A DNA stretch of 64,000 nucleotides from Hyphomonas polymorpha PS728 (lineage in GTDB: Bacteria; Pseudomonadota; Alphaproteobacteria; Caulobacterales; Hyphomonadaceae), in the NCBI RefSeq assembly GCF_000685315.1, contig NZ_ARYM01000004.1:62001-126000 (forward strand). Reading direction: 5' to 3'. The translations under genes and the position numbers were made by a program. Positions within the stretch are counted from its first letter, which is position 1. The number at the start of each line of letters is the position of its first letter. Below are positions 1-64,000 of the stretch, one piece after another. The notes beneath the pieces are model-generated. The model worked only from the letters and a program-made list of their open reading frames with translations. It did no database searches and was not told the origin of the DNA.

Positions 1-1164
1 CTGATCCTGCGGGTGAATGCGCGATATCCAGTCATGCGCTTCTTCGGAGGCCGGCTTCACGCCGCGGGCAAACATCTCCGCCCAGCCTTCGGAATAGACG
101 ATGCGGCCATCGCGGAGCGACCAGTCGATGACCCCCGCATCCAGCAGATCGCAGCTTGCCCTTGCCTGGGCCAAAACCAGGAAGGCGTCCTCATTCTCCG
201 CATCATCGCGGCGCCATTCATTCTGGATGAGGGACAGCGCCAATACGAGGGCGAGCATGGAGACGCCGAACAGCGCCAGGAATTCTGTTTTGCGGGCAGC
301 AACAATGGTCAGCACCGAGGGCTCATCCCCAAGGTATGCGATGTGCAGCCGGCCACCCGCCACGCTGCGGGCTTCCAGGAAGGCGCCGTCCGTGCTGCCC
401 GACAGGCGGCCGGGCGCAGAAACCTGATCCTTGTGCAGGGGTTGCCAGCCCAGCGCCGCGCCAGCGAGGGCCGCGTCCGCCGGCGTAAAGGCGCGGCCGG
501 GCGCGGAACTGGAGCGCACGACCTTTCCATCCAGGTTGAAAAGCGCCGCGCGCCCGCCGCTGCCTGCCGAGGCACCTGCATCCAGCGCCGCGCCGAAAGC
601 GCCCGAACGCAGCACAAAAATCATCGGCAGCCGCCCGCCACCGGTAAGCTCGGCTTCACGATAAAAGCCTGCGCGGAGCCGGGACACAGGCACAAGGTCC
701 AGGCCCAGGAGTTCCTGCCCGGCGCGCTGGCTGGAAGACAGGGGCGCAAGGCCCCCCACAGCATCCGTCGGCATAGGTCCGAATACGGATAACACGCCGC
801 CTTTGCCGTCCAGCACCGCAACGGCCAGCACCGGCGTGGACGAAAGCATATCTGTAACCTGGGCCTGCGCCTTGCGGAGGTCCTCTGCGGAGACATCCGC
901 GCGCATGGCATCTGCAATCAGCGGCGCAGTCCTCTCGGCAGCCGCCTCAATCCGCGCCATTTCGGCGTCGGCAGCCACCTGCCCGGCGGCGGCGGCATCT
1001 GCCAGCCTGCGCTGGCTGGCACCGGTTTCATTTTGAACGGCAATCCAGACATAGAGGATCAGGCCGAGAATGACGCCGCAAAGAGCGATGCCCTGAAGCG
1101 CGCGCGCCAATACAGGGTCGTTATGCTTTCGGCCTGCCGGGGGTGAGGTCATGTCAGGGGTCAT
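1..1164 (-). CDS. PAS-domain membrane sensor, 3' end outside window
   Basis: The frame is open from an ATG at 1164 to the left edge (at least 388 residues), so the C-terminal output domain is not visible. Seen: an N-terminal hydrophobic segment (about residues 22-42), a long extracytoplasmic-looking region, a second hydrophobic segment around residues 290-310, then the start of a PAS fold ending in WISRIHPQD, typical of PAS_3. The start overlaps the bcsC stop as ATGA, so it is translationally coupled to the cellulose operon. Inference: it senses a signal and acts through a GGDEF, EAL or kinase output, perhaps setting the c-di-GMP read by the BcsA PilZ domain. Which output it carries is unknown. 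Confidence 0.75.
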   Translation of the reverse strand, partial: MTPDMTSPPAGRKHNDPVLARALQGIALCGVILGLILYVWIAVQNETGASQRRLADAAAAGQVAADAEMARIEAAAERTAPLIADAMRADVSAEDLRKAQAQVTDMLSSTPVLAVAVLDGKGGVLSVFGPMPTDAVGGLAPLSSSQRAGQELLGLDLVPVSRLRAGFYREAELTGGGRLPMIFVLRSGAFGAALDAGASAGSGGRAALFNLDGKVVRSSSAPGRAFTPADAALAGAALGWQPLHKDQVSAPGRLSGSTDGAFLEARSVAGGRLHIAYLGDEPSVLTIVAARKTEFLALFGVSMLALVLALSLIQNEWRRDDAENEDAFLVLAQARASCDLLDAGVIDWSLRDGRIVYSEGWAEMFARGVKPASEEAHDWISRIHPQDQ

Positions 1165-3686
1165 GGGCGAATCCAGGAGCCGGGGGAGAAAGGATCAGTT
1201 GCGAGGTCTGAAGGGACAAGCGCCGCGCGGCCGCCTGGCACCCAGACAAGACCGATGCCTGCGCGCAGGTCTTCAAACGCCTTGGAGGCGGTGGCGGAAA
1301 GATTTGCCGACACGATGACTTCCCGGCCCAGCCTGCGCGCCAGGGCAACATCGAGAGAGCCGGCAACGCCCGAGCTTTTCCCGCCACCGATCTGGATGCC
1401 CTGGTCTGCAAGCAGGGGATATTGCGGGGCGGTATCCTCACGCACGGATTCGAATGCGACAGCGCCGTCCAGTTTGAGCATCCAGTCTTTCAGGGGCTGT
1501 GTGCGCGCGTTGACCGACCAGCCAGCCCGGTGGAACTGCTGCGGGCTGAAATAGCCGCCATGGCCGGCGCTGAAGAAGTTCGTGTTCCGGTCATAGGACT
1601 GGTACTGATAGAACGGGCCTGTCACCAGATAATCAAACCCGTCTTTGACAATCGACTGAGACGCGGAAAGCCCTGCCGATATCATGGAGTTGCTGACGGT
1701 GGCGCGCCCGTCCAGATGGGCGGCAGAGATATCTGCCTGCACCGCGCGCCCGCCGCCGGCGTCAAACCTGCCACGCACAAGCGCGCCGGCCTCGACAACG
1801 CGGCCAGATTGCCCGCCAGAGGCGGCGTCCTCCCCCGCAAAGGCGAGCAGGCTGTCTGTCCTTGGGCGGATGAATACGCGCGCCTCCCCCATATGTGCCC
1901 CGAAGCGCCGTGTTGCGGCCGCTTCTCCGGTGAGGGTGGGATCAGCGCCGCCTCCTACGGGCAAAAGGCCAATCCGCGCGGCGAGGCTCGCTTCCCCTTC
2001 CCGGCTCCAGCCAAGATAGGGGGCCGCAAAATTCTCGCGGCCGGCGCCGGCATCGGCGCCGGTATCAATCTTGTAGAGCGTGACGCCTGCCTCATAGCGG
2101 CTTACGCCGCGCACGACTTCCATGGAGGTGGTGGACGCATAGCCCGTCATCCTGTTTTCGCCGCGCGCGCCATCCTGCTGGCGCAGGGAGAGCGTCTGCC
2201 GGTAGAGCGTGTGATCAACGCCCTCGAGCGTTTCATAGGTATCGGGCGCCAGGGCGCGGGCCGTCAGATAGTCACCCTGATAGAAGGCCGCGGAGGCATA
2301 TTGGGCCTGCACCTTTGCGCCCAGCGGGCCGCCGGCGGCCCTCGCGATGGCGGCGGCTGAGTCCAGCTTACCGGCCTTCTGGGCCGCAAGGGCAAACCCT
2401 TCAGCAGACTCATCATCGGGCGCGGCAAGATAGAGCCGGCTGAACGTCGCGGCCGCCAGTTCTGCGTCACCTGACTGGAGGTCCACCCAGGCGCTGCGCA
2501 TCTGCGCGGCCCGCTGAACCGGCGGATAGGCAGCGGCTTTCCGGGCAAGCGCGCCTGCCGTTTCGAGGTCGCCCTGGTCATAAGCCTTGGCGGAGGCATC
2601 CAGCAGAGCGCCGCCAGCGATCAGCTGAGCCTCGCCCGCCAGCGCAGGATCAAGCTGCGCGGACTGGCTGGCCAACTCTGCGGCGCGCAACCAATTTCCC
2701 TGCTGGCGCAGCCTGCGCGCCTCATCAAGGTCAACCCGCGCCAGGAGGCCGTCGAACCCCTCCGCGCTGGGCGTTTCAGCGATGGCGCTACGGGCGCCTG
2801 CATGGTCTCCCGCCGCCAGCGCGGCGAGTATCAGACCCCGGCGCGCATCGGCTTCCGCGCCCCGCGCCAGGGCATCCCTGAAGAAACCTGCGGCGCGGGC
2901 AGGCTCTGGCTCAAGAAACATCCACCCGGCCTGCGCCAGAAGCGGCGCATCCCCGGTCCCGCCCGCAAGCGCGCCTGCTGCCTCAATATCTCCGGCGGAT
3001 TGGGCGGCCTGAAATCTCAGCCAGGTGTCTGCCCTGACAAGCTCTGCATAAGCGCGCGCGATTTCCGGATGCTCGCTGCCGGCCAGAGCGGGCATCCGGA
3101 CGAGGGAGGACAAGCCCTCGCTATCCAGCGCGCCGGAAGCGCGGGAGACGAGCGCTGCGACGAGTTCAGGATTGTCGCAGGTCGTCAGAGCCCGGACATA
3201 GAAATCCCGCAGGCTATCTTGACGCCCGAGACCTTCCACCGCATCCGCGCGGGCCCAGAGGTCGAAGGGACGCTCGCACCTATTTTCTGCCGGGGCTGGC
3301 AGAAGGCTCAGAACCCGCGCCCAGTCTTCCGACGCCAGAGCTTCCCGCACTGCGTATTCGCGCTGGCCATTGGCGACATAGGCCAGAATATCCGCTGGCG
3401 CCTGCCACCCGGCATGATGCCGTTCCAGCGCGCGCAGGCGCGCAGCGGCTTCCTGCCAGCGCCCTTGCGCGCCGAGCGTCCAGACAAACTGAACATCCCC
3501 CTGCGCCGGACCTGACGGCGGCGCCGCTTCCGCCGGAGCGGGCTCAGAAATATCCGCAACCGGAATACCGATCGGGAAGACCCCTTCCCGCCCGGTATCG
3601 GGCGCGGCCTGAGCGCCCTGCCCAGCCACGAGCAGGAAGCTCGCGCCGGCAGCGGCCGCATGTAGAAAAGGGGAAAGCAGCCTCAT
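1161..3686 (-). CDS. bcsC: Cellulose synthase operon protein C (outer-membrane export protein)
   Basis: 841 residues. A signal peptide (MRLLSPFLHAAAAGASFLLV..., ending near AQA) is followed by an alanine-rich helical TPR-like region to about residue 530 and a C-terminal beta-barrel-like region. The barrel part contains GHGGYFSPQQ, a hallmark of the BcsC C-terminal domain. BcsC proteins thread the glucan through the periplasm and outer membrane. At 841 residues it is shorter than the roughly 1150-residue enterobacterial protein. The ATG at 3686 was chosen because it overlaps the bcsB stop as ATGA and begins the signal peptide; a longer in-frame start exists upstream but would run inside bcsB. 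Confidence 0.85.
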   Translation of the reverse strand: MRLLSPFLHAAAAGASFLLVAGQGAQAAPDTGREGVFPIGIPVADISEPAPAEAAPPSGPAQGDVQFVWTLGAQGRWQEAAARLRALERHHAGWQAPADILAYVANGQREYAVREALASEDWARVLSLLPAPAENRCERPFDLWARADAVEGLGRQDSLRDFYVRALTTCDNPELVAALVSRASGALDSEGLSSLVRMPALAGSEHPEIARAYAELVRADTWLRFQAAQSAGDIEAAGALAGGTGDAPLLAQAGWMFLEPEPARAAGFFRDALARGAEADARRGLILAALAAGDHAGARSAIAETPSAEGFDGLLARVDLDEARRLRQQGNWLRAAELASQSAQLDPALAGEAQLIAGGALLDASAKAYDQGDLETAGALARKAAAYPPVQRAAQMRSAWVDLQSGDAELAAATFSRLYLAAPDDESAEGFALAAQKAGKLDSAAAIARAAGGPLGAKVQAQYASAAFYQGDYLTARALAPDTYETLEGVDHTLYRQTLSLRQQDGARGENRMTGYASTTSMEVVRGVSRYEAGVTLYKIDTGADAGAGRENFAAPYLGWSREGEASLAARIGLLPVGGGADPTLTGEAAATRRFGAHMGEARVFIRPRTDSLLAFAGEDAASGGQSGRVVEAGALVRGRFDAGGGRAVQADISAAHLDGRATVSNSMISAGLSASQSIVKDGFDYLVTGPFYQYQSYDRNTNFFSAGHGGYFSPQQFHRAGWSVNARTQPLKDWMLKLDGAVAFESVREDTAPQYPLLADQGIQIGGGKSSGVAGSLDVALARRLGREVIVSANLSATASKAFEDLRAGIGLVWVPGGRAALVPSDLATDPFSPGSWIRP

Positions 3687-5857
3687 TTTCCGTTGATCCG
3701 CTTGCGCATGTAGCGCGCGATCAGGGCGAGGCCTGCAGCCATGGCAAACAGGATTGCCGCAATGGAGGCGATCCATCTCCAGGAGGACCCGGCGCTGGAG
3801 GCGCGCGCCGCTTCGCGCGCGGCCTTGTTGCCGATTGTAAACGTTGCATCAGCGTCAGCCGAGACAATCGTGGCGGCGTTTTCGCGCCATACGGCGGCGC
3901 CGCCCTGGATCTGGCTCCAATGGCTTGGCTGCACCAGCGCGCGAACAGAAGACAGCAGCTGAGCATCTGTCTCGGCTGTCACCAGCATGACGAGACGTCC
4001 CTTGTGGCTGGGCGATTCGCCCTCGACCAGCAGGCCGTTATCACCAAGATCAACGAGGCTGAGTTCCCGGCTGAACCCGCTCGCCTGCGGCAGCATCAGC
4101 TTCTGCAAGGGCAGGAAACCCCCGAGCGCCGGGCGCGCGCCGACGAGGAGCGTGTTGGCGTCGGGAAGATCGAGACCAATACCGAAATTTGTGTCTGTAA
4201 AGACGGTGCCGTTTATCTGGCCAAGCCGGGCGGCCAGCGTCCAAACGCTCGCAACGGTTTCCGCAGACGCATCGGCGGCGCGGATTTCCATCGGCGCGGC
4301 TTCCAGCCCCGTAAACGGATAGCCGGTCTCCTGAAGCAGCGCGAGATTGGGCAGCTCCGCGAAATATCCCGCCGGCGGAAGAGTAACGGTCGATGTGCCT
4401 TTCAGGGTGAAGGCGAGATTGCGTGCATTGCGGGCGACGCAGGCCCCTTCGGTTGGCGAAGAGAGTTCAATCTGGAAGTCAATGGTGTTCCAGCCCGGCC
4501 GCAGGGAGCGGGCCGGAACGGCAACCTCATAGGCGGGCACGACTTCACCGGCGGGATTTGTCAGCCGCACCGCCCGCTCAAAGGCACCATTGACGAGAAT
4601 ATTGACAACCGACCGGCCATCGAGACCCGCGCCATAGGCAAAATCCAGCGCCAGGACCGCCTCATCATTGTCGCGGAAACGGATATCTGCCGGCAGGGCA
4701 AAAGAAAGCTGGGCGCGGCCACGTTCCTGTCCGAGCACCGAAGCGCCCTCCAGGCCAAGATCCCGGAAAACATATTTCGCATCGGTCCGGAGCGGCTGGC
4801 GTTTGCTGCCGATAATGGTGGCCGGAACTTCGGAAGCGCCGATGATGGCGGAGGGCGACGCCGAAAGCGGGAAGCCTTCAGATGCCAGTGTCCGTAGCGC
4901 GCCTTCGATGGCTTCGGGCGTATGCCCTGCCGCGATGATCAGAAAGTGCGACGGATCGTTTGGGGACGGGCCGATGGAAAGCCAGGAGTCGTTTTCCTTG
5001 AGGTTTGCGAGGCCCGCAGGCGCAAGGCCGGCAAGCTGCGCAGGCGTGCCGATCGCAATGATATCGCGCCCTTCCCCGTCCGGCCCCGCATCCAGGGAAG
5101 AGAGCATCGTTATTTTCGGCAGCCGGTAGCCGAGCCGGTTCCCGACCGCCTGAGAGGCAAGGGCGCCCCACCGCAGGGTCTGGGCGTCCGGCGCGCCGGC
5201 CAGGATGCCGAGTTCCTCCACACCGCCAATCCCCGCAGAGAGAAGCGCGCCGAGATCGGCCAGCGTTGCGTTGAGCGCGCGGCGAGCGTAGGTGATCTCG
5301 ATATAGGAGCGGGACGTGTCCACTTCTGTCCACAGCTCTGCAGCGTCCGCATCCTGACAATCAAGCGTATACCGCTGGACCGCATCGATGCTCAGCGTAT
5401 TGTATCCATGCTGGACCATTGCCGGATCCAGCACGATCTCGTTGATCGCTGCGGCTCTTTCGGTGACCCCGTCCAGCTGACCAATGAACTGGCCATTCAT
5501 GCCCAGACGCAATTGCGGCTTGAGCCCCTCCTGCGCGCGTCCGCTGACATGACGCAGCAGCACACGCGCATCCTTTACGTCTGCCTGCGGAGCGATTGCG
5601 AAGGAGATCAATTCGCGCGCGCTGGCCCCGTCAAGATGGATCGCGCCCTGCGCGCTGCGCAGGGAAGCCAGCGGAATGCGCGTGCGCCAGAGGCCATTTT
5701 CAAGACGCTCGGTGGTTATCTGGGGATTGTCCCGGTAGCGGGCGTAGATATCGAGCGTTGCCTCACGGCTTGCCGTCTCCTGCGCGATGGCAGGGGCAGG
5801 CATGAGGCAGACAGATAGGGCGGCCGCGAGGACCGCAGGGCGGAGCAGGGATTTCAT
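3683..5857 (-). CDS. bcsB: Cellulose synthase periplasmic subunit BcsB
   Basis: 724 residues. A clear signal peptide (MKSLLRPAVLAAALSVCLMP, cut near AIAQ) is followed by a large periplasmic beta-rich region and a single C-terminal membrane helix (WIASIAAILFAMAAGLALIA) with a basic tail. This is the BcsB layout: carbohydrate-binding and flavodoxin-like domains anchored beside BcsA by one helix. The ATG at 5857 overlaps the bcsA stop as ATGA. An in-frame start 56 codons upstream was rejected because it lies within bcsA and precedes the signal peptide. BcsB guides the nascent glucan from BcsA to BcsC. Confidence 0.88.
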   Translation of the reverse strand: MKSLLRPAVLAAALSVCLMPAPAIAQETASREATLDIYARYRDNPQITTERLENGLWRTRIPLASLRSAQGAIHLDGASARELISFAIAPQADVKDARVLLRHVSGRAQEGLKPQLRLGMNGQFIGQLDGVTERAAAINEIVLDPAMVQHGYNTLSIDAVQRYTLDCQDADAAELWTEVDTSRSYIEITYARRALNATLADLGALLSAGIGGVEELGILAGAPDAQTLRWGALASQAVGNRLGYRLPKITMLSSLDAGPDGEGRDIIAIGTPAQLAGLAPAGLANLKENDSWLSIGPSPNDPSHFLIIAAGHTPEAIEGALRTLASEGFPLSASPSAIIGASEVPATIIGSKRQPLRTDAKYVFRDLGLEGASVLGQERGRAQLSFALPADIRFRDNDEAVLALDFAYGAGLDGRSVVNILVNGAFERAVRLTNPAGEVVPAYEVAVPARSLRPGWNTIDFQIELSSPTEGACVARNARNLAFTLKGTSTVTLPPAGYFAELPNLALLQETGYPFTGLEAAPMEIRAADASAETVASVWTLAARLGQINGTVFTDTNFGIGLDLPDANTLLVGARPALGGFLPLQKLMLPQASGFSRELSLVDLGDNGLLVEGESPSHKGRLVMLVTAETDAQLLSSVRALVQPSHWSQIQGGAAVWRENAATIVSADADATFTIGNKAAREAARASSAGSSWRWIASIAAILFAMAAGLALIARYMRKRINGK

Positions 5858-8052
5858 GAACGTACTTCCCGTGTAACGGCGCGAATATGGCCCAGCGCTT
5901 GCGACAGGCTGGAGCGGATGAGGCGGGCGATCTTGGCGCCCATATGTTCGGTATTGGCGCGGGCATCGCGGAACTGTTTCCAGTTTTCGCTGCGCGCATA
6001 CATCAGGGTCACAATGGCGGCCCATTGCTCCCGGGTTTCGATGATGAAGCTGAGGCCGAGCTTCTGGCCTTCCGGCGTGTCGAACACCGAGAGCACCTTG
6101 AGGGACAAAAAGGACGCGTTGCTGGCGCCCAGCTCGCGGGCATCGATGGTCAGGGTTTCGCCTTCAGTAAAGCGATGCGCCGCAACGGGCGGCACAAGGC
6201 AGCCCATGCCCGTGATCGAGACATCCGACATCTGTGCCTGAATGTCTGTGTCTCCAAGTCCCAGCAGAACAGACCGGCTGACTTCAAAACGCGGAAAGGC
6301 GCGCTGCTGTGACCGTTCATAAAGAACGCCCAGCGCAGAGATGAGCAGGAGCAGATGGAACGTGTTCCAGAGCAGCAGCACGGTGATGACACCGGCGCCG
6401 ACCGGATCGTGGAAGAGGCGCACCAGGCCGACCACCTGCCCCAGCCCGACCAGCGCAATCAGCACATAGAAAGGTCGCGCCAGAGGCGAGACGAAATTCT
6501 CGCTGAGATTCTCCCCCTTTGGCGTCACCGCAAAGCTGGGAGCGCGGGGATTGCGCAGAACCTGGAGGATCGCGCCGCTGCAATGGATGGACTGAACCAC
6601 TTCATAGAGTTCAGACGCAAATGCCCACCGCGTATGTCCATAGAGGATCGAAGAGAGCATCAGCGCGCCGACAATGTGCGGAAGGCCGTACATCAGGAAG
6701 TCGCTGAAATCCCCGACATAGACCTGTATGCCGAGCAGAAGATACAGGAGCGGAGCGAGGATGAATGTCAGACGCGCAAGGGGAAAGAACCAGTAGAAGC
6801 AGGAATTGAGATAACCGATGCGCTGAGACAGGGAGAGCCCGCGCTTCAGCAGCGGGTTCTTCAGGATGAAGATCTGGATCATCCCCTGGGTCCAGCGCAT
6901 CCGCTGGGTTATGAAGCCGGAGAAGGTTTCCGGCGAAAGGCCCGCAACCATCGGCCGGTCAACATACACGCTGCGATATCCGCGCGCGTGAAGCTCGAGT
7001 GCAGTTTCGGCATCTTCCGTGATCGTGTCCCCCTGAATCCCGCCGATCTCCATGATATGCTCGCGCCGCAGTACGGCGGCCGAACCACAGAAGAAGGAAG
7101 CGTTCAGTCCGTCCAGGCCTCTCTGGATGACCGAATAGAACATCTCGTTCTCGCTCGGCATCTCGCGGAACGTGCCGAGGTTTCTCTCCAGCGGATCGGG
7201 ATTGAGAAAGAAGTGCGGGGTCTGGACGAGGAAGACTTTCGGATCGTCCACAAAATACCCAACCGTCCGCACAAGGATGTCGGCGGCCGGGACATGGTCG
7301 GCGTCGAGGATCAGAACGAGATCGCCGCTGGTCTCCTTAAGGGCTGCGTTGATGTTTCCGGCCTTGGCGTGTTCGTTCTTCTCGCGGGTCAGATAGTTCG
7401 CCCCGAGACGGTCGCACATGGTCTTCAGCCGCTCATGCCGCGCCTCCGCCTCTGCCGCCTTGACCGGATCGGACTGGGTCCGCTTGGAGAGCGTGCCGCC
7501 ATCATCCAGAAGGTAAACCTTCATCCGGCCCGCCGGATAGCTGACATTCAGCGCCGCAGTCAGCGTGACCTCGAGCAGCTCATCGGGCTCATTATAGCTT
7601 GGAACCAGAATATCGACGGTGGGCGAGCGCCTTGCCGACACCGGCGCAGGCCGGGGCGCGCGCTTGTAAACATCGACGGACAGGAAGGTGGAGAGCAGAA
7701 GCAGCACATAGCCATAGCTCTCCGCCCCCAGCAGGAATATTCCGCCGGCGATCGACAGCGCCGAGTCGGTGGGCATCGTCTCGGTGACACGCCAGATCAT
7801 GTAGCGTGTGCTGGTGAAGATAATGAGCAGCGCCACGAACACGCGGAAAGGGCCGCCTGTCGGGCGCAGCCACCCCATCAGGAAATAGGTGGCAATCGTC
7901 GCCACGCACAGCTGGACCTGAACCGCATCGGGTACAGGCGCCGCAGCGATAACTGCGATCAAGCCGAGCGCGATCAGGCCGCTTACGGTGCGCAGGGGCG
8001 CGAACCGGGAAGCTGGCAGGCCTGATGGCCGGGATGTGTCGCCATACGCCAT
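5854..8052 (-). CDS. bcsA: Cellulose synthase catalytic subunit, UDP-forming, with PilZ domain
   Basis: 732 residues, inner membrane. N-terminal helices are followed by a family 2 glycosyltransferase with DDG at 183-185, DAD at 250-252, TED at 345-347 and QRMRW at 383-387. More helices follow, then a PilZ domain with RAFPR (RxxxR, 584-588) and DVSITG (DxSxxG, 610-615), so c-di-GMP activation should be intact. It polymerises UDP-glucose into beta-1,4-glucan and moves it across the membrane. It is the first gene of a four-gene ATGA-linked operon. No bcsZ, bcsD or bcsQ is visible here. The ribosome binding site before 8052 is weak. A 234-bp gap to the next gene should hold the promoter. Confidence 0.95.
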   Translation of the reverse strand: MAYGDTSRPSGLPASRFAPLRTVSGLIALGLIAVIAAAPVPDAVQVQLCVATIATYFLMGWLRPTGGPFRVFVALLIIFTSTRYMIWRVTETMPTDSALSIAGGIFLLGAESYGYVLLLLSTFLSVDVYKRAPRPAPVSARRSPTVDILVPSYNEPDELLEVTLTAALNVSYPAGRMKVYLLDDGGTLSKRTQSDPVKAAEAEARHERLKTMCDRLGANYLTREKNEHAKAGNINAALKETSGDLVLILDADHVPAADILVRTVGYFVDDPKVFLVQTPHFFLNPDPLERNLGTFREMPSENEMFYSVIQRGLDGLNASFFCGSAAVLRREHIMEIGGIQGDTITEDAETALELHARGYRSVYVDRPMVAGLSPETFSGFITQRMRWTQGMIQIFILKNPLLKRGLSLSQRIGYLNSCFYWFFPLARLTFILAPLLYLLLGIQVYVGDFSDFLMYGLPHIVGALMLSSILYGHTRWAFASELYEVVQSIHCSGAILQVLRNPRAPSFAVTPKGENLSENFVSPLARPFYVLIALVGLGQVVGLVRLFHDPVGAGVITVLLLWNTFHLLLLISALGVLYERSQQRAFPRFEVSRSVLLGLGDTDIQAQMSDVSITGMGCLVPPVAAHRFTEGETLTIDARELGASNASFLSLKVLSVFDTPEGQKLGLSFIIETREQWAAIVTLMYARSENWKQFRDARANTEHMGAKIARLIRSSLSQALGHIRAVTREVRS

Positions 8053-8286
8053 CGCTGGGTCCGTCTGATATTCAAACCAGTTATCAGGCGGTACATTTCA
8101 AGCGTGAAGTTTCAGATAAACTGGCGACTCCTTAATGCACTAGTAGGTTAATTTCGAAGGGTATTTTGTATACGCGGGTGATGCTCAACCCGCGCCCTCA
8201 ATGCCCCTTGCGCCTTCGCGGACAAGCCACGATGCCTAATCCCTATACTGATCTTGAACAGGACGGAGCGCCCGCTTGCGGCCGGA

Positions 8287-8922
8287 TCAGCAATAATCTG
8301 GCCGCTCGAAATCCAGCACCAGTACCAGTCGTGCCTGCCCGCTGCCTTCAATCGGCGGGGACCTGTGGAGCACGCAATTTTCAAGGCTGCAGCGCTGGCC
8401 GAGGAGCATGGCCGTTTCATGCGGCTTCATTTCATGGAGGGGGCCAGGCTCCTCCCCCGCCCTCTCCACCCGCCATTGCGTGCCGCGCCCCAAATAGGTC
8501 GTGATCAGACGAAAATCAGTATCGTCCTTATGAAACTTCCGGCAGGCATCATCGGTCACATATTCAAGCCTGAAGGTGCAATCGGCCTCAATATCACCGA
8601 TGCAGGCAAATGCCGCCTGAACATCCCCGAGAAGCGTTTGCCACACCAATGCTGGCCAGCTGGATTGCGTGAGCCAGGTCACGGCGCGCTGCCGCACGTC
8701 TTCTGGCCGTCCTGTGACGCGAAGGTCTTCGAAGCTGGAACAGTCCAGCGCCTCAAATGCTGCCGCAAGACCAGGCGAAGGCTGACGCGGCCAGAGGGCG
8801 AGCTCGGCCACATCTCCTAATCCAGCCTCTATCAGCGCTTCAAGGCTGTGGCAGAAGATGACGGGCTCTGCGGCCCGCTCCTGCTTCCCCTCTTGTTCCG
8901 CCAGATCCTGCAGCAAACTCAT
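8287..8922 (-). CDS. DUF1826 family protein, probable zinc-response gene
   Basis: 211 residues, soluble, with no signal peptide. It matches the DUF1826 family, whose genes commonly sit beside COG0523 (CobW-like) GTPases, as here. Conserved-looking parts are FHKDDTDFRLITTYLGRGTQW and the C-terminal LVLVLDFERPD; the molecular function is unknown. I chose the ATG at 8922 because GAGAGGA lies 7 nt upstream. An earlier in-frame ATG at 8958 would sit inside the palindrome at 8947-8963. It is divergent from the GTPase at 8986 and shares its control region. Confidence 0.7.
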   Translation of the reverse strand: MSLLQDLAEQEGKQERAAEPVIFCHSLEALIEAGLGDVAELALWPRQPSPGLAAAFEALDCSSFEDLRVTGRPEDVRQRAVTWLTQSSWPALVWQTLLGDVQAAFACIGDIEADCTFRLEYVTDDACRKFHKDDTDFRLITTYLGRGTQWRVERAGEEPGPLHEMKPHETAMLLGQRCSLENCVLHRSPPIEGSGQARLVLVLDFERPDYC

Positions 8923-8946
8923 CTTGCGTCCTCTCGAATTATAATT

Positions 8947-8963
8947 ATGTAATAACATTACAT
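8947..8963. promoter_or_regulatory. Zur-like palindromic operator
   Basis: ATGTAAT-AAC-ATTACAT is a perfect 7-3-7 inverted repeat in the AT-rich gap between the divergent DUF1826 gene and the COG0523 GTPase. The reverse strand reads AATGTTATTACAT, close to the TGTTATANTATAACA type of Zur box. Zinc repression of both genes is the natural inference. Confidence 0.6.
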
Positions 8964-8985
8964 TTCACACCCTGTCGAGGCCGCC

Positions 8986-10194
8986 ATGACACAGACCTCA
9001 AAACTCCCCGTCACCGTACTTTCCGGCTTTCTGGGCGCCGGGAAGACCACGCTGCTCAATCACATCCTCAACAACCGGGAAGGCCGCCGCGTGGCGGTCA
9101 TCGTCAACGACATGAGCGAGGTGAACATTGACGCTGAGCTCGTCCGGCAGAGCGGCGCGGGCCTCTCCCGCACGGAAGAAGCGCTGGTGGAAATGTCCAA
9201 TGGATGCATCTGCTGCACGCTGCGCGAAGACCTTCTGAAGGAGGTCGCGCGTCTCGCGGAGGAAGGGCGCTTTGACTACCTGCTGATCGAATCCACCGGT
9301 ATTTCAGAACCCTTGCCTGTGGCCGCCACCTTCGATTTCCGGGATGAGGCGGGCTATTCGCTCGGAGATATCGCCCAGATCGACACGATGGTTACGGTCG
9401 TCGATGCGGTCAATATTCTCAGTGATTATTCAAGTACGGATTTTCTGGCAGATCGCGGCGAAAGCCTCGGTGAAGACGATGAGCGCCCCCTGGTCCAGCT
9501 TCTGGTGGATCAGATCGAATTTGCCGATGTCATCATCATGAACAAGGTCAGCCTGGTTTCGCCCGGTGACTGCGAAATCATCCATCAGCTGATCCGTTCC
9601 CTGAATACGGATGCCAGGATCATCGAAACGGATTTCTCGGATGTGGAGCTTGGCGAGGTGCTCGGCACGGGCCGCTTTGACTTTGAAAAGGCACACCAGC
9701 ATCCGCATTGGGCCAAGGAACTTTACGGCTTTGCAGACCATGTGCCCGAAAGCGAGGAATACGGCATTGAAAGCTTCGTCTATCGCGCGCGCCGCCCGTT
9801 CGACCCGGCAAAATTTCATGCTTTCGTGAATTCTCCCTGGCCAAACGTGGTCCGGGCAAAAGGCTTCTTCTGGCTTGCGACACGGCCTGACTGGATGGCA
9901 GAAATAAGCCAGGCGGGCGCGCTGGTGCGGCATGAGCGGATGGGCCGGTGGTGGGCGGCCGTGCCCGAAGATCAACGCCCGGACAGTCCCGAAGTGCTGC
10001 GCTATCTTGAACGCGTCTGGGACGCCCGCTTCGGCGACCGCCGCCAGGAAATCGTGCTGATCGGCATCGGAATGGACCAGGCCGTCCTCACCGCCAGGCT
10101 CGACGCCTGTCTCACAGATCCGGGCGCAACCTCAAAGGCCGGCAGCCTGCAGCCCCGGACCGGCCTGGAAGACCCCTTTCCGCCTTGGAGCTGA
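8986..10194 (+). CDS. COG0523 GTPase, zinc metallochaperone type (ZigA/YciC-like)
   Basis: 402 residues. It has Walker A GFLGAGKT at 14-21, the metal-binding CICC at 74-77, switch and Walker B parts around [10 protein letters not shown], and an NKVSL motif in the NKxD position. This is the G3E family of CobW-like metallochaperone GTPases. The roughly 400-residue length, the DUF1826 neighbour and the Zur-like box point to the zinc-starvation subgroup rather than cobalamin synthesis; no cob genes are nearby. It is expected to act in the cytoplasm delivering zinc to priority enzymes. Confidence 0.85.
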
Positions 10195-10484
10195 ACGCGA
10201 CCGCCGGCGCGCCTGTGATCTCGCCATTCGAACTCTACGAGCTCATCTGGCGCATGTATAAGGATCAAGACCGCAAGGCGCTTTACCTGCGCAACCCGGC
10301 CCCGAATACTGAGGTTTATGTCCGTTTGCGTAATAACCTCAGGAAAAGCAGGTATACTGAAGCCGGACCCGGGCTATGGCAGCCGCCTCCAAGGGTGATT
10401 GCCTGGCCGGACCTGCCTTCCAACGGACTCACCCGCCTTGCCGGTCCGGCTCACACCTTTCGGCGATGCAGCGCGGGGGCCTGA
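10185..10484 (+). CDS. Doubtful small ORF, hypothetical
   Basis: An open frame of up to 99 codons starts inside the end of the GTPase gene with TTG; a GTG at 10216 is another possible start. The first half reads like protein ([20 protein letters not shown]), the second half is proline- and arginine-rich and looks like chance reading. A stem-loop (CTGAGGTT at 10309-10316 with AACCTCAG at 10335-10342) lies inside it. I do not recognise it. It may be a decayed gene end. Confidence 0.2.
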
Positions 10485-10631
10485 CGAACCGCGTCCCTGC
10501 CGCGCTGATGGTGACCCGGCTCGATCGCGCGGGCCCTACCCGGCCGCTTAGCCAGATCATGGCGGGACGCGCAGGCGGAGACGACGCCCTGCGTACCGCA
10601 TGACTGATCTCATGGCGAGAAATACCGCGCG

Positions 10632-11165
10632 ATGCTTCAACTGGTAATCCGCAACCGGAGCAGACGTCAGGACGTCTATGACCCCGACCGGCTTTTCCGT
10701 GGCCACGTGTTTGATGTCGAAGGACGGGCCGCGGTCCTCTCCACTTTGATCGAAAAATGTGAGGCCCGGCATATTTCGCCGACGCGGGAAACCCTTAATG
10801 ATCCGGAAGGCAGACGCCGGTCCTACGCCGACTGGAACAGCCCGGCTCTGGAAGTCGGCGACCTGCCGGAATTTGAAGCGTTCTTTGACCGTGTACGCGC
10901 ACTCTATCTGAGCCCGCATGCCGGGAAAGCTGATCACGGCAGAAGCCGGCGATGGAGGCAGCAAACGCCCGCAGGGCCTGGTCAACATCTGAAGCAGGGT
11001 CAAGGTTTACCCTCAGACGACCTGAGGGAGCTCACCTGCATCAGCCTTGCGATGAGCCGTTATCCGGTCAATCTTCTCGCCAACAACTTAGAGCATGCAA
11101 TTATCTCGCATGTGAGATGCACAATAATTACACATCCAAGCGCACGGACCAGTAACCGTTCCTAG
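10632..11165 (+). CDS. Hypothetical protein
   Basis: An ATG-started frame of 177 codons with no recognised domain. Residues 1-95 have ordinary soluble-protein composition (GHVFDVEGRAAVLSTLIEK, ALEVGDLPEFEAFFDRV). The rest is less convincing, and no strong ribosome binding site is seen. An overlapping frame on the other strand (11003 to 10557) is open too, so coding status is uncertain. Confidence 0.3.
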   Translation: MLQLVIRNRSRRQDVYDPDRLFRGHVFDVEGRAAVLSTLIEKCEARHISPTRETLNDPEGRRRSYADWNSPALEVGDLPEFEAFFDRVRALYLSPHAGKADHGRSRRWRQQTPAGPGQHLKQGQGLPSDDLRELTCISLAMSRYPVNLLANNLEHAIISHVRCTIITHPSARTSNRS

Positions 11166-11176
11166 CGTCCCGGCTG

Positions 11177-11821
11177 TCACCGGCCAGGCGGGATGCCCCG
11201 CCCTTCCGCGCGGGCGAGCCCCTCGGCCAGTTCAGCCACGGCCTCGGCAATCGCGACAATGACGCCGGTGCGTGACATGGACAGGCGCTTTTCGATTTCG
11301 GCGTAAGTCAGCCCCTCGATCCGGTGAAGCAGCAGGGCGTCGCGCCGGTGCGGGGCCATGCCATCAATGATCTTCTGTGCAGTTTTCAGCCTGTCAGCAT
11401 CCATGAGCTGTTGCTCCGGTGTAGGAGACCGGTCGCAGGCAATGTGGCTGGCCGCCTCCCCGATCTCGATCGAGGCCTGCCGCCGGCGATGTTCTCCCGA
11501 CCGCAGGAAATCCAGCGCCCCGTTCCGCACCAGCGTGAACAGCAGCGGCCGGAGCTCGTCTATCCCCTTGTCCGGATAGACCCGCCGCGCATTCAGGAAC
11601 GCCGCCTGCACGATGTCCTCGGCATCCGCCTGGTCCGGTACCCGGATCCGGCAGAACCTCACAAGCTGGCGGTACTGGCTGCGGAAGAGCTGCGTGAGGG
11701 GCAGCCCCAAAAAATCAGGCCGAGCGCTATTATATCCGTATACTGATGTCTTCAGTGCGCCCGAGCTGACAGCCTTTGCGGCCGCTTCCGCTGCTGGTCT
11801 GCGATGATCTGCCGGCGCCAT
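11177..11821 (-). CDS. ECF-type RNA polymerase sigma factor
   Basis: 214 residues. The region 2 signature lies around YRQLVRFCRIRVPDQADAED with DIVQAAFLNARR, and the region 4 helix-turn-helix around EGLTYAEIEKRLSMSRTGV. The ATG at 11821 is preceded by GGGAGGA at 6 nt, so I prefer it over the upstream ATG at 11845 and TTG at 11863. No anti-sigma or FecR-like gene is adjacent, which is unusual for this family. Its target genes cannot be read from the window. Confidence 0.85.
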   Translation of the reverse strand: MAPADHRRPAAEAAAKAVSSGALKTSVYGYNSARPDFLGLPLTQLFRSQYRQLVRFCRIRVPDQADAEDIVQAAFLNARRVYPDKGIDELRPLLFTLVRNGALDFLRSGEHRRRQASIEIGEAASHIACDRSPTPEQQLMDADRLKTAQKIIDGMAPHRRDALLLHRIEGLTYAEIEKRLSMSRTGVIVAIAEAVAELAEGLARAEGRGIPPGR

Positions 11822-12662
11822 GGCGCGTCCTCCCTGCCCGTTCATCGCCGGACCGTCAGACAAGCACGAGGGATTTGCGGCAAGGCGCTCGCAAACAGGT
11901 CTGATGCTTCTCCAGGGTTTCCGACGCCCTGCGCATCCTCTTCCGGAATACCGGGCAAGCAGCGTCAGGCATCAGGCACAGGCAAGCCATTCGCGAATAC
12001 CAGGCGCGGGTGGGCAGACTCATGCACTGACGGGGTTTCCGACGCCCCGAGCCCCTCCGAAGAGATGCTGAAGGGAATCTGACAAAAGTTGAGCGTAAAA
12101 ACAACCCTGAAAGGAAAAATGTGGGCCGTCGGAAAACCGCGAAGCATGAGCAACGGGGCGCAGGTTTTGAACCAGGTCTTATCGCTGCGCCGGCCCACCT
12201 TCCCTGAATACCGGCAAAGGCGCGGCAGGCAATAGACGGGCACGTCGCTTGTTCAGGCGCCGCAAGGGCGTCTCTCCGGAAAGTCAGATCCTTGTGCGAG
12301 GCCGGCTTGTACCTCCCCGAGGCGAGGATCGCTCGGTTGCCCCCCGCATAAAACCGCGCCCATGTCCTGAAACAAGTATGGCGCCGGTCCGGCTCGGCCT
12401 GCGTGAGCCAAATTAGAGAGAGGGGACCTCTGAAAGTCCTGCGGCGGGGCGCGTGATTCGCGCCGAGGGGCGCAGCTGAGCCGGTCAGCCCCGCTGAAAG
12501 ATGAACTTCCGGGGTTCCGGCAAGCTCCTCCAGACACGCTTCAGCGCTTTGGTCCCCGGACGGCCCCGATTAACCTCCTCGAATGCCTCAATCTGCAATA
12601 GACAGGGCCGCCTCGATTTCGGAGAATGTCCACCGTTGCCAGATACCTGAAGGCCCGAACCG
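11822..12662. other. Gene-free stretch, 841 bp
   Basis: No convincing gene on either strand. Two copies of GGTTTCCGACGCCC (near 11917 and 12024) and two similar TTCC-GAATACCGG-CAA segments (near 11941 and 12200) are present. These may be remains of decayed or duplicated sequence at the border between core and accessory DNA. Confidence 0.5.
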
Positions 12663-13604
12663 TTGCAGACTTCCCTCGATCATCTCCCCCCTGCCCGGCA
12701 GGCAGAATTTGCCCGCATACAGGAGGTCATCCTCGATGAGCTGGAAACCCGCATCAAGGCGGACGGCAAGGCCCGGGCAAAGCACTACCGCCTCCTGAAG
12801 CTCGTCCTGTTCGGGAGTTTCGCCAAGGGCACCTGGTTCGAGGACAGCCGGTCGGGCCGCGCCTCAGACATCGACCTTCTTGCCATCGTCAGCCATGAAG
12901 CCCTCACCGAGATGAGCGCCTTCTGGGGCGAGGTTGAAGACCGCCTTTACACCGACCCGCTCGTCAAACGCGACGTGTCCATCATTGTCCACACGTTGCA
13001 GGACGTGAACCGTCAGCTCAAGGATGGTCAGTACTTCTTCTCGGAGATTATCCAGCAGGGTATCCTGCTCTATGAGGACGGGGAACCTGACAGGAACGGG
13101 AATGCGAAGAACATCCTCGCAAAACCGGCTGCTCCTGATCCTAAAAAGGCATATTATCAGGCGGCGGAGTATGCGAGTTATTGGAAGCGAGCAGCAGAGC
13201 AATTTCTGACAATTGGCCGCCAAGGAATTGACGCCGGTCCAGAATGGGAAAGGAATACAGCTTTTCAGCTCCACCAGGCCGCCGAGAGTGCCTACCGGAT
13301 GTTCCTGCTGACCACGACCCTCTACGCACCGGGCACGCACCATCTCGGAAAGTTGCGGAACATCGCTCGCACCATTGATGGCCGCATTGAAGACTCATGG
13401 GGCCCGCCGCAGAAGCCCTACAAACGCTATTTCGAACTCCTGCGCCGCGCCTATGTCGAGGCGCGCTACTCGCCTTCTTATGAGACTACGCAGGAAATTC
13501 TTACCTGGCAGGCTGACCGGATCGGGCAGTTGATTGCCATTGCCAACGAACTTTGTAGAGAGCGCCTGGAGCGGCTGGGGGCAGAGGCTGAAAGTGGCGT
13601 ATGA
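12663..13604 (+). CDS. MNT nucleotidyltransferase-HEPN fusion protein (putative toxin-antitoxin type)
   Basis: 313 residues. The N-terminal minimal nucleotidyltransferase has GSFAKG at 51-56, SDIDL at 68-72 and a likely third carboxylate at D104. The C-terminal part (about 162-295) is a helical HEPN domain. MNT and HEPN are usually separate genes of a toxin-antitoxin pair in which MNT adenylylates HEPN; here they are one chain. The usual HEPN nuclease motif Rx4-6H is not evident: the matching place reads RRAYVEARYS, with no histidine. The start is TTG with GAAGG about 8 nt upstream; no ATG fits. It lies in the accessory region with hipBA and fic. Confidence 0.75.
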   Translation: MQTSLDHLPPARQAEFARIQEVILDELETRIKADGKARAKHYRLLKLVLFGSFAKGTWFEDSRSGRASDIDLLAIVSHEALTEMSAFWGEVEDRLYTDPLVKRDVSIIVHTLQDVNRQLKDGQYFFSEIIQQGILLYEDGEPDRNGNAKNILAKPAAPDPKKAYYQAAEYASYWKRAAEQFLTIGRQGIDAGPEWERNTAFQLHQAAESAYRMFLLTTTLYAPGTHHLGKLRNIARTIDGRIEDSWGPPQKPYKRYFELLRRAYVEARYSPSYETTQEILTWQADRIGQLIAIANELCRERLERLGAEAESGV

Positions 13605-13788
13605 ATTTTCAAGCCATCGACAGCCTGCAAAGGCATGTCCGGAATTCAGAGGGCATGTCACTAGGGACCGTAAGTCCGGAACATAGAGAGCACAGCATTA
13701 ATGAGGACTGCGACGGGCGCGGCTCAAAACTTACCCCCTCCTGGGCAATCATGATGATGGAAAGATATCTAAGACGAAGTCTTCTTGG

Positions 13789-13965
13789 ATGGGCTACACC
13801 GCAGCCTCTCTCGGCATCGGCCTTCTCATCGAGTTAGACCGGCAAGAAAAGGCCAAGCAAGCGCCGCCGCCGACCGTTGAATATCTGCCGCCGGTTGAGC
13901 CGATCAAAACGATAGAGCCCCCGCCCTTCAAGTTCGCAAGCCGGGAGGATGAGGACCTGCGATGA
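13789..13965 (+). CDS. Small membrane/proline-rich protein, hypothetical
   Basis: 58 codons from ATG to TGA. A short hydrophobic stretch (YTAASLGIGLLIEL) is followed by a proline-rich acidic tail (PPPTVEYLPPVEPIKTIEP). The stop overlaps a following ATG at 13962, as in operons. Because the next DNA is conjugation-gene debris, this may be a transfer-locus remnant. The frame is also open upstream of the chosen ATG. Confidence 0.35.
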   Translation: MGYTAASLGIGLLIELDRQEKAKQAPPPTVEYLPPVEPIKTIEPPPFKFASREDEDLR

Positions 13966-14035
13966 GCCTGCGCACCATTAACGATGTCATCCAGTTCTTC
14001 CGGATGTTCGAAAGCCATCACCATCAGCGGCTTTT

Positions 14036-14488
14036 TTGCCTGGAAGGTTGCCGCGCAGATGCGAATTACACGCCAGCGGGCGGAAGCAGCATACAGAGAC
14101 GCTCAAAGACATCAAGCATCACTCAGGGAAAACCTCAGTGATGGTGCGCGGGTTCAATGTGTCGAGCGCGCAAGTCAATGGATCGGACGATACGTGGTCG
14201 GAGCAATCAAGACCGCTCCTGCAGGTCGAAGATATCCGCGCCGCGACCGGGGGCGACTATGGGCTTCTTGAATCCCGCGACTGGGGCTTCTTCACGGTCG
14301 CGATGCCGAACTTCTGGGAGAGACCCGAGATGAGCGGGATGCTGCGCGATGTGCACCTGAAGCCGGACAAGTATGACTGGCTAAAAATCGATCCCCTCGC
14401 CCTGCCCGCACCACCACCATCATCATCAGCAGCATCAGCAGCGCTGAGCGATCCCGACGCCGATCCTGCAAATCCTGGCAAGCCTTGA
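14036..14488 (+). pseudogene. Remnant of a VirD4/TraG-type coupling protein, C-terminal part
   Basis: The frame reads HTETLKDIKHHSGKTSVMVR, then WSEQSRPLLQVEDIRA and DWGFFTVAMPNFWERPE. This resembles the C-terminal end of type IV coupling proteins, where a RPLLTPDE-like segment follows a serine/glycine-rich loop. The nucleotide-binding N-terminal two thirds are missing, and upstream DNA shows only short frames, so it is a 5'-truncated relic. It ends in a low-complexity PPPSSSAASAA tail encoded by CAC/CAT-rich repeats. Family assignment is by motif similarity only. Confidence 0.5.
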
Positions 14489-14560
14489 AACGGGTAAGTC
14501 ACAATGAACCACTGCGCGGCCCAAAACCCGCAGAAATCAGCCGCTCACAAGAATGATATA

Positions 14561-14604
14561 ATGATAGCAATTTATACGGAAATCTGCTATACTGAAGCTA
14601 TCAT
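14561..14604. promoter_or_regulatory. Inverted repeats at the hipBA promoter
   Basis: ATGATAGC (14561-14568) and GCTATCAT (14597-14604) form an 8-bp inverted repeat, with a nested pair ATAGCA (14564-14569) and TGCTAT (14585-14590). TATACT at 14588-14593 could be a -10 box. The right arm touches the hipB start codon, as expected for an autorepressed toxin-antitoxin operon. Confidence 0.5.
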
Positions 14605-14911
14605 GATATCACTCTTGACCCCTGCCAAAGCCCAACTCCAGCTCGCAGAGAACCTGCGGGAACGCCGCCTTGCCATGGGCCTCACGCAGGCGGGCCTTGC
14701 CGCCCGCTCCGGCGTGGCGCTTGCGACACTGCGCAAATTCGAGCGTACCGGCGCGGCTTCGATCGAAACCCTGCTCAAACTCCTCACCGTTGTCGGCGGT
14801 CTTGAGGAGGTGATCAAGGCGACGACGCCGATCGAGAGCGAATTTTCCTCGATCGATGAGGTGATCAAGGCGGACACTAAACCCAAGCGCAAGATCGGTT
14901 GGCGCTCATGA
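14603..14911 (+). CDS. hipB: HipB-like antitoxin, XRE-family helix-turn-helix
   Basis: 102 residues. The helix-turn-helix spans about residues 25-65 (ERRLAMGLTQAGLAARSGVA, TLRKFERTG). It precedes and overlaps hipA by ATGA, the usual hipBA arrangement, and should bind both the HipA kinase and its own promoter. I chose the ATG at 14603 because it starts just before the family's first helix; a start 33 codons earlier would cross the inverted repeats. Confidence 0.85.
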   Translation: MISLLTPAKAQLQLAENLRERRLAMGLTQAGLAARSGVALATLRKFERTGAASIETLLKLLTVVGGLEEVIKATTPIESEFSSIDEVIKADTKPKRKIGWRS

Positions 14912-16146
14912 TCTTCAAGCCCGTCAGCACGATCAGGGTTGGAATGGACTTTGGAAGTGGACCGCTCGATGTGGGACGCCTCGCAATCCGTGACCGGATA
15001 ATCTATCTCGAATACGAGCGCAGCTTCATCGAACGCGGGCTTGAGATATCCCCGCTGCGCCTGCCTTTGCAGCCTGGCCTCAAGAGTTTCGATGCCGCGC
15101 TCTTCGATGGGCTCCCAGGCGTCTTCAATGACAGCCTGCCCGATGGCTGGGGCCGTCTTTTGTTTGACCGCGCCCTACGTGCGCAAGGATTGACGCCTGC
15201 GCAGGCAAGCCCTCTCGACCGCCTCGCCCATGTCGGTGCTGGCGGCATGGGCGCGCTCACCTATGAGCCCGCGATGGAAACCAATGCAGGCAGCGACGAC
15301 ATTGATCTCGACTGGCTGGCCGGTCAGGCGCTTGAGGTGCTGGAAGGTCACGCCGATGAGGTGATCGGAGAATTGCTCGCCCTCAACGGCTCTTCGACAG
15401 GCGCGCGCCCAAAAGCGATGATCGGCTACAATCCGAAAACTGGCGCGATGACGCATGGGCAAAGCGATCTGCCAAAAGGCTTTGAGCCCTGGCTCGTCAA
15501 ATTCCCGAACACACAAGACGGCAAGGATGCAGGCGCTATCGAATATGTCTACGCGCTGATGGCGCGCACGGCAGGTATCGAGATGACGCATACCCATCTG
15601 TTCCCCGCAAAACGAGGCGCAGGCTTCTTTGCGACGCGCCGCTTCGATCGCATCGGAAAAAACAGACTGCACGCGCATACAGCGTCGGGCCTCCTCCATG
15701 CCGATCATCGAACTCCAAGCCTCGACTATGAGGATTTGATTGCGCTGACGCTTCGGCTCACCCGCGATGTGCGCGAAGCGGAGAAGATGTTCCGCCTCGC
15801 CGTCTTCAACGTGCTCGGCCATAACCGCGATGATCACGCAAAGAACTTCACCTTCCTGATGGACGCGGCAGGCAACTGGTCCCTCTCCCCTGCCTATGAT
15901 CTCACCTTCTCCTCCGGCCCTGGCGGCGAGCAGACCACGATGGTCAAGGGTGAAGGCAAAGCGCCAGGCGAGGCGCATCTGCTCGCTCTCGCGAAAGAGG
16001 CCAGCCTCGCCCCAAAGGATGCCAAAGCAATCATCGACCAGACACGCGAGGCGCTCGGCCAGTGGGCAACACTCGCCAAAGAGCATGACGTTGCAGCCTC
16101 CACTGTCAGACTGATCGCAGGCCGGATCGAGCGCGCGGGCCGATAG
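14908..16146 (+). CDS. hipA: HipA-type serine/threonine kinase toxin
   Basis: 412 residues. The N-terminal couple-HipA domain is followed by the kinase domain. Visible are the glycine/serine loop GSSTGARPKA (161-170), the ATP lysine in LVKFP (K198), the catalytic HNRDDHAKN (305-313, Asp309) and the metal-binding DLTF (331-334). All key residues are present, so the kinase looks active. In Escherichia coli HipA phosphorylates glutamyl-tRNA synthetase and causes growth arrest; other HipA kinases target other synthetases, and the target here is unknown. The start is the ATG overlapping the hipB stop. Confidence 0.9.
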   Translation: MIFKPVSTIRVGMDFGSGPLDVGRLAIRDRIIYLEYERSFIERGLEISPLRLPLQPGLKSFDAALFDGLPGVFNDSLPDGWGRLLFDRALRAQGLTPAQASPLDRLAHVGAGGMGALTYEPAMETNAGSDDIDLDWLAGQALEVLEGHADEVIGELLALNGSSTGARPKAMIGYNPKTGAMTHGQSDLPKGFEPWLVKFPNTQDGKDAGAIEYVYALMARTAGIEMTHTHLFPAKRGAGFFATRRFDRIGKNRLHAHTASGLLHADHRTPSLDYEDLIALTLRLTRDVREAEKMFRLAVFNVLGHNRDDHAKNFTFLMDAAGNWSLSPAYDLTFSSGPGGEQTTMVKGEGKAPGEAHLLALAKEASLAPKDAKAIIDQTREALGQWATLAKEHDVAASTVRLIAGRIERAGR

Positions 16147-16245
16147 AGCGCGCGGAGAGCCCGCCTAAACCGGCCACATGACCGGCCATATGGCCGGACA
16201 AGATTTTGCTCGCATATCCCATAATATCCTGTTATATTTGAAATT

Positions 16246-17484
16246 ATGAGCGGAAATAAATCGGACAAAGAACCGGCCAAAATAGAGGCCACAGATGACG
16301 GGGAATCCATCGGCTTGATGGAACCCCTGCTGGTGTCAGAAAGCGGCGGACGCAGAGGCCCTCCTGCCGATCTGGCACTTGAGGTTGCTCAGCAATCAGC
16401 GCGGCTGCGCGCCAGCCTGCCCGCCGGTGTGGCGGACGCGCTGGCCGATCTCGTGCGATCCATGAACTGCTACTACAGCAATCTGATTGAAGGCCACGAT
16501 ACCCATCCGATCGACATCGAGCGCGCCCTGAAAGCGGACTATAGCAGCGATCCCAAAAAGCGCGACCTGCAGCTGGAGGCGCTCGCCCATATCGGCGTCC
16601 AGAAATGGATCGACGAAGGCGGCCTTGAAGGTCGCGCCGCGACGCAAACGGGCATCCTGGAAACGCATCACCGGTTCTGCGCCATGTTGCCTGAGGATTT
16701 GCTCTGGGTCGAAAACCCGGAGACAAAGGAACGTATCCGGATTGAACCTGGCGTCTATCGCAACCGCTATGTCCAAGTGGGCGCGCATATTCCCATCAGC
16801 CCTGGCGCGGTGCCACGCTTCATGGAGCGCTTCGAGGCCGCTTATAGAAAGCCCGGCAAGATCGACGCAATCCTCGCGGCGGCCACAGCGCATCATCGCC
16901 TCTTATGGATTCACCCCTTCATCGACGGCAATGGACGGGTAGTGCGGCTAATGTCCTACGCCATGCTGCGCGATGCGCTCGACACAGGCGGCATCTGGTC
17001 TGTCGCACGCGGGCTTGCCCGCAGTGTCGATGACTACAAAAAACATCTGGCGAGCTGCGATCAGACGCGCCGCAATGATCTGGATGGTCGAGGGCATCTC
17101 AGTGAAGAAGCCCTCGCCGGATTTGCGAGATACTTCCTTGGCGTCTGCCTGGATCAGATTGCCTTCATGGCCTCGCTTATGCAGCCCGAAGAGCTCAGGA
17201 ACCGCATCCTTCTCTGGGCAGAAGAAGAGATCAAGGCGAGCCGCCTTCCCGCGCAATCGGGTCTCGTTCTTGAGGCGATCCTGTATCGCGGCGAACTGCC
17301 CAAGGGCGATGTCGAAAAATTGCTGGGCGTGAGCGAGCGTACAGCGCGCCGCATCTACACAGCCCTGCTGGAGCGCGAAGTACTCTCGACAGCAAGCAAG
17401 CAGGGGCCGTTGCGCCTCGCCTTTCCAGCATCCCTCGCCGCACGCTGGATGCCAGGCCTGTTTCCGGACAAGCCAAGCCAGTAG
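16246..17484 (+). CDS. Fic family protein (AMP transferase), class II
   Basis: 412 residues. The Fic core HPFIDGNGRVVR (223-234) is complete, with the catalytic histidine at 223. An N-terminal inhibitory helix with S78-NL-IEG (81-83) marks an autoinhibited class II Fic protein. The C-terminal part (about 330-395) looks like a winged helix (GDVEKLLGVSERTARRIYTA). Such proteins transfer AMP to a partner protein. The 99-bp gap after hipA contains three CCGGCCA repeats of unknown role. Its position beside two other toxin-like loci suggests an accessory defence or addiction role. Confidence 0.88.
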   Translation: MSGNKSDKEPAKIEATDDGESIGLMEPLLVSESGGRRGPPADLALEVAQQSARLRASLPAGVADALADLVRSMNCYYSNLIEGHDTHPIDIERALKADYSSDPKKRDLQLEALAHIGVQKWIDEGGLEGRAATQTGILETHHRFCAMLPEDLLWVENPETKERIRIEPGVYRNRYVQVGAHIPISPGAVPRFMERFEAAYRKPGKIDAILAAATAHHRLLWIHPFIDGNGRVVRLMSYAMLRDALDTGGIWSVARGLARSVDDYKKHLASCDQTRRNDLDGRGHLSEEALAGFARYFLGVCLDQIAFMASLMQPEELRNRILLWAEEEIKASRLPAQSGLVLEAILYRGELPKGDVEKLLGVSERTARRIYTALLEREVLSTASKQGPLRLAFPASLAARWMPGLFPDKPSQ

Positions 17485-17503
17485 TAAAGCACAACAAAAG
17501 ATC

Positions 17504-17523
17504 AGGGGCCTTTAGCGGCCCCT
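17504..17523 (+). terminator. Stem-loop after fic
   Basis: AGGGGCC-TTTAGC-GGCCCCT forms a 7-bp perfect stem 20 nt after the fic stop. There is no T-run, so it is at best a weak or factor-assisted terminator. Confidence 0.4.
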
Positions 17524-17589
17524 CTGGTCAAGGCTGCCCTGACGGCGCTGACGCGGTCTTGACCATTCACCCCGCACACTCGCCGTTCA

Positions 17590-17623
17590 GGCAGGGTTGC
17601 AAGAAAGCTTGCGGGCCCCTGCC
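17590..17623. repeat. Strong long hairpin of unknown role
   Basis: GGCAGGG at the left pairs with CCCCTGCC at the right, with an inner GCAAG-AAAG-CTTGC stem. No T-run follows on either strand. It could be a terminator relic or a structured element near the attachment region. Confidence 0.35.
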
Positions 17624-17686
17624 CCATGAAGATCAGCAGTCGAACAAATCAAGCTGCATAGAGAGAAGCTCATCGAGCCAGTCGAG

Positions 17687-17983
17687 GTGAGCGAGATCAT
17701 TGAACAGATGATTGTGCTTCAGGCTGACTGCGGTGTGGAGATCCTTCCTGACGCCGAGACCGATTGTCGACGCCGACTTGACCCCATTGAGACATCGGGA
17801 TTTCCTGCCGTATGGTTTGGTCGGGGCTTGTCCATGGAGCTGAAGACGTACGCTGAACTGGTCCGAGGCTGGGATGCCTTAGCCCCGGAAAATTGCTTGA
17901 AGCTGTTGGTGTCGGATGTCCCGGCTGCGCTCCACCAATTGATCCCGTACGCTCAGGTTTTCGGAATCACCGATGATGGATAG
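17687..17983 (+). CDS. Hypothetical protein, about 98 residues
   Basis: An open frame beginning at GTG with protein-like composition (TYAELVRGWDALAPENCLKL, VPAALHQLIPYAQVFGITDD). The frame is open 15 codons further upstream without an ATG, and AGAGAGAAG at 17661-17669 is too far from the GTG for a good fit, so the start is uncertain. It could be the end of a truncated gene. No known domain. Confidence 0.35.
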   Translation: MSEIIEQMIVLQADCGVEILPDAETDCRRRLDPIETSGFPAVWFGRGLSMELKTYAELVRGWDALAPENCLKLLVSDVPAALHQLIPYAQVFGITDDG

Positions 17984-18149
17984 AGGGATCAATCTTCGGC
18001 GGGATTCAACGCCGTGCAGCTTGTGAGAAACTCAAGCTGACACGTAAGACCTTCACGTCAACGGACGCGGTCCAACACCGGCCCGTCAGGGTAGCATTAT
18101 CTTCTCTCACAACGCTACGCGGCGAAACGCCGCGAAACATCCTGTCAGT

Positions 18150-18168
18150 TGGGACCCCAGTGGGACCC
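18150..18168. repeat. TGGGACCC direct repeats, left of att fragment
   Basis: Two copies of TGGGACCC (18150-18157 and 18161-18168), 11 bp apart. The same octamer recurs at 18401, and its complement at 18481, on the other side of the tRNA fragment. They are candidates for integrase or excisionase arm sites. Confidence 0.45.
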
Positions 18169-18223
18169 GGAGCAGATTTTGAGATTTTTTGCTGACACCC
18201 AAGGCTCGCAGTCCTTGAAAGTA

Positions 18224-18268
18224 TGGCGCACCCGAAGAGATTCGAACTCCTGACCCCCAGATTCGTAG
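18224..18268 (-). other. Attachment site: 3' half of a tRNA gene (Arg-ACG-like)
   Basis: On the minus strand this reads from an anticodon loop (CTACGAA) through TCTGG, a 5-nt variable loop, a T arm (AGGAG-TTCGAAT-CTCTT), an acceptor strand CGGGTGC, a discriminator base and encoded CCA. The bases 5' of the loop (TTGCG) do not pair with TCTGG, and no D arm or 5' acceptor exists, so the homology stops at the anticodon loop. This is the usual outcome of integration into a tRNA 3' end. The CCA end points left, so the element that created it should lie to the right (above 18268). It is 231 bp from the integrase start. Confidence 0.7.
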
Positions 18269-18400
18269 CGCAATTTTTGGTTGTTTCATTGCGTTTCGAT
18301 GGGTTGCGGACTGATCGTTTCAGCCCCTGTATATATTGAATAATTACTCTTTTTATGCTCCCTTAGGTTTCACGGCGTTTTGCTTCAAGCAGCGGTCAAA

Positions 18401-18488
18401 TGGGACCCCGGGTCCCCTGACCCCCTGTATGAGGCCGCCGGGCTGAAATCCGATCGTCTGGGGGTCAGAAGTCCCTCGGTGGGTCCCA
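18401..18488. repeat. TGGGACCC-type repeats, right of att fragment
   Basis: TGGGACCC at 18401-18408 is followed by the near-complement GGGTCCCC at 18410-18417 and the full complement GGGTCCCA at 18481-18488, just before the integrase ribosome binding site. Together with the two left copies they bracket the tRNA fragment, which fits recombinase arm sites or autoregulation of the integrase. Confidence 0.45.
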
Positions 18489-18499
18489 AGGGAGAGAAT

Positions 18500-19789
18500 A
18501 TGATGCCACAGAATATGACAGCGCGTTTCGTCGAAACCATCAAACCAAAGGCCGGCGAGCGTATCACCGTTACAGATTCAGTCGTTGAAGGGCTGGAGCT
18601 CCGGGTTGGCACGAACGGCTCAAAGATGTGGTCGCTGCGCTACCGGACAAAGAGCGGCAAGCGAAACAGACTTTCCCTCGGCAGATATCCCGCCCTCTCG
18701 CTCGCCGAAGCCCGGGACCGGGCCATCCAGGCGCTCGCCGCGGCTGTCAGTGGCGGTGATCCGGCAGCCGTCAGGAAGGTTGAGAAAGCAGAGGCCATCG
18801 CCGCAGAGCGTACCGTCGAAAACCTCGCCGCAGCGTTTTTTGCCTCGCCCGAAGCCGCCCAGCGCACAACACAGACCAATATCATGGAGTCCGGGGTCTG
18901 GCGAAATCACCTCGCGCCGAAACTAGCGAAGCGTCCATTGCAGGAGCTGAAGCGCGGCGAAGTGCGCGCCTGTGTCCGGGAGGTCGCAGAAGCCTCCGGC
19001 AACCGGACAGCAAACTATGCCCATGCGGTGCTGCGGCGGATCTATAATTTTGGCATCCGGGAAGAATGGATCGAGATGAACCCCGCCCAGTTCCCACAAC
19101 TCTATCAGCACAAATCGCGCGACCGCGTCTTCAGTGAAGCGGAAATCCGCCTACTCTGGGAAACCTGGTCGGTGGCCAAGGTCGGCGCGAGGCTGGGCGT
19201 CTCTGAACCCATCGCGATCGCACTCCAGCTCTGCCTGACGACCCTGCAACGGGCGGGTGAAGTGATCGGCATGCATACCGATGAACTCGACTGGACGACC
19301 CGGTCATGGGTCATCGCCTCGGAGCGGTCGAAGAACCGCAGGTCCCACCATGTTCCTCTCTCCCCGCTCAGCCAGCAGCTCATCCGGCGCGCCCTGGCGC
19401 TCGCGACGGCAACAGAGGTACCCAGCGACATCGAGAAACCCCTTCCCCGGCTCGTCGCCAATTACCGGGGACATGTCTTTCCGGCGATCCATGGCAACGG
19501 GCCAGTCGATCGCCACGTCGTCACGCGCGCCATGAGCCGGATCCGCGAAAAGCTCGACATCGACAACGGCACCGCCCACGACCTGCGGCGCACGGGCGCG
19601 AGCATGATGGCGTCAGAGCGCTGCGGCGTGCGCGGCGAGGTCATCGCCCGCATTCTGAACCACACCCCGCTCGGCTCTCCGGTCACCCAGATATATAACC
19701 GGTATGACTACGCTGCGGAGAAACGCGCAGCGCTCGAACTCTGGGCAAAAACCCTGCTCAAGATCACTGCAGCCAAACAACGGGGCTGA
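18500..19789 (+). CDS. Tyrosine site-specific integrase, P4/DUF4102 type
   Basis: 429 residues. The N-terminal DUF4102-like domain (about 1-90; WSLRYRTKSGKRNRLSLGRY) is followed by a SAM-like core-binding domain and a catalytic domain. Catalytic residues visible are R251 (QRAGEV), H360 and R363 (AHDLRRTG), H388 (ILNHTP) and tyrosine Y399 (IYNRYDY). The ATG at 18500 has GGGAGAG upstream; an earlier in-frame start would cross the TGGGACCC repeats. Such integrases insert islands and integrative elements into tRNA 3' ends, matching the fragment next door. The gene looks intact. Confidence 0.92.
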   Translation: MMPQNMTARFVETIKPKAGERITVTDSVVEGLELRVGTNGSKMWSLRYRTKSGKRNRLSLGRYPALSLAEARDRAIQALAAAVSGGDPAAVRKVEKAEAIAAERTVENLAAAFFASPEAAQRTTQTNIMESGVWRNHLAPKLAKRPLQELKRGEVRACVREVAEASGNRTANYAHAVLRRIYNFGIREEWIEMNPAQFPQLYQHKSRDRVFSEAEIRLLWETWSVAKVGARLGVSEPIAIALQLCLTTLQRAGEVIGMHTDELDWTTRSWVIASERSKNRRSHHVPLSPLSQQLIRRALALATATEVPSDIEKPLPRLVANYRGHVFPAIHGNGPVDRHVVTRAMSRIREKLDIDNGTAHDLRRTGASMMASERCGVRGEVIARILNHTPLGSPVTQIYNRYDYAAEKRAALELWAKTLLKITAAKQRG

Positions 19790-19892
19790 TCTGCTTCAAT
19801 CGTCCCGAAACCAGGTACCAGCAGGAGGGCTCGCAGGGACGCGGGCGCTCGGGCTCAGATAAAAAATGGGTCGATCCGCGTTTTGCCGGGCC

Positions 19893-20384
19893 TCATTGAG
19901 CCTGTTCCCTGAATGCCTGCTCCGCCAGAGCGACCGTTTCCGGGAACAGGAGGAAAGCCCAGTCGGCCACAATGGCCGTCTGCAGTCCTTCTTCAAGCTC
20001 CAGACGGTATTCCATACGCAGCAGTTTACCGCTGCCACGTGCACTGACTTTAAGAACCTTCAGCCACAGTCGCACCCGGTCTCCGCCCTTCACCACCCTG
20101 ACAAAACGCACCTTCTCGAAGCCATAATTCAGGTCAGCTGCAACACTGCCGATATGGAGCATCTCTTGCGCCATGGGCGGCGCCAAAGAGAGAACCAGAA
20201 GTCCGTGAGCGATCGTTCCGCCAAAGGCCGCCTTGGCCCTTTCCCGGTCAACATGGATCCAGTTGTGATCGCTGACGGCATCGGCGTAGGTATCGATGCG
20301 GTTCTGCGACACCTCAACCCAACCAGAGGGCCCGATCTCCCGGCCCACCAGCAATTCGAGTTCTGAATAGTCTGCTTTCAGCAT
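19893..20384 (-). CDS. MaoC-like (R)-specific enoyl-CoA hydratase
   Basis: 163 residues with a hot-dog fold and the hydratase-2 motif SDHNWIHVDRERAKAAFGGT followed by IAHG, which carries the catalytic Asp and His. It would hydrate a trans-2-enoyl-CoA, or act as a dehydratase in acyl-CoA breakdown. The ATG at 20384 has CAGGA upstream; an alternative TTG lies 6 codons earlier. It is the second gene after the SDR at 21182, with a 36-bp gap, and is the first catabolic gene right of the integrase. Confidence 0.8.
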   Translation of the reverse strand: MLKADYSELELLVGREIGPSGWVEVSQNRIDTYADAVSDHNWIHVDRERAKAAFGGTIAHGLLVLSLAPPMAQEMLHIGSVAADLNYGFEKVRFVRVVKGGDRVRLWLKVLKVSARGSGKLLRMEYRLELEEGLQTAIVADWAFLLFPETVALAEQAFREQAQ

Positions 20385-20420
20385 AATCCTGACTTTCTCC
20401 AAATAGGCGCGCGCCGAGCA

Positions 20421-21182
20421 TCAGCGACGCGAAAAGCCACCATCGGCCGTCAGGACCGACGCTGTCATGGAGCTGGAAAGGTCTGAAAGCAGGAAGCAAA
20501 TGGTCTCCCCAATCTCCTCAGGTGTGATCAGGCGCCCTTGCGGAACGTCGGCAATCCACTTCTCCATCATCTCCGGGCGGCGCTCCTTCGCCCTGAGCGT
20601 CAGCTCCGTCTCGATATGCCCGGGTTCTATAGCGTTCACCCGGATACCGTGCTGGGCCCACTCCACGCCGAGCACGGCTGCAAGATGGGACAATGCCGCC
20701 TTCGACGCCGAATAGGAAACAACAGGCGGCGGCCAGATCGCTTTGGACGCCGCAACGGATGAGACAAGAACGATCGAACCGCCCACATCCTTCATCAGCC
20801 GCCCAAACGCCTGCGCGCAATAGAAACTCCCGTCCAGGGTAACAGCAAAGGTCTTGCGCCAGTCCTCCGGGGCGAGGTCGAAAGCGGCTCCGGGGAAAAT
20901 GGCCGCTGCGTTGGCAACCAGTCCGTAAACCTGACCGACCTCTCTGTTGATGCGGGCCGCCACCTCGGATACGGCCGCTGCATCCGAAACATCCAGTTGG
21001 TAGAAGTGCGCCAGGGCGCCGGTTTCCTGCTTCAGGTGTCCGACAGCGGCTTCGCCCTTCTCCTGGTTCCGCCCGGTCAGGACGACTGTGCCGCCCTGCT
21101 CTGCGAGCGCTTTTGCAGTAGCCATGGCGATCCCACCATAGCCTCCCGTAATGACGTGAACCCGGCCCGCTAACCCTCGCAT
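20421..21182 (-). CDS. SDR family oxidoreductase
   Basis: 253 residues, classical short-chain dehydrogenase: cofactor motif TGGYGGIA (12-19), NAAA in place of NNAG, and the catalytic YSASK. The C-terminal LTADGGFSR is typical. AGGAGGG lies 7 nt before the ATG at 21182. It probably oxidises a hydroxyacyl-CoA or alcohol intermediate together with the MaoC protein. A half-conserved operator lies about 85 bp upstream. Confidence 0.85.
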   Translation of the reverse strand: MRGLAGRVHVITGGYGGIAMATAKALAEQGGTVVLTGRNQEKGEAAVGHLKQETGALAHFYQLDVSDAAAVSEVAARINREVGQVYGLVANAAAIFPGAAFDLAPEDWRKTFAVTLDGSFYCAQAFGRLMKDVGGSIVLVSSVAASKAIWPPPVVSYSASKAALSHLAAVLGVEWAQHGIRVNAIEPGHIETELTLRAKERRPEMMEKWIADVPQGRLITPEEIGETICFLLSDLSSSMTASVLTADGGFSRR

Positions 21183-21264
21183 ATCATTCCCTCCTCAAAC
21201 TTTTGTGGCCACATTTCTCGCGTTGCCATCTTTATCGACGTAGCCAGCGCCTGCGGCAGATGAC

Positions 21265-21280
21265 TAGTACAACTGTTTCT
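21265..21280. promoter_or_regulatory. Cluster operator, weak copy (TAGTAC-AACT-GTTTCT)
   Basis: The left half matches the strong copies at 21469 and 47974 exactly; the right half keeps only the GT. It lies upstream of the SDR at 21182 in the same 389-bp divergent gap as the 21469 copy. Confidence 0.4.
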
Positions 21281-21468
21281 TCCCCAAGTGCCCTCCGCGG
21301 TCAACTCCCGCGCCCTTTCCCCAAGACCTGCGCGCCTCTCTAAACGCCTCAGGCCTAGCCAAAAGCGAGATAATCCTTAGAGAATCGGCCGGCCCATATC
21401 CCGCCCGACCGTCCCTCTCTGAACTTTTCGCTGGCGGATTGCCTCTGGATCACGCCCTGAAACCAGTG

Positions 21469-21484
21469 TAGTACACACGTACTA
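21469..21484. promoter_or_regulatory. Cluster operator, perfect copy (TAGTAC-ACAC-GTACTA)
   Basis: A perfect 6-4-6 inverted repeat, 88 bp before the CoA transferase start. It differs by one base, in the spacer, from the copy at 47974. It fits the wider consensus TANNAC-N4-GTNNTA. The rest of the 21183-21571 gap shows no gene. Confidence 0.7.
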
Positions 21485-21571
21485 TTTACAAGGCGAACCT
21501 GGCAGAAGTCACAAAAGCGACTGCGCCGGGATCCGGGGAACATCCGAACGGCCGGCCTATGGGAGAAAAAA

Positions 21572-22780
21572 ATGACAACGCGCAGCAACGATCAGGAAAA
21601 CGCAGGAAAGGGTCCTTGTGCGGGCCTCCGTGTCATCGAAGTTGCCACCATGGTGTCAGGCCCATTCGCCGGCCAGATGCTGGGCGACCTTGGAGCAGAA
21701 GTCATCAAGATCGAAACGACGGCCGGCGACCCCATGCGGGGCAACCACCCGATGCATGAAGGGATGTCAGCCTATTTCTCCCTCTTCAACAGAAACAAGA
21801 AAAGCATCTGCCTGGATCTCAAGTCGGATGAAGGACGGGCCATCGCGGCCGACCTGATCGCCGGCGCGGATGTCGTTCTCGAAAACTTCCGCCCCGGGAC
21901 AATGGAACGCCTGGGGCTGGGCTATGAAGCGCTCCGGCAACGCAATCCTCGGCTTATCTATGCCGGACTGTCCGGTTTTGGGGAAGATGGGCCGTACAAG
22001 GACAAACCTGCCTACGATCATGTCATTCAGGCTCTCAGCGGCGCGATGCCTGTGATGGGCTCACCCGAAGATCCCGCGCCCATACCACATATCATTGCCG
22101 ACAAGGTAGCCTCGATCCTGGCGTGCAATGCGATCATTGCCGCTCTGCTGCACCGGGAACGTGCAGGCGGCAAGGGGCAGAAAGTTTCCCTCTCGCTGAT
22201 GAAAGCCTACGCCGCCTTCCTGATGCCAGACTTGCTGAATAACTTCCTGTTCCAGACAAAGGACGTCCAGAAGATTCCCAACATCAAGATCCACCATCCG
22301 CTGCGATTGAAAGACGGTAGCGTAATGGGCCACGTGCAGCTGGATCCGCAGTTCAAAGGGCTCTGCCGGATTTTCGGACGCGAAGACCTTTTGGAGGATA
22401 AGCGCTACAACACGCCCTGGTCGCGTATCTTCAACTACGCCGACTTCTGGAAGGAGCTGGAAGAACCAGCTTCAAAGATGACCAAGGCGGAAGTCATTGC
22501 GCTCGCCGATGAGTATGGCGTCCCCCTTGCCCCCGTGAACAGCGTCGAAGAGTTCATGGCTGATCCGCAGGCCGTCCATGCCGAATGCTTCATCGATACC
22601 GAGGATCCCGAATTCGGACGGATGCGGACATCAGGGTTCTTTGCAGACTTCGAAGCGTCGCCACCGTCCATCCGGATGCGCGCACCGAAACTCGGGGAAC
22701 ACACCGGCGAAATCCTGAAAGGCCTTGGCCGGAGCGAGGATGACATTGAAGCTGCCCGAAAATCCCAGGCTATCAAATAA
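21572..22780 (+). CDS. CaiB/BaiF (family III) CoA transferase
   Basis: 402 residues. It opens with GLRVIEVATMVSGPFAGQML, typical of family III, and contains ENFRPGTMERLGLGYEAL, PAYDHVIQALSGAM and the aspartate in IADKVAS that forms the acyl-anhydride in this family. It would move CoA from a donor acyl-CoA to a free acid, activating a pathway acid without ATP. The start ATG follows GGGAGAAAAAA. A strong terminator follows the gene, so it is probably monocistronic. Confidence 0.9.
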   Translation: MTTRSNDQENAGKGPCAGLRVIEVATMVSGPFAGQMLGDLGAEVIKIETTAGDPMRGNHPMHEGMSAYFSLFNRNKKSICLDLKSDEGRAIAADLIAGADVVLENFRPGTMERLGLGYEALRQRNPRLIYAGLSGFGEDGPYKDKPAYDHVIQALSGAMPVMGSPEDPAPIPHIIADKVASILACNAIIAALLHRERAGGKGQKVSLSLMKAYAAFLMPDLLNNFLFQTKDVQKIPNIKIHHPLRLKDGSVMGHVQLDPQFKGLCRIFGREDLLEDKRYNTPWSRIFNYADFWKELEEPASKMTKAEVIALADEYGVPLAPVNSVEEFMADPQAVHAECFIDTEDPEFGRMRTSGFFADFEASPPSIRMRAPKLGEHTGEILKGLGRSEDDIEAARKSQAIK

Positions 22781-22787
22781 GACCTGA

Positions 22788-22822
22788 CCGGCCCCCATAG
22801 GGAATGGGGGCCGGAGAGTTTT
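22788..22822 (+). terminator. Rho-independent terminator after the CoA transferase
   Basis: CCGGCCCCCAT (22788-22798) pairs perfectly with ATGGGGGCCGG (22804-22814) around a 5-nt loop, followed by AGAGTTTT. It separates the transferase from the convergent kinase gene. Confidence 0.75.
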
Positions 22823-22940
22823 CGGTTCATGCGCCGCGACGCGCCGCCGACAGCGCTCTAGGGCAGATCCGGACAAAATCATCCAGGCCAGAAACAAGGA
22901 TGCCAGACCTTGGCATCAATCCACCAGGCTCCCCGCAACG

Positions 22941-24005
22941 TCACCGGCGGGGAATGCCTAGCGCGCCCAGCACATCAAGGTCTGCGGCAGCTGTTGTCAC
23001 AAGCTCGCCTGCAGCGTTGATCATTTCGATCGGCCCCGACTCAATTGGATTGCACGCGCCGCTTGGGACGGCATGCGCCATCTGTTGCCGGTAAACCAGC
23101 CAAGCCTGCTCAAACGAGTACACTTCCATTCCGGCGGCTCGGGCCGCATCCAGGTAATGCCGCAGAAGACGCTGCTCTTCTTTTCGCCGATCCTCGATCG
23201 GGAGCGCGCTCACGATCAACCATGAGACATCATGCATGTATGTGCCGGCAAAATAGAGCTGGAAGTCGAGAACACCCGGTTTCCCGTCACGCTCGAAGAA
23301 CATGTTTCCACCGTGAGCGTCGCCATGGCAAAGGGTTCTTGGCGCGGCATCGTTCAATTCCCACATGCGCTGCAAAGCATCCCGCAAAAGCTGGACGTCC
23401 GGAAAAGTCTGCTCAAGGCGTTGTCCGAACTGGCGTGTCTTCAATTCCTCCCAATGCTTGTCCCGAAGCACATATTGGAAGAACTCACGTTGAGGTTTTT
23501 CAAATCCGGCGAGGTCGCCAAGGCGCGGATCCCCCGACCATCGGGCGTGCATGGAAGCGAACTGCTCAAGCAATGCCGCGACCTCATCCACAGTGAGCGC
23601 GCCCCAGTTGCCAAATCTCGCGCCACGCGTCTGAACGATGTCTTCGAGCATCGTCAGTCCCTGCTTGTCGGCGTCACTCGCGGCGAAGTAACAATCAGGA
23701 ATATTCATCGGCACGTCTTGCGCCATTGCGTTGAAGAAACGGACTTCCTGTTGCAAAACAACCCAATAACGATTTCGCTGCTTTTCCGTAAATCCGCCCT
23801 TTATATAGACGGAGGCGGGCGGATTACCCACGGATCCGGGATCTGCATAATCGAGTGAAAATTTACACGACGCGGAAGTACCAATTCGCTCACCGGTGCG
23901 GGAGAAACCGGCGACTTTCACACCCGGAAATCTTGCTGAAAGTGCCTTGGTGAACCAATCGGCTGTAAAGTCATCGAAGGCACGTGGCAGCGCATCGTTA
24001 CTCAT
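22941..24005 (-). CDS. APH/CHK-type phosphotransferase, copy 1
   Basis: 354 residues, soluble. The kinase-fold signature LCHGDAHGGNMFF (catalytic Asp) and the metal-binding aspartate in VLDFQ are present, with an N-terminal lobe around SVYIKGGF. It belongs to the broad aminoglycoside/choline/ecdysteroid-kinase-like family, which phosphorylates small-molecule hydroxyls. The paralogue at 29408 shares FPGV/FPGI, YIKGGF and LDMIGALG-like segments. Context argues for a pathway intermediate rather than an antibiotic as substrate; that is inference. The ATG at 24005 follows GAGG; the first in-frame start, a GTG, is 5 codons earlier. Confidence 0.75.
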   Translation of the reverse strand: MSNDALPRAFDDFTADWFTKALSARFPGVKVAGFSRTGERIGTSASCKFSLDYADPGSVGNPPASVYIKGGFTEKQRNRYWVVLQQEVRFFNAMAQDVPMNIPDCYFAASDADKQGLTMLEDIVQTRGARFGNWGALTVDEVAALLEQFASMHARWSGDPRLGDLAGFEKPQREFFQYVLRDKHWEELKTRQFGQRLEQTFPDVQLLRDALQRMWELNDAAPRTLCHGDAHGGNMFFERDGKPGVLDFQLYFAGTYMHDVSWLIVSALPIEDRRKEEQRLLRHYLDAARAAGMEVYSFEQAWLVYRQQMAHAVPSGACNPIESGPIEMINAAGELVTTAAADLDVLGALGIPRR

Positions 24006-24025
24006 AACAAGCATCCTCACAAATT

Positions 24026-24041
24026 TAAAACAACCGACTAA
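24026..24041. promoter_or_regulatory. Cluster operator copy (TAAAAC-AACC-GACTAA)
   Basis: One base of the right GT is changed, otherwise it fits TANNAC-N4-GTNNTA. It lies 20 bp before the kinase start at 24005, so it would overlap the ribosome binding or early transcribed region. The remaining gap to 24395 holds no gene that I can support. Confidence 0.45.
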
Positions 24042-24395
24042 ATTTATGATGGGCTTTGGGGTGGCATAGAGTCAACCTCGGTGATGACGCGGTACGTGAA
24101 AGACCACATCTTCGGCTATTTTCTGCCGATCCCGATGGGCGCAGCGCAACAGACAGAGAGGCGATGAACGGGCATTCTCTGTGTATGTTTCTCGTTGAGC
24201 GGGCAGAGCCCCCTGCCCGGTTTGACAGTCTTTGTCTTCGGCCACCGGGGAGCGACGAAGCTCGGCGTTGTGATCTGCAGGTCAGGGACATCGCCTCCCA
24301 GACACGAAACTGAGTGGAGCAGGGAAATTCAGAGGGCGGATCGTAAGGCACGCGCTATCTTGAACCTGCATACAGGCACCGGAAAGTACAGCTTC

Positions 24396-25181
24396 TTACA
24401 ACATCGCCTTTTCTGAATGCGCGGTGGGCTCCAGTAGAGCCCCGCGCATGGCTTCCAATCTTTCCTCGGTCAGCCCCGCATTCATACGGAGGAAGGCCTC
24501 CGTCGAGAGATGCTTTCGTTCGATCCAGGCATAGCTCTGCTCCAGAAAGTCTGCGCGCACACCCGCAAGCATCCGCAGGCTCTCATCCGGCAGTATACGG
24601 CCGGCAATCTCCGCGAACTTGCGGGCACCGCTTTCGATCTTGTCACCGGAAATGGTCTGCTGTGTGGCCAGGTAGTCTGCAACAATACTGTCCCGCGTCA
24701 CGCCGAGGATCTCGAGCAGTAAAGCAACCGCCACACCGGTTCGATCCTTGCCGGCGGTACAATGAATAAGCGTCGGCGCCGGGTGCCCGGCGACATGATC
24801 GAAGTAAACCGAAAGGGCCGGCGCGACGGCCACGGGTATCGCCCGGTAGATCTTGTGAACCAGCGCCTGAACACTCGCAGGAGAGCAATCCTGCGCAAGC
24901 ACATCCCAAAAGGTGCCCCTGGCTTTCACATCGGTGCCGACGTTAAGCTGGCGGACATCCGCACAAACCTCCTGAACAGCCGTGTTCGGGAAATCGCGCG
25001 CCTCCGACGCACTCCGGATATCCAGAACCAGCCCTAATCTCAGCGAACGGAGGCGCTCCATATCGGCCGGGCGGGGCTCCAGGATGGCCTCTGAACGGAA
25101 CAGCCTGGAGGGTTTGACCTGTCTTCCGTCAGCTGTCGGAAGACCTCCGATATCCCGGAAATTCGGCGCGCAATTCAACAA
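24396..25181 (-). CDS. Tyrosine-protein phosphatase family, MptpB-like
   Basis: About 261 residues. The family opening NFRDIGGLPTADGRQVKPSR with LFRSEA is present, and the active-site P-loop HCTAGKDRTG (CX5R) is intact. Related enzymes dephosphorylate phosphotyrosine, phosphoserine or phosphoinositides. It follows the MFS gene by 23 bp if the TTG at 25181 is used (GGAG 10 nt upstream). An ATG at 25292 is also in frame but would lie inside the MFS gene and add residues not typical of the family. A phosphatase in a cluster with two small-molecule kinases is intriguing, but a functional link is unproven. Confidence 0.75.
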   Translation of the reverse strand: MLNCAPNFRDIGGLPTADGRQVKPSRLFRSEAILEPRPADMERLRSLRLGLVLDIRSASEARDFPNTAVQEVCADVRQLNVGTDVKARGTFWDVLAQDCSPASVQALVHKIYRAIPVAVAPALSVYFDHVAGHPAPTLIHCTAGKDRTGVAVALLLEILGVTRDSIVADYLATQQTISGDKIESGARKFAEIAGRILPDESLRMLAGVRADFLEQSYAWIERKHLSTEAFLRMNAGLTEERLEAMRGALLEPTAHSEKAML

Positions 25182-25204
25182 GATAGTCTGGCTCCGTTTT
25201 CGAC

Positions 25205-26527
25205 CTAGTCCTGGTCTTCGGCAAATCGGGATTGACGTGTAGCGAGGAAGGTAAGCAAAATCAGGAAAGGCGTCGTCAGCAATGACAGCCATACAAGGCC
25301 GACGCCGAGACTATGCTCGCCGCCCCGGATCAGCGCCCCAAGCTCAACCGCCACAAGTGGCCCCAATCCATAGCCGAGCAGCGCGATGACAAGGAGGTTC
25401 ACGGCCGCCAGGCGCGCCCTCATCCGGATCGGACCAAACTGCTGGTACGCAATTGGCGGCATGACAGCGAAAGCAGAGCCGAACAGGATACCAATGGCGA
25501 GGCAAACGTACAGGACCACACCGCCGGAAGAAATGCCTGCCGCAAACGCCGGGCCAACGGCGCATCCCGCTATCATCAGTACAGTGACAGCCCCTCTTTT
25601 GGGCCATTTGGCGTCTATTTTCATCGCGACCTGCGGCCACAGGAAGTTACCGATCAAGGCTGCCGGAATACCGATCCATCCAAGCAAATAGCCCGCCCTC
25701 GAAAGGCTGAGCCCCTCCTCCCGCACGAGAAGTGTCGGAAGCCATGTAACGACCGCCAGCGCAAAGAAACTGTAGACGCCCGCCGCTGTCAGAAGCGGTA
25801 CAAAAAACATACCCCGCTGCCTGATATAGCTGAAAAAGGCACTCCAGGAGGAATCGTCCTGGCCGATCGCCAGTGACTCCCCTCTCGGCGGGTTGGCGGC
25901 TGTCAGGAAAAAAACAAGCCCCAGAACAAGACCGGGGAGACCCACCAGCACGAACGTCAGCTGCCATGGCTCGAGCCCGGTTGCGCTGCTCACGCCCGCA
26001 GCGAGGTCATAGGCCATTGCTCCCAGAGTGTAGGAACCAATGGACATGAAGCTGCCCACCGACAGGTAGACCGACATTGGAAGGCTCCGCCTTTCCTTTG
26101 TGAAGAGGTCAGCTATCAGGGAAACAGCGGCTGGCGTCAGGACGGCCTCGCCAAGCGCGACGCCGCAGCGAAGAATCAGCAGACTCCAGAAGTCCACCGC
26201 AAAAGCGGAGAGAACAGTTGCCAGGCTCCAGACACCAACCCCGACAGCCACGACAAGGCGCCTGTCACGCGTGTCGACAAGCTGTGCCAGGGGCAGCCCG
26301 CCAAACGAATAGACCACGGCGAAACCAAAGCCGAGCAGGAGTGCGAGCTGACGGTCTGCCAGACCGAGCGACTGTCCGACCGGTTCGGCCAGCAACGCCA
26401 GGATACTGCGGTCAATAAAAGAGAGTACGAACAGAACCGTCAGAAGCCCGACCGTGTACCAGGCATGCAGCTTCGTCGGCCTCGGTGTCGAACCGGCATT
26501 TTCGACTGACACAATTTGCGAAGTCAT
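25205..26527 (-). CDS. MFS transporter, Spinster-like
   Basis: 440 residues with about 12 hydrophobic segments. The first helix contains VLFVLSFIDRSILALLAEPV, typical of Spinster-like and organic-acid MFS carriers, and the loop 2-3 motif is present as LAQLVDTRDRR. Probable inner-membrane uptake or efflux of the cluster's substrate. The ATG at 26527 begins a normal cytoplasmic N-terminus; the frame is open 63 codons further upstream but that part looks non-coding. A degenerate cluster operator lies at 26713. Confidence 0.85.
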   Translation of the reverse strand: MTSQIVSVENAGSTPRPTKLHAWYTVGLLTVLFVLSFIDRSILALLAEPVGQSLGLADRQLALLLGFGFAVVYSFGGLPLAQLVDTRDRRLVVAVGVGVWSLATVLSAFAVDFWSLLILRCGVALGEAVLTPAAVSLIADLFTKERRSLPMSVYLSVGSFMSIGSYTLGAMAYDLAAGVSSATGLEPWQLTFVLVGLPGLVLGLVFFLTAANPPRGESLAIGQDDSSWSAFFSYIRQRGMFFVPLLTAAGVYSFFALAVVTWLPTLLVREEGLSLSRAGYLLGWIGIPAALIGNFLWPQVAMKIDAKWPKRGAVTVLMIAGCAVGPAFAAGISSGGVVLYVCLAIGILFGSAFAVMPPIAYQQFGPIRMRARLAAVNLLVIALLGYGLGPLVAVELGALIRGGEHSLGVGLVWLSLLTTPFLILLTFLATRQSRFAEDQD

Positions 26528-26712
26528 TATCTTACCGAGACCTTTTCTGGCGAACATCGCGCCTTGTAATGCACCAGCCCGTGCATTTGCCGGACTGCGC
26601 ATCGGGCAAATGCTGGCTATCAACATCAGCTGACGCGCAGACCGGAATCTTCCGCCCCAGTTCGCCCCGCCCCCTTCTGACTGCCCAGAAGTATGGGTAA
26701 CGCAAATTCGGG

Positions 26713-26728
26713 TCAAGCAAACGTTTTA
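26713..26728. promoter_or_regulatory. Cluster operator, degenerate copy (TCAAGC-AAAC-GTTTTA)
   Basis: The right half and spacer match the 29328 copy (AAACGTTTT); the left half is poor. It lies 186 bp upstream of the MFS start in a 463-bp gap that otherwise shows no gene. Confidence 0.4.
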
Positions 26729-26990
26729 ATTGACGGCCAGCGCGCTCCGGGAAAAGTCCTGCACGCCGCCAGCCCGGACCGGCCCGGAAAGTTTTAGTTC
26801 TCCGGCCCTGCTTCGAGGCATTTTTTCCATTATTATTATGATCTTACATGCCCCTCTTCAGACCCGGCAGATCCCGGAACACCACTTTTGCACAAACGGC
26901 GCAATGATGCGGAGAGGTATGAGATCCGCAGAAAAAGTTCTTGCGTTTTATAGTGGGCGAAGACCGGCTGCCACAAATGCAGGATACAGA

Positions 26991-27749
26991 CTATTTCGAA
27001 AACTTGCCGCCGCCGACATGATTAAAGCTGAGAGACCCCGGCATCAGACCGGTATTCGCCTTTTTCGAAGTTTCGCGCTCGAATTCGAGTGCCTCTTCGA
27101 GCGTGCGCAGGCTGTTGCCATCGATGAGCGCTTTTGTCGGGGCCGCCATCTGCGGCGCGCCGGCAAGGATCATGCGGGCCATCGCGCGCGCGGAATCGAG
27201 GAGCTCCCGGTCAGGGACCACGCGATTTACGAGTCCCCAGTCCGAGGCCTCCCGCGCATGCAGCGGGCGCCCGGTGAGCTCCAGCTCCTTGGCGCGGTAG
27301 AGACCGATCGCATGATGAAGGCGCGCGCTGAGGCCCCAGCCCGGCAACAGCCCCACACGCGAATGCGTGTCGATAAACCGTGCCGATTCCCCGGCAATAA
27401 TTATATCGCACGCGACAGTGATCTCGAAGCCGCCAGTCGCCACGGCTCCCTGCACAGCGGCGATGACAGGCCCGGGCCAGTCAGAAATTGTCTTTGCCGG
27501 ATTAAACCCTGCAACAGCTTCAGCACCGTCGCTCTTGAGCATTTCCACATTCAGGCCGGCACAAAAGTTTCGTCCCCGTCCGGTCAGGATCACTACCTCC
27601 ACGCCCGGCTCTGCCGCGAGGCCTTCCATACACTCGTCAAACTCGGCGAGCATTTGCGGGACGATCGAGTTCATGCTGTCGGGCCGGTTGAACGCAACCA
27701 GGGCAAACCCCGTCTCGATCTCAACCTCGATTGAGCCAAACTTTTTCAT
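26991..27749 (-). CDS. Enoyl-CoA hydratase/isomerase family protein
   Basis: 252 residues with the crotonase fold. The oxyanion-hole segment is GRGRNFCAGL, and the first catalytic Glu is kept in ATGGFEITVACD. The second catalytic position falls in FIDTHSRVGLLPGWG, where canonical hydratases have a glutamate; the D-T-H variant is a known subgroup with less certain activity. The ATG at 27749 follows GGGGAG; the upstream in-frame start is not preferred. Likely role: hydration, isomerisation or C-C chemistry on a pathway acyl-CoA. Divergent from the flavin monooxygenase at 28042. Confidence 0.82.
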   Translation of the reverse strand: MKKFGSIEVEIETGFALVAFNRPDSMNSIVPQMLAEFDECMEGLAAEPGVEVVILTGRGRNFCAGLNVEMLKSDGAEAVAGFNPAKTISDWPGPVIAAVQGAVATGGFEITVACDIIIAGESARFIDTHSRVGLLPGWGLSARLHHAIGLYRAKELELTGRPLHAREASDWGLVNRVVPDRELLDSARAMARMILAGAPQMAAPTKALIDGNSLRTLEEALEFERETSKKANTGLMPGSLSFNHVGGGKFSK

Positions 27750-27917
27750 TGCGCTCCCCGCCCTCCCTGGCGATTTCATGAAGTTCCCGAAGCACATCAC
27801 AATCACCCAAGCCCTCCGGAGGCAAGCCGGGATAGATCATTTGCTTTATCCCGCTTTGTTGAAGCTGTTGAAAAACTTTATTTATTACAGAATACTAAGT
27901 GATATGGATTTTTAAAT

Positions 27918-27933
27918 TAAAATGATTGTACTC
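27918..27933. promoter_or_regulatory. Cluster operator copy (TAAAAT-GATT-GTACTC)
   Basis: Matches TANNAC-N4-GTNNTA with one change in each half. It sits in the AT-rich divergent gap between the hydratase at 27749 and the monooxygenase at 28042 and could serve both. Confidence 0.45.
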
Positions 27934-28041
27934 TCTATTTAGAGGGCTACGCTCCGGTAATGCGCCTGCAGCCAAACGCAGCCGGTACACGCCTGATCTG
28001 GCAACTCTCGTCTCACTGGCGCCAATTCGGAGAGAATGCCC

Positions 28042-29241
28042 ATGCCGGAGAATGTTGTTGTCGCCGGCGGCGGACCGGTGGGCCTGATGATTGCGCTGGG
28101 CCTTGCCAGGCAAGGCATTCAGGTCGATCTGTTCGAAGCCGAAGCAGGTATCGTCTATTCTCCGCGCGCTATCGGCTATGCATGGCCAATTCTGCATGCG
28201 CTTAAGGCCCACGGCCTTTTGGATGCGATGCTCGCCGCAGGCTCAGTCGAACAGGAACGCTGCTGGCGCGTCCATGCCACAGGCGAACAGGTCGTCTTTG
28301 ACCATTCAGCAATCAGGAATGACACGGACACCCCTTTTGCGCTGACACTTGGCCAGGACTTGCTCGCAGGCGTTCTGCTGGAACGCCTCCAACGCCAGCC
28401 GACAGCCCGGGTTCACTGGAACAGCCGGGTCACCGCTGTGGACCTGCAATCGGACGCAGCATGCATCCGCGTCGAACAGCCCGGCGGCGGAACCACCATA
28501 GACTGCGGCTGGGTGGTCGGGGCTGACGGCGGAAGAAGCGCTGTGCGCCGCGCCATGGGATTATCGCTGGAAGGCTTCTCCTGGGACAGGCGCTTTGTTG
28601 CCACCGACATCTACTTCGACTTCGGCGCGCATGGCTGGCAGTCCTGTTACCTGATCGACCCGGTCTATGGCGCCGTCGTCTATAAACTCAACGAACCCGG
28701 CCTGTGGCGCTTTACCTATTCAGAAAGCGCCACCTTGCCTGAGGCGGACGTTCTGGGCCGTATGCCGTCATTTGCGAAAGCGGCTCTGCCTGGAGATGGA
28801 AAATACCGGCTCAAGCATTTCTCGCCCTATAACATGCATCAGAGAACGGCGCCGACCTATCGCAGAGGGCGCGCCCTCCTGGCGGGCGATGCGGCGCACC
28901 TGACAAACCCTACGAGCGGCTTCGGCCTCATGGGAGGACTCTATGATGCATTTGCTTTAATTGAAGCGCTCGGGGCAACCATCGCTGGCGATGTGGATGA
29001 CAGCATTCTCGACCGCTACTCGGAGGCCCGCAGACAGGTGTTCCTTGAAGTCACCTCCCCGGTCTCGATTGAAAGCCTGCGCCTCTGCTTCGACTCCACC
29101 AATCCGCAGCGCCTGGACTGGGATATCCAACTGTTGCGCGAGCGCATCCGTGATCCGGCCCGGTTGCGGAAACTGCTCTGGTCACCCGCTGCGCTTGAAA
29201 CGCCCTCGCTTCTGAACGGCACCCGATATCTGAGCGCATGA
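28042..29241 (+). CDS. FAD-dependent aromatic monooxygenase, PHBH fold
   Basis: 399 residues. FAD-binding motifs in order: GGGPVGLMIA near the N-terminus, GADGGRSAVRR in the middle, and LLAGDAAHLTNP with GFGLMGG near residue 290. This is the group A flavin monooxygenase layout, which hydroxylates phenolic rings ortho to an existing hydroxyl using NAD(P)H. The second of two ATGs (28042) is better placed after GGAG than the first (28036). It could generate a catechol for the extradiol dioxygenase at 32145. Confidence 0.85.
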   Translation: MPENVVVAGGGPVGLMIALGLARQGIQVDLFEAEAGIVYSPRAIGYAWPILHALKAHGLLDAMLAAGSVEQERCWRVHATGEQVVFDHSAIRNDTDTPFALTLGQDLLAGVLLERLQRQPTARVHWNSRVTAVDLQSDAACIRVEQPGGGTTIDCGWVVGADGGRSAVRRAMGLSLEGFSWDRRFVATDIYFDFGAHGWQSCYLIDPVYGAVVYKLNEPGLWRFTYSESATLPEADVLGRMPSFAKAALPGDGKYRLKHFSPYNMHQRTAPTYRRGRALLAGDAAHLTNPTSGFGLMGGLYDAFALIEALGATIAGDVDDSILDRYSEARRQVFLEVTSPVSIESLRLCFDSTNPQRLDWDIQLLRERIRDPARLRKLLWSPAALETPSLLNGTRYLSA

Positions 29242-29327
29242 TCTGAAACAGCGTTGAGTTAGAGGCATCGCGCAGGCTCAGCCGCAAACACGCCTTGCGG
29301 TTCCTGCTGGCAACCCCTCCGCAGAAA

Positions 29328-29343
29328 TAAAACAAACGTTTTG
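29328..29343. promoter_or_regulatory. Cluster operator copy (TAAAAC-AAAC-GTTTTG)
   Basis: AAAAC and GTTTT form a perfect inner 5-4-5 inverted repeat. It lies 65 bp before the second kinase gene (29408). Confidence 0.6.
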
Positions 29344-29407
29344 AAAATGCTTGCGCGCCTCCCTGCGCCTGCTTAAGCTGGCTCAGTCAGTTCAAAAGGG
29401 GCCATGC

Positions 29408-30481
29408 ATGAATCTCAATCTCACGAAGACACTGGCCCTCCCCCTCTCGCTCGATGAAGTGACGCCGGACTGGCTGAGCCGCGCACTCTCCGACCGCTTC
29501 CCCGGCATCGAAATCAGCAGCGTTGAACGGGAGGGCGAGCGGTCTGGCACCTCCTCCTCCGCTCAATTCAACCTGACTTACGCGCAAAAGCCCGAGGGCG
29601 CACCCAGCTCAGTTTATATTAAGGGCGGCTTCGACGAAATCATGCGCAAGCGCGTCTGGGCAGCCCTCATTCAGGAAGCCCGCTTCTATGCCGAACTTGC
29701 ACCCGAAGTTCCGGTACCGGTTCCGGCCGTTTACTTTGCCGGAATTGATGAGGAAGCCAGGCAGGGCGTCCTCATCATGGAGGACATGCGCCAGCGCGGC
29801 ATAAGGTTTGGCCACATTACCCAGGATGTCAGCGTTGATACGGTGGCCGAAATCATCACGGCGCAGGCCAGGCTTCATGCCCATTTCTGGAAAGATCCGC
29901 GGCTGGAAGCGTATCGCGAGTGGGCGGAGCCGGCGCGGGCATTCGTGCGTTACCTTTATCGCGAAAAGCACTGGGATCACGTCAACCAGCGCTCCTATGC
30001 CAGCATGATTCCGCACGTCCTGCCGGATCGGGAGTTTGCTCTGGCAGCGACTGAGCGGCTATGGAAAATCAATGCTCAGGCGCCGCAGACACTGCTTCAC
30101 GGGGACTGCCATGTGGGCAATCTCTATTTTCATCCCGACGGCTCACCTGGCTTCATGGACTGGCAGTGCACCTTCCCCGGAACGCCGGGTCACGACCACG
30201 CGGAAATGATCAACTGCGCGCTGGATACGCAAAGCCGCCGCGAGAATGAGAGAGACCTGCTCAAGCTCTACCGGTCCGTCCTCGTCGAGTGCGGCGTCTC
30301 CGATGCACCGGGCGAGGAGGAAATCTTCCTCTCCTACCGGCAGAATCAAATGCACCTCATGGGCTTTAGTGTCATGAACCCCTACGATATGCAGACTGTT
30401 GAAGTAACAGATACGGCAGCCGTTCGCGCGCTTGAGGCGGCGATTGACCTGGACATGATCGGAGCACTGGGCCTGCGCTAG
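29408..30481 (+). CDS. APH/CHK-type phosphotransferase, copy 2
   Basis: 357 residues, paralogous to the kinase at 22941: both have the FPGI/FPGV opening, SVYIKGGF and the same C-terminal IGALG ending. The catalytic loop LLHGDCHVGNLYF and metal Asp in FMDWQ are intact. A small-molecule kinase is inferred; the substrate is unknown. The ATG at 29408 follows GGGG at 6 nt. Its end lies 6 bp from the convergent frameshifted acyl-CoA dehydrogenase. A strong cluster operator is upstream at 29328. Confidence 0.75.
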   Translation: MNLNLTKTLALPLSLDEVTPDWLSRALSDRFPGIEISSVEREGERSGTSSSAQFNLTYAQKPEGAPSSVYIKGGFDEIMRKRVWAALIQEARFYAELAPEVPVPVPAVYFAGIDEEARQGVLIMEDMRQRGIRFGHITQDVSVDTVAEIITAQARLHAHFWKDPRLEAYREWAEPARAFVRYLYREKHWDHVNQRSYASMIPHVLPDREFALAATERLWKINAQAPQTLLHGDCHVGNLYFHPDGSPGFMDWQCTFPGTPGHDHAEMINCALDTQSRRENERDLLKLYRSVLVECGVSDAPGEEEIFLSYRQNQMHLMGFSVMNPYDMQTVEVTDTAAVRALEAAIDLDMIGALGLR

Positions 30482-30487
30482 AAGGCT

Positions 30488-31629
30488 CTAAGTCTTCAGC
30501 GAGCGGCCAATGACCAGCTTGAGGATCTCGGACGTGCCGCCATAGATCCTTTGCACCCGGGCATCGCGCCACATGCGGGCAATGGGATATTCTTCCATAT
30601 AGCCGGCCCCGCCGTGGAGCTGCAGGCACTTGTCGAGAGACGCCCACTGCGTTTCGGTGTGCCACAGCTTCGCGGCCGACGCCTCTACAGCTGTCAGCTT
30701 GCCCGCAACGTGTCGGTTGATGGCCCAGTCGAGGTGGGACCAGCCAACCTGGAGCTCTGTCGCAATTTCGGCGAGCACGAACTGCGTGTTTTGGAAGTCG
30801 AACACCGACCGGCCAAATGCCCGACGATCAGACGTAAACCTTACTGTATCGTCCATCGCGCGCTGAACGCTTGCCTGCCCCATAATCGCCTGCGAGAGAC
30901 GCTCCTGCGGCATCAGGGTCATGATCGCGGCAAACCCACGCCCTTCCCCGCCAATCAATGCATCAACCGGTACGCGCACCTCGTCGAAGAACAGCTCGGA
31001 CGTATCTGCAGAATGCTGGCCGATCTTGTCGAGCTTGCGCCCGCGCGAAAAGCCCGCGCTGTCTGCATCAACGACCAGCAGGCTGATACCCTGCGCTCCA
31101 CCGTCTGGATCAGTCTTGCAGCCACGATAACGAAATCTGCATTCTGGCCGCTGGAGATATAGGTCTTTGCGCCACTGATGACATACTCATTGCCATCCCG
31201 GATAGCCCGCGTACGGATTGATTTAAGGTCTGACCCCGCGCTCGGCTCGGTCATAGCGATCGCCGAGATCAGGGATCCATTCACCATGCCGGGGAGGTAT
31301 TTCCGCTTCTGCTCTTCGGTCCCGAGATGAATGAAATAATCCGCAATGATATCGGACTGGAGCGGCAGGCTCGCAGACGATCCTGCATAGGTCAGTTCTT
31401 CCGTCACGATTGCATTGTACGAAAAGTCGAGCCCCGGACCACCATAGGCCTCTGGTACGGTAGGACACAGCAAACCGGCCTCGCCCGCCGCCCTCCAGAA
31501 GCTGCGCGGCGTAAGGCGCTCCCGTTCCCAGGTATCCAGATCAAGCTCCAGAGCGAAGAAGCGCCGCACGGAATCGCGAAACATCGCGTGAGTATCGCCC
31601 TGACCGAGGCGTTCTATGGGAATGGCCAT
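30488..31629 (-). pseudogene. Acyl-CoA dehydrogenase broken by a frameshift
   Basis: Two frames together give a full-length acyl-CoA dehydrogenase of about 380 residues. The first (from ATG 31629) covers the N-terminal and middle domains with AMTEPSAGSDLKSIRT, then runs out of phase after FVIVAAR. The second resumes with TDPDGGAQGISLLVVDADS and continues through VRVPVDALIGGEGRGF to the catalytic GAGYMEEYPIARMWRDAR and the end. The break is a one-base loss near 31114-31116. The intact paralogue at 45255 reads straight through the same place (VAKTDMSAGARGISLFLVES). A true mutation or a sequencing error are both possible. It is the last gene of the dioxygenase-ferredoxin operon. Confidence 0.85.
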
Positions 31630-31702
31630 GAGCAGTTTGGCTTTCTCGGCAGGCGACTTGCGAATTCATGCACTGCTGGCAGTGCGAACGATGACCGGGC
31701 CA

Positions 31703-32023
31703 TCACTGGGCCGGGGGCGTGGTAACTGTCATCCCTTCCAGTTCATCGCTGATTGTGATCTGGCAGGACAATCTTGAGGTCGCCCTGACCGGGGACACGG
31801 CATATTCAAGCATCTGCCGCTCCATGTCGTCGGCAGGCCCGACTTTCTCGAAGAAAACATCCTCAACATAGACATGGCAGGTCGCACAGGCGCGGGCACC
31901 CCCGCATTCGGCGACCAGGTCAGGAACGCCCGCCTTGACGCCAGCCTCCATGAGCGATGCGCCAGAAGCAGCCTCTATGATCCGGGCATTTCCCAGATGA
32001 TCGACAACGGTAATTTTTGGCAT
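31703..32023 (-). CDS. 2Fe-2S ferredoxin, adrenodoxin/plant type
   Basis: 106 residues. Cluster-ligating cysteines at 40, 46, 49 and 87 (ECGGARACATC and LSCQI) follow the CX5CX2C...C pattern of vertebrate/bacterial class ferredoxins. The ATG at 32023 has CAGGA upstream; the frame is open further upstream but only the part from MPKITVVDHLG matches the family. It lies 121 bp after the extradiol dioxygenase. It could feed electrons to the Rieske oxygenase at 39525-40814 or to a P450 outside the window. No ferredoxin reductase gene is seen. Confidence 0.88.
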   Translation of the reverse strand: MPKITVVDHLGNARIIEAASGASLMEAGVKAGVPDLVAECGGARACATCHVYVEDVFFEKVGPADDMERQMLEYAVSPVRATSRLSCQITISDELEGMTVTTPPAQ

Positions 32024-32144
32024 GTATCCTGTCTGCGGCAGGGCCATGCCCCGCCGCCTCCTCTTAAAGTCTTCGAGTTTGGACATCGAATAGCGGGCGC
32101 ATCCGGCGCATCGCGCCCAAGACGTCACCCCCCCGGCAAGTCCC

Positions 32145-33050
32145 CTATTTCAGCGGCTCAACAATACCGACCTTGGCCATCCTGGGATCCGGCGTGCCCT
32201 CCCAGTAATCAATGGACTCCAGCGAGGCTGGCAGGTCACGGGGCGTTCTCGGCGAATGTTCCGGAAACTCCTCCATACCGTAGCTGTACTCGACGGTCAT
32301 TCCGTCCGGGTCGAGGAAATAAATGAAGACCGACTCCGAAGGCGGGTGCTTTCCGATTCCAAACACGATCGGCACGCCAGCCTTCTTCATCCGGTTGTTC
32401 GCTTTGCCGATATCCCCCATCTCCGTGACCATGAAATTCAGGTGATTCAGCCCCGGATGCTTTGCAGAACCTACGCCAAAGGAGTGGTGAAAGGGGTTCG
32501 GGAAACAGCGCATGAATGTGACCATGCCATCAATGCGGTCAGACACGCGGAAATTCATTTCTTCCATCAGGAATTTTTCCGTGGCCTTCCGATCAGGACT
32601 ACTCAGGACGAGATGACCGAGACGCGCGATCTTCGTGTGGGTGGTCTGATAGGAGGATGGCGCGTCCGCCATAGCGCTGTAGAACTCGAACGTCACACCG
32701 GTCGTCGGCTCAGACATCCTGAAAGCGTCTCCGATGCCCAAATCGGACTGCTCTTCCGGGCTGACCGCGACGCACTCAATGCCAAGCCTGACAAAATGCG
32801 TCCTCACGGCTTCGAGCGCCCGGTCACTCTCCATCTGCCAGGCCACCCGCTTGAGAGCGGGCTCGGCGCCGCTGTAGATAACCAGATCATGGTGGCGGTC
32901 GCTGCACCTGAGGAAAGCCCGCCTTCCGTCCGGTTCTTCGTCCATCTCGAGCCCGACCAGCGTTTCGTAGAAATGCCGGGATTTCTCCAGGTCCGTTACT
33001 GTCAGGGCGATGTAACCAAGACGCCTGTACCTTATGTCATCAATGCTCAC
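32145..33050 (-). CDS. Type I extradiol dioxygenase (2,3-dihydroxybiphenyl 1,2-dioxygenase/HsaC-like)
   Basis: 301 residues, two-domain vicinal-oxygen-chelate protein. The iron ligands H146 (LGHLVL), H203 (LNHLNF) and E254 (TVEYSYG) are all present. It cleaves a catechol next to its hydroxyls to a yellow meta-cleavage product, the substrate of the hydrolase at 46588. I chose GTG at 33050 because GGGAGGA lies 5 nt upstream and the family start (IRYRRLGYIALTV) follows; an ATG at 33077 is less well placed. Biphenyl-, steroid- and cumate-type enzymes are alike at this level, so the substrate is open. Confidence 0.88.
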   Translation of the reverse strand: MSIDDIRYRRLGYIALTVTDLEKSRHFYETLVGLEMDEEPDGRRAFLRCSDRHHDLVIYSGAEPALKRVAWQMESDRALEAVRTHFVRLGIECVAVSPEEQSDLGIGDAFRMSEPTTGVTFEFYSAMADAPSSYQTTHTKIARLGHLVLSSPDRKATEKFLMEEMNFRVSDRIDGMVTFMRCFPNPFHHSFGVGSAKHPGLNHLNFMVTEMGDIGKANNRMKKAGVPIVFGIGKHPPSESVFIYFLDPDGMTVEYSYGMEEFPEHSPRTPRDLPASLESIDYWEGTPDPRMAKVGIVEPLK

Positions 33051-33108
33051 GTCAATCCTCCCTCGGTCTGCGACCATATCTTCGCCGCCCTGCGGCTCAA
33101 CATCGCTG

Positions 33109-33124
33109 TAGAACAAATGTCTAA
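33109..33124. promoter_or_regulatory. Cluster operator copy (TAGAAC-AAAT-GTCTAA)
   Basis: Fits TANNAC-N4-GTNNTA at all fixed positions except the TA/AA ending. It lies 59 bp before the dioxygenase start at 33050, in the gap shared with the TetR gene at 33507. No gene is seen in the rest of that 456-bp gap. Confidence 0.5.
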
Positions 33125-33506
33125 AACAAAGTCGCAAAAAGGTGAAGGACGAAAATGCCGGATTCGAGAGATAGGGATGAGATAGAAGGCCTGGGGTGGC
33201 CGCCGAGGCCCTCCGGGCCGCATGGGAAACCAGAACGCCGGACGCTGCTTTAACCGGCCAGGGCTGAACAGGGCTGGTCTGCCTCAGAGACCGAAGTCAC
33301 TTCCGGCACTCAGACAACTTCAAGCCAGTCTATTCTGATCAGTCGATTTGCAGGCCTGCCCATATCGCGCGCTTCAGTTCAAAATGAGATATAGGAGTTA
33401 GGACAAACGATTGAACTTGTGCAACGCAACAACTAGTTTTACGCCAGTGTTTCCACATTACATACTGCCCAACCACACATTGACGCATAGCCAGAGGATT
33501 CCAGCG

Positions 33507-34232
33507 GTGAACGACTTAGACACCAAGAGCCGAATTAAGGTCTGCGCCCGCCGACTGTTCGCCGAACGCGGCGTTGAAGCCGTAACTGTCCGCGAAATCG
33601 TCGCGGCGTCTGGCGCCAAGAATGGCGGCTCTCTGAATTACTACTTCAAGTCCAAGGAAGGACTGATCTCCGAGCTGCTCGCCGACGTCTTTCGCGACAG
33701 CAGCGACGGCTGGCTCGAAGGCCTGTCTGAGCTGCAGCGCGCCGGGGGCCCAAAGAGTGTACGGGACATTGTCACAATTCTCGTTCGCTGGCCGGATGAA
33801 TATAACAAGATGGAAGACCCCTCTCCGACAGCGAATCGCTTCCTGAGCAGCCTGCTCAGCACACGGCGGAAAATGGTCCGCGACTTTCTTGAGGTCGGAA
33901 ATTTCTCTGTCTTCGGTCAGTTGCTTCGTTACATTCGTGATCTCAAGTCGGATCTTCCCCAATCGGTTGTCGAGCAAAGGCTTATCTACTTTTCCTGGTA
34001 CGTCATCTCTGCCAAGGCCGCGCTGGAAAGTTATATCGCGTCAGGCAAGAAAAACCCGATCTGGGAGGGTTATGATCCGCTGGAGAACCTGATTGATTGC
34101 GGCACCGGGCTGCTCGAGGCCCCTTGCTCCGCAGCGGAGAAAAGCGCCCCGGGCGACACCGCCAGGAACAAATCCGGCGGCAACAAGAACCAGGCCCGGA
34201 TACGCGCCCTGCATGCGGCATTTCCCGTATAA
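33507..34232 (+). CDS. TetR family transcriptional regulator
   Basis: 241 residues. The N-terminal helix-turn-helix is clear (ARRLFAERGVEAVTVREIVA, then NYYFKSKEGLISELL), and the ligand-binding domain is longer than average. The GTG at 33507 has AGAGGA 9 nt upstream; there is no ATG in a suitable place. It is divergent from the dioxygenase-ferredoxin operon. TetR proteins usually bind short palindromes with a small spacer, so this is the leading candidate for the TANNAC-N4-GTNNTA operators; that pairing is inference. Confidence 0.85.
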   Translation: MNDLDTKSRIKVCARRLFAERGVEAVTVREIVAASGAKNGGSLNYYFKSKEGLISELLADVFRDSSDGWLEGLSELQRAGGPKSVRDIVTILVRWPDEYNKMEDPSPTANRFLSSLLSTRRKMVRDFLEVGNFSVFGQLLRYIRDLKSDLPQSVVEQRLIYFSWYVISAKAALESYIASGKKNPIWEGYDPLENLIDCGTGLLEAPCSAAEKSAPGDTARNKSGGNKNQARIRALHAAFPV

Positions 34233-34244
34233 CTCCGCAGGGCG

Positions 34245-35273
34245 CTAGGCCCGCTTGCCCGCAAGGTCGAGCGCGACATCGACGATCATGTCTTCCTGAC
34301 CGCCGACCATGCGCCGACGGCCAAGCTCGACGAGGATGGCACGCGTGTCGAGGCCATATTGCTCCGCTGCCTTTTCCGAATGGCGAAGGAAAGAGGAGTA
34401 GACGCCTGCATATCCCAGGGAGAGCGTTTCACGATCCACCCGGACCGGACGATCCTGCAGAGGCCGCACCAGATCGTCAGCTGCATCCATCAGCTTGAAC
34501 AGATCACAGCCATGCTTCCAGCCCTTCCGGTCGGCGGCCGCAATAAAGACTTCCAGCGGCGCATTGCCAGCCCCGGCCCCCATTCCCGCGAGTGAAGCAT
34601 CCACCCTGCAAACGCCGTTCTGAACTGCAACAATGGAATTTGCGACCCCAAGGGACAGGTTGTGGTGCGCATGGACACCGCGCTGCGTCTCAGGCTTGAG
34701 CACCCGATCATAGGCCTGAAGCCGCGCGGTGTAGCCGTCCATATCGAGCGCGCCGCCACTGTCCGTGACGTAGACGCATCCGGCCCCGTAACTCTCCATC
34801 AGCTTGGCTTGCTCGGCGAGCTTCTCCGGCTCAACCATGTGGCTCATCATGAGGAAACCAACCGCGTCCATACCAAGCTCGCGCGCTGTTTCGATATGCT
34901 GCCTTGAAACGTCAGCTTCGGTACAGTGCGTCGCAACGCGGACCGACCGGACACCGAGCCTGTAGGCGTGTTTGAGTTCCTCGATCGTTCCGATTCCGGG
35001 CAACAGCAAGGTCGTCAACACAGCGTTCTTGACCACATCTGCAACGGCTTCGATCCACTCCCAGTCAGTATGGGCACCGAAGCCATAATTGAAGCTCGAA
35101 CCGTTCAGGCCGTCGCCATGGGCGATCTCGATCGCATCTACCCCGGCTTCATCCAGAGCGGCGGCAATCTTGCGAACATGATCGAGACCGTACTGGTGGC
35201 GGATGGCGTGCATGCCGTCGCGCAGTGTCACATCCTGAATGTAAAGCTTGGTCTCAGTCGGATCAAAAGGCAT
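34245..35273 (-). CDS. mhpE: 4-hydroxy-2-oxovalerate aldolase (DmpG/BphI/HsaF type)
   Basis: 342 residues. The HMGL-like TIM barrel opens with [18 protein letters not shown], exact for this family, and has the metal-binding H-x-H in [11 protein letters not shown]. It splits 4-hydroxy-2-oxoacids into pyruvate and an aldehyde, which is channelled to the partner dehydrogenase encoded just upstream. The ATG at 35273 overlaps the dehydrogenase stop as TGATG with GGAAG before it. This is the last gene of the hydratase-dehydrogenase-aldolase operon. Confidence 0.95.
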
Positions 35274-36214
35274 CACGCTACTTCCTTTTCGCGCCGGCGA
35301 ACTGCAATCTTCTCAGCTGTCACCAGGCCTGCAGACGTCATGATATCGAGATTGCCGGCATAAGCCGGCAGGTAATGCGCTGCCCCTTCGACCTCGAGGA
35401 AAACGCTCGTTTTTATGCCCTGGAACTCACCAAGACCGGGAATGCGCACAGGGTTGTTGGATCCGAAGCGCTCAAACTGGACCGCCTGCTTCAGCCGGTA
35501 GCCAGGCACATAGGACCGGACCTTCTCCACCATCTTTTTTATGGCGTCCTCGATCACAGCCTCGTCGGCACCGCTTGAAAGGGTGTAGACTGTGTCCCGC
35601 ATGATCATCGGGGGCTCGGCAGGATTGAGGATGATGATGGCCTTGCCTTTCTCGGCGCCGCCAACGCGCTCTATGCCAGCAGAGGTGGTTTCCGTGAATT
35701 CATCAATGTTGGCGCGTGTACCCGGGCCGGCTGACTTCGAGGATATCGACGCGACAATCTCGGCGTAATGGACCTTCGCCACAGACGACACAGCGGCAAC
35801 GACAGGTATCGTCGCCTGCCCCCCGCAGGTCACCATGTTGACATTGGGCGCATCAAGATGAGCGTCGCCGTTTACGACCGGAATGACATACGGGCCGATG
35901 GCCGCCGGGGTGAGGTCGACCATCACCTTCCCCGCCCGCGTCACGACCTCGTTATGGCGATAATGCGCGCCTGCCGATGTGGCATCGAACACGATCCCGA
36001 TTTCAGGCCAGACCTCAAGCTTTGTGAGACCATCAATGCCTTCATGCGTGGTGGCAATATTCAGTCGTTTCGCCCGCGCCAGGCCATCAGACGTCGGATC
36101 AATGCCGACCATCGCACCCATCTCGAGGACCGTCGACTTCCGAATGATCTTGATCATCAGGTCGGTGCCGATGTTTCCCGAACCGATAATCGCTACTTTC
36201 ATCTTTCCGGACAT
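35273..36214 (-). CDS. mhpF: Acylating acetaldehyde/propanal dehydrogenase (DmpF/BphJ/HsaG type)
   Basis: 313 residues. NAD-binding [13 protein letters not shown] at the N-terminus, catalytic cysteine in [13 protein letters not shown], and the family segment [20 protein letters not shown]. It converts the aldehyde released by the aldolase into its acyl-CoA with NAD and CoA. It overlaps the aldolase gene by one base and follows the hydratase gene by 2 bp, so the three form one tightly coupled operon. Confidence 0.95.
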
Positions 36215-36216
36215 GC

Positions 36217-37008
36217 CTATCCCCTTCCATACTCGAATTCGCAGGTCCCCAGGCCCCCGATTCTGGCCACAACCCTGTCACCTGGTGACAGGGTCACCAT
36301 GGGGCCCAGCGCGCCGGTGAGCACGATATCGCCGGCTTTCAGATGATCTCCCTGCGCCGCAAGGGTAGAGGCCAGCCACGCTGCCGCCTCCAGCGGATGA
36401 CCAAGACACGCAGCCCCGACCCCGAGGGAAGCAATCTGGCCGTTGACCTCCATCGCCATTCCGCACGTGTAAAGATCAAGGTCGGCAACTGCATCTTTTG
36501 CGTCACCCAGCACGAAGAATGCGGACGATCCGTTGTCTGCAACAGTGTCGGCGAAAGTAATCTTCCAGTCTGAAATCCGGCTGTCGACGATTTCGATCGC
36601 GGCAAACACCTGACCCGTTGCCTCGAGCACGTCCGCTCTCGTAACTGCCGCGTTCTTCAGATCGGATTTCAGAATAATGGCAATCTCGGCTTCGGCCTTG
36701 GGCTGAATGCATCGTGACGCCAACAAGGTCCCCCGATTTGGAAGGCGCATATCCTCGAACAGAACACCGAAATCAGGCTGATCTACTCCGAGCTGCTGCT
36801 GAACAGACTTCGCCGTCAACCCGACTTTCCGGCCAACCACCTTCCGCCCGGAGTCACTCCAGTAGCTCGTGTTTACAGCCTGAATCGCGTATGCCCCGTC
36901 TACATCCGTCGGAGAAAGAATGTCGCGAAGCGGCGGCACCGTCTGTCCGCTATAAGCTTCCCTCAGCCGATGTGCGGCCGCTTGATACTTATCCCTGTCA
37001 GACGCCAT
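36217..37008 (-). CDS. mhpD: 2-hydroxypenta-2,4-dienoate hydratase (DmpE/BphH/HsaE type)
   Basis: 263 residues of the fumarylacetoacetase-related hydratase family. The metal-binding PKAEAEIAI, the [20 protein letters not shown] signature and the C-terminal LTGALGPM are present. It adds water to the dienoate released by the C-C hydrolase, making the aldolase substrate. It is the first gene of the lower-pathway operon. A cluster operator lies at 37056, between it and the divergent IclR gene. Confidence 0.93.
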
Positions 37009-37055
37009 ATGCGGTGTTCCCTGTTCTCTGTCTCTTGCTGGAGAGAAGCGTTCAA

Positions 37056-37071
37056 TTAGACAAGGGTTTTA
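37056..37071. promoter_or_regulatory. Cluster operator copy (TTAGAC-AAGG-GTTTTA)
   Basis: On the minus strand this reads TAAAAC-CCTT-GTCTAA, fitting TANNAC-N4-GTNNTA apart from the last bases. It lies 48 bp before the hydratase and 68 bp before the IclR gene. Confidence 0.5.
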
Positions 37072-37138
37072 AATTCCGGGTCTTATCTTTTCAATCAACA
37101 CCGCTATGGGAGTTCTCAGGATACGGGAGAAAACGCAT

Positions 37139-37933
37139 ATGTCTCGAACGCACACGACATCGCTCGAAAAGTCACTGGCCCTCCTGAGAAGCATCGTCGC
37201 GGACGGCGGCAATACGCCATTCAATGAAATTGCGGCTGGTCTCGACCTGCCGCTGTCGACAGCTTATCGCCTGGCCTCACAACTGGTGGATGCCGGCTTT
37301 GCCAGCCGCTACGGACCCAATCTTTACGGGCCGGGCCTCGCTGCGACGCTGCTGTACAGTCAAAGCGATGCGTCCGCGCATATTACGCGCGTCGCACGGC
37401 CGCTGCTGAAACAATTGTCCCTGGAAACCGGTCTGACCTCTCATCTTGGCATCCTGGAGAGCGGCATGGTCACCTACAAGATCCGCATCCCGGGCCGCCC
37501 CCCCAGAGCGGCCAGCTTCACACGAGAAGGCATGCAGCTGGAGGCTTACTGCTCGGCACTTGGAAAGGTGCTGCTTGCAGGATTGCCAGACATCGATCTT
37601 GATGACTATCTGCACGAGGGCGCTTTCGTGCCGCTGACGCCTCATACCCTGATTGAGCCCGCCTCCCTGAAACAGGAAATTCTGAAAACCCGGCAGACCG
37701 GATTTGCAATCGACGACAGGGAAGTCAGTGAGGATATGATCTGTCTTGCTGTCCCCGTCGCCGGGCCACTGGGAGAAACCGTCGCCGCGGTATCCGTTTC
37801 GATGCTGGTCGGCAAAGGTCAGAACACAGACCCGATGGGCTTTCACCCCTTCCTCGAAACCTGCGCAAGGACACTCGGTGAACTTCTTGGCGCGCCGAGG
37901 GACGCAGCTCAGGAGGCTGATCAGCGTTCCTGA
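37139..37933 (+). CDS. IclR family transcriptional regulator
   Basis: 264 residues. The winged helix is at the N-terminus (SLEKSLALLRSIVADGG, EIAAGLDLPLSTAYRLASQL) and the effector-binding IclR domain follows (SHLGILESGMVTYKI, YCSALGKVLLAGLP, FAIDDREVSEDMICLAVP). The ATG at 37139 follows GGGAGAA. It is divergent from the lower meta-pathway operon and convergent with the amidohydrolase, either of which it might control in response to an aromatic metabolite. Confidence 0.9.
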   Translation: MSRTHTTSLEKSLALLRSIVADGGNTPFNEIAAGLDLPLSTAYRLASQLVDAGFASRYGPNLYGPGLAATLLYSQSDASAHITRVARPLLKQLSLETGLTSHLGILESGMVTYKIRIPGRPPRAASFTREGMQLEAYCSALGKVLLAGLPDIDLDDYLHEGAFVPLTPHTLIEPASLKQEILKTRQTGFAIDDREVSEDMICLAVPVAGPLGETVAAVSVSMLVGKGQNTDPMGFHPFLETCARTLGELLGAPRDAAQEADQRS

Positions 37934-37940
37934 GAATCTG

Positions 37941-38948
37941 TCAGGGACGGACGATCACTTCGTCGAGGAACCTCTCCGCCGCCCCCCAGTTGAGGTTCTG
38001 AATTTCATTCACGGACAGAGGCAGGTCGGAAATGAACTTCGCCGGATCCTGCTGCATGATCGGATAAGGGTAATCTGTTCCGGCAAAGACGCGACCGGGC
38101 GCGACGTTCCGAACCAGATAGCACAGATAGTCCGGGTCCAGAACATTGCTGTCGAAGTACATCTTCCGGATGGTCTGACTCGGCGCCTCGGGCATGCGTC
38201 CTGCATATCCGTCAGTCGCATGCCATCCCGTATCCATCCGCCCGATGATCGAACCGATCGCACCACCGCCATGACTGAACGCGATGCGAAGACGCGGGAA
38301 GCGGTGCAGGATCCCGCTCATTGCAATCGATGCTGCGGCCATGGCAACATCGATCGGAAAATAGACAAATGCCGTCTCAGCCGGCGGCATGTTTGCGGCT
38401 TTTGCCGCGACCGGCTGAAGCGCATGGACGAAAACCGACAGTCCAAGCGATTCCGCCTCTGCATAAAACGCATCGAACGACGGATCGCCAAGCATCGTGC
38501 CATTGATGTTGCTGCCCAGCTCCACGCCCGAAAGGCCGTAATCGAGCTTGATGCGCCTCAGATATCGCTTTGCTGCGGCAGGATCCTGAAGAGGAACCGC
38601 GCCTAATCCGCGAAAGCGTCCCGGATGCCGGGCAATCATCTCTGCAATCTGAGCATTGACGGCATCGCAGAGGATCACCGCGTCTTCGGTCGCATGCCAG
38701 TAAGACAGCAATTCCGGCATCGGAGAGAGGACCTGCACCGCCACATCATCGCGGTCCATATCCTCAAGACGCCGAGCAATGTCCCAGGACCGGTTGTCGA
38801 GAGACCGGAACGGCTTGTCCCCGATCATGAGCGTGCCCGACACCGGGCTTTCGCAAGCCATGCACGGCCAGCGCCCGGCAGCCTCTGCGTTCGGGGATGC
38901 CGGGTAATCCAATGGCGAGACGTGGCAGTGAACATCAATGATGGGCAC
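37941..38948 (-). CDS. Amidohydrolase family 2 decarboxylase (ACMSD-like)
   Basis: 335 residues. Metal-site motifs in order: DVHCHVS (HxH, residues 5-11), VFVHALQP, FSHGGGAIGS and the final aspartate in AGTDYPYP. This is the aminocarboxymuconate-semialdehyde decarboxylase-like family, which decarboxylates aromatic or ring-cleavage acids without a cofactor; some members are hydrolases. It lies 55 bp downstream of the Rieske beta subunit gene and is probably in the same transcript, suggesting removal of a carboxyl group before or after ring oxidation. Confidence 0.82.
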   Translation of the reverse strand: MPIIDVHCHVSPLDYPASPNAEAAGRWPCMACESPVSGTLMIGDKPFRSLDNRSWDIARRLEDMDRDDVAVQVLSPMPELLSYWHATEDAVILCDAVNAQIAEMIARHPGRFRGLGAVPLQDPAAAKRYLRRIKLDYGLSGVELGSNINGTMLGDPSFDAFYAEAESLGLSVFVHALQPVAAKAANMPPAETAFVYFPIDVAMAAASIAMSGILHRFPRLRIAFSHGGGAIGSIIGRMDTGWHATDGYAGRMPEAPSQTIRKMYFDSNVLDPDYLCYLVRNVAPGRVFAGTDYPYPIMQQDPAKFISDLPLSVNEIQNLNWGAAERFLDEVIVRP

Positions 38949-39003
38949 AAGCAGGCTCCAGGTCCGGGACAGTCAGAAAAAATCTGACCCAGCGGTTAAA
39001 CGA

Positions 39004-39528
39004 TTACAGAATTATTGTGACCTTACCCTGATCGCGAAGACTGTTGGACGCGAGGAAGGACCGCTTGGACAGGATCCGCAGCTTCCCACCTACCGTTCTG
39101 AAAATATAATTATGGTGTCCCGCATAGATGTCGATCACGTCGTTTTTTGCGCGATGCGTAATGAAGCGGCAGGTCACGTGAACACCTTTTTCATCACTCC
39201 CTCTAACCCGGACGTTCGATATCAGGTGGGACTGCACCGAACGGGGCCACTCGGCATGTGCCGCCTTGTCCAGCAACCGCTTCACGCGGTGCCCGAGCCG
39301 GAAATAGTTATCGGCAATGTAAAAAAGGTCTTGCGCAGAATCCGCCGTGTCCGGCGCGCCCGCCCGCGGTACCTCATAAACCGACTCCTCGGTGAAAAGG
39401 GCAAGCCACTCTTCGAGCCGCCATTCGTCGAGCATGGCGGCTTCTTCAAATAAGAAATCCTCATAGACGGCGCGCGGCAATGGCTGCTCTACTTTTGCGC
39501 CTGCTACCTGTTTCTGATCAGCCATCAT
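39004..39528 (-). CDS. Ring-hydroxylating dioxygenase beta subunit
   Basis: 174 residues of the cone-shaped SnoaL-like beta-subunit family: EEAAMLDEWRLEEWLALFTE at the N-terminal side, then YFRLGHRVKRLL and the C-terminal LRILSKRSFLAS. It is structural and stabilises the alpha trimer. The ATG at 39528 overlaps the alpha stop (ATGA) and follows GGGAGG. Confidence 0.92.
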   Translation of the reverse strand: MMADQKQVAGAKVEQPLPRAVYEDFLFEEAAMLDEWRLEEWLALFTEESVYEVPRAGAPDTADSAQDLFYIADNYFRLGHRVKRLLDKAAHAEWPRSVQSHLISNVRVRGSDEKGVHVTCRFITHRAKNDVIDIYAGHHNYIFRTVGGKLRILSKRSFLASNSLRDQGKVTIIL

Positions 39529-40814
39529 TCGCCTCCCATCCTGCGATCCCATTCGCGCCAGAAGCAGCGCATCTGCTCTTCATCATCCGCCCTGAACGGC
39601 TCACCCGCCCCGCGCGACAGGCCACGCGAAATGTCGTTCCATGGCGCTAGCTGGTGGGCGGCGTACCCCCGATAGGCCGACTCAAGCGCCTCGACATCGT
39701 CCGGCGTGGCAAAGCCGCCCGGCCCGAGGAATTCCAGAAAATTGTCCAGACGCCGCTTACGGAAGTCCCTTGATTCTCCTTTTACACCGAGCGCCCATGC
39801 CGTCACATTCATGAGCCCCGGTTCCACCGGATAAAATGTCCGCACCGTGATCGCCATGATATCGTTGATCACAAGGTTGGGAAAAATACCCGTGTTGCGG
39901 CCAAGCTGGCAGATACGGTTAGCCTGCTCCACTCCGACACGGCTGATCACTTCACGCTTGATCTCGTCAACTTCAGTCTTGGCCTTCTCCCCCCAGGCGG
40001 GGATCCACTTGGCGACTGGCCGCCCCCAGGGCGCGTCGCCCTCAATGGCCGCATGACCATTCTTCAGGTTCATGACATTGGTGACCTTGGGCAACTCAGC
40101 CGGCCCACCAATCGCATCGGCGAGATACTTGAAGTATGTCTCGTGCGTGTCCATTGCATGATAGCCATCGTAACTGTTCTCCATAAGGAGCTTCCAGTTC
40201 GAGCGAATGCTGTATTTCTGCGCGCCGCCTGCGACCTCCATGCCGTTCGGCCCGTGCTGGTCGATGATATCGAGCACAAGCTTGGCATCTGCCAGATAGG
40301 AGTCCAGCGAGTTCGCGCCGTTGTCATAGTTGATGAAGTAGAAATCCCGATAGTGCTCCAGCTTTACCTGAACCAGGTTGGCGCAACCATCATGGTTGAA
40401 GTTTTCCGGATAGGTGCCCGGCTGGTGGCGCGTCGCATAGCTGCCATTATTGTTGAACGCCCAGCCGTGATAGAAACACCTGAAGCCAAGTGAATTGCCA
40501 GCCTCCTGACGCTCCACCATCGCGCCCCTGTGCGGACAGGTATTGAGGAAAGCATGAAACTCACCCTTCCGGTCGCGATTGAAGATAATCTCCTTGCCGC
40601 CGACATTGCGCGTCACGAAGTCATTGGGATTAGGCAACTCAGACGCATGACCGAGAAACAGCCAGCACCGGCTGAAAATCCTGTCCCGCTCCATCGCGAG
40701 CACTTCGTCATCCAGGAACGCTTTGCGATTGACCCTGAACAGCCCGTTTTCGCGATCGTCCACGACCATGGACGTTCCGCGCGTTTTACTTTCAGTGACC
40801 AATGAATCCGGCAT
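39525..40814 (-). CDS. Rieske ring-hydroxylating dioxygenase alpha subunit
   Basis: 429 residues. Rieske cluster motifs CPHRG (93-97) and CFYHGW (113-118), then the mononuclear iron site NSYDGYHAMDTH (213-224; H219 and H224) with a later aspartate in VINDIMAI. With its beta subunit it would insert O2 into an aromatic ring to give a cis-diol, or monohydroxylate it. The ATG at 40814 is preceded by AGGAGG; an upstream in-frame start was rejected. Electron partners: the ferredoxin at 31703 is a candidate; no reductase is seen. A cluster operator lies at 40964, shared with the divergent GntR gene. Confidence 0.93.
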   Translation of the reverse strand: MPDSLVTESKTRGTSMVVDDRENGLFRVNRKAFLDDEVLAMERDRIFSRCWLFLGHASELPNPNDFVTRNVGGKEIIFNRDRKGEFHAFLNTCPHRGAMVERQEAGNSLGFRCFYHGWAFNNNGSYATRHQPGTYPENFNHDGCANLVQVKLEHYRDFYFINYDNGANSLDSYLADAKLVLDIIDQHGPNGMEVAGGAQKYSIRSNWKLLMENSYDGYHAMDTHETYFKYLADAIGGPAELPKVTNVMNLKNGHAAIEGDAPWGRPVAKWIPAWGEKAKTEVDEIKREVISRVGVEQANRICQLGRNTGIFPNLVINDIMAITVRTFYPVEPGLMNVTAWALGVKGESRDFRKRRLDNFLEFLGPGGFATPDDVEALESAYRGYAAHQLAPWNDISRGLSRGAGEPFRADDEEQMRCFWREWDRRMGGE

Positions 40815-40963
40815 GCCAATCCTCCTGCACCTCGCCCCGCCCGCTCTGTTCCGGGACCAATTTATCGCCATAAGAGGCTTCGATCAGGGGCTTTTCGTCC
40901 ACCTTGATGCGCCTTCCAAATGGTATTACCAATCGATATTGTCCCGGGCGCGGACTGTCAAAC

Positions 40964-40979
40964 TAAAATAATTGTTTTA
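40964..40979. promoter_or_regulatory. Cluster operator copy (TAAAAT-AATT-GTTTTA)
   Basis: Part of a 19-bp segment AACTAAAATAATTGTTTTA (40961-40979) that recurs identically at 61196-61214. It lies between the Rieske alpha gene and the divergent GntR gene. Confidence 0.6.
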
Positions 40980-41143
40980 CGCGATAACAACAGTGCGTCA
41001 ATGTGCGATCAGGAACTGGACAGGTGGTGTATGCCGTTCTGCGTACCCTTGCTCGCCACAACCGCGACAGGGGTTGTTTGGACATCTTGGAGAAGGAAGA
41101 ATGCTTCGGCTGTGACAGCTGCAGAGTTGAAGCCGGACGGATC

Positions 41144-41869
41144 ATGACCCAACGTCTTTTTGAAGAAGTCTATAACTCTATCCGCCGCGACCTGATGCGA
41201 GGAAAGCTGAAGCCCGGCGATAAGCTTCCGTCCGAGCGCGACCTCGCTGAGCAACTCGGTGTGGGCCGCCCTGTGGTCCGCGAAGCGCTGCGCGCACTTG
41301 AAAACTCCGGGATGCTTGAACTGCGCAAGGGCGTCAGCGGGGGCGCCTTCATTCGACAGGGAGATGGCCGGGCAGTCTCCAGGACAGTCAATGACCTCGT
41401 ATTCCTGGGGAAGCTGTCACTGGACCAGCTCACCGAGGCGCGGAGCTACCTGCTCGACCAGGCCGTCCGGCTCGCCTGCGCGCGCGGGACCGATGCCGAC
41501 TTCGCGGCACTGGACGCAAACGTCGAACGCATGCGCGTCGCTATCGAAGCGCAGGCTGTCGAGGCGTCGATCTCTGAGATCATGGACTTCTACGCACTCC
41601 TGGGCACCGCCGCCAAGAATGACGTGCTGACCGTGATAATTGGATCGCTATCGGAGATCATCGCCCAGATCCTGCTCGCTCTCCGGCCAGAACACCTGAC
41701 CGATCTCGTCGCCATGAGGCGGGAAGTTCTGGATAAGATCAGGCAGCGCGATGCCGACGCAGCCTCAGCTGCAATGGCGGCGCACATGGCAGTGCTGCAC
41801 GCCTATGTTGTGCAAAAATCCGGCAACCTGCACATGCTGGATCTCGAGCCATTTGATAGCCACGCCTGA
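41144..41869 (+). CDS. GntR family regulator, FadR/FCD type
   Basis: 241 residues. N-terminal winged helix (KLPSERDLAEQLGVGRPVVR, EALRALENSGMLELRKG) and an all-helical FCD effector domain. The ATG at 41144 follows GGACGGATC; the frame is open 47 codons upstream without family similarity. It is divergent from the Rieske operon with the 40964 palindrome in between, so it may be a local regulator responding to an organic-acid ligand. Confidence 0.88.
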   Translation: MTQRLFEEVYNSIRRDLMRGKLKPGDKLPSERDLAEQLGVGRPVVREALRALENSGMLELRKGVSGGAFIRQGDGRAVSRTVNDLVFLGKLSLDQLTEARSYLLDQAVRLACARGTDADFAALDANVERMRVAIEAQAVEASISEIMDFYALLGTAAKNDVLTVIIGSLSEIIAQILLALRPEHLTDLVAMRREVLDKIRQRDADAASAAMAAHMAVLHAYVVQKSGNLHMLDLEPFDSHA

Positions 41870-42311
41870 TATGTCTCATGGAGGGACAGAGCCTCCTTAG
41901 CTGAGCGGCGCAGCGACACGCCGAAGGGTTCAGCCTGGCCCGCCGTCAGGTAAAAAGATTTCAGTGGCGTAAAAGAGAAACGGACTGCGCGGCCTGAACC
42001 AGTGTTGGGTACACCGGGGCATAGGTGCAGCGTGCCGGAAAATGGGGTGCACAGACCTTCGTCGCCCGCTTTCCCCGCAACGCATTGAGGTGACCCGTCA
42101 TCCGGGGAGCGCAAGACCCATGATCTTCCGCCGCGCACGAAGGGAGCCCCTGCCCTTAAGCAGATCACAGTTCCCGGAAAACCCAAACGCATGAGACAGC
42201 CTCAAGCCACCGACAGGCTCGCCGGGCAAGCGGCTGGACCGGTTCCTGCCAAAGCAATCCACCGGCGGATCCAGCTGCCGCCCCGCGAGCCTGACAGACC
42301 GCCCCGGTTTT
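41870..42311. other. Gene-free stretch, 442 bp
   Basis: Between the GntR gene end and the convergent acyl-CoA dehydrogenase end. Frames on both strands have no recognisable product. A short GGAGG-GACAGAG-CCTCC stem near 41881 might help terminate the GntR transcript. No operator copy was seen. Confidence 0.5.
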
Positions 42312-43424
42312 CTAGGCCGCATCCTGCTCCAGGAAGCGGACGACCTGTTCGCGCTGCGAGGCAGGCGAACCCAGCAGCTCGGCATTGCAACGGGCCCGCT
42401 TGTAATAGAGATGATTTTTCATCTCCCAGGTAAAGCCGATCGCACCGTAAACCTGAATGTTCCGGTGCGATGCCTCCTTATACTGATCACTGGCGTAGCT
42501 CTGCGCCATGGCCGCAGCGAGGCTCGACCGGCTGTCACCTTCTGACAGCGCCCAGGCCGCGTATTGCACCATGGCGTTAGCGCCTTCTGCAGCACCCGCA
42601 ATATTTGCAAGCTGGTGCTTGATGGCCTGGAAAGCGCCGATTGGCCGGCCAAACGCAATCCTCTGTTTAGCGTAAGACACCGCATCGTCGAGAACGGCCC
42701 GGATCCCAGAAGCGCTTTCAGCTGCCAGGACAAGGTAGAGCCGGTCGCGCACCCATGGCCAGACCTGATCGCTGCTCTGGTCCAGCCGCTCAGCCTCGAC
42801 CTCTTTCAGTACAAGCTTGCAGACCTGGCGCGTTATATCCCGCCAGGGCAGGACTTCAATTTCAACGCCGGCAGTCTCCGCATCGACAAGAAAAAAGTCC
42901 TTTCGACCCTCAACGAGGGCCGAAACAATAATCTTGTCCGCAGATGCTGCATCGACCACGAAAGACTTCGTACCCGATAGCCGATAGCGATCACCTGCCT
43001 TCGTGGCTGCGACATCCGTCGCCATATTGTCGTACGATCCGCTTTCATCAGCGACCGCGAGCGCCAGCTTCAGGCCCTCTGCAAGCTTGGGCAGGTACGC
43101 CATTTTCTGGGCTTCCGAACCCGCCATTTCGATAGCCCATGCACCCGCAAGCGTTCCGAACAGGGGTGACGGAGCCAGCGTGCGCCCGGTTTCGCCGATA
43201 ATCATGACCAGGTCGATATAGCTCATTCCGAGTCCGCCATAGACCTCGGGAACCGCAATAGCGCTCCACCCGAGCTCAACGATCTTGTCCCAGAGCTGAT
43301 CATACCCTGCTGCCGACACATCTGCGCCCGGCCGAAGGAGCGGCGACAGATCAACCCGCTCGTCGACAAACTTGGCGGCGGAATCGCGAAGGAACTCGTG
43401 GTCCTCACTCAGTGCAAAATTCAT
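42312..43424 (-). CDS. Acyl-CoA dehydrogenase, catalytic partner of a two-gene pair
   Basis: 370 residues. Acyl-CoA dehydrogenase fold with EDHEFLRDSAAKFVDERVD at the N-terminus, AFGRPIGAFQAIKHQLAN in the C-terminal domain, and a glutamate at the usual catalytic place in AIGFTWEMKNH. The middle-domain FAD motif is degenerate (AVADESGSYDN). It starts 8 bp after the 400-residue partner at 43433. Such unequal pairs are typical of alpha2beta2 dehydrogenases acting on bulky cyclic acyl-CoAs, for example steroid side chains. The pairing is inferred from order and divergence. Confidence 0.85.
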   Translation of the reverse strand: MNFALSEDHEFLRDSAAKFVDERVDLSPLLRPGADVSAAGYDQLWDKIVELGWSAIAVPEVYGGLGMSYIDLVMIIGETGRTLAPSPLFGTLAGAWAIEMAGSEAQKMAYLPKLAEGLKLALAVADESGSYDNMATDVAATKAGDRYRLSGTKSFVVDAASADKIIVSALVEGRKDFFLVDAETAGVEIEVLPWRDITRQVCKLVLKEVEAERLDQSSDQVWPWVRDRLYLVLAAESASGIRAVLDDAVSYAKQRIAFGRPIGAFQAIKHQLANIAGAAEGANAMVQYAAWALSEGDSRSSLAAAMAQSYASDQYKEASHRNIQVYGAIGFTWEMKNHLYYKRARCNAELLGSPASQREQVVRFLEQDAA

Positions 43425-43432
43425 GCTGTGTC

Positions 43433-44635
43433 CTACTCTGCTGCTTTGGCCCGGCCGCCGGAAAGCTCCGAGAACGGAATCTTTGCAGTCGGGTCTATAT
43501 CTCTGGGAAGCCCCAGCACACGCTCAGCCACCACGTTCAGCAGCACTTCCTGCGTGCCGACGCCCAGCGTATTGGCCGGTGAGAACCAGTAGGCGTAATC
43601 CCAGTCAGAGAACATGCCCCACTTCTTGTCGGGCAAGGGCAGCACGTCCGGGTCACGGATCATGCCCGCCGCGCCTTGCGAGCGCTTGGCGATGTCGGCC
43701 ATGCGCTGCCCGTGCGGCGAAGACAGCATCTTGCCCGCACTGCCCTCGAAGCCGGCAGGCTTGCCATTCATCCGGTTGCTCATATTCCGGTAGGTCAGCA
43801 GCCGCAGGATCTCGCCTTCGATATACGTCTTGGCGGCATCATCGCGGAGAAGCGGATCGCTGATGCGTCCGGTTTTGATAAGACCATCCATAAGATCCCG
43901 CGCCGTCGGCCCCATACCCCAGACGACACCTGGCTTCGTCATGCCGACGCGCTCGGTCTGAAGCTGCTCGATTGCCAGCTTCCAGCCATCCCCTTCCCGT
44001 CCGAGAAGGGCATCGGCCGGCACCTTCACATTGTCGAGAAATACTTCGTTATACTCGTTCTTGTTGCCCGTAAGGTCGATGATAGGGTTCACGGTGATAC
44101 CCGGGCTGTGCATGTCGATGAGAAACATGCTGAGGCCCGTATGTTTGGGCTTACTGGTGTCCGTGCGCGCCACGAGAACGCCCACCGAAGCGTGATCGGC
44201 CACCGACGTCCAGATCTTGTGACCATTTACAATGTAGTGATCACCCTCAAGTTTAGCGGTCGTACGCAGTCCACCCAGATCAGAGCCGCCAGACGGCTCG
44301 GAGAAGAGCATGCACCAGATTTCCTCGCATGCGAGCGCCGGCGGCAGGAACTTCTGGCGCTGCGCCTCGGTGCCATGGGTCAGCAGGGACTGGCCGCACT
44401 GATTCAGGCCGATCGCGTTAATCGTGTAGGGAAGCTCAAGGCCTGCCCGCTGAATTTCCTCGTCGATAATCCATTGCATCTCCGCGTCGGCCGACACGCC
44501 CCAGGGCTCCGGCCAGTTAGAGGCAGTCCAGCCCTGCGCAGCCAGCTGGGCGTAAGTTGGGTTGGGATTCTTTTCAAACCAGCTGCGCACCTTTACGCGC
44601 CGCGGGTCATCTTCTCCCGGAAAATTGAAGTCCAA
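43433..44635 (-). CDS. Acyl-CoA dehydrogenase, FAD-binding partner of a two-gene pair
   Basis: 400 residues. The FAD and acyl motif LFSEPSGGSDLGGLRTTA and WTSVADHASVGVLVARTD are well kept. The C-terminal region lacks the usual Gly-Tyr-x-x-Glu catalytic segment and reads MIRDPDVLPLPDKKWG instead. It opens with DFNFPGEDDPRRVKVRSWFE, typical of the long subunit. Together with the 370-residue neighbour it probably forms one active site per heterodimer. A cluster operator lies 174 bp upstream at 44809. Confidence 0.87.
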   Translation of the reverse strand: MDFNFPGEDDPRRVKVRSWFEKNPNPTYAQLAAQGWTASNWPEPWGVSADAEMQWIIDEEIQRAGLELPYTINAIGLNQCGQSLLTHGTEAQRQKFLPPALACEEIWCMLFSEPSGGSDLGGLRTTAKLEGDHYIVNGHKIWTSVADHASVGVLVARTDTSKPKHTGLSMFLIDMHSPGITVNPIIDLTGNKNEYNEVFLDNVKVPADALLGREGDGWKLAIEQLQTERVGMTKPGVVWGMGPTARDLMDGLIKTGRISDPLLRDDAAKTYIEGEILRLLTYRNMSNRMNGKPAGFEGSAGKMLSSPHGQRMADIAKRSQGAAGMIRDPDVLPLPDKKWGMFSDWDYAYWFSPANTLGVGTQEVLLNVVAERVLGLPRDIDPTAKIPFSELSGGRAKAAE

Positions 44636-45254
44636 AGTTTATCCCTCCGCTTTACTTCCTGTAGGCTGCGCCCATCACACCAGACGAGAGACAGCGCATA
44701 GAATCTTACCTGTTTCAGCCGTTTCGAGATGCCATTCCGTTGTTCGCGGTGCGCAATCCCGGCGTCCAAGACCAGGGCGCCCACGGAACACCCTCGCCAC
44801 GGCTTCATTAGTTCGTTTGTTTTAGTTCGACGTCAAGCCCTTGCGCGCAGGAAGGCCATCGATCTGCCTTCCCTTCCCATGCGGAGCGTCCCGATACGGA
44901 CAGCTTTGCCGCCAGCTTTCCGAAGATGACGCCTGATACTTGATTGTGCCTTGTGCCCGCCCAGCCGGCCCCAGCCTCCCTCAGGCTCAGACAGAAAAGC
45001 GAGACAGATAGGGACGCAGGCCACGATCACGCCCGACGTCCCGAGCAGAACAGCCTGCCTGGCCCTTTCACATTGCGAAGCTGTCACGGATAAGCGACGT
45101 GCTGAGGGGTGAGGATGCCCGCGCTCCCGAGCGCCTCCTTCTGGGACAGAGACGTTGGCAAGCCCGGCCTGGGATAAGCCTCGGTATCAACACGCCCGCC
45201 CCTCTGCCGAAAACAGCTATGCTTAGATTTTAGAGAAACCTCCGCCCGCGCAGG
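44636..45254. other. Gene-free stretch, 619 bp, with an operator copy
   Basis: No supportable gene on either strand. It holds the operator at 44809-44824 and should contain the promoter of the acyl-CoA dehydrogenase pair. The rest, toward the end of the dehydrogenase at 45255, shows nothing I can name. Confidence 0.5.
44809..44824. promoter_or_regulatory. Cluster operator copy (TAGTTC-GTTT-GTTTTA)
   Basis: One mismatch to TANNAC-N4-GTNNTA. On the minus strand it reads TAAAAC-AAAC-GAACTA, sharing AAAACAAACG with the 29328 copy. Confidence 0.5.
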
Positions 45255-46397
45255 TCAGATCGTGCGGCTCATCAGCTCTTTCATGATTTCCGAAGAGCCG
45301 CCGAATATCCGCATCACGCGCGCATCGCGCCACATCCGCGCAATAGGATACTCATTCATGTAGCCGGCCCCACCATGAAGTTGCAGGGAGGTATCACAAA
45401 CCTCCCAGAGCAACTCGGTGTGGAAGAGTTTTGCCGCAGCCGCCTCGTCAGCCGTCAGCTGCTTGCGGACATGGCGGGCCAGAGCCCAGTCGAGATGGGC
45501 CCAGCCGACCTGGAGGCGCGCCTTGAGGTCAGCGAGGGTGAAGCGGGTGTTCTGGAATTCGAAAACCTTCTTGCCGAAAGCCGTCCGCTCCTTCGTAAAG
45601 CGCACAGCTTCATCATACGCGCGCTGCGCCATCGCCTGAGACGAAACCGCGATACTCAGCCTCTCCTGCGGAAGCTGGCTCATCATGTAGGCAAAGCCCA
45701 TATTTTCCTGCCCGAGCAGGTTGGTTGCCGGTACACGGACATTTTCAAAGAAAAGTTCGGATGTATCCGCCGCATTCTGCCCGATCTTGTCCAGATTGCG
45801 GCCGCGCGTGAAGCCTGGACGATCGGATTCAACGAGGAAAAGCGAGATGCCCCTTGCGCCCGCGCTCATATCGGTCTTGGCAACCACGATGGCGAGGGTA
45901 CAGTTCTGCCCTGCCGAAATATAGGTTTTCGCGCCGTTTATGACGTAGTCATCACCGTCCCGAACTGCGGAAGTCCGTATGCTCTGGAGGTCGGAGCCTG
46001 CGCCGGGTTCCGTCATGGCAATGGCGAGAATTGTATCGCCGCTGACGCAGCGCGGAAGCCATTTCTGTTTCTGCTCTTCAGAACCGTAATGAACCAGGTA
46101 CTCCACCACGACATCTGACTGAAGGGTCACCAGCACCATGGAGTCGACATAGGAGTTCTCCTCGGCGACGACCGCGTTATACCGAAAATCGAGCCCGAGA
46201 CCTCCATAAGCTTCCGGAACCGTAGGACAGAGAAATCCTGCGTCACCGAGCTTCTTCATGACGGCGGGCTCGATGAGGCCCGCTTTCTCCCAGCGATCGA
46301 GATGCGGAACGATCTCCTTCGCATAGAACTTCCGCACGGAATCGCGGAATACCTCATGCTCCTCATTGTAGACTGTACGCCTGCTGGTATCGAGCAT
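45255..46397 (-). CDS. Acyl-CoA dehydrogenase
   Basis: 380 residues, complete. FAD/acyl motif AMTEPGAGSDLQSIRT, C-terminal AFGKKVFEFQNTRFTLADLK, catalytic Glu in GAGYMNEYPIARMWRDAR, and ending GGSSEIMKELMSR. It is the intact close paralogue of the frameshifted gene at 30488-31629 and may compensate for it. The ATG at 46397 follows AAGGAAAT; an upstream in-frame start was rejected. It lies 190 bp downstream of the C-C hydrolase gene on the same strand. Confidence 0.92.
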   Translation of the reverse strand: MLDTSRRTVYNEEHEVFRDSVRKFYAKEIVPHLDRWEKAGLIEPAVMKKLGDAGFLCPTVPEAYGGLGLDFRYNAVVAEENSYVDSMVLVTLQSDVVVEYLVHYGSEEQKQKWLPRCVSGDTILAIAMTEPGAGSDLQSIRTSAVRDGDDYVINGAKTYISAGQNCTLAIVVAKTDMSAGARGISLFLVESDRPGFTRGRNLDKIGQNAADTSELFFENVRVPATNLLGQENMGFAYMMSQLPQERLSIAVSSQAMAQRAYDEAVRFTKERTAFGKKVFEFQNTRFTLADLKARLQVGWAHLDWALARHVRKQLTADEAAAAKLFHTELLWEVCDTSLQLHGGAGYMNEYPIARMWRDARVMRIFGGSSEIMKELMSRTI

Positions 46398-46587
46398 ACT
46401 GCTGATTTCCTTTGTCAAAACTAGCCAGACGACCGGGGCGAAACGGAGGAACTGCACTGACGGCAAGCCGCACGGTCAGGGATGAACAGGCGAGCGCCTC
46501 CGCGCAGGCAAGCTCAAAGCGCGCCCGGCCGGCCGCCGGGCCGGGCAGATCAGCCAGGAAAAGGCGTGGACCCCGCCCGGCCCGCAC

Positions 46588-47430
46588 TCAGTAAGGGCGA
46601 TCCAGGAATGCGCCGACAATGCTGTTGAACTCATCCGCACGCTCCCACTGGCACCAGTGCCCGCACTTGGAGAAGACGTGCAGGTCGGCATTGGGGATCG
46701 TCTTGAGCAGAATGAACGCAGCATCCAGGGGCAGGACGCGGTCTTCACGGCCCCACAGGATCAGCGTCGGATGCGGCAACTCATCCAGACGTTCACGCCA
46801 GAGGTCGTTACGGGGATTATGAGCCTGGCCTCGAAGCGGAGGATCCTTCATCGTCTGAGGCGCCATCGCTGTCTTCAAGCGCTCCTCGAGAAGCTCATCA
46901 GAGATCTGAGACGGATCATAAACCAGCAGCTCCACCACCTTACGCAGCTTCTCCATGGTCGGGCCTTCACCCTCATAGAAGTTCAGCATACGGAATAGCC
47001 CCTCCGTCGGAAAGGTCGACGTCATCGGAATGCTGCCACCCGGCCCCATCAGGACCAGCTTATGGGCCCGGTCGGGATGATCCAGCGCAAAGCGCAGGGA
47101 TGTGCCACCACCCAGCGAGTTACCAACGAAACTCGCCTTCTCGATACCCTCATGGTCCATGATGTCGAGAACAGCCTCGGCCATCGGATCAAAAAGGCCC
47201 GCATAACCGGTACGCTTATCGGACTTGCCATAACCCGGCAGATCAATGGTGATGACGCGGCGCCCCTGATCTGCAATCGGGTCTATATTTCGGCGATAGT
47301 TGCTGTAGCCATAAGCACCCGGGCCTCCGCCCTGGATCAGGAAGACAACATCACCTTCTCCGGTATCGTGGTAATGGACCTTGCCTTTGGGAGCATCGAC
47401 GAACTTGCTCTCATATGGTGAGTCAAACAT
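46588..47430 (-). CDS. Meta-cleavage product C-C hydrolase (BphD/HsaD-like alpha/beta hydrolase)
   Basis: 280 residues. The family oxyanion loop QGGGPGA (33-39) and the triad S105 (GNSLGG), D230 (GREDRVLPL) and H258 (CGHWCQWE) are all present. Length and motifs fit hydrolases that split the meta-cleavage product into a carboxylic acid and 2-hydroxydienoate, the substrate of the hydratase at 36217. The ATG at 47430 follows AGAGG at 5 nt; the upstream in-frame start was rejected. Immediately upstream is the relic of a second extradiol dioxygenase, so this was probably once a dioxygenase-hydrolase operon. Confidence 0.9.
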   Translation of the reverse strand: MFDSPYESKFVDAPKGKVHYHDTGEGDVVFLIQGGGPGAYGYSNYRRNIDPIADQGRRVITIDLPGYGKSDKRTGYAGLFDPMAEAVLDIMDHEGIEKASFVGNSLGGGTSLRFALDHPDRAHKLVLMGPGGSIPMTSTFPTEGLFRMLNFYEGEGPTMEKLRKVVELLVYDPSQISDELLEERLKTAMAPQTMKDPPLRGQAHNPRNDLWRERLDELPHPTLILWGREDRVLPLDAAFILLKTIPNADLHVFSKCGHWCQWERADEFNSIVGAFLDRPY

Positions 47431-47605
47431 AATAGCCTCTTCTCCCCTCGGATTTTTCTGGTTTACCGCCTGAAACATCCGTTCTATTCCGGTTTTGATC
47501 AACCCTCAATTTGTCGGCATCGGCGTTTTTTTTCCGCCATGTGAGACGCAGGCCTGAAAATGCAGGCCGGGGCGGAGCCGCCTGACGTCCCACAGGCGCT
47601 GAGGA

Positions 47606-47956
47606 TCAACCATCAGGCGCCATCTGCTCAATGGCCCTGATCCTGGCAAAATCAGGCTCCGGCATGCCACCCCAAGGGCCGGCGGATTCAACAGTTCACG
47701 CGAACATCCGTGGCGGGCGCGCACCGGTCTCGGGGAGTTCTTCCATGCCAAAACGGTATTCGAGCGTCATACCGTCCGGATCGAGGAAATAGAAGAACAT
47801 CGATTCCGACTGCGAGGGCCTGCCAGGCCCGCAGACGATGGGAACCCCTTCGGGCTTCATGCGCACGTTCGCCCGCCCGATATCGTCAATGTCAGTCACG
47901 ATGAAATTTAAATGGTGCAGCAACCCTGCCGACACCGGCTCCCGTCTCAGGACCAA
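47606..47956 (-). pseudogene. Relic of a second extradiol dioxygenase
   Basis: The minus strand encodes LLHHLNFIVTDIDDIGRANV and FYFLDPDGMTLEYRFGMEEL, clearly the C-terminal third of the family of the intact enzyme at 32145 (LNHLNFMVTEMGDIGKANN, FLDPDGMTVEYSYGMEEF). About 195 N-terminal residues are missing. After RPPRMFA an in-frame TGA (47696-47698) interrupts the tail, which continues in the same frame as SAGPWGGMPEPDFARI and matches the tail of the intact copy. So it is truncated and also carries a nonsense codon. The cluster operator at 47974 abuts the break. Confidence 0.85.
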
Positions 47957-47973
47957 ACGCCAGGCTTGATTTA

Positions 47974-47989
47974 TAGTACAGACGTACTA
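47974..47989. promoter_or_regulatory. Cluster operator, perfect copy (TAGTAC-AGAC-GTACTA)
   Basis: A perfect 6-4-6 inverted repeat 67 bp before the enoyl-CoA hydratase start at 48056; 15 of 16 bases match the 21469 copy. Confidence 0.7.
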
Positions 47990-48055
47990 ATCTGTTCGTG
48001 CGCGCAAGACGCAGTGTCCGGATCGCAGCCCTGCGCGGTCCCAAAGGAGCGACCG

Positions 48056-48826
48056 ATGACTGAAAAGTTTATCCAAACGGATGCCAGAGACGGCATCCTG
48101 ACGATCACGCTCCAGCGGCCGGAGTCCCTCAACAGCCTTAACTCGGAAGCCTGCTTCGAACTTTCCGACATCTTCGACCAGTATGAAAAGGACGAAACCC
48201 TCCGCGTCGCCATCGTGACGGGCGCAGGCGAAAAGGCATTCTGCGCAGGACACGATCTCGTTGATGATTTCTTTGACCCCATGCCCGCCTCCGGATGGGC
48301 CGGCCTCTCCCACCGCGCCGGCCCGGACAAGCCGCTGATCGCTGCGGTCAATGGCCTTGCGCTGGGCGGCGGATGGGAACTCGCCCTGCTCTGTGATGTG
48401 GTGGTGGCTGACCCTCGCGCGAGTTTTGGCCTGCCTGAGCCAAAGGTGGGCTTTGCGGCGCTGGGCGGCGGCGCGCGCCTCCTTCCCCACCGTGTTCCAC
48501 ATCATATCGCAATGGGCCTGCTCCTCACGGGACGAAGGCTGACGGCGGGTGCTGCTGCCAGCCTGGGCCTCGTCAATGAGGTCTCCGAGCCCGGCAAGGT
48601 GCTGGAAACCGCCAGCAAGTGGGCACAGGATATGCTGGCCTGCGCGCCGCTGGCGCTTCGCATGTCGAAGAAGCTGGCACTCGCCTCGACCAATCCCCCA
48701 CTTCTGCGCGAGGCGCTGCATAAGATGGAAATCGACCTGACCGGCGAACTTGCCCAAAGCGCGGACGCCTATGAAGGCATGAACGCCTTCAAGGAGAAAC
48801 GCGCACCTGTCTGGACAGGAAGATAG
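48056..48826 (+). CDS. Enoyl-CoA hydratase
   Basis: 256 residues, crotonase fold. Oxyanion-hole segment GAGEKAFCAGHDL and both catalytic glutamates, in ALGGGWELALLCD and FGLPEPKVGF, are present, so unlike the copy at 26991 it looks like a standard hydratase. AAAGGAG lies before the ATG at 48056. It leads a three-gene plus-strand operon with an SDR and a beta-hydroxyacid dehydrogenase, a plausible side-chain oxidation unit. Confidence 0.9.
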   Translation: MTEKFIQTDARDGILTITLQRPESLNSLNSEACFELSDIFDQYEKDETLRVAIVTGAGEKAFCAGHDLVDDFFDPMPASGWAGLSHRAGPDKPLIAAVNGLALGGGWELALLCDVVVADPRASFGLPEPKVGFAALGGGARLLPHRVPHHIAMGLLLTGRRLTAGAAASLGLVNEVSEPGKVLETASKWAQDMLACAPLALRMSKKLALASTNPPLLREALHKMEIDLTGELAQSADAYEGMNAFKEKRAPVWTGR

Positions 48827-48878
48827 TCAGGGAATTTTGCGGGCATGCGGCGGCGCAGGCCGGAAAAAGGGAGCAGCC

Positions 48879-49637
48879 ATGGACCTCGAATTGCAGGGTA
48901 AGCGTATCCTGATTACCGGCGGATCAAAGGGTATCGGTCTTGCCATCGCCGATGCGTTTGCCCGGGAGGGGGCGAGCCTCGTCCTCGTTTCACGGTCGGA
49001 GGCTGACCTCCAGGCTGCCCAGACCCGTCTCTCATCCAGTCACACAGTCCGTATCGAGACGATCAGCGCCGATCTGGCGACGTCTGCCGGTATTGAAGCG
49101 GTGTCCGGCGCTGTTTCGCAGGTAGATATTCTGGTGAACAATGCCGGCGCAATTCCGCCTGGCTCGCTGACCGACATCAGCGCCGAACAATGGCGCAAAG
49201 CCTGGGATCTGAAAGTCAACGGATACATTGACCTGACCCGATCACTTTACCCCAAGGTGACAAAGCCCGGGGGCGTGGTGATCAACATCATCGGCTCTGC
49301 AGGTGAAAATCCCAACAAGGACTATATCTGCGGCAGCACGGGCAATGCAGCCCTGATGATGTTCACGAAAGCCTTCGCCCGGCACGCCCGCAGCGACGGC
49401 GTGCGCGTCCTGGGCATCAATCCTGGCCCCGTCCTCACTGACCGCTTCAGGATGCTGCTGCAGGCTGAGGCCGAGCGCCGTTTTTCAGATGCTGGCCGAT
49501 GGCTGGATCTGATCCGGGACCTGCCTTTCGGCCGCGCGGCTGAACCGCGGGAAATTGCCGATGCAGCGGCATTCCTCGCGTCCGTACGATCGGGCTACAC
49601 AAGTGGTTCAATTGTTACCATTGATGGAGGGCTCTGA
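48879..49637 (+). CDS. SDR family oxidoreductase with atypical active site
   Basis: 252 residues. Cofactor motif TGGSKGIG (13-20) and NNAG (87-90) are normal. The catalytic region reads DYICGSTGNAAL: Y149 is present, but the lysine expected four residues later is a serine (S153). Either another residue substitutes or catalysis is altered; related SDRs with this sequence type exist in acyl-CoA clusters. AAGGGAG precedes the ATG at 48879. The stop overlaps the next start as TGATG. Confidence 0.83.
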   Translation: MDLELQGKRILITGGSKGIGLAIADAFAREGASLVLVSRSEADLQAAQTRLSSSHTVRIETISADLATSAGIEAVSGAVSQVDILVNNAGAIPPGSLTDISAEQWRKAWDLKVNGYIDLTRSLYPKVTKPGGVVINIIGSAGENPNKDYICGSTGNAALMMFTKAFARHARSDGVRVLGINPGPVLTDRFRMLLQAEAERRFSDAGRWLDLIRDLPFGRAAEPREIADAAAFLASVRSGYTSGSIVTIDGGL

Positions 49638-50530
49638 TGGGTGACCGGCCGAAAATCGGTTATATCGGGCTCGGCGACATCGGCGCACCAATGGCGGAGC
49701 GCATACGCTCAGCGGGATGGCCCCTGACCGTATGGAACCGCACGCCTGCGAAGACCGAACCCCTGTTGCAGGCCGGTGCGGAGGCGGCCTCTTCTCCGGC
49801 TGACCTTGCCAGCAGGTGCGATGTGATTTTCACCTGTCTCGGCAGCGTCGGCGCAATGCACGATGTCCTGTCCGGCACCCACGGTGTCCTTCAGGCATCG
49901 GGCATCCGGGCGCGGCTTGTCGTTGACAACTCAACCGTACCCCCGGCGGACGCCGTCGCGTTTGCGGAAATGCTTGCGGCCGCCTCAATACAATTTGTCG
50001 ATGCCCCGGTTTCGGGCGGCGCAGTCGGCGCGCGTGCAGGCACGCTGGCCGTGATGGCCGGCGGCGCGCCTTCGGACGTCGCCCTGGCGGAGCCGATACT
50101 GCAAAGCTTTGCGAGCAAGGTAACCCATCTCGGACCCGTCGGCTCGGGGCAGGCCATGAAAGCCTGCAATCAGGTTCTGAACTTCGGAACCATGGCTGCG
50201 CTGGCAGAGGCGATTGCTTTGGGAGGCCGCTACGGTCTGACGCCGCAGACCCTCGTCGAAGCCGTGACCGGCGGGTTCGCGGAATCGAACGTGTCACGGG
50301 AATTCAGCCGATCGCTCACCGCAGACGACGCCAGTCCGGTTCGCCTGCTGGTCGAGACACTTGATGCCTTTTATGGCGGCCACATTCGCCGGGAGCTTTC
50401 CGGCAATCTCAGTATCCTGATGAAGGACCTTGAAATGGCGCTCGACATGGCGCGTGCACGCGGCGTTCCCCTGCCCGTCATTTCCCATTTCGATTCAGTC
50501 TTCAGAATGATCCAGCACCTGGAAAGCTGA
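49637..50530 (+). CDS. NAD(P)-dependent beta-hydroxyacid dehydrogenase (3-hydroxyisobutyrate dehydrogenase family)
   Basis: 297 residues. Dinucleotide motif IGYIGLGDIGAPMAERI at the N-terminus, substrate-binding DAPVSGGAVGARAGTLAVM, and catalytic lysine in GSGQAMKACNQVL. It oxidises a beta-hydroxy acid or reduces a semialdehyde. It is translationally coupled to the SDR by TGATG and is the last gene of the hydratase-SDR-dehydrogenase operon, ending 9 bp before the convergent flavoprotein. Confidence 0.88.
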   Translation: MGDRPKIGYIGLGDIGAPMAERIRSAGWPLTVWNRTPAKTEPLLQAGAEAASSPADLASRCDVIFTCLGSVGAMHDVLSGTHGVLQASGIRARLVVDNSTVPPADAVAFAEMLAAASIQFVDAPVSGGAVGARAGTLAVMAGGAPSDVALAEPILQSFASKVTHLGPVGSGQAMKACNQVLNFGTMAALAEAIALGGRYGLTPQTLVEAVTGGFAESNVSREFSRSLTADDASPVRLLVETLDAFYGGHIRRELSGNLSILMKDLEMALDMARARGVPLPVISHFDSVFRMIQHLES

Positions 50531-50539
50531 CCGGCAAGA

Positions 50540-51931
50540 TCAGCCCTGGGCCGCGTTCCGGCCGGCCACAAGGCCGAATGTTGCCGAGCTGGAGAGCGAT
50601 GACGCGCTGTAGTATCCGGCGCCGTGGAAACCGCCTGCGACCTCCCCGGCAGCGTACAGCCCGTCGATCGGCACTCCGAACCAGTCCACCACAGCGAGGC
50701 GGCCATCCACGGCGACCCCGCCATAGGTGGAGGTTATCGCGTTAGCCGTTGCGGCAATATAATAAGGCGGACTGTCTATCGGGCGGAGGCCGCGTGTCCG
50801 GCCAAACAGCTCATCCTTCCCGGCAGCCGCTGCAGTATTGTAGGTGCTGACGGTCGCTTCGAGCATATCGGGATCAATCCCAACCGCCTCAGCAAGGCCC
50901 CGGATCGTCTCTGCCTGCTTTACATAACCGCCTATCAGAGCTTCCTGGTAGTTGTTGACGCTGGTGTCACCAAGCGAGGCCGACATCATGACCTCGTCGA
51001 ATACCTGGAAAGCAATCCCGCCTGGCTGCGCCATCCCGATCGATCCAAGCGCCTTGTAGCTCTGCGCTTCGTCAACAAAGCGCCTGCCATGCTTGTTGAC
51101 CATGATGGCTGCATCCTGAAACGCAAAGATAAGAGGCGGAATTTCGTCCGCCTTGGTTGCCGTGTCAGGATAATTGCGAATTGCCCCGCCGAACGATCCT
51201 GCGACATAGCCCAGATCTGCATGTCCCGCGCCCAGATCACTCGCCATGATCAGACCGTCGCCCGTGTTGGCAACACCGCCATGTTTTACCCCCGCTGCAA
51301 GTTCTGGCGCGTAGATGCTCAGGAGGTCCGCGTTACGGGAAAAGCCGCCGGTAGCCAGGACCACGCCTTTGTGAGCAGAAATCTCGACGGCACGATCCCC
51401 GAACATGACCTGGCACGCTTCCACACGCTCCGTGTCGGGATTACGCACAAGGCGCACGCCGGCAGACTTGCTGACAAAGCGGATGCCCGGATGGGCCAGA
51501 ACCCTCATGTGAAGCTGCGTTACGGCCCGGCCGGTTCCGGTCATATGAGCTCTCGGCATATCTGGTGGCGGAGACATGAACAGCTCGAATCTGATACCTT
51601 GCGACCTGAGGAAGCTGTACGCATCCAGCTGTTTTGCGAGAAACAGTTCGACAAGGTCACGATTATTGCGCCCCTTCCCCGAGCGCAGCAGCGCATCGCG
51701 GAAAGCCTCGATCGAATCGCTGACATTCGCCGCTTTCTGCTCGTCTGTTCCACAAAAGGCAAAGCCACCACCCGCGATGGCCGAGCTGCCCCCTGCCTGC
51801 GAGGATTTCTCAAGAAGCAGGACACGCGCGCCCGCATCGGCCGCGGCAAGGGCCGCGCAGTGTCCTGCCATACCCGCCCCCAGCACGAGAACGTCTGTTT
51901 CGGTAGGTAGTTCGCCAGTTTCCCTGAGCAT
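50540..51931 (-). CDS. FAD-dependent oxidoreductase, KstD/fumarate-reductase flavoprotein family
   Basis: 463 residues. FAD motif VLVLGAGMAGHCAALAAADA then LLEKSSQAGGSSAIAGGGF; C-terminal TSTYGGVAVDGRLAV and GLYAAGEVAGGFHGAGYYSA, typical of flavoprotein subunits including 3-ketosteroid-1-dehydrogenases. It would dehydrogenate a ring or an enone, for example to aromatise a cyclic ketone. The ATG at 51931 follows GGGAGG. It is divergent from the aromatic monooxygenase at 52125 (193-bp gap), which suggests consecutive steps: ring dehydrogenation, then phenol hydroxylation. Confidence 0.85.
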   Translation of the reverse strand: MLRETGELPTETDVLVLGAGMAGHCAALAAADAGARVLLLEKSSQAGGSSAIAGGGFAFCGTDEQKAANVSDSIEAFRDALLRSGKGRNNRDLVELFLAKQLDAYSFLRSQGIRFELFMSPPPDMPRAHMTGTGRAVTQLHMRVLAHPGIRFVSKSAGVRLVRNPDTERVEACQVMFGDRAVEISAHKGVVLATGGFSRNADLLSIYAPELAAGVKHGGVANTGDGLIMASDLGAGHADLGYVAGSFGGAIRNYPDTATKADEIPPLIFAFQDAAIMVNKHGRRFVDEAQSYKALGSIGMAQPGGIAFQVFDEVMMSASLGDTSVNNYQEALIGGYVKQAETIRGLAEAVGIDPDMLEATVSTYNTAAAAGKDELFGRTRGLRPIDSPPYYIAATANAITSTYGGVAVDGRLAVVDWFGVPIDGLYAAGEVAGGFHGAGYYSASSLSSSATFGLVAGRNAAQG

Positions 51932-52124
51932 TCGGTGCCTCCCGGAAGGTCTATCAAGCTGGCCAATGCCAGCCTGATTGACCGTAGGCCGCAGGGTCTC
52001 TCCCGCAATGCCATAATCAGCCAAACGGGCTTCACTTTTCTGGAAAGCCGCATCCTCGCTTCTGTCAGTTCCGCCGCCCTGCCGCACACGTAGAGTCGGT
52101 TCAGATCAGTTCGAGGGAAATCGC

Positions 52125-53744
52125 ATGAGCCAGGTAAAACCACAATTTGATGTCGTCATCGCAGGCGCTGGCCCGGTCGGACTGACGATGGCAATCGACC
52201 TCGGGCGGCGCGGCGTCCGGACGCTGATCGTCGAACGCAACCCCTCAACTGGCCCCTGGCCGAAAATGGACCGGTCCAACTCCCGCACAATGGAATTCTA
52301 CCGGCGCCTTGGCATCGCAGAGGACGTTCGGGCGCTGGGTTACCCTGCTGACGCCTCAATGGACATCTTCATTGTGCGTTCGCTGTCTGAGGCTCCGTTG
52401 CTGAAGCAGCACTATCCGTCCGTTGCCACCATGCGCGAACGCATCGAGGCGGCAACCGATCACTCCCAGCCACTCGAACCCTACCAGCTTGTCTCGCAAA
52501 ACCGGCTTGAGCCCCTGCTGAAATCGGTTGCCGAGAATACCCCCAATGTAACGGTGAGATACGGATGCGAACTGACCGCCCTGGCGCAGGATGCAGAAGC
52601 CGTCACGGTGACGCTGAAGCCGTCCGATGGCGGACAGGAGGAGGTCCGGTGCAGCTTCCTTGCGGGTTGCGATGGCGGCGGCAGCACCGTGCGCAAGTCA
52701 CTTGGCATCAGGCTGGAAGGCCAGGGCAGCCTGCGCAGGATGAAGCAGATCTGCTTCCGCTCGGAAACACTCTACGACCGCATTCCGATGGGTAAGGGCC
52801 GCCATTACTATTTTACGGACCCGGAGGGGTCTGCAATCATCGTTCAGGGAGATCGAAAGGAATTCACCCTCAATTCCGACATTCCTGACGATACCGACCT
52901 CGACGAATGGATCCGCAGGAAAATCGGCCCGGGCATTGAATTCGATTACGAGATTCTCAATGTCAGCAACTGGACCCTCCACCTGCTCCTGGCTGAGAAG
53001 TATCGCGAAGGCCGGGTATTCCTGGCAGGAGACGCCGCGCACCTCGTGATCCCCACGGGCGGCCTCGGAATGAACTCCGGTGTCGGCGATGCGCTCGATC
53101 TTGCATGGAAACTTGCAGGCACCGTCCATGGCTGGGGTGGCCCGGGCCTGCTCGAAAGCTACGAGATCGAGAGGCGCCCCGTGGGACAGAAAAATGTGGA
53201 GGCTTCCGGCTGGGCAGCCCAGGGCCTGGGCCTCTGGCGCGCAAACCTTACCGACGCCGTCGATCAGGACACAGAGGAAGGCCTGGATCAGCAGCGCAGG
53301 GCCGCCCAGCTTGCCAACCGTCACCATCGCCGTGTCCACGAGATGGTCGGCGCAGAACAGAACTATACCTATGCCGGCTCCCCCCTCATCGCATCTGAGG
53401 CCGATGCCGAGACCAGCTGGGAAACTGTGCGTTACCTTCCGACTACGGAGCCAGGTGCACGCATCCCGCATATCTGGCTTAAGGACCGGGCAGCGATGCA
53501 GGACGTGCTGGGCGCGGACTACACATTTGTCGACCTTACGGGCATGGCGGATGCTTCGGCGGTCAAAGCGGCCTTCGATACGCTCAGCGCCCCTCTGCGC
53601 ATCCTCAGCCGCAATGAAGAACACGTGCGGATGGTCTATGGCTGCCGCTACCTGCTCGTGCGCCCGGACCTGCACATCGTGTGGACCGGAAACGGCCTGC
53701 CCTCAGACCCGCAGTCCCTCGCAGAGCTCGCGACCGGCCATTGA
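52125..53744 (+). CDS. FAD-dependent aromatic monooxygenase, MhpA-like
   Basis: 539 residues. FAD motifs VVIAGAGPVGLTMAIDLGRR at the N-terminus, AGCDGGGSTVRKSLGI in the middle, and FLAGDAAHLVIPTGGLGMNS near residue 305, plus the C-terminal thioredoxin-like domain of the longer group A enzymes. Close in layout to 3-(3-hydroxyphenyl)propionate hydroxylase, so ortho-hydroxylation of a phenol to a catechol is likely. GAGGG lies before the ATG. Confidence 0.88.
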   Translation: MSQVKPQFDVVIAGAGPVGLTMAIDLGRRGVRTLIVERNPSTGPWPKMDRSNSRTMEFYRRLGIAEDVRALGYPADASMDIFIVRSLSEAPLLKQHYPSVATMRERIEAATDHSQPLEPYQLVSQNRLEPLLKSVAENTPNVTVRYGCELTALAQDAEAVTVTLKPSDGGQEEVRCSFLAGCDGGGSTVRKSLGIRLEGQGSLRRMKQICFRSETLYDRIPMGKGRHYYFTDPEGSAIIVQGDRKEFTLNSDIPDDTDLDEWIRRKIGPGIEFDYEILNVSNWTLHLLLAEKYREGRVFLAGDAAHLVIPTGGLGMNSGVGDALDLAWKLAGTVHGWGGPGLLESYEIERRPVGQKNVEASGWAAQGLGLWRANLTDAVDQDTEEGLDQQRRAAQLANRHHRRVHEMVGAEQNYTYAGSPLIASEADAETSWETVRYLPTTEPGARIPHIWLKDRAAMQDVLGADYTFVDLTGMADASAVKAAFDTLSAPLRILSRNEEHVRMVYGCRYLLVRPDLHIVWTGNGLPSDPQSLAELATGH

Positions 53745-53785
53745 AGACCCCTATGCTGCGGGCCGGACAGCAGGCGGGGTAAACC

Positions 53786-54688
53786 CTACCTGCCTTTCGG
53801 CTGGAGCGCATACTGATCGATTGAACTGGCGGGGATTGTGTAACCTTCGGTGCTGAGAATTCTTTCAAGATTCGCTTCCACGATCTCAGCCGAAAGGTCG
53901 GCATGGGTCATCCCCGGCGCCGTCGCCGAAAAGATGCGCGCAACACGGCCGCCAGCCACGCTCAGCACTTCGCCGCTCAGCTCGCAGCGTCGGTGTGACA
54001 GGTAGACGACGACGGGCGAAACGGCCTGCGATGTCAGCCGGGAAGTATCGAGCTCCGGATGCTTGTCGAAATAGCTTTGCGCCAGCGGCGTTTCAGCGAC
54101 CGGGCAGAGCGTGTTCACGCGGATATCGCAATCGCGATTGTCGAGAGACGTCGCTCTGGAAAGGCCAAGAACGGCCGCTTTTGCGATGACATAGGGCGCC
54201 GCTTCAGCGGCACCAAAGGCCCCGACAGCCGAAGCGGTATTAATGATCCGCCCATACCCTGCCTTGCGCATATGGCGCAGCGCGCAGCGGCTGGTCCAGA
54301 ACATGCCGAAAAGATGGACATCCAGCACTCTGGTGAGATCGCTGGTTTCGATATCCTGGACCTTGCCCGCGATACCATTGCCCGCATTGTTGACCAGAAT
54401 TTCTATGCTGCCCCATTTCCGAACGGTGGCCTCAACGGCGCCTTCCGCTTCAGCTTCAATGGCGACGCTTGCGGTGACAGCCTCGGCCTGAAAACCCTCA
54501 GAGCGGAGCTGGGCAGCCGCTTCTTCAGCCGACAGCTTGTTGGGGCCGGGCTTTACAATGTCATTTAGCATGACCCGCGCGCCGCGTTCTGCCAGGGCCC
54601 GGGCATGGCTGAGGCCAAGTCCGCTGGCCGCACCGGTCACGAGGGCGACGTCGCCCCCGAACGCCAACCGGGATGCCGCGTCAGACAT
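53786..54688 (-). CDS. SDR family oxidoreductase
   Basis: 300 residues. Cofactor motif VTGAASGLGLSHARALAERG, NNAG and catalytic YVIAK. The extended C-terminal part and the GASGLG-type start resemble the dehydrogenase domain of peroxisomal multifunctional enzyme type 2 and similar bacterial (3R)-hydroxyacyl-CoA dehydrogenases. The start overlaps the stop of the NTF2-like gene by 8 bp, so it is the distal gene of that operon. Confidence 0.87.
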   Translation of the reverse strand: MSDAASRLAFGGDVALVTGAASGLGLSHARALAERGARVMLNDIVKPGPNKLSAEEAAAQLRSEGFQAEAVTASVAIEAEAEGAVEATVRKWGSIEILVNNAGNGIAGKVQDIETSDLTRVLDVHLFGMFWTSRCALRHMRKAGYGRIINTASAVGAFGAAEAAPYVIAKAAVLGLSRATSLDNRDCDIRVNTLCPVAETPLAQSYFDKHPELDTSRLTSQAVSPVVVYLSHRRCELSGEVLSVAGGRVARIFSATAPGMTHADLSAEIVEANLERILSTEGYTIPASSIDQYALQPKGR

Positions 54689-55148
54689 GGTTCAGCCTGA
54701 CCTGTCCTGCAATCTCGCGCCCGAACGCCACCGCCGAAACGATCGGATTGTAGAACTCCTTCAGGGCAACAATCTTCCCGCCCTCTATGTCAAACCGCAA
54801 GACATAGCGATTCCGGTAGTCCTTCCCGTCAGTCATCTCGACCTGCCCGCGCACTTCCACAAACACGGTGCGCGCATCCCACGACACAATGTACTCCGGA
54901 TCGATGGCCTTTACGGACTTCTCTGCGGCGAATGCCACGTCAATGAACCCTATGATCTCATTGCGGCCAACATAACGCCGGAAATGCCCCTCTTCCGTCT
55001 TCCCGCTCTCACTGAACGGAATCTCGAGAACCATATCGTCAGCAACGACCTCGAGCTTGAGGTTCTTGTCCTTCAACTCGTCTCCGCGAATCCACTGCTG
55101 TGCGATGCGAATGGAGTCCCTGTGTGCGTCCGGAAGTATCTGAATCAT
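54681..55148 (-). CDS. NTF2/SnoaL-like protein
   Basis: 155 residues of the cone-fold NTF2/ketosteroid-isomerase-like superfamily: IPFSESGKTEEGHFRRYVGR, RGQVEMTDGKDYRNRYVLRF and GKIVALKEFYNP. Such proteins are isomerases, hydratases or binding proteins; the active residues cannot be assigned here. The ATG at 55148 follows AAAGGA. It lies between two SDR genes on the same strand and is likely part of one operon. Confidence 0.75.
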   Translation of the reverse strand: MIQILPDAHRDSIRIAQQWIRGDELKDKNLKLEVVADDMVLEIPFSESGKTEEGHFRRYVGRNEIIGFIDVAFAAEKSVKAIDPEYIVSWDARTVFVEVRGQVEMTDGKDYRNRYVLRFDIEGGKIVALKEFYNPIVSAVAFGREIAGQVRLNHV

Positions 55149-55171
55149 CTCTTCGTCCTTTGATTGCCGGG

Positions 55172-55981
55172 TTATGTCCGGGTCTGAAGCTGGAGCCCGC
55201 CAGATACGCGGATGCACTCACCTGTAACGTAGCTGGCGAGGTCGCTCACGAGAAACTCGACGACGCCGGTGATATCGCTGGCCTGGCCGAGGCGCCTGAG
55301 CGGGATCGCATCGGCCTGCCCGCCCGTTGCAAGATTGCGCGCGGCTGCCTGGCTGGCGACGCGCGGTGTCGCGATAAGGCCCGGAGCGATGCAGTTGACC
55401 CGAACCTGCTTCGGGCCGAGTTCGACGGCAAGCGACCTGGTGTATTTCTCGACGGCCGCCTTCGACGCGGAATACATGGCGAAGCGGGCTGCGGCGTCGT
55501 CCAGGCACACGCCGACCGTGGAGATATTGACGATGACCCCGCCCTCCTTGATCAGGGCGGGGACGCAAGCCTGGCACATGTTCACGGCCGTATGGAAATT
55601 GGCGGCAAACAATGTGTTCCGGTCCTCCTCGCTCGCCATCGATGCCGAACTGGAACCGATCGGCGTGATCGCGCCGCCGGCATTGTTGACGAGGATATCA
55701 ATACGGCCGAAATGACGCTCGATCTGATGCACCGCGTCGAATGCTGCTTTCCGGTCAGACAGATCGGCTTCAATGGCGATACTGTCCCGGCCGAGATTCA
55801 GGATCTCGTCACGGACGCTGGCAGCTGACAGGGTTTCTCCATACCGGGCGGCAACTTTCAGATCGATGTCGATGATTGCAACATTGGCGCCAAGCTCGGC
55901 GAGGCGGAGGGCATGCGAACGGCCCATCCCTCCGGCGCCGCCTGTGACAATCGCGAGCTTCCCCTGCAGCGAAGTCTTCAT
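55172..55981 (-). CDS. SDR family oxidoreductase
   Basis: 269 residues. Motifs VTGGAGGMGRSHALRLAELG, VNNAGG and YSASKAAVEKYTRSLA are complete. It is the first gene of an SDR-NTF2-SDR operon. AAGGA is correctly spaced for the ATG at 55981; the earlier ATG at 55990 is too close to it. A cis-dihydrodiol or hydroxyacyl-CoA dehydrogenase role is possible. Divergent from a LysR gene, with a cluster operator copy 16 bp before its start. Confidence 0.87.
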   Translation of the reverse strand: MKTSLQGKLAIVTGGAGGMGRSHALRLAELGANVAIIDIDLKVAARYGETLSAASVRDEILNLGRDSIAIEADLSDRKAAFDAVHQIERHFGRIDILVNNAGGAITPIGSSSASMASEEDRNTLFAANFHTAVNMCQACVPALIKEGGVIVNISTVGVCLDDAAARFAMYSASKAAVEKYTRSLAVELGPKQVRVNCIAPGLIATPRVASQAAARNLATGGQADAIPLRRLGQASDITGVVEFLVSDLASYVTGECIRVSGGLQLQTRT

Positions 55982-55996
55982 ATCGCCCATTCCTTT

Positions 55997-56012
55997 TAAA
56001 ACAATCGCATTA
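55997..56012. promoter_or_regulatory. Cluster operator copy (TAAAAC-AATC-GCATTA)
   Basis: The left half is exact; the right half differs at the T of GT. It is close to the SDR start (55981) in the 100-bp gap shared with the LysR gene, so a LysR site may overlap. Confidence 0.4.
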
Positions 56013-56081
56013 CCAATCGGCACATTGTCATTCGAGTCATAATCTGCACAAGTAGGGCTTCAGATTTCTGGAAAGGTCCGG

Positions 56082-57032
56082 ATGCGGTATAACCTGCCTC
56101 CCCTGAACGCCCTCAGAGCGTTTGAAGCAACCGGCCGGACCGGCAGCCTGAGTGCTGCCGCGCGCGAGCTGCGCGTTTCCGTCGGCGCCGTGAGCCGGCA
56201 CGTGTCGATCCTTGAAGCCTATTTTGCCTGCGAACTCTTCGAACGCCACCATAATGGCGTCGACCTCACACAATGGGGTAAGCCGCTTCACACGGCCATC
56301 GCCACGGCCTTCGACACGATAGACGCCGCCTGCCGGGACGTCGACACCGGCGCCGCCCGCCCGATCCGCCTGCGCACGTTCACGAGCATGGCAACCGACT
56401 GGCTGACACCCCGGCTCGGAGAATTCCGCCAGTCTCATCCAGATCTGTCATTACAGCTGAAACAGGCATTCAATGATATCAGTTTTGCCGTGGACCCTCT
56501 GGACGCCGCGGTCACGGCGCAAACCATTGTCGAAAGCGGTATTCGCCAGTTCGAGCTTTTTCCGACCCTCTTTACACCTGTTGTGACGCCGGCTCTGAAA
56601 ACGGATACGACCCGTAATATTCTGACGGGAGACAATCCGGCGCCCCTGCTCTTCACGCGCCGGGAAATTCCATTCTGGGAAACATTCTATGAGGCCATCG
56701 GCCTTCCGCCGCCTGTCTTCGAGCGCGGGCTGGAATTCGACAGCCTCAGCCTTACCTACCAGGCCGCAAGGCGCGGTGCAGGCGTTGCGCTCGGGCTTCT
56801 GTTCTTTGTGGCCGACGACCTTGCCGCAGGCTCGCTGGTGCCGGCTTCCCAGACCTGTATAGACGTGCAGCTGCCGCACTACCTTTACATCCGCGCGGGG
56901 CGAAAAAAACATCCCGGGACGGAGACTCTGACAGACTGGATCCAGCGCGAAGCAGCCAGGACGAATGCAGGTCTCGACGCCCTGTTCGGAACCGTTCTTT
57001 CAACTCCGGTCAAGACAGTCATGAAGCGCTGA
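56082..57032 (+). CDS. LysR family transcriptional regulator, GcvA-like
   Basis: 316 residues. N-terminal helix-turn-helix LPPLNALRAFEATGRTGSLS, then AARELRVSVGAVSRHVSILE, followed by a substrate-binding domain (IRLRTFTSMATDWLTPRLGE). The opening PPLNALRAFEA is typical of the GcvA/AmpR branch. GGAAAGG lies before the ATG. Divergent from the SDR-NTF2-SDR operon, its most likely target. Confidence 0.9.
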   Translation: MRYNLPPLNALRAFEATGRTGSLSAAARELRVSVGAVSRHVSILEAYFACELFERHHNGVDLTQWGKPLHTAIATAFDTIDAACRDVDTGAARPIRLRTFTSMATDWLTPRLGEFRQSHPDLSLQLKQAFNDISFAVDPLDAAVTAQTIVESGIRQFELFPTLFTPVVTPALKTDTTRNILTGDNPAPLLFTRREIPFWETFYEAIGLPPPVFERGLEFDSLSLTYQAARRGAGVALGLLFFVADDLAAGSLVPASQTCIDVQLPHYLYIRAGRKKHPGTETLTDWIQREAARTNAGLDALFGTVLSTPVKTVMKR

Positions 57033-57114
57033 ACCTGTTTGCCGTTACAGACCCGGCCGCAGATCATCCGGTACGCATTCCCCCGAACACACTTGTGTTC
57101 TCGCCAGCCAAATG

Positions 57115-57130
57115 TAAAACGTATGTTTTG
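57115..57130. promoter_or_regulatory. Cluster operator copy (TAAAAC-GTAT-GTTTTG)
   Basis: AAAAC-GTAT-GTTTT is a perfect inner 5-4-5 inverted repeat, 40 bp before the dehydrogenase/reductase start at 57170. Confidence 0.6.
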
Positions 57131-57169
57131 ATTGGGTCGGTCCATCAAAAGTGTACAGAGGGAATTGCG

Positions 57170-58189
57170 ATGAAAGTATGGGAAGTGCAGGACGCCTGGG
57201 GCATCGACAATATGCGCCGGGTCGAGCGGGAAATACCCTCCGCGCTCGCGCCCGAAGAAATCCTGATCAAGCTCCACGCCGCTTCAGTCAATTACCGCGA
57301 TCTCGTGACGATCGAGAACAAGACCCCGTTTGGCGCCCTCCCCCAGATTCCCCTCTCGGACGCCGCTGGAGAGATCGTGAAAATCGGCGCTCGCGTGGAT
57401 CGGTTCAGCCTGGGGGACCGGGTCTGCCCGAGCTTTTTCCCAAACTGGCAGGCCGGCCCGGTCCGAAGGGCTGACCGGTCTGTCTCGCTCGGCTCGGCCA
57501 CCGCGCCCGGTGTGCTTCAGGAATACATCGTGACCCGGCAGGACGCCGCATCGCGGTTCAGTGACACCCTGTCCTACCTGGAAGCGGCAACCCTGCCCTG
57601 CGCCGGCCTCACAGCCTGGCGCGCTCTCGTCGATGAAGGCAACCTCCAGCCCGATGACTGGGTCCTGGTTCAGGGAACGGGCGGCGTATCCATCTTTGCG
57701 CTGCTCATCGGCGAAATGCTCGGCGCCCGGATTATCGTTACGTCGTCTTCGGACGAAAAGCTTGAACGGGCGCGCCAGCTCGGCGCAGACGCCACGATCA
57801 ATTACAGCGATACCCCCGACTGGGGCAAGGCCGTCCTGGAAATCACCCGCGGCGCTGGCGCCGATATCATCGTGGAAGTCGGCGGTGGCGGGACCATCAA
57901 CCAGTCGCTGACTGCCGCGGCTGTCGGCGCCCGGATCGTCATCATCGGCGTGCTTGGCGGACGTTCGCAGGAGCTCCTCATGCCGGCTATCTTTGGCAAG
58001 AACCTGCACCTGAAAGGTATTTCGGTCGGCAGCCGCGCGCAGTTTGAAGACATGAACGCCGCCATCTCGGCACATGGCCTGAAACCCGTGATCGACAAGG
58101 TCTTCGCATTTGACGACGCCCCGGAGGCCATCCGCCATCTCGCGAGCGGCCAGCACTTCGGAAAAATCGTTATCGATTTCGCCAAATGA
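57170..58189 (+). CDS. MDR-superfamily oxidoreductase (alcohol dehydrogenase/quinone reductase-like)
   Basis: 339 residues. The catalytic domain ends near residue 150, followed by the cofactor motif WVLVQGTGGVSIFALLIGEM. The structural-zinc cysteine cluster seen in the enzyme at 62817 is absent, which favours a zinc-poor or zinc-free reductase. AGAGGG lies before the ATG at 57170. It overlaps the next gene by ATGA. Substrate unknown; reduction of an enone or oxidation of an alcohol are both possible. Confidence 0.85.
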   Translation: MKVWEVQDAWGIDNMRRVEREIPSALAPEEILIKLHAASVNYRDLVTIENKTPFGALPQIPLSDAAGEIVKIGARVDRFSLGDRVCPSFFPNWQAGPVRRADRSVSLGSATAPGVLQEYIVTRQDAASRFSDTLSYLEAATLPCAGLTAWRALVDEGNLQPDDWVLVQGTGGVSIFALLIGEMLGARIIVTSSSDEKLERARQLGADATINYSDTPDWGKAVLEITRGAGADIIVEVGGGGTINQSLTAAAVGARIVIIGVLGGRSQELLMPAIFGKNLHLKGISVGSRAQFEDMNAAISAHGLKPVIDKVFAFDDAPEAIRHLASGQHFGKIVIDFAK

Positions 58190-58860
58190 GCCGGAATTTC
58201 AAACTCATCTGCACCGTCCACGGCCCATCCGAGGAAGAGGCGATCGCAAATGCGGTGATCCTTCATGGACTTGGCCAGACTGAAGATATTGTGTTTGAGC
58301 AGCTGAAGGGGGCCATTCCGCCGGGCGTGCGCGTCCTGGCCCTGCAGGCCCCCTTTCCTTTCGGACCCGCGTCCGATGCAGGGTATGCCTGGTTTAACAT
58401 TGACATCGCCGGGGCGGCAGGACCGCCCAGGCCTGACCTCGCGCAGGAATCTTTCAGCCGCCAGATCATCTCAGACTTCGTCGATACACTCGCGCCGCGC
58501 CTGCCGCGCATACTGTTCGGATTTGGTCAGGGCGGCGTCATGGCCGTCCACCTCTACCTGCAACGCCCCGAAAGCATGCAGTTGTGCATCGCCGCTTCCG
58601 CAAGAGTGATGCCTCACCTGATCGAAGAATTTCCCCCGGGACCCCGTCACCAGGGCGTCCCGGTTATCTGGGTGCACGGCGAAAGCGATCCGGTCATTCC
58701 ATTTGAAAGCGCCAGGGCAAGCGTCGGGACGCTGACGGCAGCGGGCACCTGCCTGAAATGGATCACGCACCGCGGCGGGCATGAATGGCCCGGCCATCAC
58801 AGCCAGGACGTCATGCTGGAAATCGAAAGGCTAGTTCGACAGGGCAGAAGCCCAAACTGA
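58186..58860 (+). CDS. Carboxylesterase/phospholipase-like alpha/beta hydrolase lacking the nucleophile serine
   Basis: 224 residues of the phospholipase/carboxylesterase family: VILHGLGQTED near the N-terminus, D168 (HGESDPVIPF) and H199 (HRGGHEWPG) in the normal positions. At the nucleophile elbow the expected G-F-S-Q-G reads GFGQGG, with glycine 114 encoded by GGT at 58525-58527. One base change from AGT would explain it. The protein is probably inactive as a classical serine esterase, or has a non-hydrolytic role. ATGA overlap with the upstream reductase. Confidence 0.78.
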   Translation: MSRNFKLICTVHGPSEEEAIANAVILHGLGQTEDIVFEQLKGAIPPGVRVLALQAPFPFGPASDAGYAWFNIDIAGAAGPPRPDLAQESFSRQIISDFVDTLAPRLPRILFGFGQGGVMAVHLYLQRPESMQLCIAASARVMPHLIEEFPPGPRHQGVPVIWVHGESDPVIPFESARASVGTLTAAGTCLKWITHRGGHEWPGHHSQDVMLEIERLVRQGRSPN

Positions 58861-59026
58861 CCCCTCCTGCTCCGATAATTCCCACATTGTGCGAAATTTC
58901 AGCCTGAGCGGCACGGCATGGCCGGGCCCGCCCAATGGTAATACCTTTACGATGGCAAACTTCCCCGGATAACCTGACCGCAAAAGAAACTGTCAACAGT
59001 CGCGTTCCAAGGGAGAAATCAGCATC

Positions 59027-61060
59027 ATGAAGCCGCGCATAAATGGCTCCGTTGCCCTCGATCAGACGCCTAAAGGCCCTGTCTCATCCCCCCCCGACTG
59101 GGGTGACTACCTGTGGGCGCCGTCCGGCAGCCGGATCCGGAATTCCAACCTGATGCGCTTCCTTGCCTGGCTGGAACAGGAGCGAAATCTTGAGTTTTCC
59201 ACCTATGCCGACCTCTGGAGCTGGTCCGTATCGGACCTGGAGGGCTTCTGGTCTGCCATCTGGGATCACTTTGGCGTCGAAGCCGAAAAGCGGTATGATC
59301 GCGTTGTATCAACGCACGATATGCCCGGCGCGATCTGGTTTGAAGGCTCACGGCTGAACTTCGCCCAGAACATTCTCCGTCACGAGATCACCACGCCTGA
59401 GAAGACCGCGATCTTTGCTTTCTCAGAAGACGCACCGATGCGGGAAATCTCGTGGTCAGAACTTGGAGCGTCTGTTCGGCGCATCGCCACGGCCATGCGG
59501 TCTCTTGGTATCAAATCCGGCGATCGCGTGATCTGTTATCTGCCCAACAGGTCTGAAGCCATCGTCGCGCAGCTTGCATCTGCCGCAATCGGCGCCGTAT
59601 TCTCATCGGCTTCCCCGGAGTTCGGCGCCAAGACAGTGATTGACCGTTTCGGGCAGCTCGATCCCAAGCTGATCTTCGCGGCGCCCTCCTATCGTTTCAA
59701 CGGGTCAGAGAAGGATAAGCGCGAAAACATCGACACCGTTCTGAGGTCGATCCCAAGTCTTGAACATGTCGTCTATGTCACCTCGCCTGGCGCCGAGATG
59801 CCGGCGCCCTCGCCGATCAGATCCCACAATTGGGATACGCTGATGGCGCAGTCAGACGGGTCCGCCCGCGGGTTCGCCTATGAACAGGTCGCTCATGACC
59901 ACCCTCTCTGGATCCTGTTCTCCTCAGGCACGACAGGGCTGCCTAAAGCCATCGTTCACAGTCATGTCGGCATCCTGCTGGAACATCTGAAGTCGGAACA
60001 TTTCTCCGCAGAGCTCGGACCGGACTCCACGATCTTCTTCTATACGACCACCAGCTGGATGGTCTGGAACTCACTGATCTGCACGCTGCTCACAGGATGC
60101 AACATCGTCATCTATGACGGCAGTCCGGTTTATCCCGATGCCGCTGCACTCTGGCGCATAACTGAAAAAGCAGGCGTATCGGCGCTGGGTATGAGCCCCG
60201 GCCTCGTCCAGAAAATGGCGTCCTCGAATCTTGTGCCTGCCGAACGATTTGACATCGAACGCCTGCAGATGATCGTCCTGGGCGGCGCGCCCTCCACACC
60301 GGAAACTTTCTGCTGGTTCCACGAGAACGTCAAAGAAGATCTCTGGGTCACCTCCCAGGTCGGCGGCACGGACCTGTGCGGCACCATTGCCGGTGGGATC
60401 GCTATCGCGCCGGTTTTTGCCGGCGAAATACAGGGGCCGGCACTGGGTATCCATGTCGACTGCTTTTCACCCGGCGGCGAGAGCCTGCGAAACCAGACCG
60501 GCGAACTTGTCATCCGGTCTCCCTTCCCGTCGATGCCAATCGGTTTCTGGAACGATCCTGAAAACCAGCGTTATCACGACAGCTATTTCAGCGGCTTTCC
60601 CGGAACCTGGCAGCAGGGCGATCTGTGCCTGATCAATGACCGGCACGGAATATATGTATTCGGACGATCCGACGCGACGCTGAACAGGAACGGGATCCGG
60701 ATCGGGACGGCAGAGATCTATCGCACACTCGAAACAATGCCTGAGATAGACGACTCGCTCGTCGTCTGTGTATCCGACCAGATCATCCTCTTCGTTCAGA
60801 TGCGTGAAAGCAGGACCTTGAGCCCTGAGCTCTCGGCGGCCGTCTGCAACGCCCTGAAGCGCGAAACGAGCCCCCGCCACGTCCCGGACCGGATCGTGGA
60901 AGTTCCCGCCATTCCGTATACACTCACCGGAAAGCGGCTTGAGGTGCCGGTCAGGCGGCTCCTGGAAGGCGCCGCACTCTCAGATGTTGCTGACCCCCAG
61001 ATGCTGCGCGACGCTCAGGCTCTGAAATGGTTTGAAAACTTCCGGTCCGGTTCGCTGTAG
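59027..61060 (+). CDS. Acetoacetate-CoA ligase-type acyl-CoA synthetase
   Basis: 677 residues, the length of acetoacetyl-CoA synthetases. ANL adenylation motifs: SSGTTGLPKAIVHSH (P-loop), GDLCLINDRHGIYVFGRSDA (hinge) and the catalytic lysine in TLTGKRLEVPVRR. The N-terminal RNSNLMRFLAWLEQ and ESFWSAIWDHF-like segment (DLEGFWSAIWDHFGVE) are typical of this branch. It activates acetoacetate or a related small or branched keto acid. GGGAG lies before the ATG. It is followed by a 7-bp stem-loop (61060-61077). Confidence 0.9.
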   Translation: MKPRINGSVALDQTPKGPVSSPPDWGDYLWAPSGSRIRNSNLMRFLAWLEQERNLEFSTYADLWSWSVSDLEGFWSAIWDHFGVEAEKRYDRVVSTHDMPGAIWFEGSRLNFAQNILRHEITTPEKTAIFAFSEDAPMREISWSELGASVRRIATAMRSLGIKSGDRVICYLPNRSEAIVAQLASAAIGAVFSSASPEFGAKTVIDRFGQLDPKLIFAAPSYRFNGSEKDKRENIDTVLRSIPSLEHVVYVTSPGAEMPAPSPIRSHNWDTLMAQSDGSARGFAYEQVAHDHPLWILFSSGTTGLPKAIVHSHVGILLEHLKSEHFSAELGPDSTIFFYTTTSWMVWNSLICTLLTGCNIVIYDGSPVYPDAAALWRITEKAGVSALGMSPGLVQKMASSNLVPAERFDIERLQMIVLGGAPSTPETFCWFHENVKEDLWVTSQVGGTDLCGTIAGGIAIAPVFAGEIQGPALGIHVDCFSPGGESLRNQTGELVIRSPFPSMPIGFWNDPENQRYHDSYFSGFPGTWQQGDLCLINDRHGIYVFGRSDATLNRNGIRIGTAEIYRTLETMPEIDDSLVVCVSDQIILFVQMRESRTLSPELSAAVCNALKRETSPRHVPDRIVEVPAIPYTLTGKRLEVPVRRLLEGAALSDVADPQMLRDAQALKWFENFRSGSL

Positions 61061-61077
61061 CTGTGTTCTGACACAGC
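61060..61077 (+). terminator. Stem-loop at the end of the synthetase gene
   Basis: GCTGTGT-TCTG-ACACAGC begins at the last base of the stop codon. The 7-bp stem is perfect but no T-run follows, so terminator function is uncertain. Confidence 0.35.
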
Positions 61078-61198
61078 GGCTTGCTGGCAGTACGTAAGGC
61101 ACAAATCGCCGGAACGGCCCCGCAACAGGGACGGCAGTTCCATGACGGAGGCGTCACCGGGCGCCTACGGATTAGCTGAGGCACGCTTTACATTGAAC

Positions 61199-61214
61199 TA
61201 AAATAATTGTTTTA
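61199..61214. promoter_or_regulatory. Cluster operator copy (TAAAAT-AATT-GTTTTA)
   Basis: Identical to the 40964 copy over 19 bp. It lies 39 bp before the CoA ligase start at 61253. Confidence 0.6.
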
Positions 61215-61252
61215 TTCTGTATCCGAACCACCCTGAAAGCGACGCAACCGGC

Positions 61253-62791
61253 ATGCTTCTTCACGTTCACAATCACGCGCAAAAAACTCCCGGCAGGACC
61301 GCTTACAAGATGATGCCGAGCGGTGAGACCGTTACCTTCTCGCAGCTTGAAAGCCGCTCCAATCAGGGCGCGCACCTCCTGCGAAAATGCGGCCTGCGCC
61401 GGGGTGACGTCATTGCCATCCTCCTCGAAAACCATCCGAGCTATTTCGAGATCGCGCTCAGTGCAGAACGGTCGGGCCTTTATTTTACGGGGATTTCAAC
61501 CCACCTGTCGGCAAAAGAGGCCGGATATATCGTTGGCGATTCCGATGCCAGGATCCTCTTTGCCTGCAACAGGACGCTCCCTGCAGCGCTTGAGATTGCA
61601 GCGATGTGTCCCGGGCTGATCGTGTTTGCCGTCGATGGTTCTGCCAAGGGCGCGCGTGACTATGTCGCCGAAAGGGACAAACAGCCAGGAACGCCGATTG
61701 CGGACGAGAGCATGGGCGCGCCCATGCTTTATTCTTCCGGAACTACCGGGCGCCCGAAAGGGGTAAAGTTCGCGCTCCCGGATATCGCCATCACCGAACT
61801 GGATGCGTTGACAGACCTGGGTATTAACCGCTTCGGTTTCGAACCTGGAATGGTTTATCTCTCCCCGGCGCCACTTTACCACGCCGCCCCGCTTCGCTGG
61901 AGCCTCAGCGCGATCAAGCTCGGCGGGACCGTCATCGTGATGGAGAAATTCGACGCCGCGTACGCACTCGAACTGATTGAGCGTGAACAGGTCACGCATT
62001 CACAGTGGGTACCCACGCATTTCATCCGGATGCTGAAAATGCCCGAGAACGACAGATCACACTACGATCTGTCCTCCCACCGGATTGCAATCCATGCTGC
62101 TGCGCCCTGCCCCGTAGCGATCAAGGAGCAGATGATCGCATGGTGGGGGCCGATTATTCATGAGTATTACGCCGGAACCGAATTCAACGGACTGACGGCC
62201 ATCACGCCGGAAGAGTGGCTCACGCACAAGGGGTCGGTTGGCCAGGCTAAATTCGGGACGGTTCACATCCTGTCGGAAGACGGTGACGCGCTTCCGGCGC
62301 GCCAGGAAGGGCTTATCTGGTTTGAGGGCGGCAGTCAGTTCCAGTACCATAAGGACGATGCCAAAACCGCGAGCTCCTACAATGAGAAAGGATGGAGCAC
62401 GCTCGGGGACATCGGCTGGCTTGACGAGGAGGGCTACCTGTATCTGACCGACCGGAAAAGCTTCATGATCATTTCGGGGGGCGTGAACATCTATCCTCAG
62501 GAAATCGAGGACGTGATCGTTACACATCCTCGCGTCGCGGATGTTGCCGTGATCGGTGCCCCGGACGCCGATCTCGGTGAGCGTCTGGTGGCCGTTGTGC
62601 AACCCCTCGACATGGCTGATGCCGGTGAGGAACTTGCTGCAGACATCAAGGCGCACGTCCTCGCCCACCTTGGCCGGATAAAGCTTCCCCGCCAGATCGA
62701 CTTCATGGAGGAACTGCCCCGTCTGCCGACCGGCAAGCTCTACAAGCGGCTGTTGCGCGACGCGTACTGGAAAGAGGCAAAGCGCATCTAG
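61253..62791 (+). CDS. AMP-binding acyl-CoA synthetase (FadD-like)
   Basis: 512 residues. P-loop YSSGTTGRPKGVKF, the EYYAGTE motif, hinge GDIGWLDEEGYLYLTDRKSF and catalytic lysine in LPTGKLYKRLL. It would adenylate a carboxylic acid and form its CoA thioester; context suggests the entry step for the cluster's substrate or a ring-cleavage product. No strong ribosome binding site precedes the ATG (AAGCGACGC only). Preceded by a strong cluster operator. Confidence 0.9.
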   Translation: MLLHVHNHAQKTPGRTAYKMMPSGETVTFSQLESRSNQGAHLLRKCGLRRGDVIAILLENHPSYFEIALSAERSGLYFTGISTHLSAKEAGYIVGDSDARILFACNRTLPAALEIAAMCPGLIVFAVDGSAKGARDYVAERDKQPGTPIADESMGAPMLYSSGTTGRPKGVKFALPDIAITELDALTDLGINRFGFEPGMVYLSPAPLYHAAPLRWSLSAIKLGGTVIVMEKFDAAYALELIEREQVTHSQWVPTHFIRMLKMPENDRSHYDLSSHRIAIHAAAPCPVAIKEQMIAWWGPIIHEYYAGTEFNGLTAITPEEWLTHKGSVGQAKFGTVHILSEDGDALPARQEGLIWFEGGSQFQYHKDDAKTASSYNEKGWSTLGDIGWLDEEGYLYLTDRKSFMIISGGVNIYPQEIEDVIVTHPRVADVAVIGAPDADLGERLVAVVQPLDMADAGEELAADIKAHVLAHLGRIKLPRQIDFMEELPRLPTGKLYKRLLRDAYWKEAKRI

Positions 62792-62816
62792 CCGGTGATG
62801 CGCCAGCCCCCGGCGC

Positions 62817-63839
62817 TTACGTCACGATCGAGACCTTGCCAAAGCGCTCGGGCGCTTCGAGCCGGTCGTAGCCCTGTGAAATATGATCGAGATCAAACCG
62901 GCTGTCGATGACCGGCTTCAGACCGGTATTGGCTACCAGCGAAAGCAAGCGGCGCGCCTCATCGAAATTGCCCCCGGTGGAGCCATAGAGCTCAAGCTGG
63001 CGTATGAACATCCGCTGAAGCTCCACCGGCGGATTTCCGCCTGTCGTCGCCCCGCAGGTAATGATGCAGCCGCCGCGCCGCAGGGACCGCAGCGATTCTC
63101 CCCAGCTGGCCTCCCCCACACTGTCGATCACCATATCCACCCCATAGCCATCCGTCAGCTCCATTACGCGCTGGCTCACAGGCTCAGTCCTGTAGTTGAC
63201 CCCGGCATCTGCCCCGATCGCCTCGGCCTGACGAAGCTTCTCCGCACTTGAGGATGTCACCAGAACGCGTGCGCCGATATGTTTTGCCAGCTGGATACAG
63301 GCAGCTGACACACCTCCCCCGGCACCCACGATGAGCACGCTGTCGCCTGGCTTCAGCGCCCGCTTTCCGAAGAGCATGCGATACGCCGTGGTGTAGGCCG
63401 CCGGCAGGACGCCCGCATCTTCGAAACTGATCTCGTCCGGCAAGGGAAGAAAACAGCGCGCGGGCATCGCGATATACTCGGCGAAGCTGCCATTGCGATG
63501 CTCGCCGGCGATCTTGACGTCCAGGCACAGCGGCTGTTCGCCCGCAAGGCAGTAACGGCATTTCTGGCAGAAACTGGAAGCGAACAGCATCACCCGCTGT
63601 CCGGGTTTCAGGCCACTCCCCGGTTCGCTCTCAAGAATTTCTCCCACGCCGTCGACGCCCAGAATGATCGGCAGTTCATGCGTAATCCCGCGGCCGTTGT
63701 CGCGCATATAGGCGTCGACACGATTGAGCGAGCTGGCACGGACTTTCATGATCGCCTCCCCCGGCTTCCTTTCAGGATCCGGGACCGTCATGATTTTGAG
63801 ACCCGCAGCCCCGCGCGCTTCCAGAACCGCAGCTTTCAT
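62817..63839 (-). CDS. Zinc-dependent MDR alcohol dehydrogenase
   Basis: 340 residues. Catalytic-domain start RASSLNRVDAYMRDNG, structural-zinc cysteines in FCQKCRYCLAGEQPLC, and cofactor motif LIVGAGGGVSAACIQLAKHI. NAD(P)-dependent oxidation of an alcohol or reduction of an aldehyde/ketone. The start at 63839 is ATG with GGACGAACAAGG directly before it. Convergent with the CoA ligase (25-bp gap). Confidence 0.88.
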   Translation of the reverse strand: MKAAVLEARGAAGLKIMTVPDPERKPGEAIMKVRASSLNRVDAYMRDNGRGITHELPIILGVDGVGEILESEPGSGLKPGQRVMLFASSFCQKCRYCLAGEQPLCLDVKIAGEHRNGSFAEYIAMPARCFLPLPDEISFEDAGVLPAAYTTAYRMLFGKRALKPGDSVLIVGAGGGVSAACIQLAKHIGARVLVTSSSAEKLRQAEAIGADAGVNYRTEPVSQRVMELTDGYGVDMVIDSVGEASWGESLRSLRRGGCIITCGATTGGNPPVELQRMFIRQLELYGSTGGNFDEARRLLSLVANTGLKPVIDSRFDLDHISQGYDRLEAPERFGKVSIVT

Positions 63840-63876
63840 CCTTGTTCGTCCTTGTTCTGACTTATTGTGACCGGCT

Positions 63877-63920
63877 AAAAAAAAAGGCGCCGGAGCAGGC
63901 GATGTGTCTGCCCCGGCGCC
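63877..63920 (-). terminator. Rho-independent terminator of the TonB-dependent receptor gene
   Basis: On the minus strand GGCGCCGG-x-GCAG pairs with CTGC-x-CCGGCGCC around a 9-nt loop, followed by nine T residues. It lies 28 bp after the stop of the receptor gene. Confidence 0.85.
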
Positions 63921-63948
63921 ATTTATTCGCTCTGTGACCGCAGCCGCC

Positions 63949-64000
63949 TTACTGCGGATGATAGGTCAGACGCAGCATGACCTGCCGGCCACGATTGACC
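63949..64000 (-). CDS. C-terminal end of a probable TonB-dependent receptor, rest outside window
   Basis: Only the last 17 codons are visible, reading VNRGRQVMLRLTYHPQ and stop. This matches the last beta-strand of outer-membrane TonB-dependent receptors, which typically end in an aromatic-rich strand after R-x-V-M/R-L. With a strong terminator just after it, and next to a catabolic cluster, a substrate-uptake receptor is likely. The length seen is too short for certainty. Confidence 0.6.
   Translation of the reverse strand, partial: VNRGRQVMLRLTYHPQ

Follow-up and report, generated by a model that had tools for sequence, protein, structure and literature searches.

Several described systems resemble the one analysed here, as far as the available portions of the reports present them. 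In Azoarcus sp. CIB, the TetR-family repressor MbdR uses one conserved palindrome at several aromatic-degradation promoters of the mbd cluster, including its own (PMC4424350). EdcR, also a TetR-family repressor, is linked to a palindrome common to several promoters of the estrogen cluster of Caenibius tardaugens (PMC8700777). The operator of PsrA in Pseudomonas aeruginosa, GAAACN4GTTTC, is nearly the motif described below and has the same architecture (PMC13104628), and in the alphaproteobacterium Sphingobium SHPJ-2 a single repressor, PheR, controls an aromatic catabolic operon (PMC13273656).

In the window (the whole stretch of 64,000 nucleotides of Hyphomonas polymorpha PS728 that was analysed), a palindrome of this kind recurs. 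Its sites are concentrated in a roughly 63-kb catabolic cluster, at the heads of presumed transcription units, and are conserved in homologous clusters. The TetR-family protein of 33507..34232 (forward strand), a proposed repressor, quite probably uses this palindrome as its operator. Judging from sequence comparisons, this protein is the best candidate binder, ahead of the IclR, GntR and LysR proteins encoded in the same cluster.

Sites in the window

A preliminary description of the window had listed about 14 copies of TANNACNNNNGTNNTA (TANNAC-N4-GTNNTA), and a string check found all 14 in place. Two of them fit exactly (21469 and 47974), eight have one mismatch (29328, 33109, 37056, 40964, 44809, 55997, 57115 and 61199) and four have two (21265, 24026, 26713 and 27918). 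TAAAAC-ANNT-GTTTTA is a better consensus; half-sites such as TAGTAC and TAGAAC would be tolerated beside TAAAAC. With at most one mismatch, the window had 14 matches to TANNACNNNNGTNNTA, every one right of 21 kb, compared with a mean of 2.95 and a maximum of 8 in 100 shuffled windows. Ten of these 14 were already listed. Of the other four, 21458 overlaps one of the listed copies, 47471 is a further good site, and 37381 and 55259, with scores below 6 in the matrix scan, look like chance matches.

Sites were scored with a symmetrised weight matrix built from the 14 listed sites, at a threshold of 12. Their leave-one-out scores were 9.8-24.2 and reached 12 in 12 of the 14, the exceptions being 21265 (9.8, the weakest) and 37056 (11.8). 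In the following, the matrix score is given with each site and, where counted, the fraction of instances (homologous genes examined across genomes) with a site of at least 12.

Towards the left edge, putative operators lie at 21265..21280 (TAGTACAACTGTTTCT; 13.5), 90 nt upstream of the SDR gene 20421; at 21469..21484 (TAGTACACACGTACTA; 16.3), 96 nt upstream of the CaiB-type CoA transferase gene 21572; and at 24026..24041 (TAAAACAACCGACTAA; 14.4), 14 nt upstream of the EcKL/APH kinase ORF 22941. The CoA transferase site is also present in G060, G180 and G001 and absent from G115, and the kinase site is present in G080 and absent from G120. The putative operator at 26713..26728 (TCAAGCAAACGTTTTA; 16.9) is at the start of the MFS transporter ORF 25205 (6 of 6 MFS instances). 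Between ORFs 26991 (reverse strand) and 28036 (forward strand) is 27833..27848 (TAGATCATTTGCTTTA; 17.7), a putative operator absent from the earlier list; 27918..27933 (TAAAATGATTGTACTC; 16.3), likewise a candidate, is 110 nt upstream of the FAD monooxygenase gene 28036. A second EcKL/APH kinase gene, 29351, has the putative operator 29328..29343 upstream (TAAAACAAACGTTTTG; 21.4; 4 of 4 instances).

The candidate 33109..33124 (TAGAACAAATGTCTAA; 19.2) is at the 5′ end of the extradiol dioxygenase (VOC) ORF 32145 (8 of 10 VOC instances). About 100 nt upstream of the TetR start is the weak operator-like sequence 33399..33414 (TAGGACAAACGATTGA; 12.7), also absent from the earlier list; it reached the threshold in 2 of 10 TetR instances (G000 and G080), the other eight scoring 6-12, and the divergent VOC gene has its strong site in the same gap. 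A weak putative operator, 37056..37071 (TTAGACAAGGGTTTTA; 14.7), lies between the hydratase gene 36217 (reverse) and the IclR gene 37106 (forward; 4 of 9 IclR instances). The candidate 40964..40979 (TAAAATAATTGTTTTA; 25.3) lies between the Rieske oxygenase alpha gene 39525 (reverse; 7 of 9 instances) and the GntR gene 41003 (forward; 6 of 7).

Further right, putative operators were found at 44809..44824 (TAGTTCGTTTGTTTTA; 19.0), upstream of the acyl-CoA dehydrogenase gene 43433 (8 of 8 instances), and at 47471..47486 (TGAAACATCCGTTCTA; 16.2), at the 5′ end of the alpha/beta hydrolase ORF 46588 (8 of 8) and not in the earlier list. The candidate 47974..47989 (TAGTACAGACGTACTA; 16.8) falls within the longest enoyl-CoA hydratase ORF (47912), 70 nt from its 5′ end; the corresponding site was found in G060, G180, G001 and G115, and the 47974 copy narrowly misses the frame searched in G000 and G080. 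Between the SDR gene 55172 (reverse; 7 of 7 instances) and the LysR gene 56082 (forward; 6 of 6) lies 55997..56012 (TAAAACAATCGCATTA; 21.2), near the start of the zinc alcohol dehydrogenase ORF 57095 lies 57115..57130 (TAAAACGTATGTTTTG; 20.5; 6 of 6), and 46 nt upstream of the acyl-CoA synthetase gene 61253 lies a second copy of TAAAATAATTGTTTTA, 61199..61214 (25.3; 3 of 4), all three putative operators.

The copies had been described as all intergenic. By the gene list used here this holds for 10 of the 14, which are not wholly inside a gene; 33109, 47974, 55997 and 57115 are centred within the longest possible ORF, 18-70 nt from its 5′ end, and the true starts of these ORFs may be later. The matches at 28944 and 35399 fall inside genes. 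The listing was sound in what it contained and incomplete, having missed 27833, 47471, the weak 33399 and the sites right of the window.

In the cluster set, nine pairs of matches were spaced by 13 bp; no other offset from 1 to 60 gave more than two. Homologous loci were counted more than once in this set, so the tandem pairs are a lead only.

Concentration in the genome

No matrix site of at least 12 was found in the first 20 kb of the window, compared with 19 right of 20 kb; there were none in the first 60 kb of contig C4 and three in 278 kb of background (14 stretches from six contigs). The absence of copies left of 20 kb, as noted before, was thus upheld at this threshold, with two weak matches of at least 8 (2203 and 18336). 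All six matches to TAAAACN4GTTTTA with at most one mismatch in the whole genome were within 55 kb of C4 (91-146 kb), two of them beyond the window, and with at most two mismatches 13 of the 33 in the genome were in that interval. For TANNACNNNNGTNNTA with at most one mismatch, 17 of the 113 matches in the genome were in C4:83-146 kb, a 63-kb segment that is 1.55% of the genome, where about 1.8 were expected. Equal density elsewhere, which had been named as refuting a cluster-wide operator, was not seen.

In the matrix scan, sites continued right of the window at window-equivalent positions 66407, 67431, 67991 and 83967, the last also the rightmost of the six TAAAACN4GTTTTA matches. Of the proposed regulon boundary, the sharp left edge is supported; to the right, the sites do not end at 61 kb.

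In a blind enumeration of gapped hexamer palindromes (4,096 half-sites and 13 gaps, at most two mismatches, a 41-kb interval against 138 kb of background), TAAAAC-N4 ranked only 20th of 53,248, with 10 seen and 1.8 expected. The 41-kb interval alone would therefore not single out the motif; the genome-wide and cross-genome tests do. A promoter scan of 41-61 kb gave 5 promoter-like sites against 4.8 expected, no excess, and we therefore make no statement on overlap of operators and promoters.

Conservation in other genomes

The sites recur in homologous clusters of Hyphomonadaceae and of Sphingomonas colocasiae. With G000 and its near-twin G080 left out, sites of at least 12 marked 59 of the 106 instances of genes presumed to lead a unit and none of the 57 instances of internal genes. 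TetR orthologues (66-98%) were identified in 8 other genomes among the 299 searched, and all eight had sites of at least 12 nearby, from 4 (14-17 kb) to 25 (60 kb) in the fetched stretch. G105 and G120 had 24 sites in 77 kb and the S. colocasiae cluster had 17 in 74 kb, numbers reached by none of 200 permuted matrices in either case; a 100-kb control from S. colocasiae had no site. Together with the enrichment in the genome, this conservation at the heads of presumed units supports the earlier suggestion of a single operator for the whole cluster, with an abrupt left edge.

Satellite loci with TetR paralogues carried 7, 6 and 4 sites (G060, 43%; G180, 43%; S. colocasiae, 36%). In these stretches no IclR or LysR homologue was detected at E<=0.01, and a distant GntR (27%) was present only at L085. 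Single short loci gave modest results: for L088 (6 sites) and L093 (4), the highest count among 60 shuffles was as large as the observed one. We rejected the TetR-paralogue loci alone as decisive, because main-cluster regulators of the same genomes could act there in trans.

In G301 (Sphingomonadales PMG_139), 4 sites in 92 kb were no enrichment (38 of 200 permuted matrices reached 4); this genome nevertheless has a related cluster and a TetR with a near-identical recognition segment. In G300, one TetR locus had a single site in 7.3 kb, a count that shuffles matched, and another had none in 9.8 kb. Among the 299 genomes of the order, 180 had TAAAACN4GTTTTA with at most one mismatch. The reversed-pattern control was higher in many of them, and although G000 and G080 stand out (6 against 1 reversed control each), other TetR-bearing genomes do not; we therefore did not use this count as evidence.

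Candidate binding proteins

The protein encoded at 33507 has a TetR_N helix-turn-helix domain (PF00440, 5.5e-12, 45.7 bits against a cut-off of 24). Its residues 17-54 are invariant across all nine orthologues, the TetR of the S. colocasiae cluster shares its recognition segment AKNGGSLNYYF, and the palindromes at unit heads persist alongside this invariant DNA-binding domain. It showed weak similarity at most to any PDB chain or NCBIfam model searched, and its AlphaFold2 model (mean pLDDT 54) was too poor for a fold search. We favour TetR as the binder because its DNA-binding domain is invariant, because paralogues occur at site-bearing satellite loci, and because the rival regulators diverge or are partly absent. 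The choice of this protein as leading candidate in the preliminary description thus gains comparative support.

It is extremely improbable that the sites are just AT-rich promoter sequence or chance matches picked by eye. The low blind rank would fit such an origin, as would the 16 matches of at least 12 in 160 kb of AT-richer control loci of unrelated TetR genes, but GC-matched control loci gave only 5 in 246 kb. The genome-wide concentration of TAAAACN4GTTTTA, the permuted-matrix controls, the presence of sites at unit heads and not at internal genes, and the sites outside the window, which were never used for the consensus, all contradict it.

Among the regulators, the rival hardest to set aside is the LysR-family protein (56082..57032, forward), which might bind the palindrome and activate the units; we consider this improbable. 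It accompanies the cluster nearly as constantly as TetR does: of 8 genomes tested, 7 had homologues (E<=1e-50), G105, G120 and S. colocasiae among them, 6 of 7 scanned LysR loci had sites of at least 12, and 49 of the 66 residues of the DNA-binding domain are retained in G105/G120. LysR boxes are, however, classically T-N11-A with an odd centre, and the palindrome here is even-centred; some 20 promoters would be unusual for a LysR activator, the satellite loci have no LysR, and none (E<=1e-50) was found in G301, itself without site enrichment. Binding by the IclR-family protein (37106..37933, forward) is somewhat less probable again. The available part of PMC8222616 gives TGRAACAN1-2TGTTYCA as the group-2 IclR consensus, which has the core AAC-ANNT-GTT in common with the palindrome (the core AACANNTGTT is similar), and IclR and TetR occur together in all nine clusters of the order that have a TetR orthologue. 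But none of the 14 listed sites begins with TG or ends with CA (the additional site 47471 begins with TG), and in G105/G120, whose motif has not changed, only 27 of the 62 residues of the IclR helix-turn-helix are retained. The S. colocasiae cluster with its 17 sites has no IclR homologue at E<=1e-20, the sole match in that genome at E<=1e-15 has 41% identity and lies 464 kb off on the contig, and the IclR/hydratase promoter itself reached the threshold in fewer than half of its instances. Still less probable is the GntR/FCD protein (41003..41869, forward), even though its promoter contains 40964, which shares the top score with one other site, a site is kept there in the six genomes with a close GntR, and the S. 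colocasiae GntR (51%) adjoins its TetR and keeps 46 of 66 wHTH residues. In FadR-subfamily motifs, according to the available part of PMC4494728, GT comes first and AC second in the TKGT/ACMA boxes, which are usually separated by 3 nt, whereas in the consensus here AC precedes GT with 4 nt between. In G105/G120 the identity of GntR is only 39-42%, its recognition helix has changed and 39 of 66 wHTH residues are kept; it was not found (E<=1e-25) in G145, G300 and G301. Against TetR itself count the weak match at its own promoter, the lack of enrichment in G301, the low counts in G300 and the possibility that other regulators of the same genome bind the satellite loci.

Proposed regulation and comparison with known systems

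A TetR dimer would sit on each copy near the transcription start and repress the unit. A compound of the pathway, at a guess a CoA thioester or ring-cleavage intermediate, would release it and derepress the oxygenase, ring-cleavage, acyl-CoA, kinase and transport genes together. TetR would stand above GntR, LysR and IclR, because sites are present in their divergent promoters (weakly for IclR). More tentatively, TetR may be the master switch of a 63-kb regulon, with about 20 operators and satellite loci, overlapping operators 13 bp apart in places and the three other regulators below it, which would mark a kinase-linked aromatic pathway common to Hyphomonadaceae and Sphingomonas. The sites offer a testable regulon boundary for the degradation pathway and connect ring cleavage with genes whose role is unclear, among them kinases and a transporter. 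They also suggest a new candidate repressor-operator pair, which might serve as a biosensor and whose operators are conserved across two alphaproteobacterial families. Among the records listed in a literature search no published regulon or pathway for this group was apparent, which is not proof that none is in print.

As described in the available portions of the reports, the known systems differ from this locus in several respects. MbdR has the operator ATACN10GTAT, a known inducer, 3-methylbenzoyl-CoA, and an anaerobic pathway, with four named promoters compared with about 20 sites here (PMC4424350). The operator proposed for EdcR, TnnCnnTACnAnTnGTAnnGnnA, has five bases between TAC and GTA, and the substrate is estrogen (PMC8700777). 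PheR belongs to the IclR family and has the minimal motif GCAACG, with one promoter studied (PMC13273656). PsrA has different target genes (PMC13104628). The profile similarity of the TetR protein to the NCBIfam PsrA model is weak (30.4 bits, cut-off 300), so it is not a PsrA. The putative regulon is new, and the type of control, a TetR repressor with a shared operator, is already familiar.

The palindrome and its distribution

By Pfam domains, the catabolic cluster encodes Rieske oxygenase alpha and beta proteins, a 2Fe-2S ferredoxin domain protein, an extradiol dioxygenase of the VOC type, an FAA-type hydratase and an acetaldehyde dehydrogenase, as well as several acyl-CoA dehydrogenases, CoA ligases, a CoA transferase, EcKL/APH kinases, an MFS transporter and regulators of the TetR (33507-34232), IclR (37106-37933), GntR/FCD (41003-41869) and LysR (56082-57032) families. 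A 4-hydroxy-2-oxovalerate aldolase (NCBIfam) and an acetoacetate-CoA ligase matched above the cut-off. A 3-hydroxyisobutyrate-dehydrogenase-like protein is also encoded and would fit the release of an isopropyl unit. One acyl-CoA dehydrogenase (30488-31629, minus strand) is split between two ORFs that overlap but differ in frame, owing either to a genuine frameshift or to an assembly error; its relative in G080, an alphaproteobacterial MAG and near-twin of the window's genome, aligns as one stretch.

The preliminary description reported about 14 copies of a palindrome, TANNAC-N4-GTNNTA, and none left of 20 kb. All 14 listed copies were found in place; against this consensus, two were exact, eight had one mismatch and four had two. 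Their symmetrised weight matrix read approximately TA(A/g)(A/t)AC-(A/g)NN(T/c)-GT(T/a)(T/c)TA, and matches scoring at least 12 were taken as sites. The scan gave 19 sites in the window at 20-64 kb, a count inflated by the 14 training copies, and none at 1-20 kb, as described. In a leave-one-out test, 12 of the 14 stayed at or above the threshold. Elsewhere on the same contig (C4), there were no sites at 1-60 kb, four at 125-165 kb and none at 165-185 kb; 278 kb of background (14 stretches on six other contigs) held three. Five window sites were additional to the original 14: 27833, 33399 and 47471 are near gene starts, and 28944 and 35399 are inside genes.

Across the whole genome, TAAAACN4GTTTTA had six matches with no more than one mismatch, all at 91-146 kb of C4; two of them (128407 and 145967) lie beyond the window and were not used in making the consensus. 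With at most two mismatches there were 33 matches, 13 of them counted in this 91-146 kb cluster. Seven of the 20 outside it scored at least 12, so isolated matches occur elsewhere in the genome. The looser original pattern, with one mismatch, had 113 sites, 17 of them within the 63-kb cluster. The motif ranked only 20th of 53,248 in a blind enumeration of gapped palindromes within the interval, so the local sequence by itself was not decisive. Directly right of the last strong site (C4:145967), near the regulon's right edge, are genes for a HipA-like protein and a sigma-70-type (ECF-like) factor (L024:1492-4193; C4:146.5-149.2 kb).

Conservation in relatives

Among 299 genomes of the order searched, eight others carried TetR orthologues (66-98% identity). 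They include Hyphomonas and Henriciella, both Hyphomonadaceae, and G001, G060 and G180 of the same family. We counted 25 sites in 60 kb of G080; 14, 13, 12, 11 and 10 in 40 kb each of H. atlantica (G120), G180, G001, G060 and H. beringensis (G115), respectively; four in 14 kb of Henriciella aquimarina (G145); and four in 17 kb of H. chukchiensis (G105), with six in 20 kb of a second contig.

Sites were then sought from -260 to +75 of each gene start in the window's genome, these eight relatives and a 20-kb stretch of Sphingomonas colocasiae, with homologues kept at ≥45% identity and ≥55% coverage. By our own division from gene order, a site accompanied 95 of the 154 instances of presumed unit-leading genes and 2 of the 81 instances of internal genes; without the window's genome and G080, the counts were 59 of 106 and 0 of 57. 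The leading genes ACAD45255, FAD50540, FADmo52125 and AACS59027 had no site in any of these genomes. We conclude that the palindrome is almost certainly a cluster-wide operator.

Some results speak against a TetR-bound operator. In G301, another compared genome, four sites were found in 92 kb, and 38 of 200 permuted matrices reached four; in G300, one TetR locus had one site in 7.3 kb and another had none in 9.8 kb. For loci L088, L093, L095 and L096, the observed count (6, 4, 1 and 2) was also the maximum among 60 dinucleotide shuffles, so short single loci are weak as evidence. Around 70 unrelated TetR genes used as controls, 1.19 Mb held 30 matches scoring at least 12, and 16 of these fell in the 160 kb with the lowest GC.

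The regulator

The TetR protein is the probable binder of the palindrome. Its residues 17-54 are unchanged in all nine orthologues, while overall identity drops to 66%. The strongest outside test is the homologous cluster of S. colocasiae (Sphingomonadaceae; contig C17), where TetR is 56% identical with an identical recognition segment. This cluster has 17 sites in 74 kb, a number reached by none of 200 column-permuted matrices; the 20 kb to its left has one site, and five 20-kb control stretches of the same contig have none. Satellite loci with TetR paralogues had seven sites in G060 (shuffle mean 0.47), six in G180 (0.77) and four in S. colocasiae (a number that 1 of 200 permuted matrices reached). 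All three loci also contain a relative (71-83%) of EcKL22941, the EcKL/APH kinase at 22941. At locus L084, no other regulator was found among ten ORFs scanned in Pfam. Among distant TetR homologues (30-33%), six of ten loci, several of them close relatives of one another, had a match scoring at least 12 some 60-100 nt ahead of the TetR-like gene itself. Against this reading, the promoter of the window's TetR gene had only a weak site.

In the main cluster of G180 (L072:5731-6341), EcKL22941 was matched in broken pieces only; the copy at its satellite locus (L085; 83% identity, near full-length alignment) adjoins the TetR paralogue. Three overlapping palindromes in 13-bp steps directly follow the paralogue at L084:10284-10325 and at the L085 equivalent, and comparable 13-bp pairs stand ahead of a number of distant TetR genes.

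Each of the other three regulators is a much less likely binder of the palindrome. The group-2 motifs of IclR proteins are close to its architecture (PMC8222616). The IclR HTH retains only 27 of 62 residues in G105 and G120, a lower proportion than the rest of the protein. No IclR homologue (E≤1e-20) was found in the S. colocasiae cluster, and the single match in that genome at E≤1e-15 has 41% identity and lies 464 kb away. A GntR homologue (51%) is present there. In G105/G120 the GntR wHTH retains 39 of 66 residues with a changed recognition helix, the architecture of the palindrome speaks against GntR (PMC4494728), and the gene was not found at E≤1e-25 in G145, G300 and G301, although the G145 contig stops just beyond the oxygenase and a gap is possible. 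LysR retains 49 of 66 residues in G105/G120, and is absent only from G301 among eight genomes tested, so phylogeny alone is insufficient to discard it; a 45% homologue is present in the S. colocasiae cluster.

Comparison with known systems

TetR probably acts as a repressor set free by a pathway compound, by analogy with MbdR (PMC4424350) and EdcR (PMC8700777). We infer repression rather than activation, and likewise the releasing ligand and where the sites lie with respect to promoters; a promoter scan of 41-61 kb gave 5 promoter-like sites against 4.8 expected.

The window's genome has a second, distant TetR homologue (31%; C11:82113-82775, L060), with a tandem palindrome (TTATCCAATTGATTTA) upstream that also occurs in relatives (L050, L054). 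TetR-like genes with a NVAAVNYHFGSK segment were seen in Rhodocyclaceae MAGs (L119:7061, L129:3129), where an AAAC-N4-GTTT palindrome begins 54 nt before the matched segment, a PsrA-like arrangement. The operator of PsrA, itself a TetR regulator, is GAAACN4GTTTC (PMC13104628) and matches the architecture of the palindrome.
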